Of a stretch of 64,000 nt of DNA, positions 1 through 64,000 are shown piece by piece. The stretch is from Roseburia sp. GTDB taxonomy: Bacteria > Bacillota > Clostridia > Lachnospirales > Lachnospiraceae. Numbering within the stretch: the stretch's first letter is position 1; every line of letters begins with the position of its first letter. The notes under the pieces are model-generated. The model had not been told where the DNA came from. It searched no databases and worked only from the letters and a program-made list of their open reading frames with translations. Position numbers and translations under genes: made by a program. The stretch covers positions 1 to 64,000 of the forward strand of contig JAMPFV010000005.1 of the NCBI GenBank assembly GCA_023664265.1, given 5' to 3'.

Positions 1-181
1 AAATATCCATGCAAGCATGGCTATTTTCCTCATTACTCGCGGGAATAAATTAAGTGCCGGCGCACTTCTTCTCCGCAATATAAAAAGCGGATAATCATCG
101 CACGACCATCCGCCTCAGCTCAAATCTCACAATCAATGCACCGCCGCCCGTAACAGCAAATGTGCACCGCCTGCACAATGT

Positions 182-281
182 ACACGGCATACATAAAGTA
201 CACAACATACATAGAGTACGTAGCATACATAAAGTACGCAGCATACATAAAGTATGCAACGTACATAAAGTACGCATACAT
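182..281. repeat. 18-bp tandem repeat, five copies plus a partial
   Basis: Five consecutive 18-bp units start at 182, 200, 218, 236 and 254, with a partial sixth at 272-281. The shared core of each unit is CATACATAAAGT, with one or two changes per copy. The unit is a multiple of three, so an open frame on the plus strand would encode a six-residue repeat (YIKY plus two variable residues). No ribosome binding site supports translation. The rest of 1-417 holds a short hairpin at 346-369 (9-bp arms) and no recognisable gene. Confidence 0.85.
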
Positions 282-417
282 GAGAATTATGAACGCCTAT
301 AAGCGCCTTCGCCATAGGGTGAGAGTGGATACTCTGCTTTCCTGAATTGTTTGAATTGCCTCAAACAATGATACTTTATCACAACGCCGGCGCCGTGTCA
401 ATCATTTTTTACTTTAA

Positions 418-813
418 TCAACCAGGTAATTTTACAATTGATTTTCCTTCTACGACAATTTCCCCATGCTGATTTATACATCTCGTCTCAAGTGTAGCGC
501 GCCCCTTGGAATCAATAGCCTGAATCACCGCCTGAGCAGTTATTGTGTCTCCAATAAATACAGGCTTACAAAATGTGCTTTCCTGACATAAATATATTGT
601 ACCGGCTCCCGGCAGATACATGCCCAGAACCGTCGATATTAATCCCAAAACCAATGTACCGTGAACTACCCTGTTACCAAACATACTGTTTTGGGCATAA
701 ACCATATTCGTATGTATCGGATTGAAATCTCCTACCACTCCCGCATAATTATACACATCTGCTTCACTGATTGTTTTAGAAAACTCAGCACTTTGTCCAA
801 TGTAAAAGTCCAT
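418..813 (-). CDS. MaoC-like hotdog-fold hydratase
   Basis: The 131-residue product is a single hotdog domain of the MaoC/(R)-specific enoyl-CoA hydratase type, close to the usual family length. The visible hydratase signature is GDFNPIHTN (Asp and His of the catalytic pair) followed by VVHGTLVLG. Members hydrate or dehydrate acyl thioesters in fatty acid or polyketide-type metabolism; the substrate here is unknown. I start at ATG 813. A GTG four codons upstream is possible, but it overlaps the preceding gene. It follows the acyltransferase gene after 5 bases, so both should be one transcript driven by the consensus promoter at 1446-1474. Pairing with a hexapeptide acyltransferase hints at making or modifying an acyl group that is then transferred. 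Confidence 0.85.
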   Translation of the reverse strand: MDFYIGQSAEFSKTISEADVYNYAGVVGDFNPIHTNMVYAQNSMFGNRVVHGTLVLGLISTVLGMYLPGAGTIYLCQESTFCKPVFIGDTITAQAVIQAIDSKGRATLETRCINQHGEIVVEGKSIVKLPG

Positions 814-818
814 CCGCC

Positions 819-1382
819 TTAACACTCCATAAACTTTTGCTCCAATTTCAACAAACGATTACTTCTATCTTTTATTTTTTTACATGGAATCCCCGCATAT
901 ATCCCCCAAGCCTCCAGCGATTTGTTTACCAGCGACATGCTTCCGACAGCGCTGCCTTCCCCAATCAATACCCCCGGCATAATACTGGTTCCTGTCCCGA
1001 TAATCACATGACGGTCTAAGATTACCTTTCCTGTGCGAATATTCAAATAGCTCTCATCAACAGTCGGGTTTGTCAGATATTCGCCCGAATAATCATCACT
1101 TTCAGCATAAATGACGCATCTTGATGACAATCCCGAAAAATCCCGCATGATAATTCCCGTTTTCCCGCCAAACAGCGCCGAATATACAGCAATATGTATG
1201 TAATCTCCAAGCTCGAGTTCTCCCGACAGCACACAAAAATCATCTACCCGCACATGATTTCCAATGCTCATATTTTGTGCCCCATATATACTGACCTTTT
1301 TACTTATCAAAACATTCTCTCCGATATTTTTAAAACCGATTCCTTCCAATTCTTTTGCAGAGTAAAAGCTTGTTTCCATCAT
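819..1382 (-). CDS. hexapeptide-repeat (left-handed beta-helix) acyltransferase
   Basis: This 187-residue protein has the imperfect hexapeptide repeats of the left-handed beta-helix acyltransferases (WbbJ/LacA/NeuD-like). Examples are the segments around IGENVLISKKVSIYG, IGNHVRVDDFCVL and the C-terminal GTGTSIMPGVLIGEGSAVG run. Such enzymes move acetyl or other acyl groups from CoA to sugars or small molecules, usually as cytosolic trimers with the active site between subunits. The C-terminus (WGIYAGIPCKKIKDR) is the typical ending of sugar O-acetyltransferases. It is the first gene of a two-gene unit with the MaoC-like hydratase. AGGTGA precedes the ATG at 1382. The acceptor cannot be told from sequence. 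Confidence 0.85.
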   Translation of the reverse strand: MMETSFYSAKELEGIGFKNIGENVLISKKVSIYGAQNMSIGNHVRVDDFCVLSGELELGDYIHIAVYSALFGGKTGIIMRDFSGLSSRCVIYAESDDYSGEYLTNPTVDESYLNIRTGKVILDRHVIIGTGTSIMPGVLIGEGSAVGSMSLVNKSLEAWGIYAGIPCKKIKDRSNRLLKLEQKFMEC

Positions 1383-1426
1383 TTATCACCTGATACTATA
1401 TGACACCAAAAATCACCGTTTCTATT

Positions 1427-1474
1427 TTGCACTTATTTAGGTGCAATTATAACATTAAAATATATTACTGTCAA
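1427..1474. promoter_or_regulatory. divergent promoter with 20-bp palindrome
   Basis: On the minus strand TTGACA (1469-1474) and TATAAT (1446-1451) are separated by exactly 17 bp, a perfect sigma-A consensus reading into the acyltransferase-MaoC pair. The palindrome at 1427-1446 (TTGCAC near-inverted to GTGCAA) covers the expected minus-strand start point. On the plus strand TTGCAC (1427-1432), 17 bp and TAACAT (1450-1455) form a weaker promoter for the XRE gene, with the palindrome filling its -35 box and spacer. Inference: the neighbouring XRE protein binds the palindrome and represses both directions. Confidence 0.7.
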
Positions 1475-1498
1475 TAATATAAACATGTAGGTGAATTT

Positions 1499-1726
1499 AT
1501 GAACTATAATTATGAAGTATTATTTGGCAATAATATAAGAAAGCTCAGACAAAACTCAGGTCTCACACAGGAACAGCTGTCCGCCCGTCTGCAAGTATGC
1601 GGCTGTGACATTACCCGAAGCGCTCTTGCTAAAATAGAAGTCGGACAGCGGCATGTATATCCCGATGAAATTAAACAATTCAAAGAAATATTAAATGTAT
1701 CTTATGATGATTTATTTGAATGGTAA
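1499..1726 (+). CDS. small XRE-family transcriptional regulator
   Basis: This 75-residue protein is a lone Cro/C1-type helix-turn-helix domain. The HTH is seen in IRKLRQNSGLTQEQLSARLQ and the recognition helix region ITRSALAKIEVGQR. There is no room for an effector domain, so it probably acts as a dimeric DNA-binding switch or works with a partner. AGGTG lies 6 bases before the ATG. It is divergent from the acyltransferase-MaoC unit, and the 20-bp palindrome between them is the obvious operator. A bidirectional terminator follows at 1777-1812. It resembles regulators of phage-derived or accessory units, but no phage genes are adjacent. Confidence 0.9.
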   Translation: MNYNYEVLFGNNIRKLRQNSGLTQEQLSARLQVCGCDITRSALAKIEVGQRHVYPDEIKQFKEILNVSYDDLFEW

Positions 1727-1776
1727 TCTCTCACTTGCTCAATAAAGCTATCCGGAATCATCTGTCAGTATCGCGC

Positions 1777-1812
1777 AAAAACGCAGGCCCTTTCTCAAGC
1801 AGCCTGCGTTTT
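1777..1812. terminator. bidirectional intrinsic terminator
   Basis: The arms AAAACGCAGGC and GCCTGCGTTTT form a GC-rich stem with a 13-base loop. A-rich and T-rich flanks allow it to work in both directions. It sits between the convergent XRE gene (ends 1726) and the DUF1540 gene (ends 1850). Confidence 0.85.
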
Positions 1813-1849
1813 AACAGTACCCCGTCGGTACACATCCCTTATCTCTTTC

Positions 1850-2164
1850 CTACTTCTCACAAAACGTCGCGCACAGCGTCTCATCGCTGACTGCCGCGCC
1901 ATTCCCCTTGATGTCAACATGCTCCGCCTGGCAACGATAGTCGGAATTGTACACGCACTTCGTCGCCTCACAGTCGATGCTGATGGTCGGGCTTGGATGG
2001 GAAATCGCACTCGTAAAGGAGTCCCCGCTTCTCTTATGGAAGCTCTCGCAGCAGGTATTCTCACAGTCACAGGCGTGCTTTCCGCCGACCATGATGTCTC
2101 CCTTGCAGCAGCATTTGTCTTTATTGTAGGAACAGTCCATCGCTCCACAGGTTAAGTTTGCCAT
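1850..2164 (-). CDS. DUF1540-type cysteine-rich protein (two repeats)
   Basis: The 104-residue product holds two copies of a short cysteine-rich motif. The first is around CGAMDCSYNKDKCCC and the second around CEATKCVYNSDYRCQ, each followed by further cysteines, ending in CATFCEK. This matches the DUF1540 family of small clostridial and Bacillus proteins of unknown function. The spacing of the cysteines suggests metal binding. I start at ATG 2164 because GGAGG lies 7 bases upstream; an in-frame ATG further upstream lacks such a site. A 12-bp perfect palindrome (GTATGCGCATAC, 2212-2223) lies in the upstream region and may be regulatory. The protein is cytosolic by appearance (no signal peptide). 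Confidence 0.88.
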   Translation of the reverse strand: MANLTCGAMDCSYNKDKCCCKGDIMVGGKHACDCENTCCESFHKRSGDSFTSAISHPSPTISIDCEATKCVYNSDYRCQAEHVDIKGNGAAVSDETLCATFCEK

Positions 2165-2255
2165 AGTATCCTCCATTCCTTTCCGATTCCGTCTTGTCGA
2201 ATCTATGGCTAGTATGCGCATACAAAACCCGTGTTATGCATTATTTTTATTTGAT

Positions 2256-2340
2256 AGCATGTGTTATTTGCTAACATATTCTATTTGCCAGCATATTCTA
2301 TTTGCTAGCATATTCTATTTGCTAGCATATTCTATTTGCT
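2256..2340. repeat. 17-bp tandem repeat at the thrS 3' end
   Basis: Five 17-bp units begin at 2256, 2273, 2290, 2307 and 2324. The last three are identical (AGCATATTCTATTTGCT on the plus strand) and the outer two are diverged. The final unit contains the thrS stop codon. Each unit has the inverted ends AGCA/TGCT, so the transcript could form a row of small AT-rich stems downstream of thrS. No conventional thrS terminator is visible nearby. Confidence 0.88.
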
Positions 2341-4296
2341 TTCTTCCGCCGGCAGCTCCTCCCGAATCGCCTTGGTGCGGATTTCCTCTGTAATATCCGC
2401 GATAAACGCGTCCAGCGCCCTGCTACCCTCGTCGCCCGCGAAGCGGCTTCTGACGGAAACCGTGCCGTCCGCCTCCTCCTGCTGCCCGACCACCAGCATA
2501 TACGGAAGCTTATCCAGCCTTGCCTCCCGAATCTTAAAGCCAATCTTCTCCGAGCGGTTGTCAACCGTCACGTCAATCCCCGCCGCAGCAAGCGTTTTCC
2601 GCACCTGCTCCGCATACGCCTCATACTTCTCCGAGATCGGCAGGACGCGCACCTGCTCCGCGCAGAGCCACGTCGGGAACTTGCCCGCGTACTTCTCAAT
2701 CAGCCACGCAAGCGTCCGCTCATAGCAGCCCATCGAAGTTCTGTGGATGATATACGGGCGAATCCTGTCGCCGTTCTGGTCAATATAATACATGTCGAAA
2801 TTCTCGGCAATCGCACAGTCAAGCTGGATCGTGATCATCGTATCCTCCTTGCCGTACACATTCTTTGCCTGAATATCAATCTTCGGCCCGTAGAACGCCG
2901 CCTCTCCGTCCGCCTCCACAAACGGCACGTCCTTCTCGCGCAACACCTCGCGCAGCGCCTCCTGCGTCGTGTTCCAGTAATCGTCGTCGCCCAGATACTT
3001 CTTCTTATTCTCAGGGTCCCACTTGGACAGACGGAACGTGACGTCGTCCTGCAGTCCCAGCGTTGACAGGCAATGGTACGCGAGGTCGAAGCAGCCCTTG
3101 AGTTCCTCCTTCGCTTGGTCGGGGCGGATCACCAGATGCCCCTCGGAAATCGTAAACTGGCGCACTCTGGTCAGGCCGTGCATCTCGCCCGAGTCCTCAC
3201 AGCGGAAGATCGTCGAGGTCTCGCTCATGCGGTACGGCAGATCGCGGTAGGAGTGCTGCTCATTCTTGTATACATAATACTGGAACGGGCAGGTCATCGG
3301 ACGAAGCGCGAGCACCTCGCTGTCCGTCTCCTCGTCGCCCAGCACAAACATCCCTTCCTTATAATGATCCCAATGCCCCGATATTTTATACAGATCGGAT
3401 TTCGCCATCAGCGGCGTCCGTGTGCGGACATAGCCCCACTCGTTGTCCTCGAGATCCTCAATCCAGCGCTGCAGCTTCATAATCATCTTCGTGCCCTTGG
3501 GCGTAAACAACGGCAGCCCCTGTCCGATCACGTCCACGGTCGTAAACAGCCCCATCTCCCGTCCGAGCTTATTGTGGTCGCGGCGCTTCGCGTCCTCTAT
3601 CCGCTCCAGATGCTCCGCAAGCTCTTCCTTCTTATTATAAGCAGTTCCGTAGATGCGCTGCAGGCGCGCCCTCTCGGAATCCCCCCGCCAATACGCCATC
3701 GAGGAGGAGGTCAGCTTGAACGCCTTCACGCCCTTCGTGCTCATCAGATGCGGCCCCGCGCACAAATCGACAAAGCCCCCTTGGTCGTAAAAGCTGATCT
3801 GCGCATCCTCAGGCAAATCCTTAATCAGCTCCACCTTGTACGGCTCGCCCTTTTCCTCCATAAACCGAATCGCGTCCGCCCGCGGAAGGGTGTAGCGGGT
3901 AATCTCCTTCCCTTCCTTGATGATTTTCTTCATCTCCGCCTCAAGATTGTCCAAGTCCTCCCGCGAAAAAGGCTCCGCGTCAAAATCATAGTAAAAGCCG
4001 TCCTCTATCGCAGGCCCTATCGTCACCTTGGCATTCGGGAACAGCCGCTTTACCGCCTCCGCCAGAACATGGGACGCCGTGTGGCGAATCACCTTCAACG
4101 CCTTGGAATCCGTCGCCGTGATGATGTTCAGCTCGCAGTCCCTGTCCAAAACCGTCCTCAAATCCACCAGTTCCCCGTTGACCTCTCCCGCGCATGCGAC
4201 GCGCGCCAAGCCCTCGCTGATATCCGACGCAATGTCAATGATCGACTTTGCGCCTTCATACTCCTTGACGGAGCCGTCCTTCAATATAATCTTCAT
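2332..4296 (-). CDS. thrS: threonyl-tRNA synthetase
   Basis: At 654 residues this is a full-length class II threonyl-tRNA synthetase, which charges tRNA-Thr in the cytosol. In order it has a TGS domain (about 1-60), the editing/second additional domain with HTASHVLAEAVKRLF, the class II catalytic core with motif 2 (FRCEDSGEMHGLTRVRQ) and motif 3 (RTSMGCYERTLAWL), and a C-terminal anticodon-binding domain (VRVLPISEKYEAYAE, then the KLPYMLVVG strand). No T-box leader was recognised upstream, although T-boxes often control thrS in Firmicutes. The stop codon is embedded in a 17-bp tandem repeat. A small membrane protein gene lies 164 bases upstream. Confidence 0.98.
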   Translation of the reverse strand: MKIILKDGSVKEYEGAKSIIDIASDISEGLARVACAGEVNGELVDLRTVLDRDCELNIITATDSKALKVIRHTASHVLAEAVKRLFPNAKVTIGPAIEDGFYYDFDAEPFSREDLDNLEAEMKKIIKEGKEITRYTLPRADAIRFMEEKGEPYKVELIKDLPEDAQISFYDQGGFVDLCAGPHLMSTKGVKAFKLTSSSMAYWRGDSERARLQRIYGTAYNKKEELAEHLERIEDAKRRDHNKLGREMGLFTTVDVIGQGLPLFTPKGTKMIMKLQRWIEDLEDNEWGYVRTRTPLMAKSDLYKISGHWDHYKEGMFVLGDEETDSEVLALRPMTCPFQYYVYKNEQHSYRDLPYRMSETSTIFRCEDSGEMHGLTRVRQFTISEGHLVIRPDQAKEELKGCFDLAYHCLSTLGLQDDVTFRLSKWDPENKKKYLGDDDYWNTTQEALREVLREKDVPFVEADGEAAFYGPKIDIQAKNVYGKEDTMITIQLDCAIAENFDMYYIDQNGDRIRPYIIHRTSMGCYERTLAWLIEKYAGKFPTWLCAEQVRVLPISEKYEAYAEQVRKTLAAAGIDVTVDNRSEKIGFKIREARLDKLPYMLVVGQQEEADGTVSVRSRFAGDEGSRALDAFIADITEEIRTKAIREELPAEESK

Positions 4297-4400
4297 CTGC
4301 TCTCAAATCCTCCCTGTTATGATTCGGCAGCCGCGTTTTCGGGCCGCCGCCATTTTACACTTTCCCCGCGTTCGCAGTCTCAAACTGTCCCTGTTTTAGA

Positions 4401-4470
4401 CTTCCGCCGCGTCCGTGCTTTAATCTTACGCTTCCATCGTATCCGCATCCGTGCTTTATCTTACGCTTCC
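4401..4470. repeat. imperfect 35-bp direct repeat
   Basis: Two near-copies follow each other: CTTCCGCCGCGTCCGTGCTT with its continuation TAATCTTACG, then the similar CTTCCATCGTATCCGCATCC with GTGCTTTATCTTACG. A third partial match (CTTCCGCCGCGTCCGC) begins at 4466, inside the 3' end of the small membrane protein gene. The array therefore seems to have arisen by duplication of that gene's acidic C-terminal coding segment. Confidence 0.6.
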
Positions 4471-4688
4471 GCCGCGTCCGCTTCGTCGTCCTTCTCCTCC
4501 GCGCCGTAGACATTTCCGTTGTTATTGCCGCAGGAAATGGTAATCCCGTGCGTCAGCGGCGCCTTCAGCAGCCCGAACACAATGCCAAACAGCATACACA
4601 CAAACGCAAGCACCCACAGCTCCTTCTTGCTCAGGGTGACCTCGCCCACAAAAAGCTTCTTACATTTCTCCCGCAAAATAAGTCCCAT
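4461..4688 (-). CDS. small single-pass membrane protein, unknown
   Basis: The 75-residue product has a basic N-terminus (REKCKKLF), one hydrophobic segment at about 27-45 (LWVLAFVCMLFGIVFGLL), and an acidic tail rich in Glu, Asp and Ala. The layout suggests a single-pass membrane protein with the N-terminus inside. I do not recognise a named family. It lies between the SEC-C gene and thrS. GGAGG stands 6-7 bases before the ATG. Its acidic tail is encoded by a sequence that is partly repeated just downstream (4401-4470), so the C-terminus may vary between strains. Confidence 0.65.
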   Translation of the reverse strand: MGLILREKCKKLFVGEVTLSKKELWVLAFVCMLFGIVFGLLKAPLTHGITISCGNNNGNVYGAEEKDDEADAAEA

Positions 4689-4827
4689 TGTTCTCCTCCA
4701 TTCCTGAATCCTTCCTATTCTGATTCCTGCTTAATTCTAATTCCTTTTTCCTAAATTAGTCCTATATCCGTCTTATGCTAAAATCCCATGCACTACAAAC
4801 CGTAATGCATGGGACAAATCACCAATC

Positions 4828-5352
4828 CTATACCGCCTGATTTTTCCCACAGCACTTCTTGTATTTCTTGCCGCTTCCGCAAGGGCATGGGTCATTCGGA
4901 TAAATCTTCGCATTCTTGACAATCGTGGTGGATGACTTCTGCTCCTTGTACAGCTCCTTGCGCCTGTCCGCGTCAAAAATATCGTTCCACTCCTCCAGAT
5001 TATAGAGCCAGTCCGCTTCGGCAGCCACCATGTTCTTGTAGAGCAGCTCCTTGTCAAAGCCAAGTCCCACAACGGTATCCTCGCCCATCTCCTCAATCGG
5101 ATTCGCCGTCTTGAGGCTGTCATTGATTCCGTCCAGAAAGCCCGTCATCGTCATCATGTCAACCTTATATTTCTCCGCAAGCTCTCGAACCGTCCCCTTC
5201 ACTTCCTCGTCAGGGTTCTTCAGGAGCTGCTGATATATCTCTTTTTCCTTCTGGAAATAATCAATCCAAAGCTTCTGCAGGCTGTTCTTGTCCGTCTGCT
5301 CATTGTAAGCCATTGCGCGCCACTGATCCAATAATGTGTTTTTCTCTGCCAT
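4828..5352 (-). CDS. SEC-C motif protein
   Basis: This 174-residue protein ends in a SEC-C zinc-binding motif ([17 protein letters not shown]), the short Zn-finger also found at the C-terminus of SecA, where it contacts SecB and ribosomes. The N-terminal 150 residues are helical and charged, with no signal peptide or membrane segment. They include a long stretch rich in Glu and Lys that resembles the stand-alone SEC-C proteins of Clostridia. The function is unknown. I start at ATG 5352, which follows AAGGATGGAGAATC; an earlier in-frame ATG has no site. A good promoter lies upstream at 5388-5416. Confidence 0.85.
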
Positions 5353-5387
5353 GATTCTCCATCCTTTCGTTACTGCCATCTGCAAGT

Positions 5388-5416
5388 AGTATATAATAAA
5401 CCGCTCGGAAAGTCAA
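5388..5416 (-). promoter_or_regulatory. sigma-A promoter for the SEC-C gene
   Basis: TTGACT (5411-5416) and TATACT (5388-5393) are spaced by 17 bp on the minus strand. They point at the SEC-C gene, whose start codon is about 35 bases downstream. Confidence 0.7.
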
Positions 5417-5484
5417 AGGAAACGCTTGCATTTGTTGGAATTTATTACTATAATGATTAAAATATTAAAAAGTGCTTGAACATT

Positions 5485-5735
5485 TTTCATCCGGTAAATT
5501 GCACAAAATATCGCACGCTGCCAGACTACGGCAAATGGATTTTCTAAATATTCCGATAAAGATTATTACAATGACCGCAACCGCCCTCTATGCGCCGTCC
5601 ATGGCGCATTACGGGCTTTGTGGGACATCCATGCCCCACAATTGCTGAGTTGTTGACGGAATATTAAGAAAATCTCATTCGCCTTCGCAAGTGCAGCTTA
5701 GCAATATTTTGTGCAATCCGCCTTGTTGAAAATCA
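5485..5735. repeat. large inverted-repeat (MITE-like) element, copy 1
   Basis: The two arms pair over about 70 bases. A 14-bp perfect match (ATTGCACAAAATAT at 5498-5511 against 5704-5717) and a 17/18 match (5538-5555 against 5657-5674) bracket looser pairing. Between the arms are two smaller hairpins, TGCGCC/GGCGCA at 5591-5608 and TGTGGG/CCCACA at 5619-5640, each with CCATG in its loop. There is no open frame. A decayed relative lies at 39470-39585. It could be a transposase-less mobile element or a structured RNA. It fills most of the gap between 5353 and 5831. Confidence 0.7.
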
Positions 5736-5831
5736 AGTAGTACCTTTTTGACACTTTAACTCCATAATATAATAATTAAAAACTCAATTCGTTCATACGG
5801 TTTTATTATTTTAAGAGAGGTTTTCTGTTTT

Positions 5832-6080
5832 ATGAGCAAAAAAGCAAAACGGATTGCCGCAATTGCGGCTCTTCTTGCAATCGCGGCTTTCCTTATTTAT
5901 TTTATCGCTTCCGCCATTCTGGCCACGCCGGACGAGGCCGGAAATCGTTTTATGGCGCTCCTGTCAGGCATCATCGGTCTTCCGCTTCTGGCATGGCTGC
6001 TGCTGTTCTGCATCGGACGCATGCGCCAAAAAAAGACAGCCGCAGAGCCTTTTCCTGAGGGGGACGAAGTAAATCAATAA
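5832..6080 (+). CDS. small two-TM membrane protein, unknown
   Basis: The 82-residue protein has two hydrophobic helices, about residues 8-31 and 42-62, separated by a short polar loop (TPDEAGNR). A basic N-terminus (SKKAKR) and a charged tail suggest both ends inside. No family recognised. AGAGAGG precedes the ATG by about 12 bases, and a TTGACA (5748-5753) upstream may be its -35 box. It is one of the few plus-strand genes in this part. It ends directly against the convergent phosphatase gene (stop codons at 6078-6080 and 6081-6083), leaving no space for a terminator between them. Confidence 0.7.
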   Translation: MSKKAKRIAAIAALLAIAAFLIYFIASAILATPDEAGNRFMALLSGIIGLPLLAWLLLFCIGRMRQKKTAAEPFPEGDEVNQ

Positions 6081-6692
6081 TCAATCCTTTTCATCCGTCT
6101 TTATGTCTGCGCGTTTTTTCCCTCTAAATTCTTTCTCTATATGGCAGTGCTCTTTTCTTTCCAATAGCTTGGACGCTTCAAAATCAAGCTCGATAATATA
6201 CGGCATCCAATCTATAATGCGCAGGAAATCCTTACAGCCGAGCTCGGGATAGTAGAAATTCAAAATTGAGCTGAGCGCTGTCCCATGCGTCCCAATTACA
6301 ATACTCCTGCCCTTATTTTCCGCCAGTATCTCTGTAAGTGCAGCGATATTTCTTCTTTGCACCATACGGATGGACTCGCCATTTTCTTCATGGTAATCAT
6401 GGTTATCCCATCGTTTCTCAAACATACCATGATTGTTACCATCCGCCCCCTTTTCCCTCTCACGCAGTCTCTCGTCCGTAATAATTTCTTTTCCGTAAAA
6501 GGCTGCCGCGTCCGCTATCGTATCAATACTTCTCTTATAGGGACTGCTATAAAATGTATCTATCCTTTTATCTCTCAGGAAATCCAACACCATTTTAGAA
6601 TCCTGCCTCCCCTCAGCAGTCAAGGGTCTGGTTCTATCATCCTCCCACATGTGCTCGGGCTGCGCATGGCGCACAAAATATACTCTTGTCAT
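6081..6692 (-). CDS. histidine phosphatase family protein
   Basis: This 203-residue protein belongs to the phosphoglycerate mutase-like histidine phosphatases. The phospho-accepting RHG-type motif is seen as VYFVRHAQPEH, with the second catalytic His in VIGTHGTALSSIL. The acid region is LREREKGADGNNHG. Substrates in this family range from phosphosugars to nucleotides and cannot be assigned here. I start at ATG 6692, just before the conserved N-terminal strand; the open frame continues upstream for 67 codons through repeat-like sequence with no homology to the family. Upstream lie a REP-like hairpin pair and the terminator of the nucleoside importer operon. Confidence 0.88.
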   Translation of the reverse strand: MTRVYFVRHAQPEHMWEDDRTRPLTAEGRQDSKMVLDFLRDKRIDTFYSSPYKRSIDTIADAAAFYGKEIITDERLREREKGADGNNHGMFEKRWDNHDYHEENGESIRMVQRRNIAALTEILAENKGRSIVIGTHGTALSSILNFYYPELGCKDFLRIIDWMPYIIELDFEASKLLERKEHCHIEKEFRGKKRADIKTDEKD

Positions 6693-6746
6693 TTGAGCAT
6701 TTATTTCTCTTTCCAATTTTCCCCCATTTCTGCGCTGTTTTAATGG

Positions 6747-6815
6747 CTCAGCTTTGCTGAGACTATGCGCATAACGAGTTTGTGGCAAGCGCAGCGCGCA
6801 GACACAAATCTCGTT
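6747..6815. repeat. REP-like double hairpin
   Basis: A small perfect hairpin (CTCAGC TTT GCTGAG, 6747-6761) is followed by a larger imperfect one. In the larger one AACGAG-TTTGTG (6773-6784) pairs with CACAAA-T-CTCGTT (6803-6815) around a GCGCAGCGCGC loop. The palindromes lie in an intergenic gap and look like an extragenic palindromic repeat. No second copy was found in this window. Confidence 0.5.
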
Positions 6816-6828
6816 CCTCTCTTCTTCA

Positions 6829-6856
6829 AAAACGGGGCGGATTTTCCGCCCCGTTA
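6829..6856 (-). terminator. terminator of the nucleoside ABC operon
   Basis: The arms AACGGGGCGG (6831-6840) and CCGCCCCGTT flank a short loop. On the minus strand the stem is followed by a T tract. It lies 27 bases beyond the stop codon of the last permease gene. Confidence 0.85.
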
Positions 6857-6882
6857 TACTTCGTATTCTTCTGACACCCCTT

Positions 6883-7821
6883 CTACCGCGCACCCTTATC
6901 GTAAGGGATGCCCTCCGCCTTCGGCGCCTGGGAATTCTTGGACGTAAACGCCAGAATCACCATAGACGCGATAAACGGCATCATATCATAGATATTCTTT
7001 GACAGATGGAGATTGGTCAGGAAGGTCGCATCCGCAATGTTCGCAAGCGATTTGAACACCGCGAAGAATACCGCCGCCGCCGCAATCCGAAACGGCTTCC
7101 ACTGTCCGAAAATCATAACCGCCAGCGCAAGGAAGCCAAAGCCCGTCACGCCGACCTCAAAATTCCATGTCGAAACCGAGGGGACGATATAGGCAAAGCC
7201 GCCGAGCCCGCCGAGAAATCCCGAAATCATAACACCTGTGTACCGCCATTTGTACACGTTGATTCCCACCGAATCCGCCGCCTGCGGATGCTCGCCGCAC
7301 GAGCGCAGACGCAGGCCGTACTTCGTCTTGTACAGGAACACATACGCCGCAATCAGCAGCACAATCCCGATAATCAGGAAAATATTGTAGGTGAGCGGCC
7401 CCGCCGTGAAGATGAACTCCTTATTGGAATAGGAGAGCTTCGAGGAAGCCGAGCCGTTCCCGCCCGTGGCGGAATTGTTGTACGCCTTCACAATGACCAC
7501 AGCCGCCGCGGTCGCAAGCATATTCAGCGCCGTACCGCCGATCGTCTGGTCCGCCTTCAGGGTGATCGCCGAGAAGCCCAGAAGCAGGGAATAGAGCATT
7601 CCCGCAACCGCGCTCGCCAGTATCGAAATCAAAATCACCGCCGCCGCGGGCAGCGTCCCCTGAAACAGCACCAGCACCAGAATGCCCGCAAGTCCCCCGA
7701 TTGCCATAATGCCCTCCAGCGCGATATTGATTACCCCGCTTCGCTCGGAAAACATACCGCCGAGCGCGACAAGCATCAAAACGACCGCGTAGAGCAGCGT
7801 ATATTTCAAAAGCAGAAACAT
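6883..7821 (-). CDS. nucleoside-type ABC transporter permease (second)
   Basis: The 312-residue protein is a polytopic membrane permease of the branched-chain/ribose type (BPD_transp_2), of the subgroup paired with BMP lipoproteins (NupQ/YufQ-like). It has about eight to ten hydrophobic helices and a conserved start (GMFSERSGVINIALEGIM), which marks this subgroup. With the upstream permease it forms the membrane channel for nucleosides or related purine compounds. Its ATG overlaps the stop codon of the upstream permease by one base (TAATG), so translation is probably coupled. It is the last gene of the operon and is followed by a strong terminator. Confidence 0.92.
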   Translation of the reverse strand: MFLLLKYTLLYAVVLMLVALGGMFSERSGVINIALEGIMAIGGLAGILVLVLFQGTLPAAAVILISILASAVAGMLYSLLLGFSAITLKADQTIGGTALNMLATAAAVVIVKAYNNSATGGNGSASSKLSYSNKEFIFTAGPLTYNIFLIIGIVLLIAAYVFLYKTKYGLRLRSCGEHPQAADSVGINVYKWRYTGVMISGFLGGLGGFAYIVPSVSTWNFEVGVTGFGFLALAVMIFGQWKPFRIAAAAVFFAVFKSLANIADATFLTNLHLSKNIYDMMPFIASMVILAFTSKNSQAPKAEGIPYDKGAR

Positions 7822-8975
7822 TATTCATCCGCCTCCTTCCCGTCCGACGCCCCCTGCGTTTTCTTGTTCCGCCGCTTGGCGACCGCCTCCACGACAACGC
7901 CCTTAAAGAGCGAGACAAACGCGCACAGGTAAATGATCACCGCAATAATAACATCTGCTATTTCCGGCTGGAAATACTTTGTCGGCAGATACCCGCCGCC
8001 CACCGTGATATGCGACACGAAAAGCGCCGCAAAGATAACGCCGATGGGATTGCTCAGCGCAAGGAGCGCAACTGGAATCCCGTTGAAGCCCATCGCGGGA
8101 AGCGCCGTGCTCACCTGCGGATTCCACTCCGCCACGCCCGACAGATAGTACAGGCCCGCGCCGATTCCCGAGAGCGCGCCCGCTATCGTCATTGAGAGGA
8201 CGATATTCCGCTTCTCGTTGATGCCCGCGTATCTGGCCGCGTCCTTGTTGTGCCCGCACGCCTTGAGCTCGTAGCCGAAGGTGGTTCTGTTAATGACAAT
8301 GTATACCAGCACCGCGATAATGATTGCGATAAATACCGCTATCGTCGTAGACTTCGTATTAAACACCGCGTTCAGCCCCATATCGGGTATCATGGACTGC
8401 GGCGCGGCAGCCCTCAGGGTATACGTTTTCGTCGTCTTTAAATCATACATATCGCCGATTACGCCCTTGTAGATAATCTCGTTGACCGCATACAGCCCGA
8501 TCCAGTTGAACATAATCGCCGTGATAACCTCGTTGACGTTAAAATACGCCTTAAAAATTCCCGGGATTGCCCCCCAGACCGCGCCGAACACCATCGCCGC
8601 GAGCAGGCACACATACCACGGCATCTGAAGAACAATCGCGAAGTACAGCGCGCCCAGCGCCCCCACCGTATACTGTCCTGCGGCGCCGATATTGAACAAC
8701 CCCGTCTTAAACGCAAACGCGACCGAAAGCCCTGTCATAATCAGCGGGGCCGTCTGTGACAGCACCGTGCCGACGCCCTTGGGCATCAGATAAAAGCCGC
8801 CCTTTATAATCCGGCTGAATCCATCCACCGCGTATTCCCCGTTGATACAGCAGAGGATGATAAAGCCCACAAAAAGTCCTATCAGAATACAGATCAACGA
8901 CGCGGCAACCGACAAAAGTCCCGAGGATACGTCGATTTTTTTGTTCTTCCTCTTTGTTGCATTCTCCACACGCAT
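7821..8975 (-). CDS. nucleoside-type ABC transporter permease (first)
   Basis: The 384-residue permease is of the NupP/YufP type. It has a basic N-terminus (ENATKRKNKKID), one leading membrane helix, then the core of BPD_transp_2 helices. The conserved segment FKTGLFNIGAAGQYTVG corresponds to the family signature near the coupling region. It pairs with the second permease downstream (one-base overlap) and the ATPase upstream (stop at 8986, 10 bases away). I chose ATG 8975 because it follows AGGTGG and gives a family-like N-terminus; the frame extends 32 codons further into the ATPase gene. Confidence 0.92.
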   Translation of the reverse strand: MRVENATKRKNKKIDVSSGLLSVAASLICILIGLFVGFIILCCINGEYAVDGFSRIIKGGFYLMPKGVGTVLSQTAPLIMTGLSVAFAFKTGLFNIGAAGQYTVGALGALYFAIVLQMPWYVCLLAAMVFGAVWGAIPGIFKAYFNVNEVITAIMFNWIGLYAVNEIIYKGVIGDMYDLKTTKTYTLRAAAPQSMIPDMGLNAVFNTKSTTIAVFIAIIIAVLVYIVINRTTFGYELKACGHNKDAARYAGINEKRNIVLSMTIAGALSGIGAGLYYLSGVAEWNPQVSTALPAMGFNGIPVALLALSNPIGVIFAALFVSHITVGGGYLPTKYFQPEIADVIIAVIIYLCAFVSLFKGVVVEAVAKRRNKKTQGASDGKEADE

Positions 8976-8985
8976 CACCAGCCAC

Positions 8986-10533
8986 CTACTTTCCTTCCGC
9001 AGGCCGATCGTCCCTCTTTGCACCTGCCATATACAGACCCAGCTCCTCCACGGAAACCGTCTTGGGGTCAAGCTTCCCGACGATCTCCCCCTCGTACATC
9101 ACAAGAATCCTGTCGGAAACGTTCATCACCTCGTCCAGCTCGAGCGACACCAGAAGCACCGCCTTGCCCTTGTCCCGTTGCGCGACAAGCTGGCTGTGAA
9201 TATATTCAATCGCGCCGACGTCAAGCCCGCGCGTCGGCTGAACCGCCACCAGCAAATCGGGATTCTTGTCAATCTCGCGCGCGATAATCGCCTTCTGCTG
9301 ATTGCCGCCCGACATGCTCCTCGCTATCGTGACAGGGCCCTGTCCGCTGCGGACGTCATACTGCGCAATCAGCCCCTGCGCGTATTCCCTTACAGCCCCC
9401 TGCTTTATAAAGCCCGCCTGCTGAAATTCAGGCTCCCAGTAGCGCTGCAGCACCATGTTCTGCTCCAGGCTGTAATCCAGCACCAGCCCGTGCTTGTGCC
9501 TGTCCTCCGGAATATGGCTCATACCGCTCTTCGAGCGCTCTCGGATGCTCGCCTTGGAAATGTCCTGCCCGTTGAAAAGGATTTTGCCGGACGTCATCTT
9601 CTCCAAGCCTGTCAGCGCATGGACAAACTCCGTCTGTCCATTGCCGTCGATTCCCGCGATGCACACAATCTCACCGCGCCGCACCTGCAGCGACACGTCC
9701 CGCACCGCGTTATTCTTATGCAGCTTGCTGGGCACCGTCATATGCTCAATCTGCAATACCGTCTCCGTCGGCTTCGCGGGCTTTTTCTCCACCTTAAAAT
9801 TGACATTGCGCCCCACCATCATTCTGGAGAGCTCCTCCTTGGTCGTATCCCGAATGTCAACCGTCGCGATGTACTTCCCCTTGCGGAGAATGGTACAGCG
9901 GTCGGCGACCTCCATAATCTCATTCAGCTTATGCGTGATAAAAAGAATGGACTTCCCTTCCTTGGCGAGGTTCTTCATAATGTGGATAAGCTCCTCAATC
10001 TCCTGCGGGGTGAGCACTGCCGTCGGCTCGTCAAAAATCAGGATTTCATTATCGCGGTAGAGCATTTTCAGAATTTCCGTGCGCTGCTGCATCCCGACCG
10101 TGATGTCGGATATCAGCGCATCGGGATTGACCTTGAGCCCGTATTTGTCGCTCAGGGACACGACCTTCTCCCGCGCGCCCTTTTTGCTGAGGAACAGCCC
10201 CTTGGTCGGCTCGATGCCAAGGATAATGTTGTCCAGCACGGTAAAACACTCGACCAGCTTGAAGTGCTGGTGCACCATACCGATATTGAGCGCGTTCGCG
10301 TCGTTGGGATTATTGATTTTTACCTCCTGCCCGTTCTTCTTGATGATGCCGCTTGTGGGCTGGTACAAGCCGAACAGGATGCTCATCAGCGTTGACTTTC
10401 CGGCGCCGTTTTCCCCCAACAGCGCGTGAATCTCCCCCTTGCGCAATTGCAGGGTAACGTTGTCATTCGCCTTGATGCCGGGGAACTCCTTCGTGATGTT
10501 CAGCATCTCGATAATGTATTCACTGTTTGCCAT
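8986..10533 (-). CDS. BMP-linked ABC transporter ATPase (two domains)
   Basis: This 515-residue protein has two fused ABC ATPase domains, as in sugar/nucleoside importers (RbsA/NupO type). The first has a Walker A (LLGENGAGKSTLMSIL) and Walker B (ILIFDEPTAVLTPQE). The second has a degenerate Walker A (GIDGNGQTEF) and the signature MSGGNQQKAIIAREI. A non-canonical second site is normal for this family. It energises the two permeases encoded downstream. A hairpin between it and the lipoprotein gene (10619-10646) probably reduces its expression relative to the binding protein. Confidence 0.95.
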   Translation of the reverse strand: MANSEYIIEMLNITKEFPGIKANDNVTLQLRKGEIHALLGENGAGKSTLMSILFGLYQPTSGIIKKNGQEVKINNPNDANALNIGMVHQHFKLVECFTVLDNIILGIEPTKGLFLSKKGAREKVVSLSDKYGLKVNPDALISDITVGMQQRTEILKMLYRDNEILIFDEPTAVLTPQEIEELIHIMKNLAKEGKSILFITHKLNEIMEVADRCTILRKGKYIATVDIRDTTKEELSRMMVGRNVNFKVEKKPAKPTETVLQIEHMTVPSKLHKNNAVRDVSLQVRRGEIVCIAGIDGNGQTEFVHALTGLEKMTSGKILFNGQDISKASIRERSKSGMSHIPEDRHKHGLVLDYSLEQNMVLQRYWEPEFQQAGFIKQGAVREYAQGLIAQYDVRSGQGPVTIARSMSGGNQQKAIIAREIDKNPDLLVAVQPTRGLDVGAIEYIHSQLVAQRDKGKAVLLVSLELDEVMNVSDRILVMYEGEIVGKLDPKTVSVEELGLYMAGAKRDDRPAEGK

Positions 10534-10618
10534 ACTTACCTCATTTCTGGTGTTATGCGTTGCATGCCGAAAGGCTTTTAAAGGGTTGTGATTTTGAAAA
10601 TATCGTAATTTTAAAAAC

Positions 10619-10646
10619 AGGGAGGGAATTGCTGCTTCCCTCCCCT
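10619..10646 (-). terminator. intra-operon terminator/attenuator
   Basis: On the minus strand GGGAGGGAA and TTCCCTCCC form a stem with a 7-base loop, followed by GTTTTTAAAATT. It lies between the lipoprotein gene and the ATPase gene. It would make the binding protein more abundant than the transporter core, as is usual in ABC importer operons. Confidence 0.8.
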
Positions 10647-10663
10647 ATTCTGACATTCATAAA

Positions 10664-11878
10664 CTAGTCAATATAAGTTACCGTCACACCATCGCCAACC
10701 GCCGGCTGGTTCTCTGTATCATTTGAGATTGTGATGGAGCCGTCCTTGATACCGTCAAGAAGCTTCTGGTACTCGTCCTTTGTGAAGGTCGCAAACGCCC
10801 ATGAAGCGCCATCCGTAGGAAGCCCGATATAATCGCCGTCCGCAAGCCCGAGGTTCTGTACCTGGCCGCCAATGGAAGCCCAATTGCCCGCAAAGCAGTC
10901 GTCAAGCCTGTCCTCTACCGTGGAGGAAAGTCCCTTCATCGCGGAAGTCAGCACCGGATTGTAGGAATTGCCCTCGCCAACGGAATACTGGTCTACATCG
11001 ACACCGATAATCATGCCGTTGTAATTCAAGGCCGCCTCAAGCGCGGATGTGTAGATACCGCCGCCGCACGCGAATACAATCTCCGTACCCTCTGAATACC
11101 AGCTCTCCATCTTCGCCGTGATATTCGCGTCACCGAAGAACTGTCCGCCATAGGTATACTTCACCTCTACCTCTACGCCCATCTCCTGCGCCGCGTCATT
11201 GATACCCTGCACATAGCCGTAGCCGTATCGGATAACCGCGGGTACCGCCATGCCGCCGAGGAAGCCGAGCTTTGTATAGCCGTCCTTCACCGCCGCGTAG
11301 CCTGCGAGATAACCTGCCTGCTCCTCGCTGAAGGTACAAGCGTATGCGTTGGACTCAATCGGAGCGGTCATGTCGCCCTCTGAAACGTCAACCGCGATAA
11401 AGTTTACATCCGGATAGGTGGTCTGAACCTCAGAAAGCGTCTCACCAAACAAGTATCCGGGCAGTACGACAACCGTAGCGCCCTCGCTGACCGCAAGGTC
11501 AATCTGGTTGATTCTCTCCTCCGTGCTGTCCTCTGTCGGCTGGTAGTATGTATACTCGATATTGTGTGTATCGCCGTACGCAACGATACCCTCCCATGTC
11601 GCCTGATTAAAGGACTCGTCGTCGATGGTTCCCACATCCGTGACCAGCGCAATCTTGCCCTCTGCCACTGCCGTGGTATCCGCTGCCGCGTCTGTGTTTG
11701 TCGTGTCTGCCGCCGCGTCCGTGTTCGCCGTATCCGCGCCTGTGGTATCCGCCGCCGGCGTGCTTGTCGTGTCCGCCGCGGGTGTGTCCGTTGCAGGCGT
11801 GTCAGAAGAACCGCCGCACGCAGCCAGTGATACGACCATCGCGGAAGCCAAAATAAGTGATAGCGTCTTTTTTTTCAT
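10664..11878 (-). CDS. BMP family substrate-binding lipoprotein
   Basis: The 404-residue product starts with a lipoprotein signal peptide (MKKKTLSLILASAMVVSLAA then Cys21), so it is anchored outside the membrane. A low-complexity Thr/Ala/Asp linker follows (about residues 24-75), and then a BMP/PnrA-type periplasmic-binding fold (IALVTDVGTIDDESFNQATW). BMP proteins bind nucleosides and feed the ABC importer encoded downstream. The linker's Thr/Ala/Asp repeats are unusually long and may be glycosylated or vary in length. GGAGG precedes ATG 11878; a good promoter lies at 11931-11959. Confidence 0.95.
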   Translation of the reverse strand: MKKKTLSLILASAMVVSLAACGGSSDTPATDTPAADTTSTPAADTTGADTANTDAAADTTNTDAAADTTAVAEGKIALVTDVGTIDDESFNQATWEGIVAYGDTHNIEYTYYQPTEDSTEERINQIDLAVSEGATVVVLPGYLFGETLSEVQTTYPDVNFIAVDVSEGDMTAPIESNAYACTFSEEQAGYLAGYAAVKDGYTKLGFLGGMAVPAVIRYGYGYVQGINDAAQEMGVEVEVKYTYGGQFFGDANITAKMESWYSEGTEIVFACGGGIYTSALEAALNYNGMIIGVDVDQYSVGEGNSYNPVLTSAMKGLSSTVEDRLDDCFAGNWASIGGQVQNLGLADGDYIGLPTDGASWAFATFTKDEYQKLLDGIKDGSITISNDTENQPAVGDGVTVTYID

Positions 11879-11930
11879 AATAGTTTCCTCCTTTGAAAAA
11901 AACACCTGTTTCAAGGTCATTTACTCTGCT

Positions 11931-11959
11931 ATTCTAACACAAACTTTTCAATAATTCAA
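11931..11959 (-). promoter_or_regulatory. promoter of the nucleoside importer operon
   Basis: TTGAAT (11954-11959), a 17-bp spacer and TAGAAT (11931-11936) on the minus strand lie about 50 bases before the lipoprotein start codon. No purine riboswitch fold was recognised in the short leader. Confidence 0.75.
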
Positions 11960-11990
11960 TTCGCAATATTCACAAAAGGGAAAAAAGAGA

Positions 11991-12881
11991 TCAGGAGGCT
12001 TCAACGGAGCGGGGAAATCTGATAAAAATAACCACGGCTAAGATCAGGAATCCCGCCATGCCGATGATTCCTGACGGCTTCGGCCCCAAAAGCACGTTAT
12101 GAGCGTCTGTGCAAACTGCCAAAGGCGCTTCCCGCATGGCGTTAATCACCCCATGCGCGATACAGGCGGGGAAGATGCTCTTTGATTTCAGCATAAGCCA
12201 GGAAAGAAATATGCCTATGCTCGTCGCAAATACCACCATCATCAGAATGCCTGTTCCGGGCGCACCCGGATAGTCCCCCGTATAGTTCAGTCCAAAGCAG
12301 ACAAAGGGAGCGTGAACAATCCCCCACAGCACACCTTTCAACAGTACGGCCTTCCGTACGCCGAGCTCTTCCGCCATCAGCGGCAGCAGAAACCCTCTCC
12401 AACCGATTTCCTCCCCAAAGGCCAGCACATGATTGACGAACACCAGCGGCGCAAACAGCGCAATCGCAAGTCCAAGTCCCACAACGACCGGAACGGTAAG
12501 CCGCGGAAGCTCAACCGCCTGTCCGCCTGCGGCTGGAAACTGCTTCGCATAGCTAAGAGACAAATCCAACTGCTCCGGAAACAGGGCGAAATAGAGCGTC
12601 GCGCCACATAGTATCAGCACTCCGGGCAAAAACGCCGCCAACAGGTACTGTTTATAACTCCTTTTCAAATTCAGTTTTAACGGCAATTTGCGGTTATCGT
12701 GTGTCAGCCGTCTCGTTATCAGGGTCGTTATGGCCGGCAGGAACATGGCCGTCACCGACGCAAGAAGCATCTGCGGACTTCCCTGCCCAGCATGAAGCAG
12801 AAAAAGCGGCAGACTGCATAAGGCATTCAAAACAAACTCAATACCGATAAAAATAAAAATCTTTTTTCTCCGCTCTGTCAT
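11991..12881 (-). CDS. CPBP family intramembrane metalloprotease
   Basis: This 296-residue polytopic protein carries the CPBP (Abi/CAAX protease-like) motifs. They are EExxxR as GEEIGWRGFLLPL (Glu157, Glu158, Arg162), a second-motif His in GVLWGIVHAPF (His190), and a third in HGVINA (His243). Members are integral membrane glutamate-type proteases that process prenylated proteins or peptides, often bacteriocin-like, or act in immunity. The gene follows the MerR gene with 5 bases between stop and ATG, so the two form an operon. A TTG start three codons upstream (overlapping the MerR stop) is possible. Confidence 0.88.
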   Translation of the reverse strand: MTERRKKIFIFIGIEFVLNALCSLPLFLLHAGQGSPQMLLASVTAMFLPAITTLITRRLTHDNRKLPLKLNLKRSYKQYLLAAFLPGVLILCGATLYFALFPEQLDLSLSYAKQFPAAGGQAVELPRLTVPVVVGLGLAIALFAPLVFVNHVLAFGEEIGWRGFLLPLMAEELGVRKAVLLKGVLWGIVHAPFVCFGLNYTGDYPGAPGTGILMMVVFATSIGIFLSWLMLKSKSIFPACIAHGVINAMREAPLAVCTDAHNVLLGPKPSGIIGMAGFLILAVVIFIRFPRSVEAS

Positions 12882-12886
12882 TATCC

Positions 12887-13633
12887 TCAATCTCCTTTCG
12901 AATCGGCTACATCGTTATCATCATCACGCAGCTCTATGCACCACAGCTTCCTCTTACAGCACGGGCAGGTCAGCTTTCGGGTCTTTGGCGTATGGTTCGC
13001 AAGCATGGCCTCCGCCTTGGAGGGCTTGAATGCGGCATGGCACTGCGGACAGAGGTATTTCACATGCCGGTACCAATACGGGAACAAAGCCAAAACACAG
13101 GCCGCCACAAGCGCGATACTCACAGCAAAGGGAATCCAGTTTTTGGACAGGAGGCCATAGACAAAGCTGCCCACCTCCAACGCTTCCGCCGGAATCACTG
13201 CCATAAGTATCCTCTTGTAAATTTCGCTCAATTTTTTTCTGTTTTCCATAATCATTGATATGTCGTGAATGGATGTTTCCGACAGCTCGTCAAAAGTCTG
13301 CATCATACTCCGCATTCTTTTTACTCTCGCAAGCTGTTCATTCTTTTCCGAAATCTCTTTCTCCAGCTCCGTCATCTGCTGCTCCAGCAAAAGTGAAACC
13401 ACCTCTTTGGATTCAGATGAAGCAAAAATATCCGCAATACTCTTCAATGAGATTCCCAGATCCTTTAGAAAGCAGATGGTTTCCAGTCTTGCCACGTCCT
13501 TCTCCTTGAATAATCTTCTCCCGCCTTCCGACAGCTTATCCGGCACAAGGATTCCTCTCTCATCATAATATTGAACGGTTCTCACGGAAACATTGCACTT
13601 TTTCGCAAGCTCGCCCGTCGTATATGTTGACAT
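12887..13633 (-). CDS. MerR-family regulator with membrane helices and zinc ribbon
   Basis: The 248-residue protein begins with a MerR winged HTH (YTTGELAKKCNVSVRTVQYY, then the wing around EGGRRLF) and a coiled coil to about residue 115. It then has two hydrophobic segments (about 140-160 and 166-185). It ends with a four-cysteine zinc-ribbon-like region (CPQC and CPCC). A MerR head joined to a membrane-embedded tail is uncommon. It implies that the sensor sits in or at the membrane while the DNA-binding head reaches its operator. Its gene is co-transcribed with the CPBP protease, and a 19-bp-spaced promoter with a large inverted repeat lies upstream. Confidence 0.85.
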   Translation of the reverse strand: MSTYTTGELAKKCNVSVRTVQYYDERGILVPDKLSEGGRRLFKEKDVARLETICFLKDLGISLKSIADIFASSESKEVVSLLLEQQMTELEKEISEKNEQLARVKRMRSMMQTFDELSETSIHDISMIMENRKKLSEIYKRILMAVIPAEALEVGSFVYGLLSKNWIPFAVSIALVAACVLALFPYWYRHVKYLCPQCHAAFKPSKAEAMLANHTPKTRKLTCPCCKRKLWCIELRDDDNDVADSKGD

Positions 13634-13656
13634 ATCCTATCCTCCTTTCTGAGGCA

Positions 13657-13705
13657 ATCATACAATATAACGCTGCGTAACAAGCAATATATTACGCAGC
13701 GTTAT
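13657..13705 (-). promoter_or_regulatory. MerR-type promoter and operator
   Basis: A perfect 14-bp inverted repeat (ATAACGCTGCGTAA at 13667-13680 and its complement at 13692-13705, 11-base loop) lies between purA and the MerR gene. On the minus strand TTGCTT (13682-13687) and TATGAT (13657-13662) are spaced by 19 bp, the long spacer that MerR proteins act on, and one arm fills most of that spacer. The stem has no T tract on the minus strand, so a purA terminator is less likely. Confidence 0.6.
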
Positions 13706-13779
13706 TTTTAAATAATTTATTTATTTCAATTCTTTAGGCTGTATTTATTATATTCAGGTGAGTTGTATAAAGAAGGCTG

Positions 13780-15072
13780 TTATTTTTTCAACGGGCTCTT
13801 CCTGTAAATAATATCATCTCTCGCGGGCCCGTTGCTGATCAGCGTAATCGGGTATCCGATCTGCTCCTCGACAAACTCAATATACTTGCGGCAGTTCTCC
13901 GGCAGCTCCTCATAATTGCGGATGCCTCTGATGTCGCACTTCCAGCCCTGCATGATGGTCAGCGCCGGCTTTGCCTTCTCGAGCTTTGCGGTTACCGGAA
14001 ACAGCGTCGTCACCGCCCCGTCAATCTCATAGCCCGTACATACGGGGATCTCATCGAGATACCCGAGCACATCCAGCACCGTAAAACATACGTCCGTGGT
14101 TCCCTGCAGGCGGCAGCCGTATTTGGAAGCCACACAGTCAAACCAGCCCATTCTTCTCGGACGGCCCGTCGTCGCGCCGTACTCGCCGCCGTCTCCGCCT
14201 CTGCGCCTCAGCTCCTCCGCCTCGCTGCCAAAGATTTCCGAGACAAACGCGCCCGCGCCGACTGCCGAGGAATAGGCCTTACATACAGTATAAATCTGCT
14301 TGATCTCGTAAGGCGGAAGGCCCGCGCCGATTGCGCCGTAGGCCGCAAGCGTTGAGGAGGAGGTCACCATCGGGTAAATCCCGTGGTCAGGGTCCTTCAG
14401 CGTCCCAAGCTGCCCTTCCAACAGGATATTCTTCCCTGCCTTCAGCGCCTCGTCCAGATAGGAGGAGACATCACACACGTACGGCCGGATCATGTCTGCG
14501 TATCCGCGGAGCGTCTCCAACAGCTCCTCCGCCGCCAGGACGGGCTTATGATATAAGTGCTCCAAAAGGACGTTCTTCTGCTCCAGCACGCGCGTTACCT
14601 TTTCCCTCAGCCGCTCCTCGTCGAACAGCTCACTCACCTGAAAGCCAATCTTCGCATATTTATCAGAATAGAACGGCGCGATTCCCGACTTGGTCGAGCC
14701 AAAGGACTTCCCGCCGAGCCGCTCCTCCTCGTATTGGTCAAAAAGCACATGGTAGGGCATAACAATCTGCGTCCTGTCAGACACCAAAATCCTCGGCATT
14801 GGGACATTTCTGTCCGTAACGGACTGAATCTCCTTGATGAAAATGGGAATATTCAGCGCCACACCGTTGCCGATAATGTTCGTTGTATGATTGTAAAACA
14901 CGCCTGACGGGAGGGTATGCAACGCAAATTTCCCGTAATTGTTCACGATGGTGTGCCCCGCGTTCGCACCGCCCTGAAAGCGGATAATGATATCGGCCTC
15001 GCGAGCCAGCATATCCGTAATCTTACCCTTTCCTTCATCGCCCCAGTTCGCTCCTACTACTGCTTTTACCAT
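13780..15072 (-). CDS. purA: adenylosuccinate synthase
   Basis: The 430-residue enzyme converts IMP and aspartate to adenylosuccinate with GTP, the first committed step to AMP. The N-terminal GANWGDEGKGKITDML holds the phosphate loop, and the switch and IMP-binding segments (FQGGANAGHTI, GSTKSGIAP) follow. The length matches the family. I start at ATG 15072 because GGAGG is 7 bases away; the ATG two codons upstream is too close to it. It is transcribed alone from a promoter at 15127-15155. The purC-F-B operon and a nucleoside importer lie on either side. Confidence 0.97.
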   Translation of the reverse strand: MVKAVVGANWGDEGKGKITDMLAREADIIIRFQGGANAGHTIVNNYGKFALHTLPSGVFYNHTTNIIGNGVALNIPIFIKEIQSVTDRNVPMPRILVSDRTQIVMPYHVLFDQYEEERLGGKSFGSTKSGIAPFYSDKYAKIGFQVSELFDEERLREKVTRVLEQKNVLLEHLYHKPVLAAEELLETLRGYADMIRPYVCDVSSYLDEALKAGKNILLEGQLGTLKDPDHGIYPMVTSSSTLAAYGAIGAGLPPYEIKQIYTVCKAYSSAVGAGAFVSEIFGSEAEELRRRGGDGGEYGATTGRPRRMGWFDCVASKYGCRLQGTTDVCFTVLDVLGYLDEIPVCTGYEIDGAVTTLFPVTAKLEKAKPALTIMQGWKCDIRGIRNYEELPENCRKYIEFVEEQIGYPITLISNGPARDDIIYRKSPLKK

Positions 15073-15126
15073 TGCCATACCTCCGGTTCATTAGAATAAA
15101 TTCATGGTTGCCGTGCACCGCTATTT

Positions 15127-15155
15127 ATCATACATCTTTTTGCATAAGAAGTAAA
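15127..15155 (-). promoter_or_regulatory. probable purA promoter
   Basis: TTTACT (15150-15155), 17 bp and TATGAT (15127-15132) stand on the minus strand about 55 bases before the purA start. No PurR box or riboswitch was recognised. Confidence 0.6.
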
Positions 15156-15173
15156 GGAAAACCGGTAATTTTT

Positions 15174-15722
15174 CTAGTACAGCAGCTTGCTCCCCTTTTC
15201 GCAGATTTCATAAATTTCATCATACTTTTTCTCGATTAACGGCGTGAGCCTTTCCGTCTGCTTTCTTACCTTCCGGTTATATAGAAAGTAAGGGCATATC
15301 CATCCCACAAATCCCGGGATGGCAAGCAGGATGCACAGGATATAGTGCGGGGGCTGTGCCGTCACCGCAAAGGTTGACGCCGCCATGAACGCTGTCCCGA
15401 CAATGCCGAATACTATCGCGTACATGGCCGCGGCGGCAGTCTTTGATCTCTCTAGGGCGTCAATCTCGCTGACGCAGGACTCGAAGTTGCGCTGGAGCCT
15501 TGTCAGCTCTGCCTTGTTGACAAGCTTGCGGTTCCGCTTCAGGTGCACGACCACCTTGCGCCCCGCATCCGCGCCGCGTCTCTCCTCCTGCAGATTCCCG
15601 TCAATCTCCCACCCGAAGCTCTCATAGCCGTCGAGCAGGAGCGACACCCTGTCACTGTCCGCGGCAAGCTCCTTGTATTCGTATCCGATAAAATTCTTCT
15701 GCCGCCCTTCATAATCACCCAT
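15174..15722 (-). CDS. two-TM membrane protein linked to a two-component system
   Basis: The 182-residue protein has a basic, charged N-terminal half with a long helical stretch (about 70-98). It then has two hydrophobic segments, about 101-125 and 133-155, and ends in a charged tail. No family recognised. It starts at ATG 15722 with GGAGG 5 bases upstream and overlaps the end of the histidine kinase gene by 8 bases, so the two are translationally coupled. Inference: it is an output or accessory membrane component of the kinase/regulator pair. The N-terminal half contains the segment WEIDGNLQ, which resembles a small beta domain. Confidence 0.75.
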   Translation of the reverse strand: MGDYEGRQKNFIGYEYKELAADSDRVSLLLDGYESFGWEIDGNLQEERRGADAGRKVVVHLKRNRKLVNKAELTRLQRNFESCVSEIDALERSKTAAAAMYAIVFGIVGTAFMAASTFAVTAQPPHYILCILLAIPGFVGWICPYFLYNRKVRKQTERLTPLIEKKYDEIYEICEKGSKLLY

Positions 15723-16794
15723 TTTTACCTCCATCTCTGCACGCACCATCTCCGCCCGCGGGCAGCGTCACCGTAAAGGCGCTGCCGCTTCCTTCCTCGC
15801 TGACGACCTGAATGTCCCCGTCCATAAGCTCCAGCACCCGCTTCACCAACGCCAGTCCCAGTCCGTTCCCCTCCCTTGCGTGGGAGGTATCCCCTTGGTA
15901 AAACTTGTCAAAAATGTGCGCCACGCTCTCCTTTGCCATGCCGCAGCCGGTGTCGGAAACGGCAACTGTAACGCGCGATTCCGTCGAAGTCTGGCGGATT
16001 GTCACGCGTCCGCCCCGCTCCGTGAACTTGATTGCATTGGAAAGCAGATTGTTCCACACCAGCTCCAATAAGCTCGCATCACCCCACACCATCGCACAGT
16101 CCTCGATCTGCGTCTCCAGCTCAAGCTCCTTTTCATCCCACGCCTCCTCGAACTGCAAAATACACTCGCACAACTGTCTGCACACGTCATACGCCGCCAC
16201 CTCGGGCAGGATGCTCTGATTCTCCAGCTTGTTCAGCCTTAAAATATTGCTGATTAAATTGGAAAGCCTTACTGCGGCACTCTCGACAGCCCTCGCGTAT
16301 TCCACCCGCTCCTGCTCTGTAAGCTCCCCCGTCCGCAGAAGCTCCGCATAGTTTTTGATGATGGCAATCGGCGTTTTCATCTCATGGGATACATTCGATA
16401 CAAAATCCGTTTTCAGCGTCTCGATGCTCCCCAGCTCCTCCACCATCTTGTTAAAATCCATAATCATATCGTCAAGATAATCCGATTTGTCCGCCGTATG
16501 GATAGGCGGCACATACACGGAAAAATCACCCTTGGCGACCTTTCCCGCGGCCTCCGCCATGCGGTGCAGCGGAAGCTCATACGTGGTCTTTATCTTTCTC
16601 TTCGTAAGCACCGTAATCCCTGCCGCCACGGCCGCCCAGTACAATATCGGCACAACGGATTGGACAATTTCATTGCATTGCAGCTCGGACATCAGCACAA
16701 GCAGCCCCATATGAATGCCGGACATCAACAGAAGGACGCCGCAGTAGATGGTAAAAAGGGAAAGCGCGAGCCGCAGCTCCTTGTCCTTCTTCAT
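15715..16794 (-). CDS. sensor histidine kinase
   Basis: This 359-residue kinase has two N-terminal membrane helices (about 9-33 and 44-64) with almost no extracellular loop, and a short linker like a HAMP (about 65-120). A HisKA domain follows with the phospho-accepting His137 (NVSHEMKTPIAIIKNYAELL), then an ATPase domain with N box (NNLLSNAIKF), DTGCGM and GNGLGLALVKR. The tiny loop suggests it senses something within the membrane or through a partner, as intramembrane-sensing envelope-stress kinases do. It overlaps the response regulator gene by 4 bases and the downstream membrane protein gene by 8. Confidence 0.93.
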   Translation of the reverse strand: MKKDKELRLALSLFTIYCGVLLLMSGIHMGLLVLMSELQCNEIVQSVVPILYWAAVAAGITVLTKRKIKTTYELPLHRMAEAAGKVAKGDFSVYVPPIHTADKSDYLDDMIMDFNKMVEELGSIETLKTDFVSNVSHEMKTPIAIIKNYAELLRTGELTEQERVEYARAVESAAVRLSNLISNILRLNKLENQSILPEVAAYDVCRQLCECILQFEEAWDEKELELETQIEDCAMVWGDASLLELVWNNLLSNAIKFTERGGRVTIRQTSTESRVTVAVSDTGCGMAKESVAHIFDKFYQGDTSHAREGNGLGLALVKRVLELMDGDIQVVSEEGSGSAFTVTLPAGGDGACRDGGKNG

Positions 16795-17462
16795 TGCAGC
16801 ACCGCCTTATAGCCAAGCCCCCTCACGGTCACAATCTTGAATCCGTCGCAGGCCGACAGCTTATCCCGAAGCTTCGTCACATACACGTCCACCGCCCGCA
16901 GGCTGCTATCGCTCTCCACATCCCAGAACTCATCCATAAGCTGCCCCCTTGAGAAGGTCTTTTTGGGGTAGGACAGCAGCTTGTAGATAATGTTAAATTC
17001 CCGCGTGGTCAGCGCAATCTCCGCGCCGTCAATCTCCGCACTCATCCCGTCCGCGTCCAGCACCAGATTACCCACCACGATTTTCCTCTCCATCTCAATG
17101 TTGGCCCTGCGCAGAAGCGCGCGCACCCGCAGCAAAAGCTCATCCAGCTCTATCGGCTTCACCATGTAATCGTCGATGCCAAGCTGAAAGCCCTTCTGCT
17201 TGGAGGGCAGGTCGTCCTTCGCCGACATAAACAAAATGGGAATGTTCTTATTCACCTGTCTTATCGTGCGGGCAAACTCAAAGCCGTCAATCTCCGGCAT
17301 CATAATGTCCGAGATGATCAGCTCATACAGACTGTTGTACAGCTCCTCATAGGCGTCCCTTGCGTTCAGGCAGCCCTTCGCCTCAAAGCCGCTGTCATTC
17401 AGGTAGGTACAGACGATTTTGTTGAGCTTTGCGTCATCCTCCACCACCAATATCCGAATCAT
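16791..17462 (-). CDS. OmpR-family response regulator
   Basis: The 223-residue protein has a receiver domain (RILVVEDDAKLNKIV, phospho-acceptor Asp52 in LIISDIMMPEIDGF, SAKDD near the conserved Lys) and a C-terminal winged-helix OmpR/PhoB domain (about 125-223). It starts at ATG 17462 after GGGAGG and overlaps the upstream membrane protein gene by 29 bases. With the kinase it forms a two-component system; the three 11-bp repeats at 18434-18466 are a plausible binding site for its own operon. Confidence 0.93.
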   Translation of the reverse strand: MIRILVVEDDAKLNKIVCTYLNDSGFEAKGCLNARDAYEELYNSLYELIISDIMMPEIDGFEFARTIRQVNKNIPILFMSAKDDLPSKQKGFQLGIDDYMVKPIELDELLLRVRALLRRANIEMERKIVVGNLVLDADGMSAEIDGAEIALTTREFNIIYKLLSYPKKTFSRGQLMDEFWDVESDSSLRAVDVYVTKLRDKLSACDGFKIVTVRGLGYKAVLQ

Positions 17463-18384
17463 ACGCGATACCTCCCTTCGCCTCATCCTTTATCCGCTTC
17501 GTCGCGTGCACCAGCATATAGACGGCCATTCCCAACACGATCACGCACACGCCCGCCCCCGTCGAGGCCGTCATAATCAGCCGAAACTCCGCGTCCTCCG
17601 CCGCGCCGAACTGCGTCAGCATGGCAGTCTCCAGCGAGAGCATGGATACCAGCGCCGCCGTCAGGCTGATAACCTTGGCCGCCGACAGAACGGGACGCCC
17701 ATACCGCCTGAATTTTATCACATTCCAGATCGCCGTGATTGTCGCGTAAAACGTGTACAGCGCCATGACATAAATCAGCATCCCGGGATATTCAAAGCCG
17801 CTGTTTTGGCGCACCACAAGCACGATGATCCCCGACAGTGCAAAGTTCATAAACAGCAGCATAATCCCACACAGGCGGTATCTTCTCCACTCCGAAGCCT
17901 TGCTCCCGCCGGCTCTTTTCCCGTTTCGCACATAGTGAAGCAGAGAGAGGCGCATGACCGCCAGCAGGATATAGTATACCGCCAGCGTCACAAACCACAC
18001 GGATTTGTAATATATTCCCGAAAACAGCTTGACGCCCGCATAGAAAAAATTGATGAAAAATCCTTGATATAAAGCCGCTTCCGTCCGAAACACGGCCTCC
18101 CGAAAATATCGGTTGACCACAGGGACGCTCAGCGCCCTTTGCACCATCGGATGCGACGCCGCTCCCTGCCGGATCCAACGCACGATTCCCGTAATCCCCG
18201 TGACCGTGATGATCAGCGCATACGCGGACAGGATATACGAGGCATAGGTAATAACAGGATGCACCGCCTCGGCCACAAGCGCATAAATCACAAGCCCGTA
18301 AGCCGGTACCGAAATCAACAGCGTCGGCACCAGCGGCAGGCAGAATATTTTCTTTATAATCCTTTTCATGCTCTGCAAATCCAT
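17434..18384 (-). CDS. multi-pass membrane protein heading the TCS operon
   Basis: The 316-residue protein has about eight hydrophobic segments, beginning with PLVPTLLISVPAYGLVIYAL and alternating with basic loops. The spacing suggests an integral membrane protein with cytosolic ends. I do not recognise a family. It is the first gene of the operon (membrane protein, response regulator, kinase, membrane protein), so it probably supplies the sensed function or the output of the pair. GGAGG precedes the ATG at 18384. The C-terminus overlaps the response regulator start by 29 bases, which implies fixed stoichiometry. Confidence 0.75.
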   Translation of the reverse strand: MDLQSMKRIIKKIFCLPLVPTLLISVPAYGLVIYALVAEAVHPVITYASYILSAYALIITVTGITGIVRWIRQGAASHPMVQRALSVPVVNRYFREAVFRTEAALYQGFFINFFYAGVKLFSGIYYKSVWFVTLAVYYILLAVMRLSLLHYVRNGKRAGGSKASEWRRYRLCGIMLLFMNFALSGIIVLVVRQNSGFEYPGMLIYVMALYTFYATITAIWNVIKFRRYGRPVLSAAKVISLTAALVSMLSLETAMLTQFGAAEDAEFRLIMTASTGAGVCVIVLGMAVYMLVHATKRIKDEAKGGIAYDSDIGGGG

Positions 18385-18422
18385 CTCACCCTCCCACGAC
18401 AGGATTACCCTATAACAGAATT

Positions 18423-18466
18423 ACCATAGCACACTTTTGTTTGTGTTTTGTTTGTAAATTGTGTCC
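18423..18466 (-). promoter_or_regulatory. OmpR-type direct repeats and -10 box
   Basis: Read on the plus strand, three 11-bp units lie in tandem: CTTTTGTTTGT (18434-18444), GTTTTGTTTGT (18445-18455) and the weaker AAATTGTGTCC (18456-18466). On the minus strand they are followed by TATGGT (18423-18428) as a -10 box, with no good -35 sequence. This is the layout of a promoter activated by an OmpR-type regulator bound to direct repeats, and the operon's own regulator is the likely activator. Confidence 0.55.
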
Positions 18467-18503
18467 AAAGTGTGAACGGGGCGGATTTGCGATATGGATA
18501 CCG

Positions 18504-18872
18504 TTACTTCAAGCCCTTGATAAACGGTATCAGGCACAGCAGAACCACGATCCCCGCAATCCCGATGACAATCCCGACAACCATATGGCTCCATACCATC
18601 GCAAGGCACATTCCGACGCCAAACAGCAGCGCCCCGACAATGCCAATCAGCGTTGCGCCGATGGTCTTTCCCGACAGCTTCATCGGCTCCTTGTTCTCCA
18701 TCCTTCTCCAGATGAGCACCATGGCCAGCAGCACCACCATACCGATCACGCCCATAATAACGCCCTGCTGCCGCGCATTCCACTCCGCTATCAAGGCCAT
18801 GCACATACCAAGCGCGAATAATATTCCTCCGATTGTTCCCAGAATCGTTGCAACAAATGTACTCTTTTTCAT
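18504..18872 (-). CDS. four-TM protein built from an internal duplication
   Basis: The 122-residue protein has four hydrophobic helices and is an internal duplication. The first half begins TILGTIGGILFALGMCMALI and the second begins IGATLIGIVGALLFGVGMCL. Each half is followed by a second helix and a basic turn. No named family is recognised. It overlaps the stop of the upstream repeat protein by one base and therefore is co-translated with it. It lies between the TCS operon and two other small proteins, which together look like an envelope or membrane-stress unit. Confidence 0.72.
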   Translation of the reverse strand: MKKSTFVATILGTIGGILFALGMCMALIAEWNARQQGVIMGVIGMVVLLAMVLIWRRMENKEPMKLSGKTIGATLIGIVGALLFGVGMCLAMVWSHMVVGIVIGIAGIVVLLCLIPFIKGLK

Positions 18873-19240
18873 TACCTGATACCTTCCTTTCTTTCTGTTT
18901 CCGTTTTGACGGCTTTTCCCTGTCCGGCGGCTTCGGCCTTGTGTTTGGCCGCCTCCACCACGGTCCTCTGTCTCTGCTCGCGCTCTTTCCGCTCTGCCGC
19001 ACTCTTTTCTTCTCTTTCCTTCTGCTCCGCCGCCAGCCGCGCTTTTGCTTCTTCTACGGACTCGCCTTCCTTCGTCAGAAAACTGTCCACGAACTTGTCA
19101 GCGATTTTGTTAAAGCCGCCGACCGCGCCCTCCTCGATCTTCTTATAGCCGCTGACTACGCCTGTCTCGATTTTCTTATAGCCGTCAGCGACGCCCTCCG
19201 TAATTTTTTCATTTACTCCTACCGACTTGAATTTTGCCAT
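18872..19240 (-). CDS. 11-residue repeat protein, amphipathic (unknown)
   Basis: Residues 11-54 of this 122-residue protein are four tandem 11-residue repeats: EKITEGVADGY, KKIETGVVSGY, KKIEEGAVGGF and NKIADKFVDSF. Eleven-residue repeats of this kind form an 11/3 amphipathic helix that can lie on a membrane, as in synucleins and late-embryogenesis proteins. The C-terminal half is a highly charged Glu/Lys/Arg helix, likely coiled coil. There is no signal peptide. It sits upstream of the four-TM protein with a one-base overlap. Function unknown. Confidence 0.7.
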   Translation of the reverse strand: MAKFKSVGVNEKITEGVADGYKKIETGVVSGYKKIEEGAVGGFNKIADKFVDSFLTKEGESVEEAKARLAAEQKEREEKSAAERKEREQRQRTVVEAAKHKAEAAGQGKAVKTETERKEGIR

Positions 19241-19327
19241 TTGTCTGCACTCCTTTACATATGTTTTATTAAAGTCTGCTTTTCATCACACTTCTTCAAC
19301 AGTAATCCCTTGGATATCAGGACCTGC

Positions 19328-19564
19328 CTACGCAGATTCATCTGCCGCCGCAATCTCATCAACGCTTTTATCTGCTGCCACAGCGTCATCGTTTTTCAAT
19401 ATTTTACGCATTGTGCTTTTAGCGGACTTGAACCCCTCAACCACGGCCCCGACTGCCGCTCCGCTTGCGACCACTGCGCTAAGGGCCACTACCCCTGTTG
19501 CCAGACATGCCGCCCCTAAAAGCTTTGCGGCCTTTTTCCCTGTCATTTTCACTGTTGCATCCAT
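19328..19564 (-). CDS. small Ala-rich membrane protein
   Basis: The 78-residue protein has a basic N-terminus (KMTGKKAAK), one long Ala/Val-rich hydrophobic segment at about residues 15-42, a basic stretch (KSAKSTMRKILK) and an acidic Ala-rich tail. It is probably single-pass. I start at ATG 19564, where GGAGG is 8 bases away; a longer reading frame of five more codons lacks a site. It is followed after 87 bases by the 11-residue repeat protein, so the three small genes may be one transcript. No family recognised. Confidence 0.62.
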   Translation of the reverse strand: MDATVKMTGKKAAKLLGAACLATGVVALSAVVASGAAVGAVVEGFKSAKSTMRKILKNDDAVAADKSVDEIAAADESA

Positions 19565-19798
19565 TTCTGATTCCTCCATCTTAATGCTTAATGAATTTTG
19601 TTATCGTGTTTCACTTGTTGATGAAAGAATATCCTATCATTATTTCCATACTGTTTGGGATTTGTTTGAGAAATGTTAATTGTGGGAATTTTCATCAAGA
19701 ATAATAAATTGCCAAAACCCTATTCCCATTTTTCCAATTTTCGTTTATCATAGAGTGAATGGCAAAAACTTACAGACAACTTACAGGAGACAAACAAA

Positions 19799-21151
19799 AT
19801 GAATTTTATCTACAATATTGATTTTGAACTGGCAGGACTGATATTCACTTTGGTTCTGTACATCCATTTCTGCATGTACTATTCCAATCAGTCGGAGGTC
19901 AATAAGAAGTTCCGAGTATTGACGAAATATCTGATACTGGCGGAGCTGATGGACATCGTAACAGCCGTTACAATCACTTACGGAAGCGTGATTCCCATTG
20001 CGTTAAATATCGCGGCCAACACGCTTTACTTTACGTCCTCCTTCTGCCTCGCCTATACCTTCCTGCAATATGTCGAGAGCTGTGTGCGCCCCAGTGAAAC
20101 CGACAGGACAGCCCTGTCCTTCAACAAACTGCTGCTGATCGTACAGTTGCTGCTGCTCTTTCTGAACATGTTCACAGGATATATATTCAGCTTTAGTAAA
20201 GACGGGGCGTATACTCATGGAACACTGTACATCCTCGTGTACCTTGTCCCACTGTATTATATCGGCTGTTCGGCGTATATCCTGTTCCGAAACCGAAGCC
20301 TGTTTCGGAAAAAGCAGCTCTTTTCCATCATCGCCTATATCGTCTTGGCTATGCTTGGCCCGCTGATTCAGATGCTGTGGTTTCCCGACGTCCTGCTGTC
20401 CGTATTCACCTGTTCGATTGCGATCATAATTATCCTGTTCTCCATGGAGACTCCTGATTATCAGATGCTGATGAAAACACTTGCGGAGCTGGACGCCCTG
20501 CGCAAAAGCCTGCAGCAGGAGGTAAAACGGCAGACAAAAGTTGCCGAGGACAGACGTGAAAAGGCGGAACGGCTGTCGCAGCAGGTCGTACTGACACTCG
20601 CCAAGACAATCGACGCGAAGGATAAATATACGAAAGGCCATTCGGAGCGTGTTGCAGATTACTCCCGCAAAATAGCCGAAAGGATGCATCTGTCCGAGCA
20701 GGAGCAGGAGGAAATCTACCGCATGGGACTTCTGCATGACATCGGGAAAATCGGAATACCCGATACCATCATCAACAAGACCGGAAAGCTCACAGACGAG
20801 GAATTTCACATTATCCAAAGGCATCCTGTAATCGGCGTCGATATTCTGAACACCATATCGGAAATGCCGAATATCTCAGACGGGGCAAGGTCCCACCATG
20901 AAAAGTATGACGGATCCGGTTATCCCGACGGACTTGCGGGGGAGAATATCCCGTTTATGGCAAGAATTATCGGCGTCGCGGATGCCTACGACGCCATGAC
21001 CTCCAAGAGAAGCTACCGCGACGTCCTGCCGCAGGAGGTTGTCCGCGCAGAGCTTGTGAAGGGAAAGGGAACCCAATTTGACCCAAGCTACGCAGACATT
21101 ATGCTTGAACTGATGGACGAGGACAAGGAATATAAGATGAAAGAGCATTGA
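19799..21151 (+). CDS. HD-GYP domain protein with membrane N-terminus
   Basis: The 450-residue protein has about seven hydrophobic helices in residues 10-215, a coiled coil at about 225-260, and a C-terminal HD-GYP domain. The domain shows HSERVADYSRKIAERM, LLHDIGKIGIPD (His313, Asp314), HHEKYDGSGYPDGL (GYP at 374-376) and IIGVADAYDAM, so the metal ligands are intact. HD-GYP proteins hydrolyse cyclic di-GMP or related dinucleotides, so this is likely a membrane sensor that lowers second-messenger levels. AGGAG precedes the ATG. It is a lone plus-strand gene, convergent with purB after 20 bases. Confidence 0.93.
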   Translation: MNFIYNIDFELAGLIFTLVLYIHFCMYYSNQSEVNKKFRVLTKYLILAELMDIVTAVTITYGSVIPIALNIAANTLYFTSSFCLAYTFLQYVESCVRPSETDRTALSFNKLLLIVQLLLLFLNMFTGYIFSFSKDGAYTHGTLYILVYLVPLYYIGCSAYILFRNRSLFRKKQLFSIIAYIVLAMLGPLIQMLWFPDVLLSVFTCSIAIIIILFSMETPDYQMLMKTLAELDALRKSLQQEVKRQTKVAEDRREKAERLSQQVVLTLAKTIDAKDKYTKGHSERVADYSRKIAERMHLSEQEQEEIYRMGLLHDIGKIGIPDTIINKTGKLTDEEFHIIQRHPVIGVDILNTISEMPNISDGARSHHEKYDGSGYPDGLAGENIPFMARIIGVADAYDAMTSKRSYRDVLPQEVVRAELVKGKGTQFDPSYADIMLELMDEDKEYKMKEH

Positions 21152-21171
21152 GTGAAAACGCTCCTCAAGAC

Positions 21172-22623
21172 CTACACTGTAATCTCCGCCTTCACGCCAA
21201 GCTCCGCCTTATTCGCCGCGAGCACGGGCTTCACTGCCTTCTCGAGGAAGCTCTCCACTTGAACGGGCGCCCGCCCCACATATCGGGAGGGCTCCATCGC
21301 CGCCTGCAGCTCCTCAAGCGTCAGCGGGAACTCGGGCGACGCCGCAATCAGCTCCAATAGGTTGTTCTCCTTGCCCTCGACCTTGACATGCTTCCCTGCC
21401 TCCATCGAGAGCATCCTGATTTTCTCGTGAAGCTCCTGACGGTTGCCGCCCCTCTTCACGGCGTCCATCATAATGTTTTCCGTCGCCATAAACGGCAGCT
21501 CCGCCAGCAAATGCTTCTCAATCACCTTGTCATAGACCACAAGCCCGTCCACAACATTCAGGCAGAGGTCGAGAATACCGTCCACCGCCAGAAAGGCCTC
21601 CGGAATGGAGAGGCGCTTATTTGCCGAATCGTCCAGCGTCCGCTCGAACCACTGTGTCGCGGAAGTGATAGCGGGATTCAGCGCGTCAATCATCACATAG
21701 CGCGACAGGGAGGCTATCCGCTCCGAGCGCATCGGGTTTCTCTTATACGCCATCGCGGAGGAACCGATCTGGTTCTTCTCAAACGGCTCCTCGATTTCCT
21801 TCAAATGCTGCAACAGGCGGATGTCGTTGGACATCTTGTGCGCGCTCGCCGCAATGCCCGCCAGAATATTCGCGACCCGCGTATCCACCTTGCGGGAGTA
21901 GGTCTGTCCCGACACCGCATAGCACTCCGCAAAGCCCATCTTCTCCGCGATCATCGGGTCAATCCTGTCAATCGTTTCCTGGTCGCCGTCAAAAAGCTCC
22001 AGAAAGCTCGCCTGCGTCCCCGTCGTCCCCTTCGAGCCGAGAAGCTTGAGACTGCCCGTCACATACTCCAAATCCTCCAAATCCATCAGAAACTCCTGAA
22101 GCCAGAGCGTCGCGCGCTTCCCCACCGTTGTCGGCTGCGCCGGCTGGAAATGGGTAAAAGCAAGCGTCGGAAGACTCTTGTATCTGTCGGCAAACCGCGC
22201 AAGCTCGTCAATCACGTTGACCAGCTTTTTGTGCACCAGCCTTAACGCCTCCCGCATCACGATAATGTCCGTGTTGTCGCCCACATAACAGGAGGTCGCG
22301 CCGAGATGAATAATCCCCGCTGCCTTGGGACACTGCTGCCCGTACGCGTACACATGGCTCATCACGTCGTGACGGACAAGCTTCTCCCGCTCTCTCGCCA
22401 CGTCGTAATTGATGTCCTCCATATGCGCCCTCAGCTCGTCAATCTGCTCCTGCGTGATCACAGGCCTGCCGTTCTCACTGAGTCCCAGCGCCATCTCCGT
22501 CTCCGCGAGCGCGACCCAGAGCCGCCGCCATGTGCGGAATTTCATATCCTGTGAAAAAATATACTGCATCTCCCTGCTCGCATAACGCTCCGAAAGGGGG
22601 CTTGTGTATCTGTCTGTGCTCAT
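21172..22623 (-). CDS. purB: adenylosuccinate lyase
   Basis: The 483-residue enzyme splits SAICAR and adenylosuccinate in purine synthesis. The lyase signature [15 protein letters not shown] contains the catalytic-loop serine, and the fold (fumarase/aspartase superfamily) spans the whole protein. The N-terminal [16 protein letters not shown] and the length match the longer lyase group that also occurs in animals. I start at ATG 22623 after GAGGT; the frame extends upstream over the end of purF. It is the third gene of purC-purF-purB, 46 bases after purF. Confidence 0.97.
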
Positions 22624-22669
22624 TTTTACCTCATTTCTGTGCGCCGCCCGCGCACCCGCTCCTATCCGT

Positions 22670-24115
22670 TTATCCCTGCTCGCCGCGGATGTCCTCCGCG
22701 GGCGGCTCCATCGGGTATTTCCCCGTAAAGCAGCCCTTACAGATGCCCAGACCGTCCGCCATCTCCTCAAGGCGCTCCAATCTCAGGTAGCCCAGCGAAT
22801 CCGCGCCGATTTCCTGCCGTATCTCCTCTATCGTCCTGTTGTAAGCGATAAGCTGTTCCCTTGCGGGCACGTCCGTGCCGAAGTAGCAGGGCCACAGAAA
22901 CGGCGGCGAGCTGACGCGCATATGAACCTCCCGCGCACCCGCATCGCGCAGCATCCGCACAATCCTGTCCGAGGTCGTCCCGCGCACAATCGAATCGTCA
23001 ATCATAATAATCCGCTTCCCGTCCACTTCCTCCTTCAGGACATTCAGCTTGACCTTGACGCCCGACTCCCTGCTGCTCTGTCTGGGCTTGATAAAGGTCC
23101 TCCCCACATATCCGTTCTTCACAAAGGCCGTGCCGTAGGGAATCCCCGACTGCAGGGAATAGCCCAGCGCCGCCGCGTTCCCCGACTCGGGCACGCCGAC
23201 CACCAAATCCGCCGCCACCGGAGAATCCATGGCAAGAAACCGCCCCGCCTTTATTCTCGACGCGTAGACGCTCACGCCGTCCAGGCTGCTGTCGGGCCTT
23301 GCAAAATAAATATACTCAAAGATGCACCGCGCCTCCTCCTGCTTGGGCAGCGCCCGCGACAAATCCGAGACAACGCCCCTGTCCGGCGTGATGGTGACAG
23401 TCTCCCCCGGGAGCACGTCCCGCACAAATTCCGCGCCGACCGTATCCAGCGCACAGCTCTCCGACGCCAGAATATAGCAGTTCTCCCGCTTTCCGATACA
23501 GAGCGGCCTGAAGCCGTAGGGGTCGCGCGCGCCGATCAGCTTGCGCGGGCTCATCACCACCAGCGAGTACGCGCCCCTGATTTTGCGGCACGCCCTGTTC
23601 ACCGCCTCCTCCACCGTCTCCGTGTTGAGGCGCTCGCGCGCGATATGGTACGCGATGACCTCCGAATCGATGGTCGTCTGGAAGATTGCCCCCGTGTACT
23701 CCAAATCATGGCGAAGCTCCGCCGCGTTGATCAGGTTGCCGTTGTGGGCCAGCGCCAGCGTCCCCTTCACATAATTCAATACCAGCGGCTGCGCGTTCTC
23801 GCGGACAGACGCTCCCGCGGTCGAATAGCGCACATGCCCGACGCCGATATCGCCCTTCATCCCCTCCAGATGCTCCTGCTCGAACACCTCGTTGACCAGT
23901 CCCATGCCCTTGCAGGAATTGACCCTTCCCTTGGGGCCTTGAGTGTCGCTCACGGCAATGCCGCAGCTCTCCTGCCCTCTGTGCTGCAGGGCAAAAAGCC
24001 CATAGTATATCGTGGAGGCCACATCCGCCCCGTCAAAATCATAGATTCCGAAGACACCGCACTCCTCACCAAGGCCTGTCTCCGCAAGCCGTCTGTCCAT
24101 CTTATCCCGCATCAC
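22670..24115 (-). CDS. purF: amidophosphoribosyltransferase
   Basis: The 481-residue enzyme makes phosphoribosylamine from PRPP and glutamine, the first step of purine synthesis. The N-terminal glutaminase starts at the nucleophile Cys19 ([12 protein letters not shown]) after an 18-residue propeptide. The PRPP-binding motif [15 protein letters not shown] is in the C-terminal domain. Cysteines in [15 protein letters not shown] and [10 protein letters not shown] match the [4Fe-4S] ligands of the Bacillus-type enzyme. Its ATG overlaps the purC stop by 4 bases, so translation is coupled. Confidence 0.97.
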
Positions 24116-24984
24116 TCGAAATCCTTCCCCGTCAGCAAGGCGAACGCCTCCTTGTACTTGTCCACGGTCTTTGTCACAACCTCCTCGGGAAGCAGATTGT
24201 CATTGTCGGGATTCGCCTTCAGCCAATCTCTGACAAACTGCTTGTCAAAGGAGGGCTGCCCCTTTCCTGCCTCGTATCCCTCCAAGGGCCAGAATCTGGA
24301 GCTGTCAGGCGTCAGCATCTCGTCGCCCAGCACGATAACGCCGTTCTCGTCCAGACCAAACTCAAACTTCGTGTCCGCAATGATAATCCCTTTGCTGAGC
24401 GCATACGCCGCGCATTTTTTGTACAGCGCGATGGTCGCGTCCTTAATCCGCTGCGCGTACTCACGCCCCTTGCCCGGGTAGAGCTTTTCCAGTACCTCCA
24501 CGCTCTGCTCGAAGGAAATGTTTTCATCGTGCAGCCCGATTTCCGCCTTGGTGCTCGGCGTGTAAATCGGCTCCGGAAGCTGCTGTGATTCCTCTAAGCC
24601 CTCGGGAAGCGTTATCCCACAGACCTTCCCCGTCTCCCGATAGCTCGCCCAGCCGCTGCCCGTGATATATCCGCGGACAATGCACTCAATGGGAAGCATC
24701 TTCAACTTGCGGCACATCATACTGTTGCCGTCAAAGCGCTCGTTTCGGAAAAATTCCGGCATATCCCTGACGTCCACCGACAGCATGTGGTTCGGCACGA
24801 CGTCCCTTGTATAGTCAAACCAAAACCTCGACATCTGCGTCAAAATGGCGCCCTTCTTTGTAATCTTATTCTTCAAAATCACGTCAAAGGCGGAAATCCT
24901 GTCCGTCGCAACAATGATAAGGCTGTCGCCGTTGTCGTAAACCTCGCGTACCTTACCTTCCTTAATCGGTGTAAATTCTCTCAT
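24112..24984 (-). CDS. purC: SAICAR synthetase
   Basis: The 290-residue enzyme joins aspartate to CAIR. The N-terminal KEGKVREVYDNGDSLIIVAT forms the ATP-binding beta sheet, and the signature KLKMLPIECIVRGYITGSGW with the downstream LHDENISFE and IIIADTKFEFGLDE segments is present. It is of the longer group (about 290 residues) found also in yeast and some Firmicutes. I start at ATG 24984, which follows AAGGAGCAGGG, with a spacing slightly longer than optimal. It is the first pur gene of the purC-F-B set and begins 56 bases after a coiled-coil protein gene, so readthrough from that operon is possible. Confidence 0.96.
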   Translation of the reverse strand: MREFTPIKEGKVREVYDNGDSLIIVATDRISAFDVILKNKITKKGAILTQMSRFWFDYTRDVVPNHMLSVDVRDMPEFFRNERFDGNSMMCRKLKMLPIECIVRGYITGSGWASYRETGKVCGITLPEGLEESQQLPEPIYTPSTKAEIGLHDENISFEQSVEVLEKLYPGKGREYAQRIKDATIALYKKCAAYALSKGIIIADTKFEFGLDENGVIVLGDEMLTPDSSRFWPLEGYEAGKGQPSFDKQFVRDWLKANPDNDNLLPEEVVTKTVDKYKEAFALLTGKDFE

Positions 24985-25040
24985 CTCTCTAACCCTGCTC
25001 CTTTCGCTGTTGTTCACTGTACCATATAAATCGCTGTGTT

Positions 25041-26228
25041 TCACGCAAGCGCCTTTTCATAATCGGACACCATATCCAAGATTCGCTGCGCGTACTCCGG
25101 ATACTTATCCACAATGTCCTTCACCTCGTCCTGCGCCTTCTGCGCAATCTGCGCGTTGTACTCCATCTGCTTCCTGAGCTTCTGGCGGCGGATGATCAGC
25201 CCGTGGCGAATCTCCACCATCTCCTTGTTATCCAGAAGCGCCTGCGCCTGACGCAGCCAGATATTCGGATCCTGAAGCTTGCACCGCCGCAGGAGCTTCA
25301 CAAGCGCCGCCTGATTGAACTCCATATCCTGCTGCATCTGCTGTTCCTGCTCACGGTGCTCCACCTCCTCGACATACTTCCCCCACAGCTTTTTCAACTC
25401 CGCAGAGCTGTTCACGTCATATTTCACATACAGGTACTCCAACAGATTCGTGTTGTTCACATAGCGGATTTTGACCGTATTCTGCAGGAGCACCAGCTTG
25501 TTCATCGCCTTGTCCACCCGTACCAGCTCCCGCTGTGAATCGTGGAACTTGACATACACCAGCGTGAGCGTCGTCGCCGCAATCAGCACGGCAATCACAT
25601 AGCCGAGCTGTACATCCAACTGCCAGGCCGTCCCAATAATTGCGAGCAGGACAATCAGAAACAGCATGGAGCACAGACACATCACGGCGATTCCCCGCAT
25701 ATTGTTCTGAGAGGTCAGCAGCTCGTTCTTTCTGAAAGAATAGGCATGACGCTCCCCCTCCAGCCTTCCGAGATCCTTCTTGACAATCAGATGATAATCC
25801 TCGGCCTCCTTGACCTTGTCATACCCCTCCGGCATGTACTGTTCGATTCGCTCCATCCGCAGATACTCCTCCTCTGTCATAACCCTGCGCTTTTCCCGCA
25901 CCTGCTCCTTGGTACTCTCAATCTCGACAATCTTTTTTGCATATCCCCGTATCTGCTCCTGAAGCTCCTCCGGCAGCGCCTCGATCTCCTCGATATCCGT
26001 CAGATACGCCGTCACAAGGCTGTACTCGCCCCCAAGCGTATCCAGCTCCCTGGAGGCCTCCGCCATCTGCTCCAGACACGCCTTGACATACTGTTCCCGC
26101 TGCCTCGCGTCATGCATGTCCACGTCGTCCCGCCTGATTCCGGTCTCCTCCCAATCGGGAAAATATTCCTCATCGGCTGTATCCGCCTTTCTGCCGAAGG
26201 CATGCCTGATTTTTCCAAACAATCCCAT
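25041..26228 (-). CDS. coiled-coil protein with two central TM helices
   Basis: The 395-residue protein is mostly charged helix and coiled coil. Two adjacent hydrophobic segments stand at about residues 178-197 and 207-227 (IAVMCLCSMLFLIVLLAIIG and YVIAVLIAATTLTLVYV). The flanking halves are Glu/Arg/Gln-rich, so it is an anchored cytosolic coiled coil, with both ends facing inside. No family recognised. It is the last of a four-gene set with the DUF5717, DUF5716 and TPR-like genes, separated by 39 bases from the latter. A role as membrane anchor of that complex is plausible. Confidence 0.75.
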   Translation of the reverse strand: MGLFGKIRHAFGRKADTADEEYFPDWEETGIRRDDVDMHDARQREQYVKACLEQMAEASRELDTLGGEYSLVTAYLTDIEEIEALPEELQEQIRGYAKKIVEIESTKEQVREKRRVMTEEEYLRMERIEQYMPEGYDKVKEAEDYHLIVKKDLGRLEGERHAYSFRKNELLTSQNNMRGIAVMCLCSMLFLIVLLAIIGTAWQLDVQLGYVIAVLIAATTLTLVYVKFHDSQRELVRVDKAMNKLVLLQNTVKIRYVNNTNLLEYLYVKYDVNSSAELKKLWGKYVEEVEHREQEQQMQQDMEFNQAALVKLLRRCKLQDPNIWLRQAQALLDNKEMVEIRHGLIIRRQKLRKQMEYNAQIAQKAQDEVKDIVDKYPEYAQRILDMVSDYEKALA

Positions 26229-26267
26229 TCCGATACCCTTGTTCCTTTCGATTCCACATTCACGCGG

Positions 26268-27101
26268 CTATATCTGCGTCTGCTTCTTATAATCCTTCTT
26301 GAGCTGTCCTATCAGCTCCCCGGCCTTATGATAATACGCCTCCATGGAACCCCTGCGCTTATCGTCAAGCCACTCCGTCAACAGCCTGCGCTCCTTGGAA
26401 AGCTGCCACTTCTCCTCCACCTGCGCGCACAGCTCCTCCACCTGTGCAAACTCTTTCTCCCAATCGGGATTTTCTCTCTTGAAAGCCCCATACGCGTAAT
26501 CCGTCATGTACCGCCGGCAGGACAGAATATAGGCAAGCCGCGTCTTCTTATCCGGATACAGCAGATGGGACTCATAATAGTAATCCGCCGCCTGCGCATA
26601 GGCAAAGTCCATCGCGTATATGGACGCCATATTATAGTACATCAGCGCCCGCCCCGCGTTGTCGCGCTGCGGAATATAGTCCAACAGCTCCGAATAGATG
26701 ACAAACGCCTGTCGGAAGCGCCCCTGTCTGTAAAAATACTCCGCCTGCCGCTTGTACCGCTCAAGCAGGGTAAGGCTTGACTGCTCCTTCAGGATATGCT
26801 CTATCTTCCTGACGGTATTCCCGTCATACATCCCGGTCCGCTCAAGGATTGTGGAGACAAAGGCCGCCGCCGACACCCGCTTGCGGACATAGACCTCCAG
26901 CTCCTCCGCAAGCTCCGGCAGGCCACACTCCGTCCGTATCCAGTTGACAAGCTCCGGTGAAACGATGGAGTCGTCGAGCAGATACACCTTATCCATAAAA
27001 TAATAGCACAGCTCCTCCATCGAATACAGCGAAACATCCAGGAATTTCACATAAAACGGCGTTTCGGCATAATTGCCCACGCACAGGCACACATTGTTCA
27101 T
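26268..27101 (-). CDS. TPR-like helical protein
   Basis: The 277-residue protein is all helical. The middle has tetratricopeptide-like helix pairs (about 125-215), with patterns such as AEYFYRQGRFRQAFVIYSEL and ALMYYNMASIYAMDFAYAQA. The N-terminal third begins with NNVCLCVGNYAETPFY and looks like a separate fold. There is no signal peptide or membrane helix. It lies between the actin-like DUF5716-type protein and the coiled-coil membrane protein in the same order and strand, so it is probably an adaptor. Confidence 0.75.
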   Translation of the reverse strand: MNNVCLCVGNYAETPFYVKFLDVSLYSMEELCYYFMDKVYLLDDSIVSPELVNWIRTECGLPELAEELEVYVRKRVSAAAFVSTILERTGMYDGNTVRKIEHILKEQSSLTLLERYKRQAEYFYRQGRFRQAFVIYSELLDYIPQRDNAGRALMYYNMASIYAMDFAYAQAADYYYESHLLYPDKKTRLAYILSCRRYMTDYAYGAFKRENPDWEKEFAQVEELCAQVEEKWQLSKERRLLTEWLDDKRRGSMEAYYHKAGELIGQLKKDYKKQTQI

Positions 27102-27129
27102 TCAAATACCCCTTTGAAGCTCCGGCACG

Positions 27130-28464
27130 CTAGGAAATCGCCTCCAACGGCAGACATTCCTTCCACATCTTCCCCGTGGAGGGAAAGATTTCCCCAAAGC
27201 CCTTATCCCATATCTCTATATAGACGGCCTCGGGATTTTCCATATAAAACCGAAGCCCTACTCTGTTGGTCTTGTTCCCTCTGACGGGCAGCCCCTCCAG
27301 CGAAATCTGCGCGACGCGCGTTTTACTGCCGTCCACGGGCGTTATCGTAAGCGTGATGACATTGTTGCGCACAAGCATCACGTCAAACTCCTTCTTCGCG
27401 TCATACCAGCTCGTTCCCGCGTTGAGGATCGGCAGATAGACGGCCTCCTGCCCCCTGTCGCATTCCATTCCGATATTTGCACGCAGCTTCTCCGGCGACA
27501 GATAGACATAGGAGGTAGAGAGCGTCGAGGGATACAGCCGCTCCCGCGCGCCATAGCACGCCCCCTTGCTGAACAGGTTGTTTCCCTGAAATACCCGCCG
27601 GCTTTTGCACATATATTTCAGCGATTCCTTACACCACTCTTTGGAAAAGAAATCCCCCAACAGAAAAATGGAGGTCACAACGCGCTCCCCGCACTGTTTC
27701 TGCAGGATTTCAAGAAGCAGAACATCCAGCTTCCGGTAAAAGGCCTCCTTTTCGATTTCCAAGCCGCCGGCGGTGTCCGGAACCCGCATCTGCGGGAATC
27801 GCTCCGTCTCCATAAAGCACGCAACCGGGCTCGTCTTTCTGTTCATCTGTAAAATATGGCTCGTGATGCCGTCCTTTCCATAGTCGTAGAGCAGCACGTC
27901 GTGAATCCACATCTCCGACGGCTGATGGATGATATATTGGAAAAAACAGTCCTCATGGCTGAGGAAATAAACCTCCGTTCCGGCAGCGCACACCCGCCGC
28001 ACAATCGCACGCACCGCATCCATCAGCACCGGCTCCGGCGCCTCCATCGTAAAGGCAATCGCCCCAATCGCGTCCGTCCGCACATACGCGGATAAAATAG
28101 CAAGTGTTTTTCTAATATAGACTTCGAGCAGATACTCCGCCTCAAAGGTCTCCTCCCCAACCTGTACGGAAGCGTTTTCCAAGACCGGCTCCAGCAGATT
28201 TTCGACCGCCACGCCCTGCTTCTCCTCGATGGCTCTGAGCGCGTCCCTTCCGGCAAGCCATGTCGGCGCACCGTTCCCGTCCGCCCTTCTGCACAGAAGC
28301 GTTGGGATGTTGTACTGCTCCTCCCCCATGACCAGACTGAGCGTGTCCGGCATACTCTGATCCGCCCTGCAGTAACTTATCTGTGACCGGGCGGCCCCCA
28401 GATCGAAGCCTATCACGACTTTATTCTTTTTTGTCAGCTCATCCAGCGCTCTCTCTATAAACAT
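27130..28464 (-). CDS. actin/Hsp70-like ATPase (DUF5716-type)
   Basis: This 444-residue protein shows the outline of an actin/Hsp70 ATPase. A phosphate-1-like strand is VVIGFDLGAARSQISY, a second phosphate-like loop is VLLYDYGKDGITSHIL, and an adenosine-type segment is SIFLLGDFFSKEWCKE followed by FSKGACYGARE. The C-terminal 120 residues form a separate beta-rich domain (ITPVDGSKTRVAQISLEG). I recall this family as DUF5716, found mainly in Lachnospiraceae next to DUF5717, with no assigned function. It follows the 1,207-aa protein by 35 bases. Confidence 0.78.
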   Translation of the reverse strand: MFIERALDELTKKNKVVIGFDLGAARSQISYCRADQSMPDTLSLVMGEEQYNIPTLLCRRADGNGAPTWLAGRDALRAIEEKQGVAVENLLEPVLENASVQVGEETFEAEYLLEVYIRKTLAILSAYVRTDAIGAIAFTMEAPEPVLMDAVRAIVRRVCAAGTEVYFLSHEDCFFQYIIHQPSEMWIHDVLLYDYGKDGITSHILQMNRKTSPVACFMETERFPQMRVPDTAGGLEIEKEAFYRKLDVLLLEILQKQCGERVVTSIFLLGDFFSKEWCKESLKYMCKSRRVFQGNNLFSKGACYGARERLYPSTLSTSYVYLSPEKLRANIGMECDRGQEAVYLPILNAGTSWYDAKKEFDVMLVRNNVITLTITPVDGSKTRVAQISLEGLPVRGNKTNRVGLRFYMENPEAVYIEIWDKGFGEIFPSTGKMWKECLPLEAIS

Positions 28465-28499
28465 TGTCTACCCCTATCATCACAAGCCGCCGCATACGT

Positions 28500-31400
28500 C
28501 TATAACACCCGAAACAGCTCTCGCGCGCAAAAGTCCTGATACAGATATTCCTCCGTCATCTGCTCTGCCGTAATCTCATCCTTCATGGCGATGCTCACCA
28601 TAATGTCGTTCAGAATGCCAAACCGCCCCTCATGGGCCGTTGCGCTCTTCTCCCCCTCGCCCTGCGTGTCCCCGAATATCGTGTCGCTCTGCGTAACGCA
28701 CTCCTGCACCATATCATCCTCCGTGGCGCACAGCTCGGTAATGTAATACTGCAGCGCCTCCCCGTGAAACAGGCGGAACACGCTCACATAAATGCCGTCG
28801 TACATTTCCCGCATCTCCTGTACCTCATAACGGGCGGTATCCGAAATCGCCGCGCTCTGCTTCTCCTCCTCCGTCCGCAAGTCAAAGTGCCCGTCCGCAA
28901 AATCGCCGCAGGAAAAATGAATGCGCACCCGGCTCTCCGGCAGTGTCCTGTACTCCACAAAAAAGAGATTTTCAAAGTAGTGCAGCTCCGGCACAACGGC
29001 AGCCAGCTCCGCGAAAAAAGGGAAATACCGGTCCTCTTTCAACAGCTTTTTGACCATTGTATTCAGCGTCTCGGGCGGTATGGTCTCCAAATACTCCGGA
29101 TTCTCGGACGCGAACTTGAGCATCGCAAGCTCGCAGACGCGGTCCCCGAAGCCGTCCAACGCATACTCCTGATACAGCTTGTCAAACACCGCAGGCCAGA
29201 CCACCGCCTCATGCACGAAATATTCATAGGCTACGCTGCGCAGAAGCGTCTGCACAAGCGCCTCGTCATGCCCCTCGCACGCCGCGTAATCAAGCAAGAT
29301 TTCATCCTTCTCCTGCACCACCGCGCCGGTGTAGCTGATCTGCTGCAAAATCTTATGCATGATGCTGCGCGTATCCAAGTCCAGCTCAACGGCGGATTTC
29401 CAGAGGTTCCTGAGCGCGCTCGTCTTTCCCTGATAATACAGCATTAAATAACGCAGGATATTTTCATCATACTTCATGTTGCTGTAAATATAGTAGGCCA
29501 CATCCACGAGAAATTCCTCGTATTCGTACTCCTTGGTGATAATGCGTTTACTCACAAGCCGCGCCAGCGACTTCGGGTCCACGCCGTACAGACCGAAGCG
29601 CCGCAGCCAGCCATACGCCTTCTCAAACATCCCGCGCGATATCATATAGCGGATAAACTCGGCCCGCTCCTGCGACTCCATCTCGTCCGCCTCGACGTCC
29701 TCCAGAAAGGTGTCCAGCTCCCCGATCATATCGTTATCATAATAAAACCGCAGCAGCTTGGTCCGGATTTCCTTCTTAAAGCTCTCAATCACCTGCGGCG
29801 ACTCCGCAAGGTTCTTGAACCGCCGTACATTCTCCGGCGTAATCGTGATGTAGTTCTTGTCCAACTCACAGAGATAGATGTCAAAGCTCAGCCGCCCCTG
29901 CATACAGCCGCTGATGTACGGCAGCATACCGTCCGGCCGCATCAGCTGCTTATTCTCATAAGCAATGCTTTTGGTAAAGCGGTTCCCCTGCTCGTCCTGC
30001 AAAAAGAGCTTGTACTCACTCCCGTAAATGGAGAGCATACAGAGGTTATCCGTCACCGGATAGGAGCTCTCCCCGTTCACCTTCTCGTGAACCACCACCA
30101 CATTCTTTATCCGCGGGTTGTCCACACAGATGCGGTGCATAAAGAGCAACGGCGCAAACGCATAGGCCATATCGTCCGCCACCATCCGCGGCGTCAGTAT
30201 CCGCTGATACAGATATGCCAGATTTTCGTTAATTTGCCCTGCCTTGATCCTATCGATGACAAACCGCTCCATCGCAACCCGATAGCTCTGCTCCAAATCA
30301 GGATACCTGTCCGCATTTCGGAGCACATACGCGTACAGGAACGCCGTCAGCTCATCGTCAAGCGCGCTCTGGTACGCAAAATACATCAGCACCATGCGCG
30401 GAATCTCCAACGCCGTATCCCTGACATTGCCGTATCTGTCAAGCTCCAGCGACATCATGTAATACTCATAGAGCTTTGTCACGCGAACCGAATGCTCCAC
30501 GCCAAGCGCATACCATTCAAAATACTCCGCCCCTTTCTTGTCGCCGCTGATCAGCTGCGCGCATATCGCGGCTATCGTCTGCGGCGCCTTGTAGGTCCGA
30601 TAGATCTCGCACAGAGTGCGGTAAAGCAGCGGAGAATACTCCTTCTTGCGCGCCGCGAGATACTGCAGCTGCTCTGTCAGCTCAGGCTTGAGCATATGGT
30701 GGCGCGCGCCGTTCCATAAGACATTCTCCTCAAACGCATCCAGCTTCAAAAGATACGTCGGCACCTCCCGCAGCAGGAGCACCGCGTCGCAGAGGATTAC
30801 CGGGCTTGAGCAGCCGCCCTTGAAAAGCTCCTCAAGGAACCGCCACCGCGCCTCGTTATTTCGGTTATAATTCTCATTCAACTGCAATGAAAACCATGCA
30901 ATCCACCAATCCGAGGGATGATTCGCATACAGGGTCTCTATCTCGTCCGTCACGGCCTGAATGTGATCCTCGTCGCGGTTGAAGAGCGTCGTCAGATACA
31001 GATAATAGCTCCGCAGCACCGGAGATACGCCCGAGGCCGACATCTGCGGCTCCAGATTGTCCAGATACCATTTCGCCTCGTTAAAGCGCTCCTTCAGAAT
31101 CAGAAGCTGTGTCTGATGAAGACGCACCGTCACGCTGTCCTCGTCAATCTCCCGGAGCGCCTCCAGCTCCTGCTCCATCCGCTCTACCCGCTGCTCCTTG
31201 GTTATCTTCGCGTATTTCATCTCCACATACAGCCTGACGATAGTCAATAACGCCTGCTGTTGTCTTCGGTCCTTATGGCGCTTCTCCGGTTCCTCCTCCA
31301 TCAGGATGTCCACCGGCACGCGGTATTCGCTGCGCACATCATAAAAGACGAGACTGCCGGCGTTCACCCCCTTGTGCAGCAGGGAAGCGTCGATGTCAAA

Positions 31401-32123
31401 CGTAAAATCACATACGTTATCTTCAAAATCCTGCTCCGCGAGCAGCTCTGACGGAATATGTACAAAGTCCCCCTCGGCTCTTACATTCAGCCGCGTGTAT
31501 CCCCATCCGCTTCTCGTAATCCGAATGGTGCGGCTGATGCTGTCCTGCACATCCTCGAGCAGAAAACCCTCAATGTCAAATTCGTAAATAATGGGTGTTT
31601 TTTTATTGACCTCTATCAGAAACTCCTCTATGTTCTGCCGGTTCCCGCTGTAGCGCGACAGCCCCGCGTACGACATGTAGGCATTCCTGTCATTCTTATG
31701 GATAATGGTGGGGAAATCAGGCGAATAGAACAGCTCCACCGCCTCCTCCGGATCCGCCTGCGCAAGGTTGGTGAAGTGGAACAGATTTTTGAGCGTTCCG
31801 AGCGAGCACTCCAGCCTGGGCCTCTGCACGTTGATCCGAAAAGGGATGGCGTACTCCCCATAGTTGCTGATAATGTCAAACTCTCCCTTAATAAAGTTCC
31901 CGGCCTCAGCCGCCGCGCCCTCGAAATAATACTGCACGACGAACTCCTGCCCGCTGAACTCCGAAACGATTAACCGGACTCTGGTATCGGAGGAGTATAT
32001 GCTTCCCTCCGCATACCTGTCCGGCGCATGAATAACAAAGCTGCCCTCGACGCGCTCTCCCGGCGTCGTCTCTATTTCGATGCTTCGACAGGAAAATTCC
32101 AGATAATGCATCGTATCCCCCAT
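28500..32123 (-). CDS. giant 1,207-aa DUF5717-type protein
   Basis: This 1,207-residue protein has an N-terminal beta-sandwich region (about 1-250), with segments such as YLEFSCRSIEIETTPGER and IEGFLLEDVQDSISRTIRIT. A long helical body follows, with TPR-like helix pairs and charged linkers. It lacks a signal peptide and membrane helices. I recall the family as DUF5717, known mainly from Lachnospiraceae. It is the first gene of the four-gene set, starting 12 bases after ilvE. Its size and repetitive helical body suggest a scaffold for the actin-like protein. AAGGAAG lies 7 bases before ATG 32123; a second ATG four codons on is possible. Confidence 0.78.
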   Translation of the reverse strand: MGDTMHYLEFSCRSIEIETTPGERVEGSFVIHAPDRYAEGSIYSSDTRVRLIVSEFSGQEFVVQYYFEGAAAEAGNFIKGEFDIISNYGEYAIPFRINVQRPRLECSLGTLKNLFHFTNLAQADPEEAVELFYSPDFPTIIHKNDRNAYMSYAGLSRYSGNRQNIEEFLIEVNKKTPIIYEFDIEGFLLEDVQDSISRTIRITRSGWGYTRLNVRAEGDFVHIPSELLAEQDFEDNVCDFTFDIDASLLHKGVNAGSLVFYDVRSEYRVPVDILMEEEPEKRHKDRRQQQALLTIVRLYVEMKYAKITKEQRVERMEQELEALREIDEDSVTVRLHQTQLLILKERFNEAKWYLDNLEPQMSASGVSPVLRSYYLYLTTLFNRDEDHIQAVTDEIETLYANHPSDWWIAWFSLQLNENYNRNNEARWRFLEELFKGGCSSPVILCDAVLLLREVPTYLLKLDAFEENVLWNGARHHMLKPELTEQLQYLAARKKEYSPLLYRTLCEIYRTYKAPQTIAAICAQLISGDKKGAEYFEWYALGVEHSVRVTKLYEYYMMSLELDRYGNVRDTALEIPRMVLMYFAYQSALDDELTAFLYAYVLRNADRYPDLEQSYRVAMERFVIDRIKAGQINENLAYLYQRILTPRMVADDMAYAFAPLLFMHRICVDNPRIKNVVVVHEKVNGESSYPVTDNLCMLSIYGSEYKLFLQDEQGNRFTKSIAYENKQLMRPDGMLPYISGCMQGRLSFDIYLCELDKNYITITPENVRRFKNLAESPQVIESFKKEIRTKLLRFYYDNDMIGELDTFLEDVEADEMESQERAEFIRYMISRGMFEKAYGWLRRFGLYGVDPKSLARLVSKRIITKEYEYEEFLVDVAYYIYSNMKYDENILRYLMLYYQGKTSALRNLWKSAVELDLDTRSIMHKILQQISYTGAVVQEKDEILLDYAACEGHDEALVQTLLRSVAYEYFVHEAVVWPAVFDKLYQEYALDGFGDRVCELAMLKFASENPEYLETIPPETLNTMVKKLLKEDRYFPFFAELAAVVPELHYFENLFFVEYRTLPESRVRIHFSCGDFADGHFDLRTEEEKQSAAISDTARYEVQEMREMYDGIYVSVFRLFHGEALQYYITELCATEDDMVQECVTQSDTIFGDTQGEGEKSATAHEGRFGILNDIMVSIAMKDEITAEQMTEEYLYQDFCARELFRVL

Positions 32124-32135
32124 TGTTTCACTTCC

Positions 32136-33158
32136 TTAAATCTCTACAATCCATCCCTCAGGCGCCTCAAGCTGCCCCATCTGGATTCCCGTGAGCGTAT
32201 CATAGAGCTTCTTGGTAATCGGCCCCATCTGCGCCATTCCGGAGGGCAGACAGATTTCCTCACCCTTGTTCACAATCTTTCCGACCGGCGAGATAACCGC
32301 CGCCGTGCCGCAGAGGCCGCACTCCGCAAAATCCTTCACCTCGTCGAACAGAACCTCGCGCTCCTCGACCTCCAGGCCGAGATATTCCTTCGCCACAATC
32401 ATCAGCGAGCGCCGCGTAATCGACGGCAGAATGCTGCCGGACTTGGGCGTCACCACCTTATTATCCTTCGTGACAAAAAGGAAGTTGGCCCCGCCGGTCT
32501 CCTCAACCCTGGTGCGTGTCGCGGGGTCAAGGTACATATTCTCGTCAAAGCCCTCCTCATGCGCGGCCACGATTGCATGAAGGCTCATCGCATAGTTCAG
32601 TCCCGCCTTGATATGGCCCGTCCCGTGGGGCGCTGCGCGGTCAAATTCGCTCACCTTAATCGTAAGCGGCTTCGCGCCTCCCTTGAAGTACGGCCCTACG
32701 GGCGTACAGAAAATCCGGAATTGATATTCGTCCGCGGGCTTCACGCCGATAACGGGATTGCTGCCGAACATGTACGGCCTGATATACAGCGTCGCGCCGG
32801 AGCCAAACGGGGGCACATACGCCTCGTTCGCCTTGACAACCTGCCTGACCGCCTCGACAAAACGCCCCGCCGGAAGCGTCGGCATCTCCAAACGCTCACA
32901 GCTGTCATGCATACGCTGTTCATTCAAATCAGGACGGAAAACCACCGTCCGCCCATCCTGCGTGGTGTAGGCCTTCAGCCCCTCAAAGCAGGTCTGCGCA
33001 TACTGCAGAACACCGGCGCACTCGCTCAGCACAATGTTCGCGTCCTCCGTGAGGCCGCCCTCATCCCAAGCGCCATCCTTGAAATTCGTGACATAACGCT
33101 TGTCCGTCTGCCTGTAGCCAAACCCAAGACTTGACCAATCCAGATTTTTCTTTTCCAT
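32136..33158 (-). CDS. ilvE: branched-chain amino acid aminotransferase
   Basis: The 340-residue enzyme is a class IV PLP-dependent branched-chain aminotransferase of the longer (type II) group, which makes or breaks down leucine, isoleucine and valine. Recognisable segments are GTGHIKAGLNYAMSL, EETGGANFLFVTKDN and the C-terminal EVKDFAECGLCGTAAVISP. I start at ATG 33158, which follows GGGAG; a longer frame upstream has no family match. It sits between the membrane protein genes upstream and DUF5717 downstream (12 bases), an unusual setting for an amino acid gene. Confidence 0.94.
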   Translation of the reverse strand: MEKKNLDWSSLGFGYRQTDKRYVTNFKDGAWDEGGLTEDANIVLSECAGVLQYAQTCFEGLKAYTTQDGRTVVFRPDLNEQRMHDSCERLEMPTLPAGRFVEAVRQVVKANEAYVPPFGSGATLYIRPYMFGSNPVIGVKPADEYQFRIFCTPVGPYFKGGAKPLTIKVSEFDRAAPHGTGHIKAGLNYAMSLHAIVAAHEEGFDENMYLDPATRTRVEETGGANFLFVTKDNKVVTPKSGSILPSITRRSLMIVAKEYLGLEVEEREVLFDEVKDFAECGLCGTAAVISPVGKIVNKGEEICLPSGMAQMGPITKKLYDTLTGIQMGQLEAPEGWIVEI

Positions 33159-33236
33159 ACTTATGACTCCCTTCCGTTTTCTTCCTTTATTCGATACCAT
33201 TATCATCCCAAAGCGCGTAAAAGTCAATACTGTGTC

Positions 33237-34544
33237 TCACCAATATGCCGCAAGAATGACTTCCACGCTGCTGTACAACGCGCAATATTCAAACGTAATC
33301 AGAAGCGCTGCCATCGCCAACGACTGCAGGGGCCTCGGGAAACGGCTCGAGAGCTTCTGCCAGCCTCCCACCACCAGTATTCCCAACGGGATACACATAG
33401 GCAGACAGTACCTCCCCTGCGCCTGCATGTCAACAAAAAACGAATAGTACATACTCAGCCCGATTGTAATCAGGCACATCAGAACCATGCAGAGATAAAA
33501 ACATCTCTTCCCGCCGCCCTTGAATATATCCTGCTTCGCCTTAACAAAATTGCCGGCCAGTCCGATACCGCAGAGGCCCCCCATCCACGCATACATACCG
33601 TCCGGCAGCCACAGCGTCTGATAGCCAAAGCCCGCAATATAACTGCGGAAGCTGTAATACAGCCACTGACGGTCAACAAGCATCTGTTTGAGCGATTGTC
33701 CCATATTATGGGGCGTATCCCTCTGGGAGGGCTTATAGCCGTCCTGCGCATATTGCTCCCCACAGGCCTGACTGGCGCGCAAGCCCGAAAAATCGCCATC
33801 GTAGAGGATTGCATTGCGAATAAACCACCAGCCTGCTACGACAAACGCCGCCGCTGCCACCCACACGACGCGAATCAGGATAAACCGCCCTTTATTGTCG
33901 ATTGTACAATCCTGAAAAACCATCACGACGGAGTACAACAGCGCAATCAAAATGACGCCATAACAATTATAATAGGATAACAGGCAGACGCCGATTGAGA
34001 CTCCGAGCACGCAGCAGCTCTTACAGCTCCACTTTTTATCCCTCGCATCCAGCATGTTAAAAATTGTCCATGCCACGGTAAAAATTCCCATGGCATCATT
34101 ATTTACATAAGAGGAGATAAATATAAACTGCGGCAGGAATATGACAATAACGGTTAAAATCTTTGCGTACGGCTCCGGCCAGATGCGCCGCGCGATTCTC
34201 ATCGTATAATACGCCGTCCCGACCGAAAATAACACGCTGACCAGTCTGGCCGCAATGGCAAGACCGGCTTCCCCGGCAATCAGATTGCCGGCCTTCATAA
34301 AGACAGCACCGACCATATAGCTCAAAATCGGCGTAAATCCATAAGAAAGTCCCCAGATGGAATTGCGGATTTCCGCAGCGTCCCCCCGCGGCAGGGTACC
34401 ATGCCGGTAAATATACTGACAGATCGTATACCGCATCCCCTCATCCGGCGCATCGTTAAAGGGAATCATATACGCCCAGAGCAACGCCGACAGAAAGAAC
34501 CCTCCAAGCAAAGCGGTGTAGACGATTCGATCATTCCTTTGCAT
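33237..34544 (-). CDS. polytopic membrane protein, DUF2142/GT39-like
   Basis: The 435-residue protein has about ten to twelve hydrophobic helices. Near its N-terminus is MIPFNDAPDEGMRY, which matches the acidic DAPDE motif of DUF2142/GT-C-like proteins at the first external loop. Such proteins use polyprenyl-linked sugars to glycosylate surface polymers. The activity here is inferred only from the motif and topology. It starts at ATG 34544 with GGAGG upstream and overlaps the preceding gene by 14 bases, so the two are coupled. Confidence 0.8.
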   Translation of the reverse strand: MQRNDRIVYTALLGGFFLSALLWAYMIPFNDAPDEGMRYTICQYIYRHGTLPRGDAAEIRNSIWGLSYGFTPILSYMVGAVFMKAGNLIAGEAGLAIAARLVSVLFSVGTAYYTMRIARRIWPEPYAKILTVIVIFLPQFIFISSYVNNDAMGIFTVAWTIFNMLDARDKKWSCKSCCVLGVSIGVCLLSYYNCYGVILIALLYSVVMVFQDCTIDNKGRFILIRVVWVAAAAFVVAGWWFIRNAILYDGDFSGLRASQACGEQYAQDGYKPSQRDTPHNMGQSLKQMLVDRQWLYYSFRSYIAGFGYQTLWLPDGMYAWMGGLCGIGLAGNFVKAKQDIFKGGGKRCFYLCMVLMCLITIGLSMYYSFFVDMQAQGRYCLPMCIPLGILVVGGWQKLSSRFPRPLQSLAMAALLITFEYCALYSSVEVILAAYW

Positions 34545-35274
34545 AGCCGTTTCCTCCAAGATTGATGAAAATAATGCCGACCGTAAGGAACAGCTCAAGC
34601 ATAAAAACCATCACGGCAATCCCCCCGGATGCGATTATGTATGCCTTGAAAGCCCAATACTGCAGAATTGCAAAGGCGACAGCCTTCGCGACGCTCCCCG
34701 GCCACGAGCAGTTCCGTTTCGACAAGGCTCCGGCCAACAGCAGATCAAACAACAGCATCAGGGCGGCGTGAGGGACAAGAAAGCCTCCGGCGCCCTTGTC
34801 CGCATAGTTTATCAAAACCGCCTCCGGCCACACTGCCGCCCCCTCATCCAAATCCTCAAAATCCAGACGAACCGTCCGCACAAGCCGCCGGACATTCAGC
34901 GTAATCCCGCCTGTATCCGTAACAGCCGCCGCCGTTTTATGGTTCTCCGTATACCCGCTGCCCGTGTCATAATAGCAGACGACCCGGCCGATGCCCTCCA
35001 CCGCCCGCCATTGTACCGTTATATCCTCTATAATCCCTCGCGGACAGTCCAACACCAGATAAGGATCCCTTCCCGTTACGACAAGCGCCTGATCCTGCCA
35101 CGTCAGGTCGTGACCGGTTCCCTCTTTCATATGTTCCGCTGAAACGATACAGAGTTTCTCCGAGGGCTCTGTCAATGTCGTGTACATCACGAAAATCCAT
35201 AAGCCCTCCAATAGGCATACCAATAGGCATAACAAAACAAAGGCAGCGGAATATCGTTTGTTTTTCCGGTTCAT
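34531..35274 (-). CDS. membrane protein with external beta domain, unknown
   Basis: The 247-residue protein has an N-terminal hydrophobic segment (AAFVLLCLLVCLLEGLWIFV), an extracellular beta-rich domain (about 45-160) and three C-terminal helices (about 165-240). No family recognised. It overlaps the polytopic DUF2142/GT39-like gene by 14 bases. Inference: it is an accessory to that enzyme, with the external domain binding the acceptor. No obvious catalytic motif is present. Confidence 0.7.
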   Translation of the reverse strand: MNRKNKRYSAAFVLLCLLVCLLEGLWIFVMYTTLTEPSEKLCIVSAEHMKEGTGHDLTWQDQALVVTGRDPYLVLDCPRGIIEDITVQWRAVEGIGRVVCYYDTGSGYTENHKTAAAVTDTGGITLNVRRLVRTVRLDFEDLDEGAAVWPEAVLINYADKGAGGFLVPHAALMLLFDLLLAGALSKRNCSWPGSVAKAVAFAILQYWAFKAYIIASGGIAVMVFMLELFLTVGIIFINLGGNGYAKE

Positions 35275-35332
35275 TTTTTCCCTTCCATTCCATTCCTCTT
35301 AACTTCCATAAAATTCCGCCAACGCGGAAGCG

Positions 35333-36931
35333 CTACAGATCCCACTTATCGGCAAGGGAATTAATCTGGTCGGCAAACCGGGCCAAATCCTTATTGCTTC
35401 CTCCCTCATTCTTACGGATAACCGCAAGCAGCCGCTGTCCGGCAGCCAAAAGCCTTGCAAATATATCCGCCGCCACATGAGCGCGCTTCCTGATGAGCAC
35501 AGGCGCCGCTTCGCATTCTATAGCGCCCGTTATTAAATCGACTCTTGTGCCGGAATACGGCGCATATGCGTTGTGGCCGTACTCGTTTCGCAGACAGTCC
35601 GCAAATAAATTACAGGTGCTGTCCTCCCCGTGTACAAGGAATACATACGCCGGCTTTGTCTCAAACGCATTCACCCACTCAATCAATCCGTTTTTGTCCG
35701 CATGGCCGCTCATCCCGGGCAGCTGCTTAATCTGCGCCCTGACCTCAACCGTCTCGCCGAAGAGCTTCACCTCGTCGGTTCCCTCCACAAGGATACGCCC
35801 CAGCGTTCCCGCCGCCTGATACCCGACAAACAGAATGGTGCTCTCCCGCCGCCACAGATTATGCTTGAGGTGATGCCGGATACGCCCCGCCTCGCACATG
35901 CCGCTCGCCGATATGATAACCTTCGGCGTATCGTCAAAGTTAATCTGCTTGGACTCCTCGCTTGTGATGGCAAGCTTCAATCCAGGAAAATTGATCGGGT
36001 TGATGCCATGGCGCACCAGCTCCATCGCCTCCTCGTCAAAGCAGGTGTATATATTCTTCTGAAAAACGCCCGTCGCCTCCACCGCCAGCGGACTGTCCAC
36101 AAACACCTCGAATCGCGGAAAATCGGGGACAAGGTTATCCGCCTTGATTTTTCTTATGAAATACAGGATCTCCTGCGTCCTGCCCACCGCAAAGGAAGGG
36201 ATTACCACGTTGCCGCCCCGCGCAAAGGTCTCCGAAATCACCTGTGCCAGGTCCTCGACGTAATGCGGCGTTGTCACGCCATGCAGCCGGTTCCCGTAGG
36301 TGGACTCCATAACCACATAATCCGCCTGCGCGGTATAAATCGGGTCCTTTATCAGAGGCTGGTTCTTGTTGCCGATGTCGCCCGAAAATACGAGCTTCTT
36401 GGTCACATCGCCCTCCGTGAGCCAGACCTCGATGCTCGCGGAGCCGAGCAGATGTCCGATGTCCGTGAACTTGATGGAAATGCCCTCACAGACCTGTATG
36501 ATACTGTTATAGGAGCAGGGAACAATGCTCCGGATAACGCCGTCCGCATCCTCCATTGTATATAGCGGCTCCATCGCCTGTATGCCCGAATTGCGCTTCG
36601 CCTTCCGATTCTTCCACTCTGCCTCCTGCATCTGTATGTGCGCACAGTCACGGAGCATGATGGAGCACAAATCCGCCGACGCCTCGGTCGTGTAGACCTG
36701 CCCGCGAAAGCCCCTCGCGTATATCAGCGGCAGATTTCCCGAGTGGTCTATATGCGCATGTGTCAGAAATACATAGTCCAGCTGCGCCTCCTCTACCGGA
36801 ATGTCGCAACACTCAAAAGGATTTGCGCCCTGCTGCATCCCACAGTCAACCAGTATGTTCTTCCCGCAGGCCTGTATGAAATGACAGCTTCCGGTCACCT
36901 GATGGTCAGCTCCCACAAAAGTTAATTTCAT
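35333..36931 (-). CDS. beta-CASP metallo-beta-lactamase-fold hydrolase
   Basis: This 532-residue protein has a metallo-beta-lactamase domain with the zinc motif HAHIDH (His58, His60, Asp62, His63). A beta-CASP insert follows (VIPSFAVGRTQEILYF and SASGMCEAGRIRHHLKH). It then ends in a C-terminal extension of about 60 residues beyond the usual HGE segment (VFLVHGEDSTCNLFADCL). Most relatives are RNA nucleases or RNA-processing hydrolases, and it resembles the YSH1/RNase J-like bacterial group. The substrate is unproven. GGAGGGAG precedes the ATG. Confidence 0.93.
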   Translation of the reverse strand: MKLTFVGADHQVTGSCHFIQACGKNILVDCGMQQGANPFECCDIPVEEAQLDYVFLTHAHIDHSGNLPLIYARGFRGQVYTTEASADLCSIMLRDCAHIQMQEAEWKNRKAKRNSGIQAMEPLYTMEDADGVIRSIVPCSYNSIIQVCEGISIKFTDIGHLLGSASIEVWLTEGDVTKKLVFSGDIGNKNQPLIKDPIYTAQADYVVMESTYGNRLHGVTTPHYVEDLAQVISETFARGGNVVIPSFAVGRTQEILYFIRKIKADNLVPDFPRFEVFVDSPLAVEATGVFQKNIYTCFDEEAMELVRHGINPINFPGLKLAITSEESKQINFDDTPKVIISASGMCEAGRIRHHLKHNLWRRESTILFVGYQAAGTLGRILVEGTDEVKLFGETVEVRAQIKQLPGMSGHADKNGLIEWVNAFETKPAYVFLVHGEDSTCNLFADCLRNEYGHNAYAPYSGTRVDLITGAIECEAAPVLIRKRAHVAADIFARLLAAGQRLLAVIRKNEGGSNKDLARFADQINSLADKWDL

Positions 36932-37119
36932 AGAACTCCCTCCTTCACTCTGGTATTTATAATCATTTTACCACAGTTTCTAAAAAAAGTATTATAAAAT
37001 GTATCTATTTTTTACATTCTCTTTTGCAGGACCCATGATATAATGTTTGGTGTGCGGCATCGGGCACCGTGATGTAACAAAATTGTGACAATAAGTCCGA
37101 TGCAGAAATGAGGTAAAGG

Positions 37120-39459
37120 ATGAAATTCAGTAACGGCTGCTGGCTTCAGCAGGAGGGCTGTGAATGCTTCGCGCCACAGCAGGCTTATTTTACAAGAGTG
37201 GAAAACACCCGGGTAACCATCTGTGCTCCGACCGCCCGTATCGGCCATCGCGGTGATACGCTTGGCGGAGTCAACCTGACGCTTGTCATCACGTCCCCGA
37301 TGGAGGAGGTGCTTCGCGTTCAGGTCTGGCATCATTTAGGCGCGGTTGGCACCGCTCCCGCCTTTGAAATCAAGGCGGACGAGCTTCCTTTGGCTGTCGA
37401 GGAGAACGATGCCCGTATCCTTATCCGAAGCGGCTCTCTTGCTCTTGAAATCGGCAAGGACAACTGGTACATGAAATATACACGAAACGGACGGCTTGTC
37501 ACGGAGTCCAAGGGACGCGATCTGGCCCTGATGAAGACGGACTGGAAGGGGCTTGCCTATGACAGGGGGGATAACGAGAACACCTATATGCGCCAACAGC
37601 TCAGCGTCGGCGTGGGTGAGCTGTTATACGGTCTCGGCGAGCGCTTTACGCCGTTTGTCAAAAACGGACAGAGCGTTGAGATTTGGAACGCGGACGGCGG
37701 AACCAGCACCGAACAGTGCTATAAGAACATTCCTTTCTATATTTCCAACAAGGGCTACGGAATATTTGTCAACCATCCCGAGAAGGTGGAGTTTGAGCTG
37801 TGCACGGAAATGGTCACCAAGGCCGAGTTTTCCGTGGAAGGTACATACCTCGACTGGTTCCTCATCAACGGCCCCGAGATGAAGGACGTTTTGAGGCGTT
37901 ATACAGACATTACGGGGAAACCAGGACTTCCCGCGCCTTGGACTTTCGGTCTGTGGCTGTCCACCTCATTTACCACCGACTATGACGAGAAAACCGTTAT
38001 GAGCTTCGTGGACGGTATGCTTGACCGCGGAATCCCGCTCAGAACCTTTCATTTCGACTGCTTCTGGATGAAGGAATTTCACTGGAGCGACTTCCTCTGG
38101 GACAGCCGCGTATTCCCCGACCCTGCGGGAATGCTCGGGCGCATCAAGGCAAAGGGGCTGAATATCTGCGTATGGATCAACTCCTATATCGGTCAGGAAT
38201 CCGTATTGTTCCGTGAAGGTATGGAAAAGGGATACTTTATCAAACGCCCGAACGGACAGGTATGGCAGTGGGATATGTGGCAGCCCGGCATGGCAATTGT
38301 CGATTTCACCAATCCGGCGGCGTGGACGTGGTTCCAAGATAAGCTTGAGGCGCTTCTCGACATGGGCGTCGACTGCTTTAAGACCGACTTTGGCGAGCGC
38401 ATCCCGACCGAAGCAGTCTATTATGACGGCTCCGATCCGAAAAAAATGCACAATTACTACACTTATCTGTACAACAAATGTGTGTATGAGCTTCTCGAGC
38501 GCAAGCGCGGCAAGGGACAGGCAGTGCTGTTCGCACGCTCCGCGACCGTCGGCGGCCAGAAATTCCCCGTCCACTGGGGCGGCGACTGCTGGTCCGACTA
38601 CGAGTCCATGGAGGAGAGCCTGCGCGGCGGACTATCGCTGTGTATGTCGGGCTTCGGCTTCTGGGCGCACGACATTGGCGGCTTTGAGCACACTTCCACC
38701 GCGGACGTGTACAAGCGCTGGGTGGCTTTCGGCCTGCTCTCCTCCCACAGCAGACTGCACGGAAGCCAGTCCTACCGCGTCCCGTGGCTCTATGATGAGG
38801 AGGCCGTGGACGTTGTCCGGTTCTTCACCCGCCTGAAGGCAAAACTGATGCCATACCTCTACACGGCGGCGGTTACGGCAGCGACGGAGGGCATCCCGAC
38901 CATGCGGAGTATGGTACTGGAGTTCACAAAGGACAGGACCTGCCACTATCTGGACAAACAATATATGCTTGGCGACAGCTTTCTGGTCGCGCCCATCTTC
39001 AATGAGGAAAGCCGCGCTGAATACTATCTGCCAAACGGCGTCTGGACAAGCTTCTTCACCGGACGGGAGTACAAGGGCGGCACATGGATAGAGGAAACGC
39101 ACGACTACCTGAGCATCCCGCTTATGGTGCGCGAAAACTCCATTATCGCCATCGGCTCCCACGACGACAGGCCGGATTACGACTACGCGGAAAACTGCGA
39201 GCTGCGCGTATACGCGATATACGACGGCGTCACGCTTGAGACGAAGGTTTACGGCTTGGATAATACCGTAACGCTCTCCGCAACCGTGAAGCGGCAGGGC
39301 AACACTATCCGGGCGAATGTGGAGAGCGGCAGACCGTACACTATCCGCATGGTCAATCTGCACGCATCAGGTGTCAGAAACGGCACCGTCACGGCGGATG
39401 GAAACGACTCCGTTATCACACCGGAGAATGGAACGGCGGAGCTGGAGATAAGCTTTTAA
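37120..39459 (+). CDS. yicI: GH31 alpha-xylosidase (YicI-like)
   Basis: The 779-residue enzyme is a GH31 glycosidase. The nucleophile Asp423 lies in CFKTDFGERIP and the acid/base Asp489 in HWGGDCWSDYESM. These are 66 residues apart, as in the E. coli alpha-xylosidase YicI. The domain order is an N-terminal beta-sandwich, the (beta/alpha)8 barrel and C-terminal beta domains. It lacks a signal peptide, so it acts in the cytosol on xyloside-containing oligosaccharides such as xyloglucan pieces. The 188-base upstream gap contains a TATAAT (37039-37044) and an inverted GCATCGG/CCGATGC pair that may fold in the leader. GAGGTAAAGG precedes the ATG. Confidence 0.93.
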   Translation: MKFSNGCWLQQEGCECFAPQQAYFTRVENTRVTICAPTARIGHRGDTLGGVNLTLVITSPMEEVLRVQVWHHLGAVGTAPAFEIKADELPLAVEENDARILIRSGSLALEIGKDNWYMKYTRNGRLVTESKGRDLALMKTDWKGLAYDRGDNENTYMRQQLSVGVGELLYGLGERFTPFVKNGQSVEIWNADGGTSTEQCYKNIPFYISNKGYGIFVNHPEKVEFELCTEMVTKAEFSVEGTYLDWFLINGPEMKDVLRRYTDITGKPGLPAPWTFGLWLSTSFTTDYDEKTVMSFVDGMLDRGIPLRTFHFDCFWMKEFHWSDFLWDSRVFPDPAGMLGRIKAKGLNICVWINSYIGQESVLFREGMEKGYFIKRPNGQVWQWDMWQPGMAIVDFTNPAAWTWFQDKLEALLDMGVDCFKTDFGERIPTEAVYYDGSDPKKMHNYYTYLYNKCVYELLERKRGKGQAVLFARSATVGGQKFPVHWGGDCWSDYESMEESLRGGLSLCMSGFGFWAHDIGGFEHTSTADVYKRWVAFGLLSSHSRLHGSQSYRVPWLYDEEAVDVVRFFTRLKAKLMPYLYTAAVTAATEGIPTMRSMVLEFTKDRTCHYLDKQYMLGDSFLVAPIFNEESRAEYYLPNGVWTSFFTGREYKGGTWIEETHDYLSIPLMVRENSIIAIGSHDDRPDYDYAENCELRVYAIYDGVTLETKVYGLDNTVTLSATVKRQGNTIRANVESGRPYTIRMVNLHASGVRNGTVTADGNDSVITPENGTAELEISF

Positions 39460-39469
39460 GGGATAAAAA

Positions 39470-39585
39470 GGATTCGCCATCCATGGCTCAGGGTGGGCTT
39501 TGCGGATCTCCATGTCCACAATCGCTGTATCCTTACGGATGGTTAAGAGAATGCTCTATATTGCAGCAATTTTATATAACGCAAA
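39470..39585. repeat. decayed copy of the inverted-repeat element
   Basis: The central part matches the element at 5485-5735. Shared blocks in the same order are CCATCCATGG-type hairpin, GGGCTTTG, a second CCATG loop followed by CCACAAT, and a 3' block with TTAAGAxAAT and GCAGC. The outer arms are degraded. It sits between the GH31 gene and the terminator at 39583-39617. Confidence 0.6.
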
Positions 39586-39617
39586 AGCAGAATGCCGGTT
39601 ATTTGGCATTCTGCTTT
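39583..39617. terminator. bidirectional intrinsic terminator
   Basis: AAAGCAGAATGCC and GGCATTCTGCTTTTT form a strong 13-bp stem with a 7-base loop. It lies between the convergent GH31 and GH95 genes, and its A and T tracts serve both. Confidence 0.9.
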
Positions 39618-39637
39618 TTCATTGCACGGATAAAGAT

Positions 39638-41947
39638 TTATGAAAAGCCGATCCTCATCCATTCGCCTTTTCGGAGTGCCAGCTCTATCGTCTGCCCGTC
39701 ATACACAAATTTCCTGACGGTATCACACCCGCTGCAAATCTGCGCCTCTGCCAGTCTTCCATCGCGCCACGCGATATTCATCCTGGCATTCCCGCGCACC
39801 CGCACGCCCCTGAGGCTTCCGCACGGCCATGCGGCGGGCAGGGCCGGCAGCAGCACAATCCGTCTCACGTCACTCTGCACCAGCATCTCCACCATCGCCG
39901 CTATAGAGCCGAAGTTCCCGTCAATCTGGAAAGGCGGGTGATTGTCAAATAAGTTCGGCAGCGTGGACTTGATGAAGAGCTGACGGAGATTTTCGTGCGC
40001 CCGCTCCCCGTCCCAGAGCTTCGCATAATGGTTCATTATCCACGCCCGGCTCCAGCCGGTATGTCCGCCGCCGCCCGCAAGACGTCTCTCCAGCGTAAGC
40101 GCCGCCGCCCGCGCAAGCTCAGGCGTGCCGTCCTTTGTAATCTGACAGGACGGATGCAGACCGTACAGATGAGAAATATGCCTGTGCCCCGGCTCCTTTT
40201 CCCCGTATTCTTCACACCACTCCAAAATCCTGCCATCGCTGCCAATTCGGGTCGGTATCAGCCGCTCGCGCGCCGCCCGTATCTGCGCATCAAGCGCGTC
40301 CGACACGCCAAGCGCCTTCGCCGCCTCATTGCACTGTGTAAACAAATCCCGCAGTATCTGATTGTCCATGGTCACGCCGATGGAATTCGCCCCCTGCTCG
40401 CCATTGGGCAGAATAAAGGTGTTCTCCGGCGATACGCTTGGACAGGTACACAGATATGTCCTGCCCTCTATCTCATACTCGATACAGAAATCGAGGAAAA
40501 ACTGCGCCGCCTCCCGCATCATCGGAAACATCTCCCGCAGAAACGCCTCGTCGCCCGTATATTCATAGTGCATCCAGATGTGCGTGCAGAGCCACGCGCC
40601 GCCCATGACCCAGAAGCTCCCGGGAATCCACAAATCCTGTGGCGCGGTGTCTCCCCAGATATCCGTATTGTGGTGCGCCACGAAGCCGCGGCAGCCGTAC
40701 ATCACCTCCGCCGTTTTCCTGCCGTTTGGCAGCATTCGCTTCATCAGAGCAAACAGCGGCAGATGACAGTCGCCTAAATCACAGATTTCCGCGGGCCAGT
40801 AATTCATCTCCGTATTGATATTGATGGTGAACTTCGCATCCCACGGCGCTTCCATATCCTTATTCCACAGACCCTGTAACGTCGCCGGCAGCGTGCCCGG
40901 ACGGCTGCAGCTTATCAGCAGATACCTGCCGAAGTTAAAATACAACTGTTCCAGCCCTAAATCCGTCTCCCCGCCTTCAATGGCGGCCAGCCGCTTATCC
41001 GTGGGAATCCGAGACTTCACGTCCCCCGCCCCTTCGCCGAGCGTCAGTGCGGCACGGTCAAAATACGAGCGGTAGTCCGCGATATGCTCCTGCCGAAGCT
41101 GTTCATACGTCTGCGACATTGCCCTGTCCAGTCCCTCCGCAAGCGCTGTCCCCAGCGCCTCCGCTGCGTCCGCCTCCGGCGCTGTCTTCACGCGGAAGGT
41201 CGTCGCCGCGCTCCAATACAGGTATACCTCCGCCGCGTCCTCAATCACGAGGCTTTCCCCGATGACCGCGATCCTGCCGTCCGGTGTCGCGGCCTTGCAC
41301 ATCATGGCGTAATCCAGCCCGTCCCGCCCGAGATTGCCGCCGAGTACAATGCCGTCCACGCCCGCCCGCTTAGAGTATTCGTATATGTGGTGCCTGCTCT
41401 GCATGATTTCCAGATGCAGCTTATTCTTCCCCGCCGCCGTGAGATGCATCACACAGCACTCCGCCGGCGCGGACATGAAAAGCTCCCTGTCATAGACCGT
41501 CTCGTCCCACTTGAAATGGGTATAAGCCATCGCCCGCTCCACATCCAGACCGCGCTCATACTCTGTCACGTCCTCCATGGACACCGCGCCCAAATCATAG
41601 TCAATGGAAATATCGCCCAAGGTCTGATAGATGCGCATGCCAAACGGCGTCCCGCTGAGAGCCTGCTTGCAGAGGCGCTCGGCCTCATGGATTTTCCCTT
41701 CTTTTATCAGGCTTTGAATAATCGGAAGCTTCTCCCTTGCGCTGGGATTGTTCCTGTCCATCGGCCCGCCGTACCATATCGTGTCCTCGTTGACCTGAAT
41801 GTGCTCGCAGCCGAGCGCCCCAAATACCATGCCGCCGATTCTGCCGTTCCCGATGGGCAGCGCCTCGTTCCAATCCGCCGCGGGAGCCTCGTACCAGAGC
41901 ACGGCGCAATCCTGTTTGCTTTGTTCATATGCTGTTCTGATGTCCAT
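39638..41947 (-). CDS. GH95 alpha-L-fucosidase
   Basis: The 769-residue protein matches the GH95 family (1,2-alpha-L-fucosidases and related alpha-L-galactosidases). It opens with an N-terminal beta domain (LPIGNGRIGGMVFGALG, a typical start). An (alpha/alpha)6 catalytic barrel follows (INTEMNYWPAEICDL and NHPPFQIDGNFGSIAAM are signature segments), with a C-terminal beta domain. It has no signal peptide, so it probably trims imported fucosylated oligosaccharides from host mucin or plant glycans. It lies next to the GH31 enzyme but convergent to it. GGAGG is 7 bases before the ATG. Confidence 0.95.
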   Translation of the reverse strand: MDIRTAYEQSKQDCAVLWYEAPAADWNEALPIGNGRIGGMVFGALGCEHIQVNEDTIWYGGPMDRNNPSAREKLPIIQSLIKEGKIHEAERLCKQALSGTPFGMRIYQTLGDISIDYDLGAVSMEDVTEYERGLDVERAMAYTHFKWDETVYDRELFMSAPAECCVMHLTAAGKNKLHLEIMQSRHHIYEYSKRAGVDGIVLGGNLGRDGLDYAMMCKAATPDGRIAVIGESLVIEDAAEVYLYWSAATTFRVKTAPEADAAEALGTALAEGLDRAMSQTYEQLRQEHIADYRSYFDRAALTLGEGAGDVKSRIPTDKRLAAIEGGETDLGLEQLYFNFGRYLLISCSRPGTLPATLQGLWNKDMEAPWDAKFTININTEMNYWPAEICDLGDCHLPLFALMKRMLPNGRKTAEVMYGCRGFVAHHNTDIWGDTAPQDLWIPGSFWVMGGAWLCTHIWMHYEYTGDEAFLREMFPMMREAAQFFLDFCIEYEIEGRTYLCTCPSVSPENTFILPNGEQGANSIGVTMDNQILRDLFTQCNEAAKALGVSDALDAQIRAARERLIPTRIGSDGRILEWCEEYGEKEPGHRHISHLYGLHPSCQITKDGTPELARAAALTLERRLAGGGGHTGWSRAWIMNHYAKLWDGERAHENLRQLFIKSTLPNLFDNHPPFQIDGNFGSIAAMVEMLVQSDVRRIVLLPALPAAWPCGSLRGVRVRGNARMNIAWRDGRLAEAQICSGCDTVRKFVYDGQTIELALRKGEWMRIGFS

Positions 41948-41965
41948 ATGGCAGCCTCCCTGATA

Positions 41966-42163
41966 TTATCGCTGTGCGTCCAGAAGCGCCTGCAGCGCCT
42001 CGTCGCTCTCGCTGACCCACGCGTCCTCCTCCTCGGCGTTCAGCCCGAGGTACTGCGCAAGAGTGCACTCCTCCTCGCTCATGCCCCATTCATAGCTGTA
42101 GTCGTCGATGGCCTCAAATTCAATCTCGCCTGCCAGATAGCGTTCTTTAAACTTTTTGTTCAT
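41966..42163 (-). CDS. 65-aa acidic protein, unknown
   Basis: The 65-residue product is strongly acidic, with patches EGIEFEAIDD-like and EECTLAQYLGLNAEEEDAW and no membrane segment or signal peptide. I do not recognise its family. AAGGAG precedes the ATG by 8 bases. It is 18 bases upstream of the GH95 gene, on the same strand, so it is probably cotranscribed. Its neighbour on the other side is the low-GC ATPase pair. A small cytosolic regulator or adaptor is one possibility. Confidence 0.6.
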   Translation of the reverse strand: MNKKFKERYLAGEIEFEAIDDYSYEWGMSEEECTLAQYLGLNAEEEDAWVSESDEALQALLDAQR

Positions 42164-42217
42164 TGGTGTTCTCCTTGTGGGTGGGTTTTGTAACCTTATT
42201 ATGATTTGAACTATATT

Positions 42218-44041
42218 TTATCTGGTACCTCCCTGATAAGCATCATACGAAAGTTCCCACAACTGCCGTTGTGAATCATAGCCTATAACAAACAGCGTAA
42301 TTTTTTTATTAATATAGCTTCGCGGTTTTTCAATATATTTGCCCGTCACATATTTCAAATGTACCTTCCCCTGTTGCACTCTGCCTTTCCATTTAAATTT
42401 CAAATATAAAAATTTCCCCAAAAAATCTGTCACCAAGCACTCAATAGGTTTTCCCTGAATCTCAATAAAAAATATACCATTATAATCTGCCCTCTGAAGC
42501 TGAAGAGAAGCCCATAGGCCCCGATGAATAATGTACGACCATCCATTTGCCTCTATAGGTGTAATATCATTACAATGATTCCATCTTTCAATCTCTCCAT
42601 TAGTACAGCCAATTACACCGACACGATATAAATTATCCAATATACTATCTATATTATCCGCCATATCTGTCTCATTCAGGTTTTTTGCCAAATATCTTGC
42701 GAACTCAGTTTTCGTAAATTTTTTCCTGTTAAATGCTATCAAACTTTTATTAATATTTTCAATTTCTTTATTACTGTATATCGCCCCCATTTCTTCAACC
42801 AATTCAGCCAGCCCCTGTTGCGAATAATCATCCAAAGCCTGAATAAAATATTGATCCCGATAGCTCGTATCCATTATACCGGCTGTTGCTTCCAATAGCG
42901 CCATAAAGCGAACTATATCTCTGGGTTTATACCAAGTCCTTTTTAGTATAAAGTCAACCGTGTCCTCTATTCCGATGGTGGCAGGAAACCAATCCGCATA
43001 TATTTTTTCGAACTTTTCCATGTCCTCATAACCCGCTGCAATTTTAATCCTTTTTAACCATACATAAAACAATGGTTGATGAATACCTTGTCCCTGTACT
43101 TGTCCCCACTTTATTTTCTCTTCGAAACCGTCCAAACACTTGTTAATTTCTTTGCCAGACAACTCATTAGAAATGCTCTTTATCATTTCACTCCTAACAG
43201 ATAAAACTATCTTCATATTTTTGGCATTCCCTTGTCTGATTAATTCATTTATTCTTTTTGCCGTTATTATTAAGTCCCGAATCATTGCTAAATCTCTTAA
43301 AAAAACTTTTTTCTCACTTTTATATGCTTCTAATTCATCAATACACAGAAAATATTTGTGGTTATACATATCTAATGACTGAAACAGCTTATCCGCAACT
43401 TTAATTGCATCATAAAATTCTCCCAACGGTATTGCATCTTCATTTTTGGGATATTCTATTCGCTCCTCACTTATATACATATCCTGCACTGAATCATAAA
43501 CGGTTTTTACCTCTTTAGGAATAGTTACCGCCAGTTTCAGAATTCCTTCTTTAGTAATATTCAATCTTGTTATTAATGACTCAAAGGCACTCCAGTTTGT
43601 ATTTTTTTCAAAAATTTTATAATCGCTATTTTTATTATCATTAACTATTTTCGTATATATCAACAAAGTCCATATACTTGAAAAATCATGTACATATAAT
43701 AAATCATTCTTGTCAATATCCAAGTTACTTATCAACTCTTTTTGAATTTTTTCCAATTGCGCTTTTTCTACATTAGAATAATCTCGCTTAAACATTATCA
43801 TAGAGCATAATGCGTCTCTGTCCTCTTGTGTAAGCAATTGCTTAATATACAATAATATTGCTGTTTTTCCTACTCCTTTATTCCCTACAATATAAAATTT
43901 ATCGCCATTCACTATATTATTGAGATTAAAACTGGGGGGCACAATAATTCTTTCACAAAATTCTTCCAAAGAAGAATACACAACCTCATCACTTGCATCA
44001 GGTTTACCTACATGTATTTGTTTTACCGTGATTCGTTCCAT
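42218..44041 (-). CDS. P-loop ATPase, Sll1717-like (candidate defence or stress ATPase)
   Basis: The 607-residue protein has a clear Walker A (VGNKGVGKT, Lys59) and Walker B (FLCIDELEA, 231-239). The C-terminal half is helical, with a winged-helix-like stretch, and ends in a small beta domain (FFIEIQGKPIECLV). It resembles the P-loop ATPase family typified by Sll1717, which often occurs in accessory regions and whose role is unknown. It is AT-rich, unlike its neighbours. It starts at ATG 44041 after GAGGAG. A consensus-like promoter (TTGAAA, 17 bp, TATAAT) overlaps that of the divergent membrane protein. Confidence 0.8.
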   Translation of the reverse strand: MERITVKQIHVGKPDASDEVVYSSLEEFCERIIVPPSFNLNNIVNGDKFYIVGNKGVGKTAILLYIKQLLTQEDRDALCSMIMFKRDYSNVEKAQLEKIQKELISNLDIDKNDLLYVHDFSSIWTLLIYTKIVNDNKNSDYKIFEKNTNWSAFESLITRLNITKEGILKLAVTIPKEVKTVYDSVQDMYISEERIEYPKNEDAIPLGEFYDAIKVADKLFQSLDMYNHKYFLCIDELEAYKSEKKVFLRDLAMIRDLIITAKRINELIRQGNAKNMKIVLSVRSEMIKSISNELSGKEINKCLDGFEEKIKWGQVQGQGIHQPLFYVWLKRIKIAAGYEDMEKFEKIYADWFPATIGIEDTVDFILKRTWYKPRDIVRFMALLEATAGIMDTSYRDQYFIQALDDYSQQGLAELVEEMGAIYSNKEIENINKSLIAFNRKKFTKTEFARYLAKNLNETDMADNIDSILDNLYRVGVIGCTNGEIERWNHCNDITPIEANGWSYIIHRGLWASLQLQRADYNGIFFIEIQGKPIECLVTDFLGKFLYLKFKWKGRVQQGKVHLKYVTGKYIEKPRSYINKKITLFVIGYDSQRQLWELSYDAYQGGTR

Positions 44042-44080
44042 AATAGCTCTCCTCATTAGTAAATAAATTTTTTAATCATC

Positions 44081-44135
44081 TTGAATATTTAACAATCTTG
44101 TACTATATTATATACATGTAGTTTTAATTTTTCAA
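44081..44135. promoter_or_regulatory. overlapping divergent promoters
   Basis: Plus strand: TTGAAT (44081-44086), 17 bp, TATATT (44104-44109). Minus strand: TTGAAA (44130-44135), 17 bp, TATAAT (44107-44112). The two -10 boxes overlap by three bases. RNA polymerase could therefore occupy only one at a time, which makes transcription of the ATPase and the membrane protein mutually exclusive at any moment. Confidence 0.7.
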
Positions 44136-44168
44136 CCCATATCATCAATAAATACAAATGAGGTTTCT

Positions 44169-45008
44169 ATGTTCAATAAAATTAAAATTGTCAATGACCT
44201 TTTGTCTTTTAAATATGCTCGAAACAGAATATTATATTCTCTTAGCATCTTACTGCTTCTGTCCATATGTATTATTATCCGCTATTGCCAATATCCACTC
44301 TTAATTCACTCTCGATTATTTGAAAAAATATTTGTCCCCGCCTCTAACGATATGACATTTTACAATATTGCCCTCAGCTTCGTAGCAGCATATATTTTCT
44401 ACATTTTTCAGGTATATATTCCTGCAACACTCAACCATTACAAAAGCTATAAAGCATTATCCCCCAATATATCCAAGGAATTAGACTTGCTTCAAAAAAT
44501 GATTTTTATTTGCCGGAATTCATTGCTTATATCTGGCAACCACATATACATTGACACCACCCCAAAAAACTTTTATTTTAAAACAATATCCAATAGAGGA
44601 ACATGTTTACACAGGTTCACCTACGAAGTCTCATATAAAAACTACAAAGAGCAATTGATAGAGTTACATAATCAAATTGCTTCTAATCCTAATTTCTGCC
44701 TTCTCGATTATTCTATGCTATATAATTACTATGCCATACCAACAAATGATTTTCTCAGATTCATGGACAGCATTGCTGCTAATATGGCAGCCTCTCAAGA
44801 TTTATCTATTACTTCTATCCTCATATTAGAAGAAGCAGATGAAGCCATAAAGAATTTTATACATAAATTCCGTCTTGCTTCATCTGCCTATTTTGATGCG
44901 AAGGTTTCCGACGAGGAGAAAATGAAATATGATAAAACGTATGCCATTGGTCAATACCCTGAATATAAATATTCAGTCATATTAACTTCATTAACTTCTT
45001 TGCACTAA
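44169..45008 (+). CDS. two-TM protein divergent from the ATPase
   Basis: The 279-residue protein has two hydrophobic helices, about 22-41 (ILYSLSILLLLSICIIIRYC) and 65-84 (NIALSFVAAYIFYIF). The cytosolic part of about 190 residues is mostly helical and contains no recognisable catalytic motif. It is an AT-rich gene with GAGG close before the ATG. It is transcribed divergently from the P-loop ATPase across overlapping promoters, so the two probably act together. By analogy with membrane effectors of defence systems it could be the toxic or pore-forming part, but this is inference. Confidence 0.7.
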   Translation: MFNKIKIVNDLLSFKYARNRILYSLSILLLLSICIIIRYCQYPLLIHSRLFEKIFVPASNDMTFYNIALSFVAAYIFYIFQVYIPATLNHYKSYKALSPNISKELDLLQKMIFICRNSLLISGNHIYIDTTPKNFYFKTISNRGTCLHRFTYEVSYKNYKEQLIELHNQIASNPNFCLLDYSMLYNYYAIPTNDFLRFMDSIAANMAASQDLSITSILILEEADEAIKNFIHKFRLASSAYFDAKVSDEEKMKYDKTYAIGQYPEYKYSVILTSLTSLH

Positions 45009-45085
45009 AGCAGTGTATTCAACTTTATTATACACGAATAAACAGAATCTGCCGTAACACATTATACATAATGCCATTATTACAT

Positions 45086-46213
45086 TTAATTTCCTATCCT
45101 CCTCAACAACCTCTCCCTAGGCACTGCATATATCACAAATTCTATAGGCAGTCTTGTCGCTTTGGCAGGGTACTTGCGCAAAAAGAAATGCCAGTCCTCC
45201 CCCACTTCATCAATCAGCTTTACAATCTCGTAAGGATCCTCCTGTTTATGATACGCACAGAACGCTATGACAGGTCTCTGACTTCTGATTATTTGTCTGG
45301 CGCCTCTTAACACCCCCATTTCAGCGCCTTCAATATCCGCATTTATTAATGTAACTCTTGTATCTTTGAACAGATTATCAAATTTGTTTTTCTCATCATC
45401 CATTCCAATATACATATTTTTAAGAAGAATCTTTTCTCTGTATCTTTCATCCAATCGGTTAATATTTCCACAAAGGCGATCATACATCTTTGCATCGCCT
45501 TCAATCGCATAGATTTTGGAAAACTCATAGCCTTTTCCCAAGAATTTAAAAATAGTATCCCCCGTATAACTTCCGCAGTTTACAAAACATTCATCTTTCA
45601 GGTGTGTATATATAGCGTCATTTCCGTCAAAGTCACATCCCCAATATTTGTCGTCGTATCTATGCTCCCTCAAAAGATATGAATCATTTTGTGTGATACT
45701 TCTCACCAGCTCAACGAGCGTTTGCTTAGACTCCTCATCCTCCAGTCGGTCATGCAGCCATTCCATTTCTTCGATATGGTCGATATAATAGCTTCTTCTG
45801 CATAACATTGAAGTATTCAATGACGCCATATAAAATATATTTTCTCTTAAATATCCATGTTCGGATAAAAGCACGTCTATCTTTTCTTTTTCTGTATGGC
45901 TTGTTTCATAGGGTCTGAAACCGACTGTTACATAAACATTCCGTTTCACCTCTGTTCCAATATCTGAAATATGTTTCACTTCTATATTTTCCACTCTTGT
46001 GCCTTTTTTAGAAACATCAGAATCAATAAAATGCGCCGGTGTCATGCCATGAAACAGCAGCCACCTCGCAATGCAGGCACCCATCTGTCCCGCACCGTAA
46101 ATAACAACCTTTCCTTTATTCAACCTCGCCAAATTCAGAAGAATGGAGGCCTCCGTCGCATCCTCAATTCCATCCGTCAACTTTTCTTCCATCAATACTT
46201 CTCTTAAATTCAT
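45086..46213 (-). CDS. Rossmann module fused to FkbM methyltransferase
   Basis: The 375-residue protein has an N-terminal Rossmann module (about 35-140: VVIYGAGQMGACIARWL, then FIDSDVSKKG). A FkbM-type methyltransferase domain follows (about 180-340, with FVNCGSYTGDTIF as SAM motif I and LINADIEGAEMGVL as the acidic motif). FkbM enzymes methylate hydroxyls of sugars or of similar molecules in surface glycans. It is the last gene of the island on the minus strand. Its ATG at 46213 follows GAGAGGATG. Confidence 0.9.
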   Translation of the reverse strand: MNLREVLMEEKLTDGIEDATEASILLNLARLNKGKVVIYGAGQMGACIARWLLFHGMTPAHFIDSDVSKKGTRVENIEVKHISDIGTEVKRNVYVTVGFRPYETSHTEKEKIDVLLSEHGYLRENIFYMASLNTSMLCRRSYYIDHIEEMEWLHDRLEDEESKQTLVELVRSITQNDSYLLREHRYDDKYWGCDFDGNDAIYTHLKDECFVNCGSYTGDTIFKFLGKGYEFSKIYAIEGDAKMYDRLCGNINRLDERYREKILLKNMYIGMDDEKNKFDNLFKDTRVTLINADIEGAEMGVLRGARQIIRSQRPVIAFCAYHKQEDPYEIVKLIDEVGEDWHFFLRKYPAKATRLPIEFVIYAVPRERLLRRIGN

Positions 46214-46269
46214 TATTTCATCCTCTCTTAGTACACAATTACCGGAAAAGCCATTCATTACATCTGCTC

Positions 46270-48606
46270 TTATAAGCGCCTTATCCCATTCTCATGTCTG
46301 GATCTGTTGCATATTTGTTCCTTAATCTCCGTTGAACTTATTGTCTCTGTATATGGGAAAAACACCATATCAGCTCCACGCTGTTGCAAGAACACCTTTT
46401 TTGCAAGCCAGTCGGGATCGCTTGCATAATCACTGCCTGAAAACTGCACATCAAAGTGATACATATACCATGCATCCACCGTCCCTGGCCTGTCAACGGG
46501 TATCGCGACCGCCTCGTCCACATATCTGCAGGAGCGCACGATCTCAAACCTCTCCTCAAAGGGGATATACGGGCGCGTCTTCTTGCCGTTTATAACCTGC
46601 TCGTCCGATACCACGCCTGCAATCAAATAATCGCACTGTTCCTTCGCGCGTTTCAGCAGGTTCAGATGTCCGATATGAAACAGGTCAAACACGCCCGCCA
46701 CATAGCCGATATGATATTTCTTCGGCGTTCCCTTTTCCTCCTTACTTACGATTCGAACAGGTCTTTCGTAATCCAACCGCGGGTCGTACACAGAAATATC
46801 CTTAATACCCATATCCTTCAGCTGTTCCAGCACGTCCTCGAAAAATTTAATACAGATAAATACCTTGAAGGGGGCGCTAGGCTCCTTCAAAATATCAGGG
46901 GAGTAAATCTCTACGCCCGACAGGCTCTCCCCCCATCTCCGCTCATTGTTGTCAACAATCCCCGTAATGTCGCAGTATTGTCCGAACTGCTCAATAAACT
47001 TCTCCGAATACTTTCCTGAGCCAAACAACCAAATCGCCCTACCTTCTGTTCCCTTAAAAATATTGGTGAACAGCCTTTCATACTCTTCCTGGCTATAATT
47101 CATCCTATGTCGGTTGACAGCTATTGTTTTTCCCTCCGCTCTATGCCGCACATGATATTCGGACAACTTTATATCATTACTATGCATTTGCAAAAATAAC
47201 TGCCCTATTCTTCTCCAGATGTTTTGATGCTTGTAAAGGTTAAAGTGCTTCAACAAGTCTTCCCTGGAGTATATTTTCTCCATATCAGGGCTATCTTCAT
47301 AGATAAAATCAATCGTTCTGATAAAGACAGCATTCGCCGGAAAGTTTTGCACAAAAAATTCCTGATCAAAAAAAACAAATCCCTTTTCAGTATGGAAACA
47401 GTTTATTGACACTAAATCTATATATCCCCGTTTCAGGATCACACCAATATTCCGTCGCTCTTCTTCTGTTCCAAATGCACGTTTCCGCCACTGATCAATG
47501 TTTGGATCATCCTTTTTCCGTTTCTCCCACTCCGGTTCAAACTCTTGCCAGTTTACTTCCTCATAGGGTACATGTTCCGAAGATGCCAAAATAATCTGCC
47601 TGAATGACTCAAGTTCCTGTACAAAAGTCTTTTTGTTCTTTCTCAAAATCTCCTGGAAATACTCCGTCGCAATTTTCCCACCTATATAAGGCATTATATA
47701 CATATCATCCTTTATTTCCGCATCAGCCACGGGAACATTATGTTGCATTAAATCTCCGGATATTTCCATAAGGATTTGCGTCTTATACTTGCCCTCGGGA
47801 TACAAGGCCTTTTTGGCGACCCATTCCGGATATTTTATTACTGTTGCCATGGCTTCCTCCGGATTACAGTCTCCTTGCACTGTAATCTGGTCAAAATCCG
47901 TAGGTACTCCATCCACGCTGCATTCGACCAAAAAGCCGTTGGCCATCTGGTGGAACATATGATTCTCCATCAAAGTCTCATATAGGCGTTCCTCCTCAAG
48001 GTAAACCGTTTCCGGGCTTCTGTATTGCGGGCGAATCCGTACATCCAACTTTTCATTAGGCATATAAGTTTCTGAAATCAGAATTTGCGGTCGCACCAAT
48101 TCCGGCATGACTGAATAGAATTTGTATTTTCTCAAGCCTGCCCTATCAAACATTTTCTGCAGTTCTGCTTTCGCATACGCGCGGCCTCCATTAACTCTTC
48201 TCTGCATATCATTTACTTTGTGATAACCGTCCGGCCCATCCAATATATGCCCCGTAAATGCATCTTTATCTCCGCAAAAATAGCGGACAGCCAATCGATT
48301 CTCCGTTGCGAGAATAAGCTTTCCTTGTTTCCTTAAAAGCTTTCTAAAGCTTACAAGCAGCCTCACCGGTTCCTCACTCTTTTCTATAACTCCGGCTCCT
48401 ATAATGTAATCAAAGGTTCCATCTATTGCATACACTCCTGCTAAATCTGTTTTGACTGCATCTATTTTTTTTTCTCTCAAGGCATCTAACAATACTTCAC
48501 ATTCCAGTATACCGCCTGAAATGAATAGAACCTTGGCCCCTGTCTCAAAATCATACCAACTAATCAATGCCTTGGGTAGGTTTTTGATGATTTTATCTGT
48601 CTCCAT
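46270..48606 (-). CDS. methyltransferase-kinase-Rossmann-cytidylyltransferase fusion
   Basis: This 778-residue protein has four parts. Residues 1-170 are a class I methyltransferase-like domain. Residues 200-490 look like a small-molecule kinase fold: N-lobe KKALYPEG, hinge MPYIGG, catalytic loop GYIDLVSINCF with Asp397 and Asn402, and a DFG-like FFDQEF with Asp414. Residues 520-615 are the Rossmann module (IWLFGSGKYSEKF, then VDNNERRWG). Residues 630-770 are a cytidylyltransferase (GVFDLFHIGHL with HxGH 644-647, ending in TISSTEI). The order methyltransferase then kinase recalls WbdD, the O-antigen chain terminator. Kinase plus cytidylyltransferase could also make a CDP-linked precursor. Confidence 0.82.
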   Translation of the reverse strand: METDKIIKNLPKALISWYDFETGAKVLFISGGILECEVLLDALREKKIDAVKTDLAGVYAIDGTFDYIIGAGVIEKSEEPVRLLVSFRKLLRKQGKLILATENRLAVRYFCGDKDAFTGHILDGPDGYHKVNDMQRRVNGGRAYAKAELQKMFDRAGLRKYKFYSVMPELVRPQILISETYMPNEKLDVRIRPQYRSPETVYLEEERLYETLMENHMFHQMANGFLVECSVDGVPTDFDQITVQGDCNPEEAMATVIKYPEWVAKKALYPEGKYKTQILMEISGDLMQHNVPVADAEIKDDMYIMPYIGGKIATEYFQEILRKNKKTFVQELESFRQIILASSEHVPYEEVNWQEFEPEWEKRKKDDPNIDQWRKRAFGTEEERRNIGVILKRGYIDLVSINCFHTEKGFVFFDQEFFVQNFPANAVFIRTIDFIYEDSPDMEKIYSREDLLKHFNLYKHQNIWRRIGQLFLQMHSNDIKLSEYHVRHRAEGKTIAVNRHRMNYSQEEYERLFTNIFKGTEGRAIWLFGSGKYSEKFIEQFGQYCDITGIVDNNERRWGESLSGVEIYSPDILKEPSAPFKVFICIKFFEDVLEQLKDMGIKDISVYDPRLDYERPVRIVSKEEKGTPKKYHIGYVAGVFDLFHIGHLNLLKRAKEQCDYLIAGVVSDEQVINGKKTRPYIPFEERFEIVRSCRYVDEAVAIPVDRPGTVDAWYMYHFDVQFSGSDYASDPDWLAKKVFLQQRGADMVFFPYTETISSTEIKEQICNRSRHENGIRRL

Positions 48607-48682
48607 GTCTGTTACACCACTTTCTTCCGTCCCCTACATCGCTTCTGCGACTACTCTTTTCACAAGCTCCATATTTTTTAAT

Positions 48683-50011
48683 TTATCTTCCTGCCCACTC
48701 CATTTCGCAGTATCTAAGCACATTGTCCATCCCCGAATCCCAGACAAAAATATCTTTGAAACCTACCGTTGCCGCACATCTTCTCATTTCAAGTTTCGTT
48801 CTTAAATCCGCAACCGCTATAATCACTTTGCAGTTTTTATTTATATTTTCATCCGTTATTAAGCAGACATTTCCTGCATTCCCTGTCAAATCCGAAACTA
48901 TAAACTCAATCTGACAATCCGGGTTTAATTTATTAATAAATGCTTCAATTCTCCGTCCAACCTTCCCTGCTCCATAAATATACAACCTTTTTTCGCATAT
49001 ATATTGTTTGAGCATTTTACCATAAGCCGTCGCATTACGCCGCACTATTTTATCATTTAGCAACATCCTGTAACAGGTCTGTGGAGCTACCGCCCAGATA
49101 TTCATGTTCTCCCACTCTGATATCGTCAACGGTTCCCTGCAAAACTGCAATATTTCACTTGCCCATTTCATTTCCGCAGATGTTTTTATGAAAAATTCTT
49201 CCAGATAAGTCTCATCAATTCTTCCGATATTCCATTGATAACATTTATACATATATATAGAAAGATACGGCAAAATAATGTCCTTCCTCAAACCGGAGTT
49301 CTTCAAATATCTTCTGCACTCCTCTATTTCATCGCAAATACAAAATACCTTTTGCGAAGATTTCACTGATGAATTGTCATTATCCAGACGGTAGTTTACA
49401 AATGCATCCTTTATAAGCATACCTCTATGTGCCGAAACACAAACTTTAAACCAAAATCCTGTATCCTGATATGATGCACCTGCTGTTTCAAGCAGCCATA
49501 TACCTTTGTCTGCCAAGAAACTTTTTCTGTATAAACCTGCCCAAATGCTTTTTGTAAGAAAAAGCTTATCCATATTCTCATATTCCGAATACACTACCCC
49601 ATAATCGCAGCCAGGCTGTTCCTCATGCGCCGCTCTGTGTGTATCACTATATTCATAATAACTGCATTTTACATAGTCAAGGGAATTATTTTCAATAACT
49701 TCACAAAGTCTTTCATACATATTGCTTTCAATAAAATCATCGCTTTCAACAATACCAATATACTCTCCGGAAGCCATGCTGATTCCCAAATTAACTGCAC
49801 TTCCATAACCTGCATTCTTCTTGTGAATCACCTTGATTCTGCTGTCCTTTTGGCCATATCTGTCCGCTATTGTCCCTGATGCATCCGTAGAACCGTCATC
49901 CACACATATAATTTCAATGTCATTGAGTGTCTGGTTTATCACACTCTCAATACATTGCTCCACATATTTCTCAACGTTATATATTGGAATTACTACACTG
50001 ACCTTTGCCAT
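48683..50011 (-). CDS. GT2 glycosyltransferase with C-terminal Rossmann module
   Basis: The 442-residue protein begins with a GT2 fold: SVVIPIYNVEKYVEQCIES, DDG at 38-40 and the DxD-type VESDDF at 88-93. It is an inverting nucleotide-sugar transferase acting at the cytosolic face. From about residue 340 it carries a Rossmann module (LYIYGAGKVGRRIEAFI) of the type shared with ten other proteins here. There is no membrane helix. It lies 76 bases upstream of the four-domain fusion gene and 9 bases downstream of a second GT2 gene. Confidence 0.93.
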   Translation of the reverse strand: MAKVSVVIPIYNVEKYVEQCIESVINQTLNDIEIICVDDGSTDASGTIADRYGQKDSRIKVIHKKNAGYGSAVNLGISMASGEYIGIVESDDFIESNMYERLCEVIENNSLDYVKCSYYEYSDTHRAAHEEQPGCDYGVVYSEYENMDKLFLTKSIWAGLYRKSFLADKGIWLLETAGASYQDTGFWFKVCVSAHRGMLIKDAFVNYRLDNDNSSVKSSQKVFCICDEIEECRRYLKNSGLRKDIILPYLSIYMYKCYQWNIGRIDETYLEEFFIKTSAEMKWASEILQFCREPLTISEWENMNIWAVAPQTCYRMLLNDKIVRRNATAYGKMLKQYICEKRLYIYGAGKVGRRIEAFINKLNPDCQIEFIVSDLTGNAGNVCLITDENINKNCKVIIAVADLRTKLEMRRCAATVGFKDIFVWDSGMDNVLRYCEMEWAGR

Positions 50012-50020
50012 CTTGTCACC

Positions 50021-51040
50021 TCAGTTCCAAACAGACCGAACGGTCTGGTGCCCGGTCACACGCATTTTTCTCCTTTTCAGTAGAACATACAGAAACCCTG
50101 CCATCCGATACCTTATCGCTATGGGAATCCAAAAGCTCTTTTTCGGACTATTCCTATGGTAATGAGATATTGCCATTCTTGTATTCGCAGCATCAACAAA
50201 GGCTTTAAGATTTCTTTTTGTTTCCCTGACGGTTTCCGGAGCATACTTTACATATGTAACAAGCTCCCGTATAATCTGATCAATATAACAAAATGAGAGT
50301 TCTCTCAGACTTCCTGCGCCATCAATTATCCCACAAACCTCATCGTATCTCCTCTGTTCCATCTGATAGTGGTCGTAAAAAATATTTTTGGTACACGAGT
50401 TTTCATTATCATCCATATAATAGTAAACAACATTTTTTATAGAACTTATTTTGTTTACATGCTTCATATACTCCACCACAAATATGGCATCCTCCCCACA
50501 CCGGAGATCCTCAGGAAATCTTACCTTATGGTCGCGTATAACCGCCATCTTATACATACCGATGCAAGATGAAGTCGAACCGAGCCGTTCTCCTTTATAT
50601 AAAGCAATAAAATAATTCTCCACAGAATATGTCCTGTCTTCCAACCGGTTTACATATTCCGTATATTCAAATACTTTTGCCCAACCGCAAAATACCACAT
50701 CGCTGTTCTCCGCAGTTATATTATTTAGCATCAATTCCACAAAATCCGGGGGGATTACATCATCGGCATCCACAAAATGCACATACTCACCCCGAGCAAC
50801 ATCAATTCCATAATTCCTTGCATATGACACACCATGGTTTGTGTTGTGATATGATTTAATCCTCTTATCCCTCAACGCAAAAGCATCACATATCTCACCG
50901 CTTTTATCGGTAGACCCATCGTCTACCAAAATGACCTCAATATTTCTGTAGGTCTGTTCCAATATACTGTTGACTGTACGTCTCAAAAAAAGTTCTGCAT
51001 TATACACCGGAACAATAACCGACACCAACGCCCCACTCAT
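50021..51040 (-). CDS. GT2 family glycosyltransferase
   Basis: The 339-residue GT2 enzyme has SVIVPVYNAELFLRRTVNS, DDG (40-42) and the DADD motif (91-94) for nucleotide and metal binding. The C-terminal third is helical with basic residues, suggesting peripheral membrane contact. It lacks the Rossmann module. It transfers a sugar from a nucleotide donor to the growing glycan; the sugar is unknown. It is nine bases upstream of the modular GT2 gene. Confidence 0.93.
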   Translation of the reverse strand: MSGALVSVIVPVYNAELFLRRTVNSILEQTYRNIEVILVDDGSTDKSGEICDAFALRDKRIKSYHNTNHGVSYARNYGIDVARGEYVHFVDADDVIPPDFVELMLNNITAENSDVVFCGWAKVFEYTEYVNRLEDRTYSVENYFIALYKGERLGSTSSCIGMYKMAVIRDHKVRFPEDLRCGEDAIFVVEYMKHVNKISSIKNVVYYYMDDNENSCTKNIFYDHYQMEQRRYDEVCGIIDGAGSLRELSFCYIDQIIRELVTYVKYAPETVRETKRNLKAFVDAANTRMAISHYHRNSPKKSFWIPIAIRYRMAGFLYVLLKRRKMRVTGHQTVRSVWN

Positions 51041-51053
51041 AAAATTATCCTCC

Positions 51054-52826
51054 TCAGACTCCTACATCAGGCCGGTTATACGAAATACTAACGTCATATA
51101 CCCCGATGTCCTTCACACCCATATCACGCAGTTGCTTCATCACTCTATCATAATTTTTGATACATATAATTACTTTACATTCTTCCACACCAAGCTCCAT
51201 CAACTCACTTGGTGACAGAACCGGTATACCCGCAAAATTCTGTCCCCATTTTTCTGAATTATTGTCCACAACAGCGTATATAGGATAATCGTACCTGTAT
51301 GTTTTAATAAATTTTTTCGCGAAAGTTCCCATGCCAAATACAATTAACTTTTTATCTCTCAATCCATTGAATATATCAAAAAATATTTTCTGGTATTCTG
51401 CATTTGAATAATCCATTCGCTGTCGGTTTCTTTTTATTGTTTCAGAATCAGCCCTGTACTGCTCATAAAACCGGCCCAGCTCATTTTGATGGCGCAGATT
51501 ATTTATAAATTCGGCTGCCTTGCGTCTCCACAAATCAAGGTACCTGTCAAGCCCATACCGTCTCAGGAAAAACTCCATCGGGAGCATCTTATTCATGTCG
51601 CTGTCCGCAGAGTATGCTATCACCAGCATCCGATAGATAATCAGATTAGCCGGACAGTCCTCTTGGCAAAACTCCTGATCATAAAATACATATTCCCCAT
51701 TTATCACAAAACAGTTTAACGGAACCAAATCAAGATACCCTCGTTTGAGTATCACCCCCATTCCGTCATTTAAATCCTCACATGAATGTTCTGATGACTG
51801 CAATATCAAATCCCTGAAACGATCTATTTCTTTTATCAGACATTCCTTGTTCATTTTAACCAAACGCACAAAATATGTGGTTGCTATCTCCGCATCTATA
51901 TACGGCATCACAATAGCGCCATCCTCAAGGACGGCATCCACAACATTTAATCCATGCGCACGCAAATCAGAATCATGTTCTATCATCTGACGCAATTTTA
52001 TCATTCCTTCAGGATACGCAGCCCTCTTTTCTACCCTATTATTATCGCAGACAAGGGTAAACATTGCATTATCTCGCCCTCTGTCCATTGTTGCTGTTAC
52101 ATGTTGGACAGATGAATAATTACTATTCATCGGACATTCTATCAGATACGAATTTGCCATCGCATGAAAAAGTCCATTTTCTATCAAATCTCCGTAAATA
52201 AATTCCTCGTCAATAAAAACGGTACCTGGATTATTGTATGCCGGAACATATCTGGTCGCCAGCTCTTCCACAGGATTATAGTCATGCGCGTAAATAAGCT
52301 GTGGAAAATCTAAATCAGGCAGTACAGAGTAGAATTTAAAACCGTTTATCCCACTGTTGCAAAGCAAATTTTTTATCTCTGCTTTGGTATACATACGCCC
52401 TTCCAAATTGTCTCTTTCGCTCGGTGACATTCTCCTGTAGTTCTCAATGCCATCAAAAACCCTATCTGTATATTTATCCTTATCCCCACAAAAATACCTG
52501 AGTCCCAAACGATTGTCTGCGCCAATCAACAGTATCCCGTCACCTTTTAAAAGACACTGCCATCGTTCTATATCTTTTTGCGGCAGCCTGCATCGTTCTA
52601 ACACACCTATCGCAACTATATAGTCAAAGTCCTGTCTGTTCTCATCCATAAATGCCTGTGTTATTTCCCCTGAATTGATACAGACTGTTTCCATGTTTTT
52701 ATCCATAAAAATACTTTTTAGAAAATCATTTCTGTCCGTCAGATACAATACTCTGCTGTTTTTCTTAAAATCGTACCACTTCAGCAAGCCTTTTGAGAGC
52801 TCACAAATCATTTCATTTTGTGCCAT
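51054..52826 (-). CDS. methyltransferase-kinase-Rossmann fusion
   Basis: The 590-residue protein is a paralogue of the first 615 residues of the gene at 46270-48606, without the cytidylyltransferase. A methyltransferase-like domain comes first (1-170). The kinase-like region then shows Lys267 in VEKRAAYPEG, hinge MPYIDAE, catalytic loop GYLDLVPLNCF with Asp366 and Asn371, and Asp383 in FYDQEF. The C-terminal Rossmann module (LIVFGMGTFAKKF, then VDNNSEKWG) spans about 493-585. Two such paralogues in one island suggest that they act on different ends or sugars of the same polymer. Confidence 0.85.
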   Translation of the reverse strand: MAQNEMICELSKGLLKWYDFKKNSRVLYLTDRNDFLKSIFMDKNMETVCINSGEITQAFMDENRQDFDYIVAIGVLERCRLPQKDIERWQCLLKGDGILLIGADNRLGLRYFCGDKDKYTDRVFDGIENYRRMSPSERDNLEGRMYTKAEIKNLLCNSGINGFKFYSVLPDLDFPQLIYAHDYNPVEELATRYVPAYNNPGTVFIDEEFIYGDLIENGLFHAMANSYLIECPMNSNYSSVQHVTATMDRGRDNAMFTLVCDNNRVEKRAAYPEGMIKLRQMIEHDSDLRAHGLNVVDAVLEDGAIVMPYIDAEIATTYFVRLVKMNKECLIKEIDRFRDLILQSSEHSCEDLNDGMGVILKRGYLDLVPLNCFVINGEYVFYDQEFCQEDCPANLIIYRMLVIAYSADSDMNKMLPMEFFLRRYGLDRYLDLWRRKAAEFINNLRHQNELGRFYEQYRADSETIKRNRQRMDYSNAEYQKIFFDIFNGLRDKKLIVFGMGTFAKKFIKTYRYDYPIYAVVDNNSEKWGQNFAGIPVLSPSELMELGVEECKVIICIKNYDRVMKQLRDMGVKDIGVYDVSISYNRPDVGV

Positions 52827-52845
52827 TTATCATTTCCCTGTATTC

Positions 52846-53985
52846 CTATTCACCACTAGTCAATCCGTTTCCTCTGTTTAAATATGTGCTTTTTATTTTT
52901 TTGATTCGTTCCCCATACTTCTCTCTGGCAATCCATGTCTCCACATCAGCCCATGAAAACTCAACATTGCGCAGTGGATGCGCATAATGGTGAATGGAAT
53001 GCGTGTATTCCGTTATCCTTCCGACAGCACCTTCAAAATCCGTGGGTGCGAAGAATTCCATGGGAAAAACCGCAACATTATTTTTTACCTGAAACTGCCC
53101 GCTTCTCTCAAATCCATACTTTTCCATCACTTCAGACTGTATGACCGGACAGGTTTTCATATTTAAGGAGCCGTCTTCCCAAACAAACGGCATACGTTCG
53201 TATACTTCCAATATATCCTTCAGAATCATATGTCCTTGAACAGCCCCAACCCCAAGCCCCCATGCAATATAATTAGTTCGTTCAAATCCACAAAACAAAT
53301 CCCACACAAGCATATCGTCAAAGGGAGCAATCACCTCCACATCCGTGTCAAAATAGATGCCTCCTTCATGGTATAAAATATCCACTCTCGCATAGTCCGA
53401 TACAAAGGCCCACATTTTCTGCTCATAGGCTTCATGGACGTATCTGTTTTTATGGACATCATAATTCGACTCATCCCATCGGATGATCTCGTAATCGGGG
53501 CAGTATTTTCCCCATGATTTCATATAATTGCGATACTCAATCGGAATTTCTCTCCCGCCAAACCAACAATAATGGATTTTTTGGGGAATAACCGGCCTTG
53601 TCGGTTTCTTCTCTATATGGATTTCTGTATGCTCCGTCTGCAGGGCAATCAAAAAGTCTACATAACAATCCATTCCGTCACATTCCCTTATGGAATCTAA
53701 CTGTTCCAGTAATTCCTCAATGGCGGCACAGGTGATGACAACTACGCTGTTCCCATCACACCGCTTTGCAAATTCTTCGGCGGAAATCACGGGAACCGTT
53801 TTCCCGTTCATAAAAACAGATTTTTTTCCCACATGGCAGTAATTATCAATGATACCTTCCACCACGACTTCGCTATACTCACTGGCAAATGCCTGCAGTC
53901 TTTTACCCGCTCCGAAACAATACAACTTCTTATTTTGCACCCGCTTGACAAATTCACTTTTACTGCAGTCTATCAGATTTATCAT
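52846..53985 (-). CDS. Rossmann module fused to GT32-type glycosyltransferase
   Basis: The 379-residue protein has an N-terminal Rossmann module (LYCFGAGKRLQAF, then GIIDNYCHVG; residues about 18-110). A GT32-like domain follows (VIPQKIHYCWFGGREIP at 132-148, with the DxD motif DTD at 213-215 in YFDTDVEV). GT32 enzymes transfer mannose, galactose or similar sugars in capsule and LPS synthesis. The gene is one base downstream of the stand-alone Rossmann gene and 19 bases upstream of a fusion gene. No signal peptide or TM helix. Confidence 0.93.
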   Translation of the reverse strand: MINLIDCSKSEFVKRVQNKKLYCFGAGKRLQAFASEYSEVVVEGIIDNYCHVGKKSVFMNGKTVPVISAEEFAKRCDGNSVVVITCAAIEELLEQLDSIRECDGMDCYVDFLIALQTEHTEIHIEKKPTRPVIPQKIHYCWFGGREIPIEYRNYMKSWGKYCPDYEIIRWDESNYDVHKNRYVHEAYEQKMWAFVSDYARVDILYHEGGIYFDTDVEVIAPFDDMLVWDLFCGFERTNYIAWGLGVGAVQGHMILKDILEVYERMPFVWEDGSLNMKTCPVIQSEVMEKYGFERSGQFQVKNNVAVFPMEFFAPTDFEGAVGRITEYTHSIHHYAHPLRNVEFSWADVETWIAREKYGERIKKIKSTYLNRGNGLTSGE

Positions 53986-53986
53986 C

Positions 53987-54472
53987 CTAACCTTCCTCTG
54001 CCCATCTATCTATAACCGACCACATTGAAACAATCGGAACGTTCGTCCTTTCCTGCAACATATCATAAATAGTACCATAATAAAAAATCGGTGTGACAAC
54101 AATGCAGTCAACTTCAGGTATTGCGGAATCAACCCCTATCACAAATTCATTCTCATTTGACGGAGCTGACTTGTCCATTATCGCTACTACTTCTATATCT
54201 GTATCAGATAGCGCTTGAATAAGTCTCTTGCCAATATATCCATTCCCATATACCATAATTTTCTTATATCCGTGATTATGGAAATATTGCTCGATACTGT
54301 TCCCGGAATAAACAAATTCCAACCAGTCATTAAACAACATCATGTTGGAAAGATTACGATCCATCCGCTTCTTATAGTCGTTTATCATGCCTGCCAGTGT
54401 CTTTCCCCCAAGAACAAATCCGATTCCAAATGATGACATCCCTGTCAAACAAATGACAAATTTATTTTTCAT
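53987..54472 (-). CDS. Rossmann-module protein with hydrophobic N-terminus
   Basis: The 161-residue protein consists of a hydrophobic N-terminal segment (about 5-25: FVICLTGMSSFGIGFVLGG), a helical linker (EQYFHNHGYK), and one Rossmann module (IMVYGNGYIGKRL, then IMDKSAP). It has no attached enzyme domain. It is therefore the minimal form of the module found in ten other proteins of the island. Its gene is next to the GT32-like fusion (1 base) and the methyltransferase gene (3 bases). It could be a membrane-anchored docking or nucleotide-binding subunit; this is inference. Confidence 0.82.
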   Translation of the reverse strand: MKNKFVICLTGMSSFGIGFVLGGKTLAGMINDYKKRMDRNLSNMMLFNDWLEFVYSGNSIEQYFHNHGYKKIMVYGNGYIGKRLIQALSDTDIEVVAIMDKSAPSNENEFVIGVDSAIPEVDCIVVTPIFYYGTIYDMLQERTNVPIVSMWSVIDRWAEEG

Positions 54473-54475
54473 TTA

Positions 54476-55138
54476 TCATCGCTCCTTCCTACAGCAAAAG
54501 ACTACTTTAGGTGTATGCATCTTATCTTCATTATGAGTTATTTCCCTTTCTCTCCGGCACTGATATGTCAATCCGATTCTTTTTAAAAATCTCTTCATTC
54601 TCCAAGGTGATATAAAATGCTGCCCAAATCTTTCTTCCGTGTCAATCCCCAAAAATCTGAAATATCTTTCTTTTATTTCTGTCCGCTTAGCGTTTAAACA
54701 AAATACGTTGTATCTGTCCATTATGTCAAAAATCACATACCCGCCCGGTTTTGTCATGGAAGCCATTTTCTTAACCGTTTGATAGAAATCGGGAATATAC
54801 CAGCTTGCCCTTACACAATAAGTAACGTCGTACACTTCCTCAGCTCCCGAATATTCTTTTACATCGCCAACCCAAATTCCTTTTTCATTACCAAGTTCTT
54901 TTTGTGCCAAAGCAATGGAACTTTCAGCCACATCACATCCGTCAATTTCTATGCCCTTGTTTTTCAATGCAGCTCCTATCGGCCATCCTGTACCAATCCC
55001 CACTTCAAAGACCTTCTTTGGTTTCGATTTTAAAATCAGATTAACAAGATTTTGTTCATATAGCCCATAACCATACTTTTTTGTCTGACTCGCCCAATAT
55101 TTATTATATACTGTTTTGTAGTATTGAATCTCATCCAT
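54476..55138 (-). CDS. SAM-dependent methyltransferase
   Basis: The 220-residue enzyme is a class I SAM-dependent methyltransferase. Motif I is KKVFEVGIGTGWPIGAAL (about 39-56), the acidic residue at the end of strand two is in DGCDVAESSIAL, and motif IV-like residues lie in YDVTYCVRASW. It acts in the cytosol on a small acceptor or nucleotide sugar. It lies between the aminotransferase gene upstream and the stand-alone Rossmann gene three bases downstream. Lack of the Rossmann module sets it apart from the fusion methyltransferases. Confidence 0.9.
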   Translation of the reverse strand: MDEIQYYKTVYNKYWASQTKKYGYGLYEQNLVNLILKSKPKKVFEVGIGTGWPIGAALKNKGIEIDGCDVAESSIALAQKELGNEKGIWVGDVKEYSGAEEVYDVTYCVRASWYIPDFYQTVKKMASMTKPGGYVIFDIMDRYNVFCLNAKRTEIKERYFRFLGIDTEERFGQHFISPWRMKRFLKRIGLTYQCRREREITHNEDKMHTPKVVFCCRKER

Positions 55139-55172
55139 ATCCTTTATATCCCCATTTCCTTATTCCGACACG

Positions 55173-56207
55173 CTACTTCAAAAGATACCTCTCCATCTCC
55201 TCCACGGCCATCTCCGCTTTATCCCAACCGTAATAAATCGGCGCACATTTATGGTGCTGTGCCACCCAATAACTGTTCGGCAGTTCCGCATTGACTCCTT
55301 CTATTTCGTTCCCGAAATCCGTATAATTAAAAACTTTACCTGTTTCCTCCTTCAAATTTTGGTCAAACACTATATACTTATAATATCCCGACTGCATCCC
55401 CTCAGGTAAAACAACCCGTTTGTCAAAAATCCGGTCAAATTTCCGCGCCAGATTTCTTTTCCATTCCAGAACGGCAGGCAGACGCTCCATCTGAACAATC
55501 CCCAATGCCGCGGTAAATTCACTGATCCTGTAATTGAAGCCCTCCTTCATCGGATAGGTGACAATGTTTCCGTTAAGCACTTCCTTACCGTAATTGCGGA
55601 ACTTCTTCATCCACGCAATCAGCTCCCTGTCCCTGCTGACAATCATCCCGCCTTCCCCGAGCGGCATCGTCTTGGTCGCATAAAAGCTGTAGCTCCCCGC
55701 CAATCCGTAGCTTCCCGCCGTTTTTCCATTCCATTCTGCCCCGTGTGCATGGGCACAGTCCTCAATCAATGCAATCTTATGCTCTTCACAATACTTCGCT
55801 GTCTTTTCTATATCAAACGCAATATGTCCGCCGATATGCACGATAATGACCGCTTTCGTATCCGGAGTGACTTTGCTCACCATATCTTCATAGCTCATGC
55901 AGAGGTCTTCCCTGTTACAGTCCGCATATACCACCTTCGCTCCCGCCTTCTTGGCCGCCTGCGCAGTAGCCCAGAAGGTATTTGCCGGCACGATGACTTC
56001 CTTTCCCCTGACGTCCACATATTCCAGTATGGACAACAGACCCGCGCCGCCGCTTGTCACTGCACAGGAATACAGCCCCGTAAACTCTTCAAATTTCTCT
56101 TCAAATGTTCGTGTCATTTTTCCGTCAGACCAGAAATTTGACTCGAACACTTCGTCCAACAGCTGATAATATCTTTCCCTGTATTCTTTCTCAAAAGGCA
56201 GTACCAT
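55173..56207 (-). CDS. DegT/DnrJ/EryC1-type sugar aminotransferase
   Basis: The 344-residue enzyme is a PLP-dependent aminotransferase of the DegT/DnrJ/EryC1/StrS family, which aminates keto-sugars. The PLP lysine is Lys179 (SFYATKTMPLGEGG), and the conserved acidic segment is ALIEDCAHAHGA (Asp150). It implies a 3- or 4-amino sugar in the island's glycan. No dedicated dehydratase or ketoreductase is visible nearby, so the keto-sugar would come from another locus. The start at ATG 56207 has GGAGG 7 bases upstream. Confidence 0.95.
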   Translation of the reverse strand: MVLPFEKEYRERYYQLLDEVFESNFWSDGKMTRTFEEKFEEFTGLYSCAVTSGGAGLLSILEYVDVRGKEVIVPANTFWATAQAAKKAGAKVVYADCNREDLCMSYEDMVSKVTPDTKAVIIVHIGGHIAFDIEKTAKYCEEHKIALIEDCAHAHGAEWNGKTAGSYGLAGSYSFYATKTMPLGEGGMIVSRDRELIAWMKKFRNYGKEVLNGNIVTYPMKEGFNYRISEFTAALGIVQMERLPAVLEWKRNLARKFDRIFDKRVVLPEGMQSGYYKYIVFDQNLKEETGKVFNYTDFGNEIEGVNAELPNSYWVAQHHKCAPIYYGWDKAEMAVEEMERYLLK

Positions 56208-56220
56208 CTTTTTCCCTCCG

Positions 56221-57267
56221 CTAAATAAAATGCTTTGAATGTACCTTCTCCAACTGCTCAAATATCACATTAAATCCCGTCACCCTGCACGCGCTGCACC
56301 CGTTCTGGCATTCCGCATTCAGCAGCCTCTGGCTGATCTGCTCCCGATACGGAGAAACCCAGATGTCCTCAAAGGAATTTTCATATACATTGCCTAGGAT
56401 AATTCCGTCCTCCCTTCTTTTCTCGCACAGCGCCACCTCACCGTTCGCATGGATGACCGATGTCAGGGAGTGCGCGATGCATGGAAGTCCCGCATTCTTC
56501 TCCACTATCCTGTCGGAAATTGCCAGCATATATTTAATCCTTGTATCCGCCGTCAGTTCCGCCATTTTTTTTCTCAGGTCGAGAAGAGCTTCCAGCGACG
56601 GTGTAATATCTCCCGCTTCCTCCACCGGTCTCAAATAAATGTAATCAATTCCCATCCTGTCCAGCTTTTTCACCAACTCCGTCAGGCTGCCTTGGTTTCT
56701 GGTCGTCAGCACATATCCCACTCCGATAAATGTTTCCTCGGGGTTCCTTGCTTCGGACATTTTCTCCAGATTTTCCAGAACACGTTCAAAGCAGTCCACA
56801 CCCTTCTCCCTTTTGTATTCCTCCCCTGTTCCGGAATCCAATGATACCCTTACCCATTTCAGTTTATCAACACTGTCCGATATGTCTGTCGTACCGTTCG
56901 ATATGAGTCCCATGTCAATGTTGGAAGCTTTCCCCGCAGCCACGATTTCCCTGAACTCCGGATGCAGGGTCGGCTCTCCGCCTCCCTCAAGAGTGACACC
57001 CGTTCCATGCTGCCAAAATTCGCGGAACAGCCGTTTTACCGTCTGTGCATCCAAAACCGCTTTATTTTGCCTTAGCTCCTTATCCGTACACCATTCACAG
57101 TTCAGGTTGCAATTGTCTGTCAGGTGAAGCTCCACACTGATTGGGAACTGCTCGTCCATTTTTTTAATGCCGTTCCGGACAGCAAGGACGGAGTTCACCT
57201 TCTCGTTATTCAAAAGCAGCTTCAGCTTACTGTATTCAAATTCATCCCAATAATTTATCCCATGCAT
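56221..57267 (-). CDS. radical SAM enzyme with SPASM-like C-terminus
   Basis: The 348-residue protein has a radical SAM motif C53-x3-C57-x2-C60 (NCNLNCEWC) in its N-terminal barrel. The C-terminal cluster is cysteine-rich (LPCIAHSLTS, VALCEKRRED, QNGCSACRV), like SPASM auxiliary iron-sulfur clusters. Such enzymes modify peptides or sugars, including epimerisation, dehydrogenation and C-C bond formation. No precursor peptide was seen, so a sugar or glycan substrate is likelier here. It is immediately upstream of the aminotransferase gene (13 bases). ATG 57267 has GGGGGAG 7 bases upstream. Confidence 0.92.
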   Translation of the reverse strand: MHGINYWDEFEYSKLKLLLNNEKVNSVLAVRNGIKKMDEQFPISVELHLTDNCNLNCEWCTDKELRQNKAVLDAQTVKRLFREFWQHGTGVTLEGGGEPTLHPEFREIVAAGKASNIDMGLISNGTTDISDSVDKLKWVRVSLDSGTGEEYKREKGVDCFERVLENLEKMSEARNPEETFIGVGYVLTTRNQGSLTELVKKLDRMGIDYIYLRPVEEAGDITPSLEALLDLRKKMAELTADTRIKYMLAISDRIVEKNAGLPCIAHSLTSVIHANGEVALCEKRREDGIILGNVYENSFEDIWVSPYREQISQRLLNAECQNGCSACRVTGFNVIFEQLEKVHSKHFI

Positions 57268-57293
57268 ATCATGCTCCCCCACTCATTCCAATT

Positions 57294-58766
57294 CTAATCC
57301 CACAGCGCACGCCACTTGGGTGCCAACACATCCCATGAGGAATGATTCCAAACGAGCTCCGCATTTTTCCCGCATCTTTCTTTATAGATATCCGGATTTG
57401 CAACAACATCCTCCAAAACCGCCGTTACGTCAGGTATCGTATCCACGTCAAGGAAATAAATCCCCATTTCATGTAATGACCTGTAGGGCAGCCAGCTTCC
57501 GGCTATGACAACGCTCCCCGCATACATCTCCTCCAGCATGGTGGAGCTCAACTGATCTGTCGTTTGGACATGGATCATGATGTCGGAGATCAGGGCATAC
57601 TCGGCCATTGATTGGAAGTCCATAAATTCGGTCAGAACTACATATTCAAGACCAGTTTTATCTAATCTACATCTGACTTTTTCAATATATGCCTTACTTC
57701 CATTATATGTCATTGGAAATACACAAACTATTTTTTGTTTTTCATCGTCTTGCAAATTACACAGCGCATCTATAATATCCATGTGTTGATGTGCTTCACT
57801 GGCATTATGTCCACATGTAACAACAAATTTGTCTAATGGAATATGGTACTTTCTTTTCATTTCATTGTTATTCTGATTTTTGCTTGAATTAATAAAATCC
57901 AGCACCTCTATCCCAAAAGGAAGAAATCCCACTTGACCCTTTATTTCATCACTATAATAATCCTGAAATTCCCGAACAGTTTCTTCTGTTTCTGCAGTCA
58001 CTTTGTCCGAACATGCAATTAATTTCCTCTTGAAATCTCTTTCAGTTCTACTTGCCCTATAGAATTCACTTCCCCCCACATTAAGATAAAGCTTTCTTGT
58101 CTTATTCCTTAATACTTTATAAAAATATGACCATACATTTTCAATCCACAGCACCTGCATTACATCATACACTGGCAACTGAGCCAAAATTGTTTTTATG
58201 TCTGATTTAGTCTGAAAAAAATAAATATGTTTCAGGTATCTTGCATCTATCTTATCCTTGTTTTCCTGTTCGCTCGTTAACAGGCTGATCTCTATATCAT
58301 TGTATCTTTTAGCCATATTCTCAATAAGCTGTTTCGTATACACAGAATAAAACGAATAAATTATCAGTATCTTTTTATAACCTGTACTTTGTTCTTTATT
58401 ATTGAGCAAGTCATGCTGCACCAGTTCCTTCTCTGTTCCATCTATTTTTTGCGCATCTAATGGATACACCTCATACCTAAACGAATCATTTATTCGGACA
58501 CCCTCCCCCAAATATATTCTATCCCGGTCAACACCCATCTGCAGTAACTGATATAAAATATCAATGTAAAAATTTGTCGGTGTAATAACAATATTACAAT
58601 CATATTGTAGTATTTCATTTGGAGCTTTTACTACATAGCCTTCAAAAGCACTGCCCCATTTTTCCTGTTCATTATCCGTCACAAACAAAATACGATATTT
58701 ATTTTTTAACCAATGAACCGCTTTTTGTCCATTCTTCCCTATACCAAAAACTATCACATTCTTCAT
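57294..58766 (-). CDS. Rossmann module fused to GT-B glycosyltransferase
   Basis: The 490-residue protein has an N-terminal Rossmann module (about 1-95: VIVFGIGKNGQKAVHWL, then VTDNEQEKWG). A GT-B, GT4-like glycosyltransferase follows: a YSFYSVYTKQLIENMAKRY N-lobe, a C-lobe with CGHNASEAHQHM and, near the end, STMLEEMYAGSVVIAGSW. The cytosolic face is expected. A longer frame of seven codons upstream has a weak site; I start at ATG 58766. It is 26 bases upstream of the radical SAM gene. Confidence 0.9.
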   Translation of the reverse strand: MKNVIVFGIGKNGQKAVHWLKNKYRILFVTDNEQEKWGSAFEGYVVKAPNEILQYDCNIVITPTNFYIDILYQLLQMGVDRDRIYLGEGVRINDSFRYEVYPLDAQKIDGTEKELVQHDLLNNKEQSTGYKKILIIYSFYSVYTKQLIENMAKRYNDIEISLLTSEQENKDKIDARYLKHIYFFQTKSDIKTILAQLPVYDVMQVLWIENVWSYFYKVLRNKTRKLYLNVGGSEFYRASRTERDFKRKLIACSDKVTAETEETVREFQDYYSDEIKGQVGFLPFGIEVLDFINSSKNQNNNEMKRKYHIPLDKFVVTCGHNASEAHQHMDIIDALCNLQDDEKQKIVCVFPMTYNGSKAYIEKVRCRLDKTGLEYVVLTEFMDFQSMAEYALISDIMIHVQTTDQLSSTMLEEMYAGSVVIAGSWLPYRSLHEMGIYFLDVDTIPDVTAVLEDVVANPDIYKERCGKNAELVWNHSSWDVLAPKWRALWD

Positions 58767-58783
58767 ATATGATCTTTCCTTTT

Positions 58784-59725
58784 TCAATAAATTTTTTTAA
58801 TATATAGTGCGGTCACTGTATAAAAACTTTTTAAGGCATATCCTTCCTCTCGCATCTTCTTATGAATTGACGTTTCCAGCACTGCTTCAATATCGTTCTG
58901 ACCCAATAATTCTATCAATACACATTTGGGCTGATATTTCTTCCAATTGAAGGAATAAACAATCCGCTCATCAAATCCCTCTACATCAATATCAACAAAG
59001 TCAATTTTCTCAATGTGATATTCTTCCAAAATATCATTAATATTGCGGACTTTAATAACTTTGGTAGCTGTGACAGACTGTAAATTTTCCTCTTCCACAA
59101 AGGAATTTTTCCCCTCGGCTCCTTCAAAAATATGATATACTAACTCTTCATTTTTATCAGATACCCCACAATTAATATTAATATCTTCCGGACGAAACAT
59201 ATTAAACAGTTTTATACTCTGCTCATTTGGATCTATATTCATCCCTCTCCACCCTAATTCATACGCCCATCTTGTATTATTATAAGCAAACGGATGATAT
59301 GCACCTATATCCAGATAAAATCCTTTGTATCCGTTCAAAAAACCATTGCATGTAAACCAATGCTCCAATCCCACGTCTTCACCCAACTGGGAATTGATAA
59401 CCTTATTCCACGCATCTCTTATATCAACTATGCCCTGCCCTGTATTTGGCGTATATGCTTTTGCAAAGGAAAGTAACCCGTCCTCAGCCAATTGCAATAT
59501 GATTTGATCCATTCCGGCACGAGTTGTAATATAAATAATATCATTTTCTTTGTCAAATTGACTTTTCAATTCATCATACCCATAAACAAGAATTTCCTGA
59601 AACAATTCTCCTTGCCTTTCAGGCGAATTATCAACAAACCCTTTGCATTTTAATTTCCCATATTCTTTTATATACTTTTCTCCCCATTTTCCAGCTCCAA
59701 AAAGCCATATGTTTTTCCCAGACAT
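58784..59725 (-). CDS. Rossmann module fused to FkbM methyltransferase
   Basis: The 313-residue protein has an N-terminal Rossmann module (NIWLFGAGKWGEKYIKEY, then FVDNSPERQG). A FkbM methyltransferase follows, with LDIGAYHPFAYNNTRWA as SAM motif I and VDIDVEGFDERIV as the acidic segment. It is a paralogue in layout of the gene at 45086-46213. The start is uncertain: ATG 59725 (site GAGAGG 9 bases away) or ATG 59731. It ends 17 bases upstream of the next gene. The acceptor is unknown. Confidence 0.9.
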   Translation of the reverse strand: MSGKNIWLFGAGKWGEKYIKEYGKLKCKGFVDNSPERQGELFQEILVYGYDELKSQFDKENDIIYITTRAGMDQIILQLAEDGLLSFAKAYTPNTGQGIVDIRDAWNKVINSQLGEDVGLEHWFTCNGFLNGYKGFYLDIGAYHPFAYNNTRWAYELGWRGMNIDPNEQSIKLFNMFRPEDININCGVSDKNEELVYHIFEGAEGKNSFVEEENLQSVTATKVIKVRNINDILEEYHIEKIDFVDIDVEGFDERIVYSFNWKKYQPKCVLIELLGQNDIEAVLETSIHKKMREEGYALKSFYTVTALYIKKIY

Positions 59726-59739
59726 ATCCATCTTCCTCT

Positions 59740-60960
59740 CTACCAATAACATCCGTCTTCTACTTCTTTATAATTCTGTGGTTTCAAATCATCTGTTGGT
59801 CTGACCCAATATTCATTATATAATTTATGTTGATAATCATAGCCGCTTTCTTCCCAGCGTTTTCCTTTTATTCCAAACAAAATCTGCAAGGAGCCTCCCA
59901 TATGTATCGCTTTCTTACGTAACTCTGATTTTATGAACGCTCCCAGCGGCATACCGTATGCACCACAGCCAATCAGGGCAATATCAAAATCTATTGTTCT
60001 AATATCATTTTTCATTTTATCTAATGCCATAAACCATGACTTAAACTCTGAATTTCCATTCATTGACTGCACTGCCTGATATACAATCAGGTTCATCTCG
60101 GGCAAAATATTTTGTGTTTTAAATAGTCTGCTTCGGTATACATATTGTTTTGCTATCAATTTTGCAAACGGATGAATTGCCAATACCGTTTTTCCTCTCA
60201 ATGCTCTTGTCCATGAGGAATCCGGCCAAAAAGGATACATCATATTCGACGTAACTAATATAGCTTTGGGAGAATAAAGTTTATATAGATCCTCTATCCA
60301 TGTGCACCAACATCCAGCTATCAAAACATCAATTTCTCCTGCAGCACTCGCACTGCATTCTGAAAACTTATGAATAGAACCATTATCTATCGGATAAAAT
60401 CCTGCATTATTTTTTAATGAAAATGCTACAGAATCACTAAGCATTCCTGCTAAATCCGCATAAACAGCCTCACCTTCCACACCTCCCCATCGTGAACATA
60501 GAAAAGGAAGATTGTCATTTAGTTTATTCTCCAGCATTTCTTTTGCTTCTGTATCCCCTAATGGCTTACACATTTTCTCTCCATTATAAAACCCCTTTTC
60601 ACCTAGCCTTTGTGTTAAAAAAGCATAATCCTTATGCTGATATCTATACATTACGGCTTTATTATTATACAATAATATTTCCTCTGAAATCTCATTCGCT
60701 GTCTTTTCAGATTGAACAGCTATAATAAATTTTATCTTATCAATTTCACTTTTTATCTGCTCCAAAGTTATATGTTCATTCATATCTTTAATAGCAGAAT
60801 CTTTTTTATCATAAATCCAAATATTTTTTAATTTATTAACCCGAATTTCCTGTAAAAGCATGCGTCCCCATCTGCCTGCTCCCCATATAACCACAGAGGA
60901 ACTTTCTCTGATTTTCGCCACATCTTCCCACCCCCGTACTATTTCCATATATTTATTCAT
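59740..60960 (-). CDS. Rossmann-like module fused to GT-D-like domain
   Basis: The 406-residue protein begins with a Rossmann-like module (VVIWGAGRWGRMLLQEI, then IWIYDKKDS; about residues 20-110). A domain resembling GT-D glycosyltransferases follows (NLPFLCSRWGGVEGEAVY, and later LVTSNMMYPFWPD). GT-D enzymes act on glycans attached to surface or serine-rich adhesins. The match is by motif only. The start is ambiguous: ATG 60960 touches the GGAGG, and ATG 60948 is 12 bases away. It lies 12-36 bases downstream of the GT4 gene depending on the start. Confidence 0.78.
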   Translation of the reverse strand: MNKYMEIVRGWEDVAKIRESSSVVIWGAGRWGRMLLQEIRVNKLKNIWIYDKKDSAIKDMNEHITLEQIKSEIDKIKFIIAVQSEKTANEISEEILLYNNKAVMYRYQHKDYAFLTQRLGEKGFYNGEKMCKPLGDTEAKEMLENKLNDNLPFLCSRWGGVEGEAVYADLAGMLSDSVAFSLKNNAGFYPIDNGSIHKFSECSASAAGEIDVLIAGCWCTWIEDLYKLYSPKAILVTSNMMYPFWPDSSWTRALRGKTVLAIHPFAKLIAKQYVYRSRLFKTQNILPEMNLIVYQAVQSMNGNSEFKSWFMALDKMKNDIRTIDFDIALIGCGAYGMPLGAFIKSELRKKAIHMGGSLQILFGIKGKRWEESGYDYQHKLYNEYWVRPTDDLKPQNYKEVEDGCYW

Positions 60961-60996
60961 CCTCCAACTACAACAAAAGCACATATAAGTATTCTG

Positions 60997-62646
60997 CTAC
61001 CCTTTGCCTGACATATTGTAAACAAGGCTGTCTATCACTGTACTTAACCCTATTACATTATCATATCCAAGCTTTTTAATTTCACTAATTATCTGTTTTT
61101 CAGACAAAATTACTGTAACAACTATGGCATCTGCATCCAGTTCTAAACTATCCAACCATGAGAACTCAAAAATTTTGTCCATTCCATTCGGATTTTTATC
61201 CAGCAGATATCTAATTTCTATATCACTGTTTTCCAGTTCATCATACAGCCTGCAGCCCAATGCCCCCATACCATAAATAGCTATACTATGAATATGATTT
61301 TGTTTGAAATATTCGCTGAACGAATGACCATTTTGTCTGATTTCCAGCCATTTTAACGCCACAGGAAACATTAAAGCCGATTTTCGATATAAGACACCCT
61401 CTGTATTTCTTCTATTAAAATCCTTAAGTTCGCTAATTGAGGTATAATATGCCTTTAGTGTATTCAAAAACTCATCATAATTATAAGATTCAAATGCTTC
61501 TATTGTTTCATTATAAATCCTTAGCAATTCCACGCAATACTGCTTTGAATCAAACGTATTTTCTGCATATTTTTGTGCCTTACAAACAAGAATATTCTTT
61601 TGTTCCTCAGTACAATTTATAGCTCGTTCCATTGTATCTGCAAGTGATTTACTGTTCCCTAATTCATACAAAAAACCTCCTTCTTCATTGGAACCGATAA
61701 TTTCTGTTGTTCCGCCGCTCTTTGCGCCGATTACAATATTTCCCGCAAGCATCGCTTCTATCGTCACTCTGCCAAGCGCTTCATTCTGTGAGCTGGTTAT
61801 TGCATATGACGCACAGCTACGCAACTGTGACAAATCCTCCTGAAACGGGAGAATATGAATATTATTTTCCAGTTTTTTTCTTTTGATATATTTGTTCAAC
61901 GCCCAGACATAACCTGACGACCCATTTCCTACTATAATAACTTTAATATCGTCATGCCCCTTTTCCACAAGGTGTTCCGCTGCTTGAATAATATCCCACT
62001 GCCCCTTTTCAGGCGTTATCATCGCCGCTGCGATAAAAACTTTATCAAATTTCTCCCTTATCACTTCGTCTCTCTTAAAACGCTTAATATTCAACCCATT
62101 GTACAATCTGTATGTTTCAAGCCCGTATTTTTTTTCATATTGCTTTTGAACATAGTCTGATATTGCAATCCGTTTATCTGCTTTTTGGAAAAGACTTATT
62201 TTTAACTCTTCATTTAGGAACTCGCAGCCAAACTGTTCCTGAAGCAGTTCCCGTATATGCCAGATATATGGAATATGCGCCATTAAGGCGGCTATTGCGG
62301 CAAAAGAACTTACGCTGGAATTAATATGTATTAGTTGAATCTCTTCTTTTTGAATAATTGGAAGCAACTGTAATGCAGCTTCATAGCTTTGTATCACATC
62401 CTGCTTTTTCTTATCCATGCCCGCGCTTCCTATTTTTACATAATCCGTGGCGAACGGAATCCTGTAACACTTTATCCCTAATTCAGTAAAATTATTTTCA
62501 ACCTCCGCGCCAGCCTGTATAATAACGATTGGATTTATTTCGCTTTTTATTTCAGATAATGTGTCCAACAAAGACTGCCCCGCGCCGCCAAAGCCAGTGT
62601 CGTTAAATATATACATGATGTTTTTTTGAATATTATTATTGTGCAT
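60997..62646 (-). CDS. GT4 glycosyltransferase with C-terminal Rossmann module
   Basis: The 549-residue protein is a GT4 glycosyltransferase of GT-B fold. A donor-binding C-lobe has QNEALGRVTIEAMLAGNIV with the EX7E pair, and PEKGQWDIIQAAEHL precedes it. A Rossmann module ends it (IAIYGMGALGCRLYDEL, then LLDKNPNG; about residues 450-545). It is the first gene of the main island, 12 bases from the next. Its upstream 141 bases contain the terminator of the retropepsin unit, so the island needs its own promoter, which I could not pin down. Confidence 0.93.
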   Translation of the reverse strand: MHNNNIQKNIMYIFNDTGFGGAGQSLLDTLSEIKSEINPIVIIQAGAEVENNFTELGIKCYRIPFATDYVKIGSAGMDKKKQDVIQSYEAALQLLPIIQKEEIQLIHINSSVSSFAAIAALMAHIPYIWHIRELLQEQFGCEFLNEELKISLFQKADKRIAISDYVQKQYEKKYGLETYRLYNGLNIKRFKRDEVIREKFDKVFIAAAMITPEKGQWDIIQAAEHLVEKGHDDIKVIIVGNGSSGYVWALNKYIKRKKLENNIHILPFQEDLSQLRSCASYAITSSQNEALGRVTIEAMLAGNIVIGAKSGGTTEIIGSNEEGGFLYELGNSKSLADTMERAINCTEEQKNILVCKAQKYAENTFDSKQYCVELLRIYNETIEAFESYNYDEFLNTLKAYYTSISELKDFNRRNTEGVLYRKSALMFPVALKWLEIRQNGHSFSEYFKQNHIHSIAIYGMGALGCRLYDELENSDIEIRYLLDKNPNGMDKIFEFSWLDSLELDADAIVVTVILSEKQIISEIKKLGYDNVIGLSTVIDSLVYNMSGKG

Positions 62647-62717
62647 TTTGTGTGTTCCCTCGTTCTACAAAATATATTGTTTCTTTCTGAATAAAATCTT
62701 CTTCCAAAAAATAAATA

Positions 62718-62760
62718 AAAAATCTGATGTATCCGTACAGACTTCATACTTTACATCAGA
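62718..62760 (-). terminator. terminator after the retropepsin gene
   Basis: TCTGATGTA (62723-62731) and TACATCAGA (62752-62760) form a perfect 9-bp stem with a 20-base loop. On the minus strand it ends in a run of six T. It separates the retropepsin unit from the GT4 gene at 62646. Confidence 0.8.
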
Positions 62761-62787
62761 CTTTAATCTTATTTATTCAATTATCTT

Positions 62788-63213
62788 TCAGACTGCCTCC
62801 AGATCAAAATTATCGTTATAATCATCAGCATCCTTACAGAAATATATTCTTTCGTTATACGGATTGGCAATAAATATGATTTGCCGTAAAATATCCATCC
62901 CCAATACAGTATCCGTAACCCGTTCATCGAAGGTAATCCAAATGTCCTGCTCTCCCATATCTATGTTTCCTATCGTAAACTGTTTTAGCCTGCATTTATA
63001 AAATTTTACCGGTAATCCTTTTACAAATCCTCCAATAAATTTTATCTCGCTGTCAGAAAAATCTGATTCACGAATATCCGACTTCAGGGAAATATGATTA
63101 CAACATGTATACATTGCTCCTGTATCTACGATAAAATCAACAATGCACACCCGGTCCATTACCGCAAGGCAGATAATTGGATATTTGCTATCCTTTAAAT
63201 TCGTACTGTACAC
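62788..63213 (-). CDS. retropepsin-like aspartic protease
   Basis: The 141-residue protein has the retropepsin motif DTGA (Asp30) in FIVDTGAMYTCCNH and the partner motif VLGMDIL near residues 108-114. The length is that of one half of a pepsin, so two chains would form the active dimer. There is no signal peptide, so it acts in the cytosol. Most bacterial retropepsin-like proteins have unknown targets. It overlaps the upstream 89-aa gene by 26 bases, and a terminator follows. Confidence 0.88.
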   Translation of the reverse strand: MYSTNLKDSKYPIICLAVMDRVCIVDFIVDTGAMYTCCNHISLKSDIRESDFSDSEIKFIGGFVKGLPVKFYKCRLKQFTIGNIDMGEQDIWITFDERVTDTVLGMDILRQIIFIANPYNERIYFCKDADDYNDNFDLEAV

Positions 63214-63457
63214 CTACTGCACCTCCATTGTTGTAACTTCCTCTTAGAACACATATTTTTCCATCGTCTTCCAGTCTGTCTCTTTCACTGATAAGCTCCC
63301 TGTATGAATCATCCGATGTGCTGACACAATATAAATAACCTTCATCATCTACAATCTTATCATAATTATCTATGATATACAGATATTTACAATCTTTATA
63401 CAGTTTCCTGATTTCCGTATCTGTCCGCAAAACTTTCTCATCCAATATTTTCAACAT
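63188..63457 (-). CDS. 89-aa protein paired with the retropepsin
   Basis: The 89-residue product is mostly charged, with Glu/Asp/Arg helices (KILDEKVLRTDTEIRKLYKD) and a beta-rich C-terminus (GKICVLRGSYNNGGAVGVQY). No family recognised. It is the first gene of the pair and starts 42 bases after the -10 box of a perfect promoter. The 26-base overlap with the protease gene implies coupled synthesis. It may be an inhibitor, activator or substrate of the protease. Confidence 0.72.
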   Translation of the reverse strand: MLKILDEKVLRTDTEIRKLYKDCKYLYIIDNYDKIVDDEGYLYCVSTSDDSYRELISERDRLEDDGKICVLRGSYNNGGAVGVQYEFKG

Positions 63458-63498
63458 ATTATTGCCCCCGATTTCTTAATAATGCAATTATTATATTT

Positions 63499-63527
63499 AT
63501 TATAATATTGGATAGAGTACGTGTCAA
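63499..63527 (-). promoter_or_regulatory. perfect consensus promoter for the retropepsin unit
   Basis: TTGACA (63522-63527), 17 bp, TATAAT (63499-63504) on the minus strand give a full sigma-A consensus. It points to the 89-aa gene whose ATG is at 63457. The rest of 63458-63624 holds no gene. Confidence 0.85.
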
Positions 63528-63624
63528 ATCATTCTTCAAACTTACATTTGTTTATTGATGTAAAGTATAAAATTGTCAAGGTACTGTTTCTGCATTACTT
63601 ATTGTAACAGCGTCTTTTACTTCC

Positions 63625-63993
63625 TTAAATAATTTTCTTTGTTAAGTACATTGTTGCCAGTTCTTTAATACTGACACATTTTAGTTTTGTATTATCTTCA
63701 CTCTCTAACTGTTGCTTAATCTCTTCCCCTTTTTCTTTTACCGCTATCAAGACAGATATATCCATGTTCTGCAATTCGTCAGGAGAGATTACCTTAATTT
63801 CATGAAAATATGTATCCCATTTGCTCTTATTGTTGTCTGAAAAGTACAAAATCCTTACATGACCATCTGCAAGGTTTCTATAACATTCTTCCGCCCAAGT
63901 TCCCGTACCAAAAATTGCAACTGTCATTACCGTCTTGCGAAAATATTCACATAGTAATTTACTCATTAGCCCCTTTAAATTTTGCATGTCCAT
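63625..63993 (-). CDS. Rossmann-module protein, possibly the 3' end of a longer gene
   Basis: The visible 122 residues are one Rossmann module (VAIFGTGTWAEECYRNL, then FSDNNKSKWD), ending in a short helix. The frame has no stop between 63993 and the window edge and no clear ribosome binding site before the ATG. It may therefore be the C-terminal part of a larger glycosyltransferase, as in the GT4 gene where the module is preceded by a similar EYFKQN-type linker. As a free protein it would be a second stand-alone copy. It lies upstream of the retropepsin unit. Confidence 0.65.
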   Translation of the reverse strand: MDMQNLKGLMSKLLCEYFRKTVMTVAIFGTGTWAEECYRNLADGHVRILYFSDNNKSKWDTYFHEIKVISPDELQNMDISVLIAVKEKGEEIKQQLESEDNTKLKCVSIKELATMYLTKKII

Positions 63994-64000
63994 ACTAAAA

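Follow-up and report, generated by a model that had tools for sequence, protein, structure and literature searches.

The window analysed here, a 64,000-nucleotide stretch of a Roseburia sp. contig, carries part of a glycan island that extends past the window to about position 81.6 kb of the contig. Eleven of its genes, named below by their first position, were described in an initial annotation as sharing one small Rossmann module. All eleven genes are present at the positions given, each with a module:

45827..46126, minus strand, module in 45086-46258, N-terminal; partner FkbM methyltransferase
46783..47049, minus strand, module in 46270-48606, internal, with a methyltransferase-like N-domain, a putative middle domain and a C-terminal cytidylyltransferase
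48740..48994, minus strand, module in 48683-50011, C-terminal; partner GT2
51090..51362, minus strand, module in 51054-52826, C-terminal; relative of 46270 without the cytidylyltransferase; AF2 pLDDT 95.7
53656..53943, minus strand, module in 52846-53985, N-terminal; partner GT32/DXD glycosyltransferase
54020..54277, minus strand, module in 53987-54472, a bare module protein with a predicted membrane anchor
54404..54460, minus strand, predicted N-terminal transmembrane helix of 53987-54472 (residues 5-23, Kyte-Doolittle 1.76)
58509..58775, minus strand, module in 57294-58787, N-terminal; partner GT4
59450..59725, minus strand, module in 58784-59752, N-terminal; partner FkbM methyltransferase
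60649..60909, minus strand, module in 59740-60984, N-terminal; partner GT-D-like, slightly below the Pfam cut-off
61057..61302, minus strand, module in 60997-62646, C-terminal; partner GT4
63664..63939, minus strand, module of the 63625 gene, at the C terminus of a 367-aa GT2; window part 63625-63999

Each of the eleven modules was recognised by a profile made from the other ten. In this leave-one-out comparison, all eleven scored above all 200 of their own shuffles and above the island control proteins, and all outscored every module-free window ORF (417 ORFs tested), with E values of 5 × 10−19 to 0.002 for the members and about 0.02 to 0.3 for the best module-free ORF. The weakest members were 48683, 52846, 59740 and 45086, at about 14 to 15 bits each. 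A profile of 28 sequences from this genome, built partly from the 11 window modules that it recovers, found exactly these 11 in the window (all E values ≤1.1 × 10−14). Divergence among the modules is large (9 to 40% identity to the query). The initial annotation had proposed a profile alignment in which segments falling into separate families would speak against a common module; the 11 segments group as one family. A possible twelfth module at 63191-63475 was rejected, its score being weak and the gene a small unrelated one.

The placements first described, N-terminal, internal, C-terminal and alone, all occur in the window, with 53987, whose 161 residues include a hydrophobic helix near the N terminus, as the lone copy. 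The 63625 gene, taken earlier for a module on its own, crosses the window end and encodes the full-length GT2 listed above. The proposed fusions to GT2, GT4, GT32, GT-D-like and FkbM proteins were borne out, and the proposed kinase was not: the region of 46270 and 51054 that had suggested it has no sequence match to a solved structure, and its identity came from a motif reading only. Both of these proteins open with a methyltransferase-like domain, and 46270 closes in a cytidylyltransferase. The full 46270 model (778 aa) has a pLDDT of 53, so the domain arrangement cannot be taken from it; among the top Foldseek matches listed for this model, only methyltransferase-like and Rex-like ones occur.

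Next, we looked at the signature, fold and pocket of the module across 364 copies. The robust signature is [YFW]-G-x-G-x-x-[GA] followed by a D-N closing strand 2, which upholds the GxG turn and the DN of the motif first described; its xxWG and xxxMGxxD elements, said to be common, are minority features (W in 18%, G in 43%). G12 (97%), G14 (90%) and D35 (80%) are placed at the ligand edge of the sheet, and in most partner classes it is on such pocket residues that conservation falls. The structure prediction called for earlier gave a Rossmann-like fold for the 51054 module (pLDDT 95.7), with structural matches to WbaP (Z = 11.8), 3nkl (Z = 11.6) and the FkbM protein 2py6 (Z = 10.1). The WbaP domain dimerises and binds UMP, UDP and UTP (PMC10942596). 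On the strength of pocket conservation and of this relative, we infer that the module pocket may hold a nucleotide-type ligand. Pocket conservation fits a purely sensory role as well as it fits a role in assembly.

These results place one homologous, Rossmann-like domain of about 90 residues, of the CoA_binding_3/PglD-N/Rex-Rossmann type, across surface-glycan islands of Lachnospiraceae. The relatives in shape guessed initially (PglD_N, CoA_binding_3 and the C-methyltransferase C-terminal domain) all appeared as profile matches, weakly so for the first and the last. Matches to solved structures were 3nkl, Rex and VioB; the window's 11 modules alone, used as a profile, found 3nkl (a CoA_binding_3 domain) at E = 4 × 10−8 and Rex at E = 7.8 × 10−6. 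In Pfam, there were weak matches to PglD_N, CoA_binding and the C-methyltransferase C-terminal domain, and no family reached its cutoff for the module save for one marginal match to CoA_binding (PF02629, gathering score 22.3 bits), for which the 51054 module alone scored 22.5 bits, the whole protein 17.4 and 57294 20.8. Our literature search found no paper on a shared module of this kind.

The best profile and structure matches are to CoA_binding_3 (PF13727; WbaP DUF 8t53 and 3nkl, the latter at E = 2.6 × 10−9), which has the same YGAG turn and, like the module, is a noncatalytic Rossmann domain carried by a glycan enzyme, with a membrane link in the case of WbaP. In the literature found, however, it follows a transmembrane bundle on PGTs and dehydratases, whereas here the partners span dozens of families, and a Pfam scan of ten window proteins does not list it at E ≤ 1. 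The PglD/VioB/NeuD N-domain (PF17836, TIGR03570) matched weakly (NeuD_NnaD in 20 of 28 modules, PglD_N in 10 of 28), but scores stayed under the cutoffs (PglD_N gathering score 23.4 bits; best window protein 51054, 18.3 bits), and the window's 11 lack the hexapeptide acetyltransferase domain (no Hexapep match at E ≤ 1 among the window's module proteins). The Rex redox sensor domain was a profile match (E = 2.5 × 10−8) and ranked first in Foldseek, but the Rex architecture is absent and scores fell far under the NCBIfam Rex cutoffs (45086, 25.9 bits versus 126). The C-methyltransferase C-terminal domain (Methyltransf_14, PF08484; 4rv9), also an accessory Rossmann domain beside a methyltransferase, is only weakly alike (best E value among 28 modules, 4.5 × 10−4; gathering score 23.5 bits); it was unlisted at E ≤ 1 for the ten window proteins scanned and scored 16.1 and 17.8 bits outside the window. 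In the solved structure 2py6, an N-domain of this sort is fused to FkbM, but this is a single case, and we know of no islands or anchored copies of it.

Profile searches of genomes counted about 30 modules in this genome and up to 60 in some congeners. Many Lachnospiraceae are module rich, and genomes in a phylum sample had mostly 0 or 1 to 3 matches. Related Lachnospiraceae islands yielded 363 module proteins in 71 partner clusters, with the module N-terminal, C-terminal, internal or alone in 145, 145, 28 and 27 cases, respectively. More than 15 enzyme families carry it, the partners including GT2, GT4, GT32/Caps_synth, GT-D, WbsX, RgpF, TagF-like, FkbM, TylF, radical SAM, TIM-barrel, HAD and cytidylyltransferase proteins, among others. 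Roughly three in four island genes bear the module. Most of the others encode enzymes that make nucleotide-sugar precursors (epimerases, nucleotidyltransferases, NeuB, DegT and IspD), and none of these families ranked among the 25 most frequent when 105 module proteins were sampled. About a quarter of the module-less genes encode glycosyltransferases, which shows that the module is not indispensable. Some module partners, namely the TIM-barrel and cytidylyltransferase proteins, may themselves make precursors, a point against the assembly reading given below.

The nearest module relative in another genome shared the partner cluster in 224 of 339 cases (35 expected), and the modules showed no homogenisation within genomes. 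Judged by this relatedness, the modules are evolving with their partners, not with their island, and are not interchangeable copies. Recent shuffling or gene conversion within a genome was rejected as the main pattern, as nearest relatives agree in partner and not in genome.

A transmembrane anchor was scored, at the same threshold, in 16 of 28 bare modules versus 18 of 317 partner proteins. Among congeners, 15 of the 16 that have 10 or more modules, and 1 of the 8 that have fewer, possess an anchored module (Fisher test, P value = 1.8 × 10−4). One genome with 28 modules, in which no anchored module was detected, counts against the assembly reading. Bare modules keep D35 in 100% of cases and G14 in only 46%, as if docking, not nucleotide binding, were their main role. 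Anchored bare modules that track module-rich genomes, together with the fact that most enzymes making precursors lack a module, lend support to docking in one assembly.

We tentatively favour, at somewhat under even odds, a reading in which the domain borne by most island genes acts in both assembly and regulation. Enzymes acting on the growing glycan (glycosyltransferases, methyltransferases, radical SAM enzymes and phosphotransferases) would be kept close together or at the membrane by their modules touching bare, membrane-anchored ones, 53987 among them, which would serve as hubs. The modules on enzymes retain a pocket, and a nucleotide-type ligand bound there would tune activity or contact, in the way seen for the WbaP DUF. 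Against this reading, the modules are highly divergent and track their partners rather than the island, which makes one docking surface common to all of them hard to discern. Flagellin may carry the glycan in some genomes: flagellin genes and islands lie on the same contigs in several congeners, a link that is only suggestive because the flagellins listed for this genome are on contigs other than those of its islands. A bolder version seems doubtful to us: in it, the module is a universal plug on most of the late-acting enzymes that build a surface glycan, possibly that of flagellin, and anchored bare modules gather these enzymes into a nucleotide-gated modular assembly line, loosely like polyketide synthase docking domains or cellulosome dockerins.

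The same pocket could instead make each module an allosteric domain of its own enzyme, reading UMP, CMP, UDP or NAD(H) and throttling the pathway with no assembly involved. Rex modules bind NAD(H), and the pocket residues are those conserved in most partner classes. In WbaP, whose DUF is the nearest relative to have been characterised, UMP, UDP and UTP stabilise that domain, and UMP inhibits the full-length protein at 4.1 μM (PMC10942596). Such sensing by itself is possible but on the unlikely side, as it leaves membrane-anchored bare modules with a degenerate GxG unexplained, and the methyltransferase, radical SAM and TIM-barrel partners release no nucleotides. The anchored bare modules, having no catalytic partner, also sit poorly with a module that forms part of the active site, gripping the substrate by its nucleotide or carrier handle in the manner of PglD-N with nucleotide sugars, while the glycan, or the building blocks for it, undergo modification in nucleotide-attached form. 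Kinship with PglD/VioB N-domains and C-methyltransferase C-domains favours that idea, as do the cytidylyltransferase and TagF-like partners, which imply CDP-linked intermediates; yet the island's nucleotide-sugar epimerases, aminotransferases and nucleotidyltransferases lack the module, and GT2 and GT4 already have donor sites, which makes it quite improbable. Inheritance with each partner (224 of 339 nearest relatives) and the lack of within-genome homogenisation are what one would expect of an old stabilising appendage with no specific role, fused early. We consider this very unlikely, given that ligand-edge residues are kept across partner classes, that anchored bare modules exist and track copy number, and that drift poorly explains why most island genes have a module.

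Rossmann domains of this kind are already known as single fusions in WbaP, PglD and FkbM proteins. Here, the same domain sits on most genes of whole islands and on many enzyme families, and anchored bare versions occur as well. If the modules are docking plugs, they would account for the way in which gut bacteria assemble and exchange highly variable surface glycans, and they could be used in engineering as a tag to position glycan enzymes; if they are sensors, the idea of UMP feedback on WbaP would extend to whole pathways. Either way, many gut glycan genes bear a domain that has no name in Pfam or NCBIfam.

All eleven genes to which the initial annotation had assigned one common module were present in the window, and the shared module was borne out, each segment being recognised by a profile built from the other ten. 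In these leave-one-out comparisons, 11 of 11 segments outscored 200 shuffles of their own protein, control proteins and every module-free ORF of the 64-kb window; the weak members, at 14 to 15 bits, were those of the genes starting at 45086, 48683, 52846 and 59740. The aligned segments have two invariant glycines and one nearly invariant aspartate. A profile of the 28 own-genome modules, which includes the same sequences, matched all eleven at E ≤ 1.1 × 10−14.

Several architectures were revised. The copy at 63625 is not a stand-alone module: the window edge truncates its gene, which on the full contig encodes a 367-aa GT2 protein with the module at its C-terminus. The bare copy, a module without a partner enzyme, is 53987-54472, in which the module is preceded by a conserved short helix, reading WLxxKQxGK in relatives, and before that by a hydrophobic helix at the N-terminus. 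In 46270, the N-terminal domain is methyltransferase-like and the C-terminal one is a cytidylyltransferase, related to those for ethanolamine-phosphate, glycerol-3-phosphate and choline-phosphate; 51054 is related to 46270 (37% identity) but lacks the cytidylyltransferase. For the proposed kinase partner, APH-like motifs are readable in the middle of both proteins, and database searches gave no support.

The structure model of the module (pLDDT 95.7, pTM 0.87) matched best the WbaP DUF (Z 11.8) and 3nkl (Z 11.6), followed by the CoA-binding domains of succinyl-CoA synthetase (11.5), Rex (11.4), WeeI (10.7) and the N-domain of the FkbM methyltransferase 2py6 (10.1), gaps below 1 counting as ties. 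The profile of the window's eleven alone reached 3nkl (4 × 10−8), Rex (7.8 × 10−6) and VioB (3.5 × 10−4). Pfam matches of the 28 modules were weak and scattered (PglD_N 10, CoA_binding 8, Methyltransf_14 4, C2185-like_N 3); none of the window proteins reached a Pfam cut-off for the module, and the excised 51054 module alone passed that of CoA_binding by 0.2 bit. The module profile also reaches a known family: three of 105 sampled module proteins were PglD-like acetyltransferases that have hexapeptide repeats.

The island does not end with the window but reaches about 81.6 kb on the contig; with a second island on contig C6 and single copies elsewhere, the genome holds about 30 modules. Close relatives in the named collection were Lachnospiraceae. 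Congeners carried 2 to 60 modules, and at least 191 of 298 Lachnospiraceae genomes were matched at 1e-5, many with ten or more; no more than 17 candidates per genome were scored, which makes these family-wide counts lower bounds. Across the phylum sample, genomes mostly had zero or 1 to 3 matches, many matching Rex, PglD or CapD-like proteins in length; a few other lineages had 6 to 12.

We surveyed partners in 40 regions from 23 genomes, the own genome and six named contigs, regions chosen as module-rich, so that counts describe islands, not genomes. Among 363 module proteins, the module was N-terminal in 145, C-terminal in 145, internal in 28 and alone in 27, with 18 truncated by locus ends. 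The partner parts formed 71 clusters, within most of which the module side was constant. Identities, taken from cluster representatives and the sample of 105 module proteins, covered GT2, GT4, GT32/Caps_synth, GT-D, WbsX, RgpF, TOD1-like, TagF-like and MptE-like proteins, methyltransferases (FkbM, TylF and others), radical SAM/SPASM, AP_endonuc_2 TIM barrel, cytidylyltransferase, TupA ATP-grasp and HAD. HAD-like proteins of about 700 aa carry the module at either end (loci L009 17045-19135 and L136 8296-10584). Eight of the 363 have two modules (including L107 1982-3664, L109 358-2037, L098 17437-19254 and L079 7623-10442), and in some the two stand in tandem at the N-terminal end of a radical SAM-like protein; such proteins provide a natural test case for module-module packing.

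The same islands contained 358 ORFs with the module, 15 doubtful and 105 co-directional without it. Prominent among the latter were precursor enzymes for nucleotide sugars and CMP/CDP compounds (10 epimerases/dehydratases, 4 DegT, 3 NeuB, 3 IspD, 3 CTP_transf_3 and also NTP transferases), and about 25 were glycosyltransferases; 62 of the 105 had no relative among module partners. Precursor families were absent from the 25 commonest families of the module-bearing sample. The module thus marks, with exceptions, enzymes acting late on the glycan. Of the 105 module-less ORFs, just one resembled a polytopic membrane protein; genes for flippases or polymerases are therefore rare within island stretches. 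A module-less protein of about 816 aa lies between a flagellin cluster and a module island of a congener (L124 1838-4288), with similar large proteins beside other islands (L012 12803-14308, L113 5870-8416). Three genes that by eye are FnlA/B/C-like (UDP-FucNAc synthesis) adjoin the second island (L012 1359-4367).

The genome has exactly 3 copies of a small retropepsin-like gene, a borderline member of the gag-asp protease family, and all of them lie next to or within module islands:

Window 62788-63213, minus strand, retropepsin-like gene
L009 16212-16637, retropepsin-like gene
L012 14369-14827, retropepsin-like gene

Directly upstream of the copies in the window and in L012 lies a gene of about 90 aa (window 63191-63475; L012 14769-15320).

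At one threshold, a strong hydrophobic N-terminal segment was found in 16 of 28 bare module proteins versus 18 of 317 partner proteins, and by alignment the anchored bare modules are one family. Among 24 genomes of the genus, this family was present in 15 of the 16 with ten or more modules versus 1 of the 8 below ten (P = 1.8 × 10−4, a guide only, as the cut at ten was set after the counts were seen, and as the genomes share ancestry and not all of them are complete).

Across 364 modules (effective number, 309), the strongest non-core positions were the aromatic preceding the glycine turn, G12 (97%), G14 (90%), G/A17, and D35 (80%) with N36. In a Rossmann fold, such positions form the ligand edge. 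Bare modules have D35 in all members and the second glycine in 46%; RgpF-linked modules have V in place of D35 in 8 of 8, which suggests that the ligand may differ between classes. In 224 of 339 cases, against 35 expected and at most 55 over 60 shuffles, a module and its nearest counterpart in another genome had the same partner cluster; the nearest module overall was in the same genome in 24 cases versus 21 expected by chance, which is no excess. Since nearest relatives share partner rather than genome, the fusions are mostly old and inherited; about one-third of nearest relatives have a different partner, indicating that swaps also happened. In one methyltransferase-like module gene, a nine-G run in the glycine-turn codons (at L009 7436-7554; contig C56, ~69.9-70.05 kb) disrupts the reading frame, which may reflect slipped-strand phase variation or else a fault in the assembly.

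Both contact and sensing roles are on record for relatives of the module: the WbaP domain dimerises and is stabilised by UMP, UDP and UTP, the enzyme being inhibited by UMP (PMC10942596), and for EpsZ, modelling and activity data led to the proposal that a regulator protein favours dimerisation via the same DUF region (PMC12802240). The reading we favour, at a little below an even chance, is that the module would be an assembly domain with a regulatory ligand, because the bias towards late enzymes and the existence of anchored bare modules would call for a contact function, and the conservation of the pocket for a ligand. As to the glycan, flagellin clusters share contigs with module islands in several congeners; the flagellin genes listed for the own genome lie on contigs other than those of the islands. 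The CDP-amino-acid route that has been proposed for the type A flagellin glycan of C. difficile (PMC10714395) has an enzyme set similar to that of the module islands. NeuB, MptE-like and CDP-linked functions, along with the flagellin clusters, point to flagellin glycosylation in some genomes.

What the first reader, a model, noticed from the sequence alone, without database searches (positions are those of the whole stretch)
46270..52826. Two methyltransferase-kinase fusions, one with a cytidylyltransferase tail
Seen: both proteins have a methyltransferase-like head followed by a region with kinase catalytic residues in order (DLxxxN at the catalytic loop and FxDQEF in the DFG position; Asp397/Asn402/Asp414 in the larger, Asp366/Asn371/Asp383 in the smaller), then the Rossmann module. 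One adds a HxGH cytidylyltransferase. Known: WbdD, which ends O9a polysaccharide chains, has methyltransferase then kinase. Inference: these are chain terminators or make a methylated CDP-linked cap. I know of no described protein with this exact four-domain order.
Basis: partly seen in the sequence, partly recalled or inferred. Interest (0 to 1): 0.72.

Follow-up and report, generated by a model that had tools for sequence, protein, structure and literature searches.

The report
Fused kinase-cytidylyltransferase with dead methyltransferase head
Two neighbouring genes in a gut bacterium's surface-sugar island encode a kinase behind a methyltransferase-shaped head that has lost its cofactor-binding motif, and one of them also carries a cytidylyltransferase, so together they most likely prepare a still unknown small alcohol for attachment to a surface sugar chain through phosphate, rather than capping the chain with a methyl group.

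Summary
In detail: window 46270-48606 (778 aa) reads methyltransferase-like head, kinase-like region, Rossmann module, HxGH cytidylyltransferase (CTase); 51054-52826 (590 aa) has the first three. The order is conserved in about 18 relatives in Lachnospiraceae and elsewhere in Bacillota. No paper found in my searches describes it.

The interpretation changes. The head keeps a methyltransferase fold but has lost the SAM motif in 18 of 18 rows of this branch; most unfused relatives keep it. Kinase catalytic residues are kept; the closest solved sequence match is the choline kinase LicA (weak). The CTase is of ethanolamine/glycerol-phosphate type. A TIM-barrel protein without metal ligands (TIM1) is the next gene in 17 of 20 loci and occurs in 9 of 11 fusion genomes and 0 of 288 others; an intact barrel usually follows. 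CDP-dependent transferases (LicD or TagF-like) lie on the same contig in 12 of 13 fusion genomes, including this one.

Best reading: a kinase-CTase that makes CDP-X, X unknown, for transfer to a glycan as phospho-X; it works like lic1, with a relic methyltransferase head. The kinase fold and X remain unproven. The 590-aa protein probably lost its CTase.

The parts
46270..48606 (-). 778-aa four-domain protein (MT-like head, kinase-like, Rossmann, CTase)
   Evidence: ORF; order conserved in about 18 relatives
47962..48606 (-). residues 1-215: class I methyltransferase fold without the SAM motif (pseudo-methyltransferase head)
   Evidence: fold; motif loss:
47107..47961 (-). residues 216-500: kinase-like region; D397, N402, D414, E416
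   Evidence: secondary structure; Foldseek RioK1 on the paralogue
46792..47046 (-). residues 521-605: Rossmann module shared by many island proteins
   Evidence: (3nkl, E=0.0023)
46303..46719 (-). residues 630-768: cytidylyltransferase, HxGH (HIGH) and ISST motifs
   Evidence: PF01467; ethanolamine-phosphate CTase 3elb E=1.4e-22, 4.9e-30 with the profile
51054..52826 (-). 590-aa paralogue without CTase (MT-like head, kinase-like, Rossmann)
   Evidence: inside the four-domain clade in the tree
52176..52826 (-). residues 1-217: MT fold without SAM motif
51420..52175 (-). residues 218-469: kinase-like; D366, N371, D383
51102..51359 (-). residues 490-575: Rossmann module
   Evidence: (Rex)
48683..50011 (-). 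GT2 glycosyltransferase with weak C-terminal Rossmann; a GT2 homologue lies directly upstream of the fusion in several relatives
   Evidence: PF00535; Rossmann only i-E 0.019
50021..51040 (-). GT2 glycosyltransferase between the two fusion genes
   Evidence: PF00535

Best explanation
The 778-aa protein is a two-step activating enzyme. Its kinase domain phosphorylates a small alcohol X (inferred), and its cytidylyltransferase joins X-phosphate to CTP to give CDP-X (inferred from the family). A TagF-like (PF04464) or LicD transferase then moves phospho-X from CDP-X to the glycan (inferred). X is probably produced or interconverted by the partner pair of TIM-barrel proteins, an intact one (TIM2) and one without metal ligands (TIM1); in this genome that pair lies on another contig (C100). 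The methyltransferase head is a relic that no longer binds SAM and probably serves as scaffold for the kinase. The Rossmann module is a shared docking or nucleotide-binding module of the island. The 590-aa protein is a paralogue that lost its CTase and may act as a second kinase. Shown: domain order, residue conservation, motif loss, gene neighbourhood and co-occurrence. Not shown: any activity, and the identity of X.
For: CTase over the Pfam cut-off; nearest solved CTases are ethanolamine-phosphate and glycerol-3-phosphate types. Kinase residues conserved. Weak kinase homology with choline kinases and RioK1 fold match. The parts occur separately but close together in G453: intact MT-kinase, then LicD-Rossmann, two PF04464 proteins, then CTase-Rossmann within about 13 kb; and in G080: MT-kinase, CTase-phosphatase, LicD-Rossmann. 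Standalone relatives of the CTase have LicD within 1.5 kb in 9 of 18 loci. TIM1-Rossmann at E<=1e-50 in 9 of 11 fusion genomes and 0 of 288 others of the same 299-genome sample. TIM1 is the next gene in 17 of 20 loci, in one of them (L016) within the same ORF. LicD or PF04464 lies on the same contig within about 33 kb in 12 of 13 fusion genomes, in this one at C56:81654-82748. SAM motif lost in 18 of 18.
Against: No Pfam kinase match. hhalign of my kinase profile against LicA-type kinases did not beat decoys for the main set (18.5 against 20.3 for a TIM barrel; 28.8 for the second set). Models are of modest quality (mean pLDDT 57.4 and 63.8, 8 and 7 sequences), and the CTase part is not modelled with confidence. 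X is unknown. In this genome the TIM pair is not linked to the fusion. G264 and G080 have the parts without TIM1. LicD and PF04464 are common in polysaccharide islands, so the same-contig counts have no strict null; G475 has none on the fusion's contig.
Confidence: 0.6

Rival explanations
1. WbdD-like terminator: the kinase phosphorylates the non-reducing end of the island's glycan and the head methylates that phosphate, ending growth; the CTase is a side activity.
For: Same MT-then-kinase order and similar sizes as WbdD (MT 1-210, kinase 211-459; passages of PMC3482155). Unfused relatives with intact MT and kinase, some with what looks like coiled coil (L050/L096; L101-L104 and L116 as adjacent genes).
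Against: SAM motif lost in 18 of 18. No coiled coil in the fusion. WbdD was not among the hits of three profile searches (the lists of 28 and 57 are cut at 60 rows). Neighbours are CDP-dependent transferases and TIM barrels.
Confidence: 0.1
2. Ordinary lic1-type route: the kinase and CTase make CDP-choline or CDP-ethanolamine for LicD.
For: Kinase closest to LicA, CTase closest to ethanolamine-phosphate CTase, LicD next to unfused relatives.
Against: It does not explain why sugar-isomerase-like TIM barrels travel with the fusion, nor the TagF-like transferases.
Confidence: 0.17
3. The kinase region is a non-catalytic or regulatory relic, and only the CTase is an enzyme, supplied with X-phosphate by another protein.
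For: No Pfam kinase match. A distant relative, L081, has lost the catalytic Asp. Domains without their catalytic residues are common in this system (head, TIM1).
Against: D397, N402, D414, E416 kept in all 21 other rows of A3. The 590-aa protein kept the kinase residues after losing the CTase.
Confidence: 0.1

Closest known systems
WbdD (E. coli O9a kinase/methyltransferase)
   Same: methyltransferase fold followed by a kinase, similar sizes; polysaccharide island (PMC3482155, passages seen)
   Different: SAM motif lost, Rossmann and CTase instead of coiled coil, CDP-transferase neighbours, no sequence hit found
lic1 pathway: LicA choline kinase, LicC cytidylyltransferase, LicD transferase (pathway recalled)
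   Same: kinase plus CTase plus LicD logic; weak sequence match of the kinase to LicA 4r77
   Different: LicC belongs to the NTP_transferase fold (recalled), not the HxGH fold; parts are fused behind a dead MT; TIM-barrel partners
TagD/ethanolamine-phosphate cytidylyltransferases (PF01467)
   Same: CTase domain, HxGH and ISST motifs
   Different: below the equivalog cut-off of TIGR01518 (71.9 of 165.4 bits); fused to three other domains
C. difficile type A flagellin route (CD0241-CD0244)
   Same: phosphorylated small molecule, proposed CDP-activation, transfer by a TagF-like protein onto a sugar (PMC10714395, passages seen)
   Different: separate genes; its CTase resembles NTP transferases; its methyltransferase is needed for methylation; no such fusion is mentioned in the passages seen

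Membership tests
WbdD-type terminator | methyltransferase domain then kinase domain in one chain | tested here: met
   (kinase part supported, not proven)
WbdD-type terminator | intact SAM-binding motif | tested here: not met
   0 of 18 rows
WbdD-type terminator | C-terminal coiled coil | tested here: not met
   Rossmann and CTase follow instead
WbdD-type terminator | sequence similarity to solved WbdD | tested here: inconclusive
   not among the hits; two of the lists are cut at 60 rows
WbdD-type terminator | phosphorylation and methylation of glycan ends | not testable with these tools
   needs assay
Choline kinase / LicA (PF01633) | Pfam match | tested here: not met
   PF01633 not listed for any of 28 members at E<=10
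Choline kinase / LicA (PF01633) | D-x4-N catalytic loop and D-x-E metal motif | tested here: met
   21 of 22 rows; aligned with LicA in register
Choline kinase / LicA (PF01633) | His two residues before the catalytic Asp | tested here: not met
   other residues (mostly Tyr, Phe or Leu) in the rows printed; LicA has His there
PF01467 cytidylyltransferases | family score over cut-off and HxGH | tested here: met
   61.7 bits against 21; HIGH motif
Glycerol-3-phosphate CTase TIGR01518 | equivalog cut-off | tested here: not met
   71.9 against 165.4 bits

The most novel reading that the evidence does not exclude
A fused CDP-X factory in which enzymes carry dead partners: a kinase-CTase built on a dead methyltransferase, working with a TIM-barrel isomerase paired with a metal-less pseudo-isomerase, to make a CDP-linked sugar or polyol that has not been described, for phosphodiester decoration of gut-bacterial surface glycans.
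Probability: 0.35. Interest if true: 0.72.

Novelty: new variant of a known kind. Interest (0 to 1): 0.55.

Why it matters
The fusion joins in one chain steps that are split among genes in the lic1 and type A flagellin routes, so it names kinase and CTase as consecutive steps. Its tight co-occurrence with a TIM-barrel pair points to an activated building block that is not obviously any of the known CDP-polyols. It also gives a graded series from separate MT and kinase genes, through MT-kinase proteins, to a four- and a five-domain fusion, in which the methyltransferase decays as the CTase is gained: a good case for how a dead enzyme domain is kept.

Tried and rejected
The viral fold library gave methyltransferases and mixed hits only. 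Pfam on the kinase region: nothing useful. hhalign of kinase profiles against LicA and CotS-like sets: weak. The ranking test put four PF01633 kinases (L120, L126, L123, L125) among the first non-family hits, but methyltransferase-only relatives (L099, L101, L102, L103, L104, L082) were mixed in with them, perhaps because of a shared edge, and L126 was not in the catalytic register, so I count three. Simple story checked and qualified: SAM motif loss is not confined to the fused branch; 4 of 17 unfused relatives (L110, L111, L112, L116) also deviate. The distant CTases L004 and L005 of this genome were looked at only. Searching L105-type proteins added little. Paper searches found no description of this fusion; only open-access PubMed Central papers were searched. 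Of the papers, passages were seen for PMC10714395, PMC3482155 and PMC11833859; PMC6697681 only as a listing.
Full report
OBSERVATION. For the 778-aa protein Pfam gives a cytidylyltransferase over its cut-off (PF01467, E=1e-16) and methyltransferase models only below cut-off; the 590-aa protein gets PglD_N and CoA_binding at sub-cut-off scores.

RELATIVES. The four-domain order is not unique. It is in L011-L015 (Lachnospiraceae or Clostridiales, 65-67% identity) and L016 (N-terminus cut by the contig end); in G265, G273, G207, G262, G184, G267, G264, G236, with a fragment in G170; in G475 and G536; and in G1027 and G1006, of another family in the same phylum. In the even sample of the family, 11 of 299 genomes, this one included, match at E<=1e-40; that count includes G080, where the parts are split, and the G170 fragment. 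In the class sample 23 of 391 match at E<=1e-30, but most of these match only the CTase. In the phylum sample, searched with the 590-aa protein, 6 of 398 match at E<=1e-20. So it is widespread but rare.

HEAD. In the alignment, 18 rows of the fused branch (four-domain proteins, the 590-aa protein and L026) reach the SAM motif. None has the acidic-x-G-x-G-x-G loop, and the stretch between strands 2 and 4 is shortened compared with L055. Unfused relatives mostly keep the loop: by my reading, 13 of 17, with L110, L111, L112 and L116 deviating. The fold is still that of a class I methyltransferase (best VIA rows Z 15.7, rmsd 3.8, 154 aligned, and Z 15.1, rmsd 3.3, 149 aligned). I conclude that methylation is unlikely. 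This is an inference from sequence.

KINASE. D397 and D414 are kept in 21 of 22 rows and N402 in all 22; the lysine column 265 is K or R. The predicted secondary structure is kinase-like in order, with pLDDT block means mostly 60-90 over residues 250-390. A 28-row profile of this region finds the choline kinase LicA (4r77) first among solved structures, E=0.008, with the catalytic loop and the D-x-E motif in register; the domain's own E is 0.096, so this is weak. RioK1 appears at Foldseek rank 37 for the 590-aa model with probability 0.99. In a background of 623 ORFs the first hits outside the family and its methyltransferase-only members include PF01633 kinases, three of them in register. Against this: no Pfam match in 28 members, and hhalign against LicA-type kinases is no better than a decoy for the main set.

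CTASE. The closest solved chains are ethanolamine-phosphate CTase (E=1.4e-22 alone, 4.9e-30 with the profile) and glycerol-3-phosphate CTase. Standalone relatives of 138-216 aa in other Clostridia have a LicD gene within the 1.5 kb flanks in 9 of 18 loci (L036, L037, L039, L040, L043, L046, L056, L057, L058; L035, L051, L052, L053, L004 and L005 were listed but are not in the 18, being fused, longer or distant; L037 and L039 are weak, E 3e-5 and 6e-6; some loci come from the same genome).

NEIGHBOURS. The next gene after the fusion encodes TIM1, a xylose-isomerase-like barrel (PF01261) with the same Rossmann module, in 17 of 20 loci: L011-L015, in the same ORF in L016, and G265, G536, G207, G475, G262, G184, G236, G267, G273, G1027, G1006 (a small ORF lies between in G1006). 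The exceptions are this genome, G264 and the fragment G170. A second barrel, TIM2, usually follows. In 14 of 14 TIM1 proteins aligned the His of the D-T-G-H motif and both His of the H-x-H-D motif are changed, and in 13 of 14 the last Glu; in 13 of 13 TIM2 proteins aligned all of these are kept (that these are metal ligands is recalled from the family). In the same 299 genomes, TIM1 at E<=1e-50 occurs in 9 of the 11 with a fusion match and in 0 of the other 288; weaker matches in 7 further genomes and in G264 cover the barrel only or are short. In this genome TIM1 and TIM2 sit together on contig C100, away from the fusion.

TRANSFERASES. PF04464 (TagF-like, uses CDP-polyols) occurs on this genome's own contig at C56:81654-82748, beyond the window's end, on the same strand; the genome's only LicD is on C45. 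Of 13 four-domain genomes searched, 12 have LicD or PF04464 on the fusion's contig within about 33 kb; G475 does not. In unfused relatives the parts lie side by side: G453 (L062) has MT-kinase, LicD-Rossmann, two PF04464 proteins and CTase-Rossmann; G080 (L065) has MT-kinase, CTase-phosphatase and LicD-Rossmann.

ORIGIN. In L101-L104 and L116 an intact or nearly intact methyltransferase gene stands next to a separate gene that matches the kinase profile; by eye or by weak matches some of these carry coiled coil, and one has GT2. Then come MT-kinase proteins (L055, L096, L098), the four-domain form, and L016, which adds TIM1. The order of these steps is my inference. In a quick tree the four-domain label needs three changes; the 590-aa protein and L026 fall inside that clade, so loss or splitting-off of the CTase is the simplest account (the fork that holds the 590-aa protein is at 90 and drawn open).

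MECHANISM. I read the protein as kinase plus CTase making CDP-X for a LicD- or TagF-like transferase, with X linked to the TIM-barrel pair. The closest published logic is lic1 (recalled) and the C. difficile type A route, where CDP-threonine and a TagF-like transferase are proposed (PMC10714395, passages). WbdD shares the domain order (PMC3482155, passages), but the head here lacks its motif and the coiled coil is absent. No search of mine found this fusion described.

Noticed in passing
C56:46270-81634 (window 46270-63999 and beyond its end): The Rossmann module of the fusion recurs in about 12 different proteins of the island at i-E under 1e-3 (glycosyltransferases, FkbM-like, TylF-like, radical SAM and HAD-like proteins), as if it were a shared docking module.
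   Followed up: partly
L008 / L090:11451-13767 (C100 of this genome): A TIM-barrel pair, one lacking metal-ligand residues and one intact, adjacent to each other and unlinked from the fusion in this genome.
   Followed up: partly
L016:3-3017: Five-domain form: the four-domain fusion continues in one ORF into the TIM1 barrel.
   Followed up: partly
L081:1459-3108: The reverse decay: methyltransferase loop largely kept, but kinase Asp-Asn-Asp changed to Asn-Asn-Asn.
   Followed up: no
window 62788-63213 and L060:16712-17137: Two related 141-aa ORFs (E=1e-55) with a match to retropepsin-like aspartyl proteases close to or under the cut-off within the sugar island.
   Followed up: no
window 55173-57282: A DegT-type aminotransferase ORF overlaps the end of a radical SAM/SPASM ORF.
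   Followed up: no
L065:10212-11693: CTase fused to a calcineurin-like metallophosphatase in G080.
   Followed up: no
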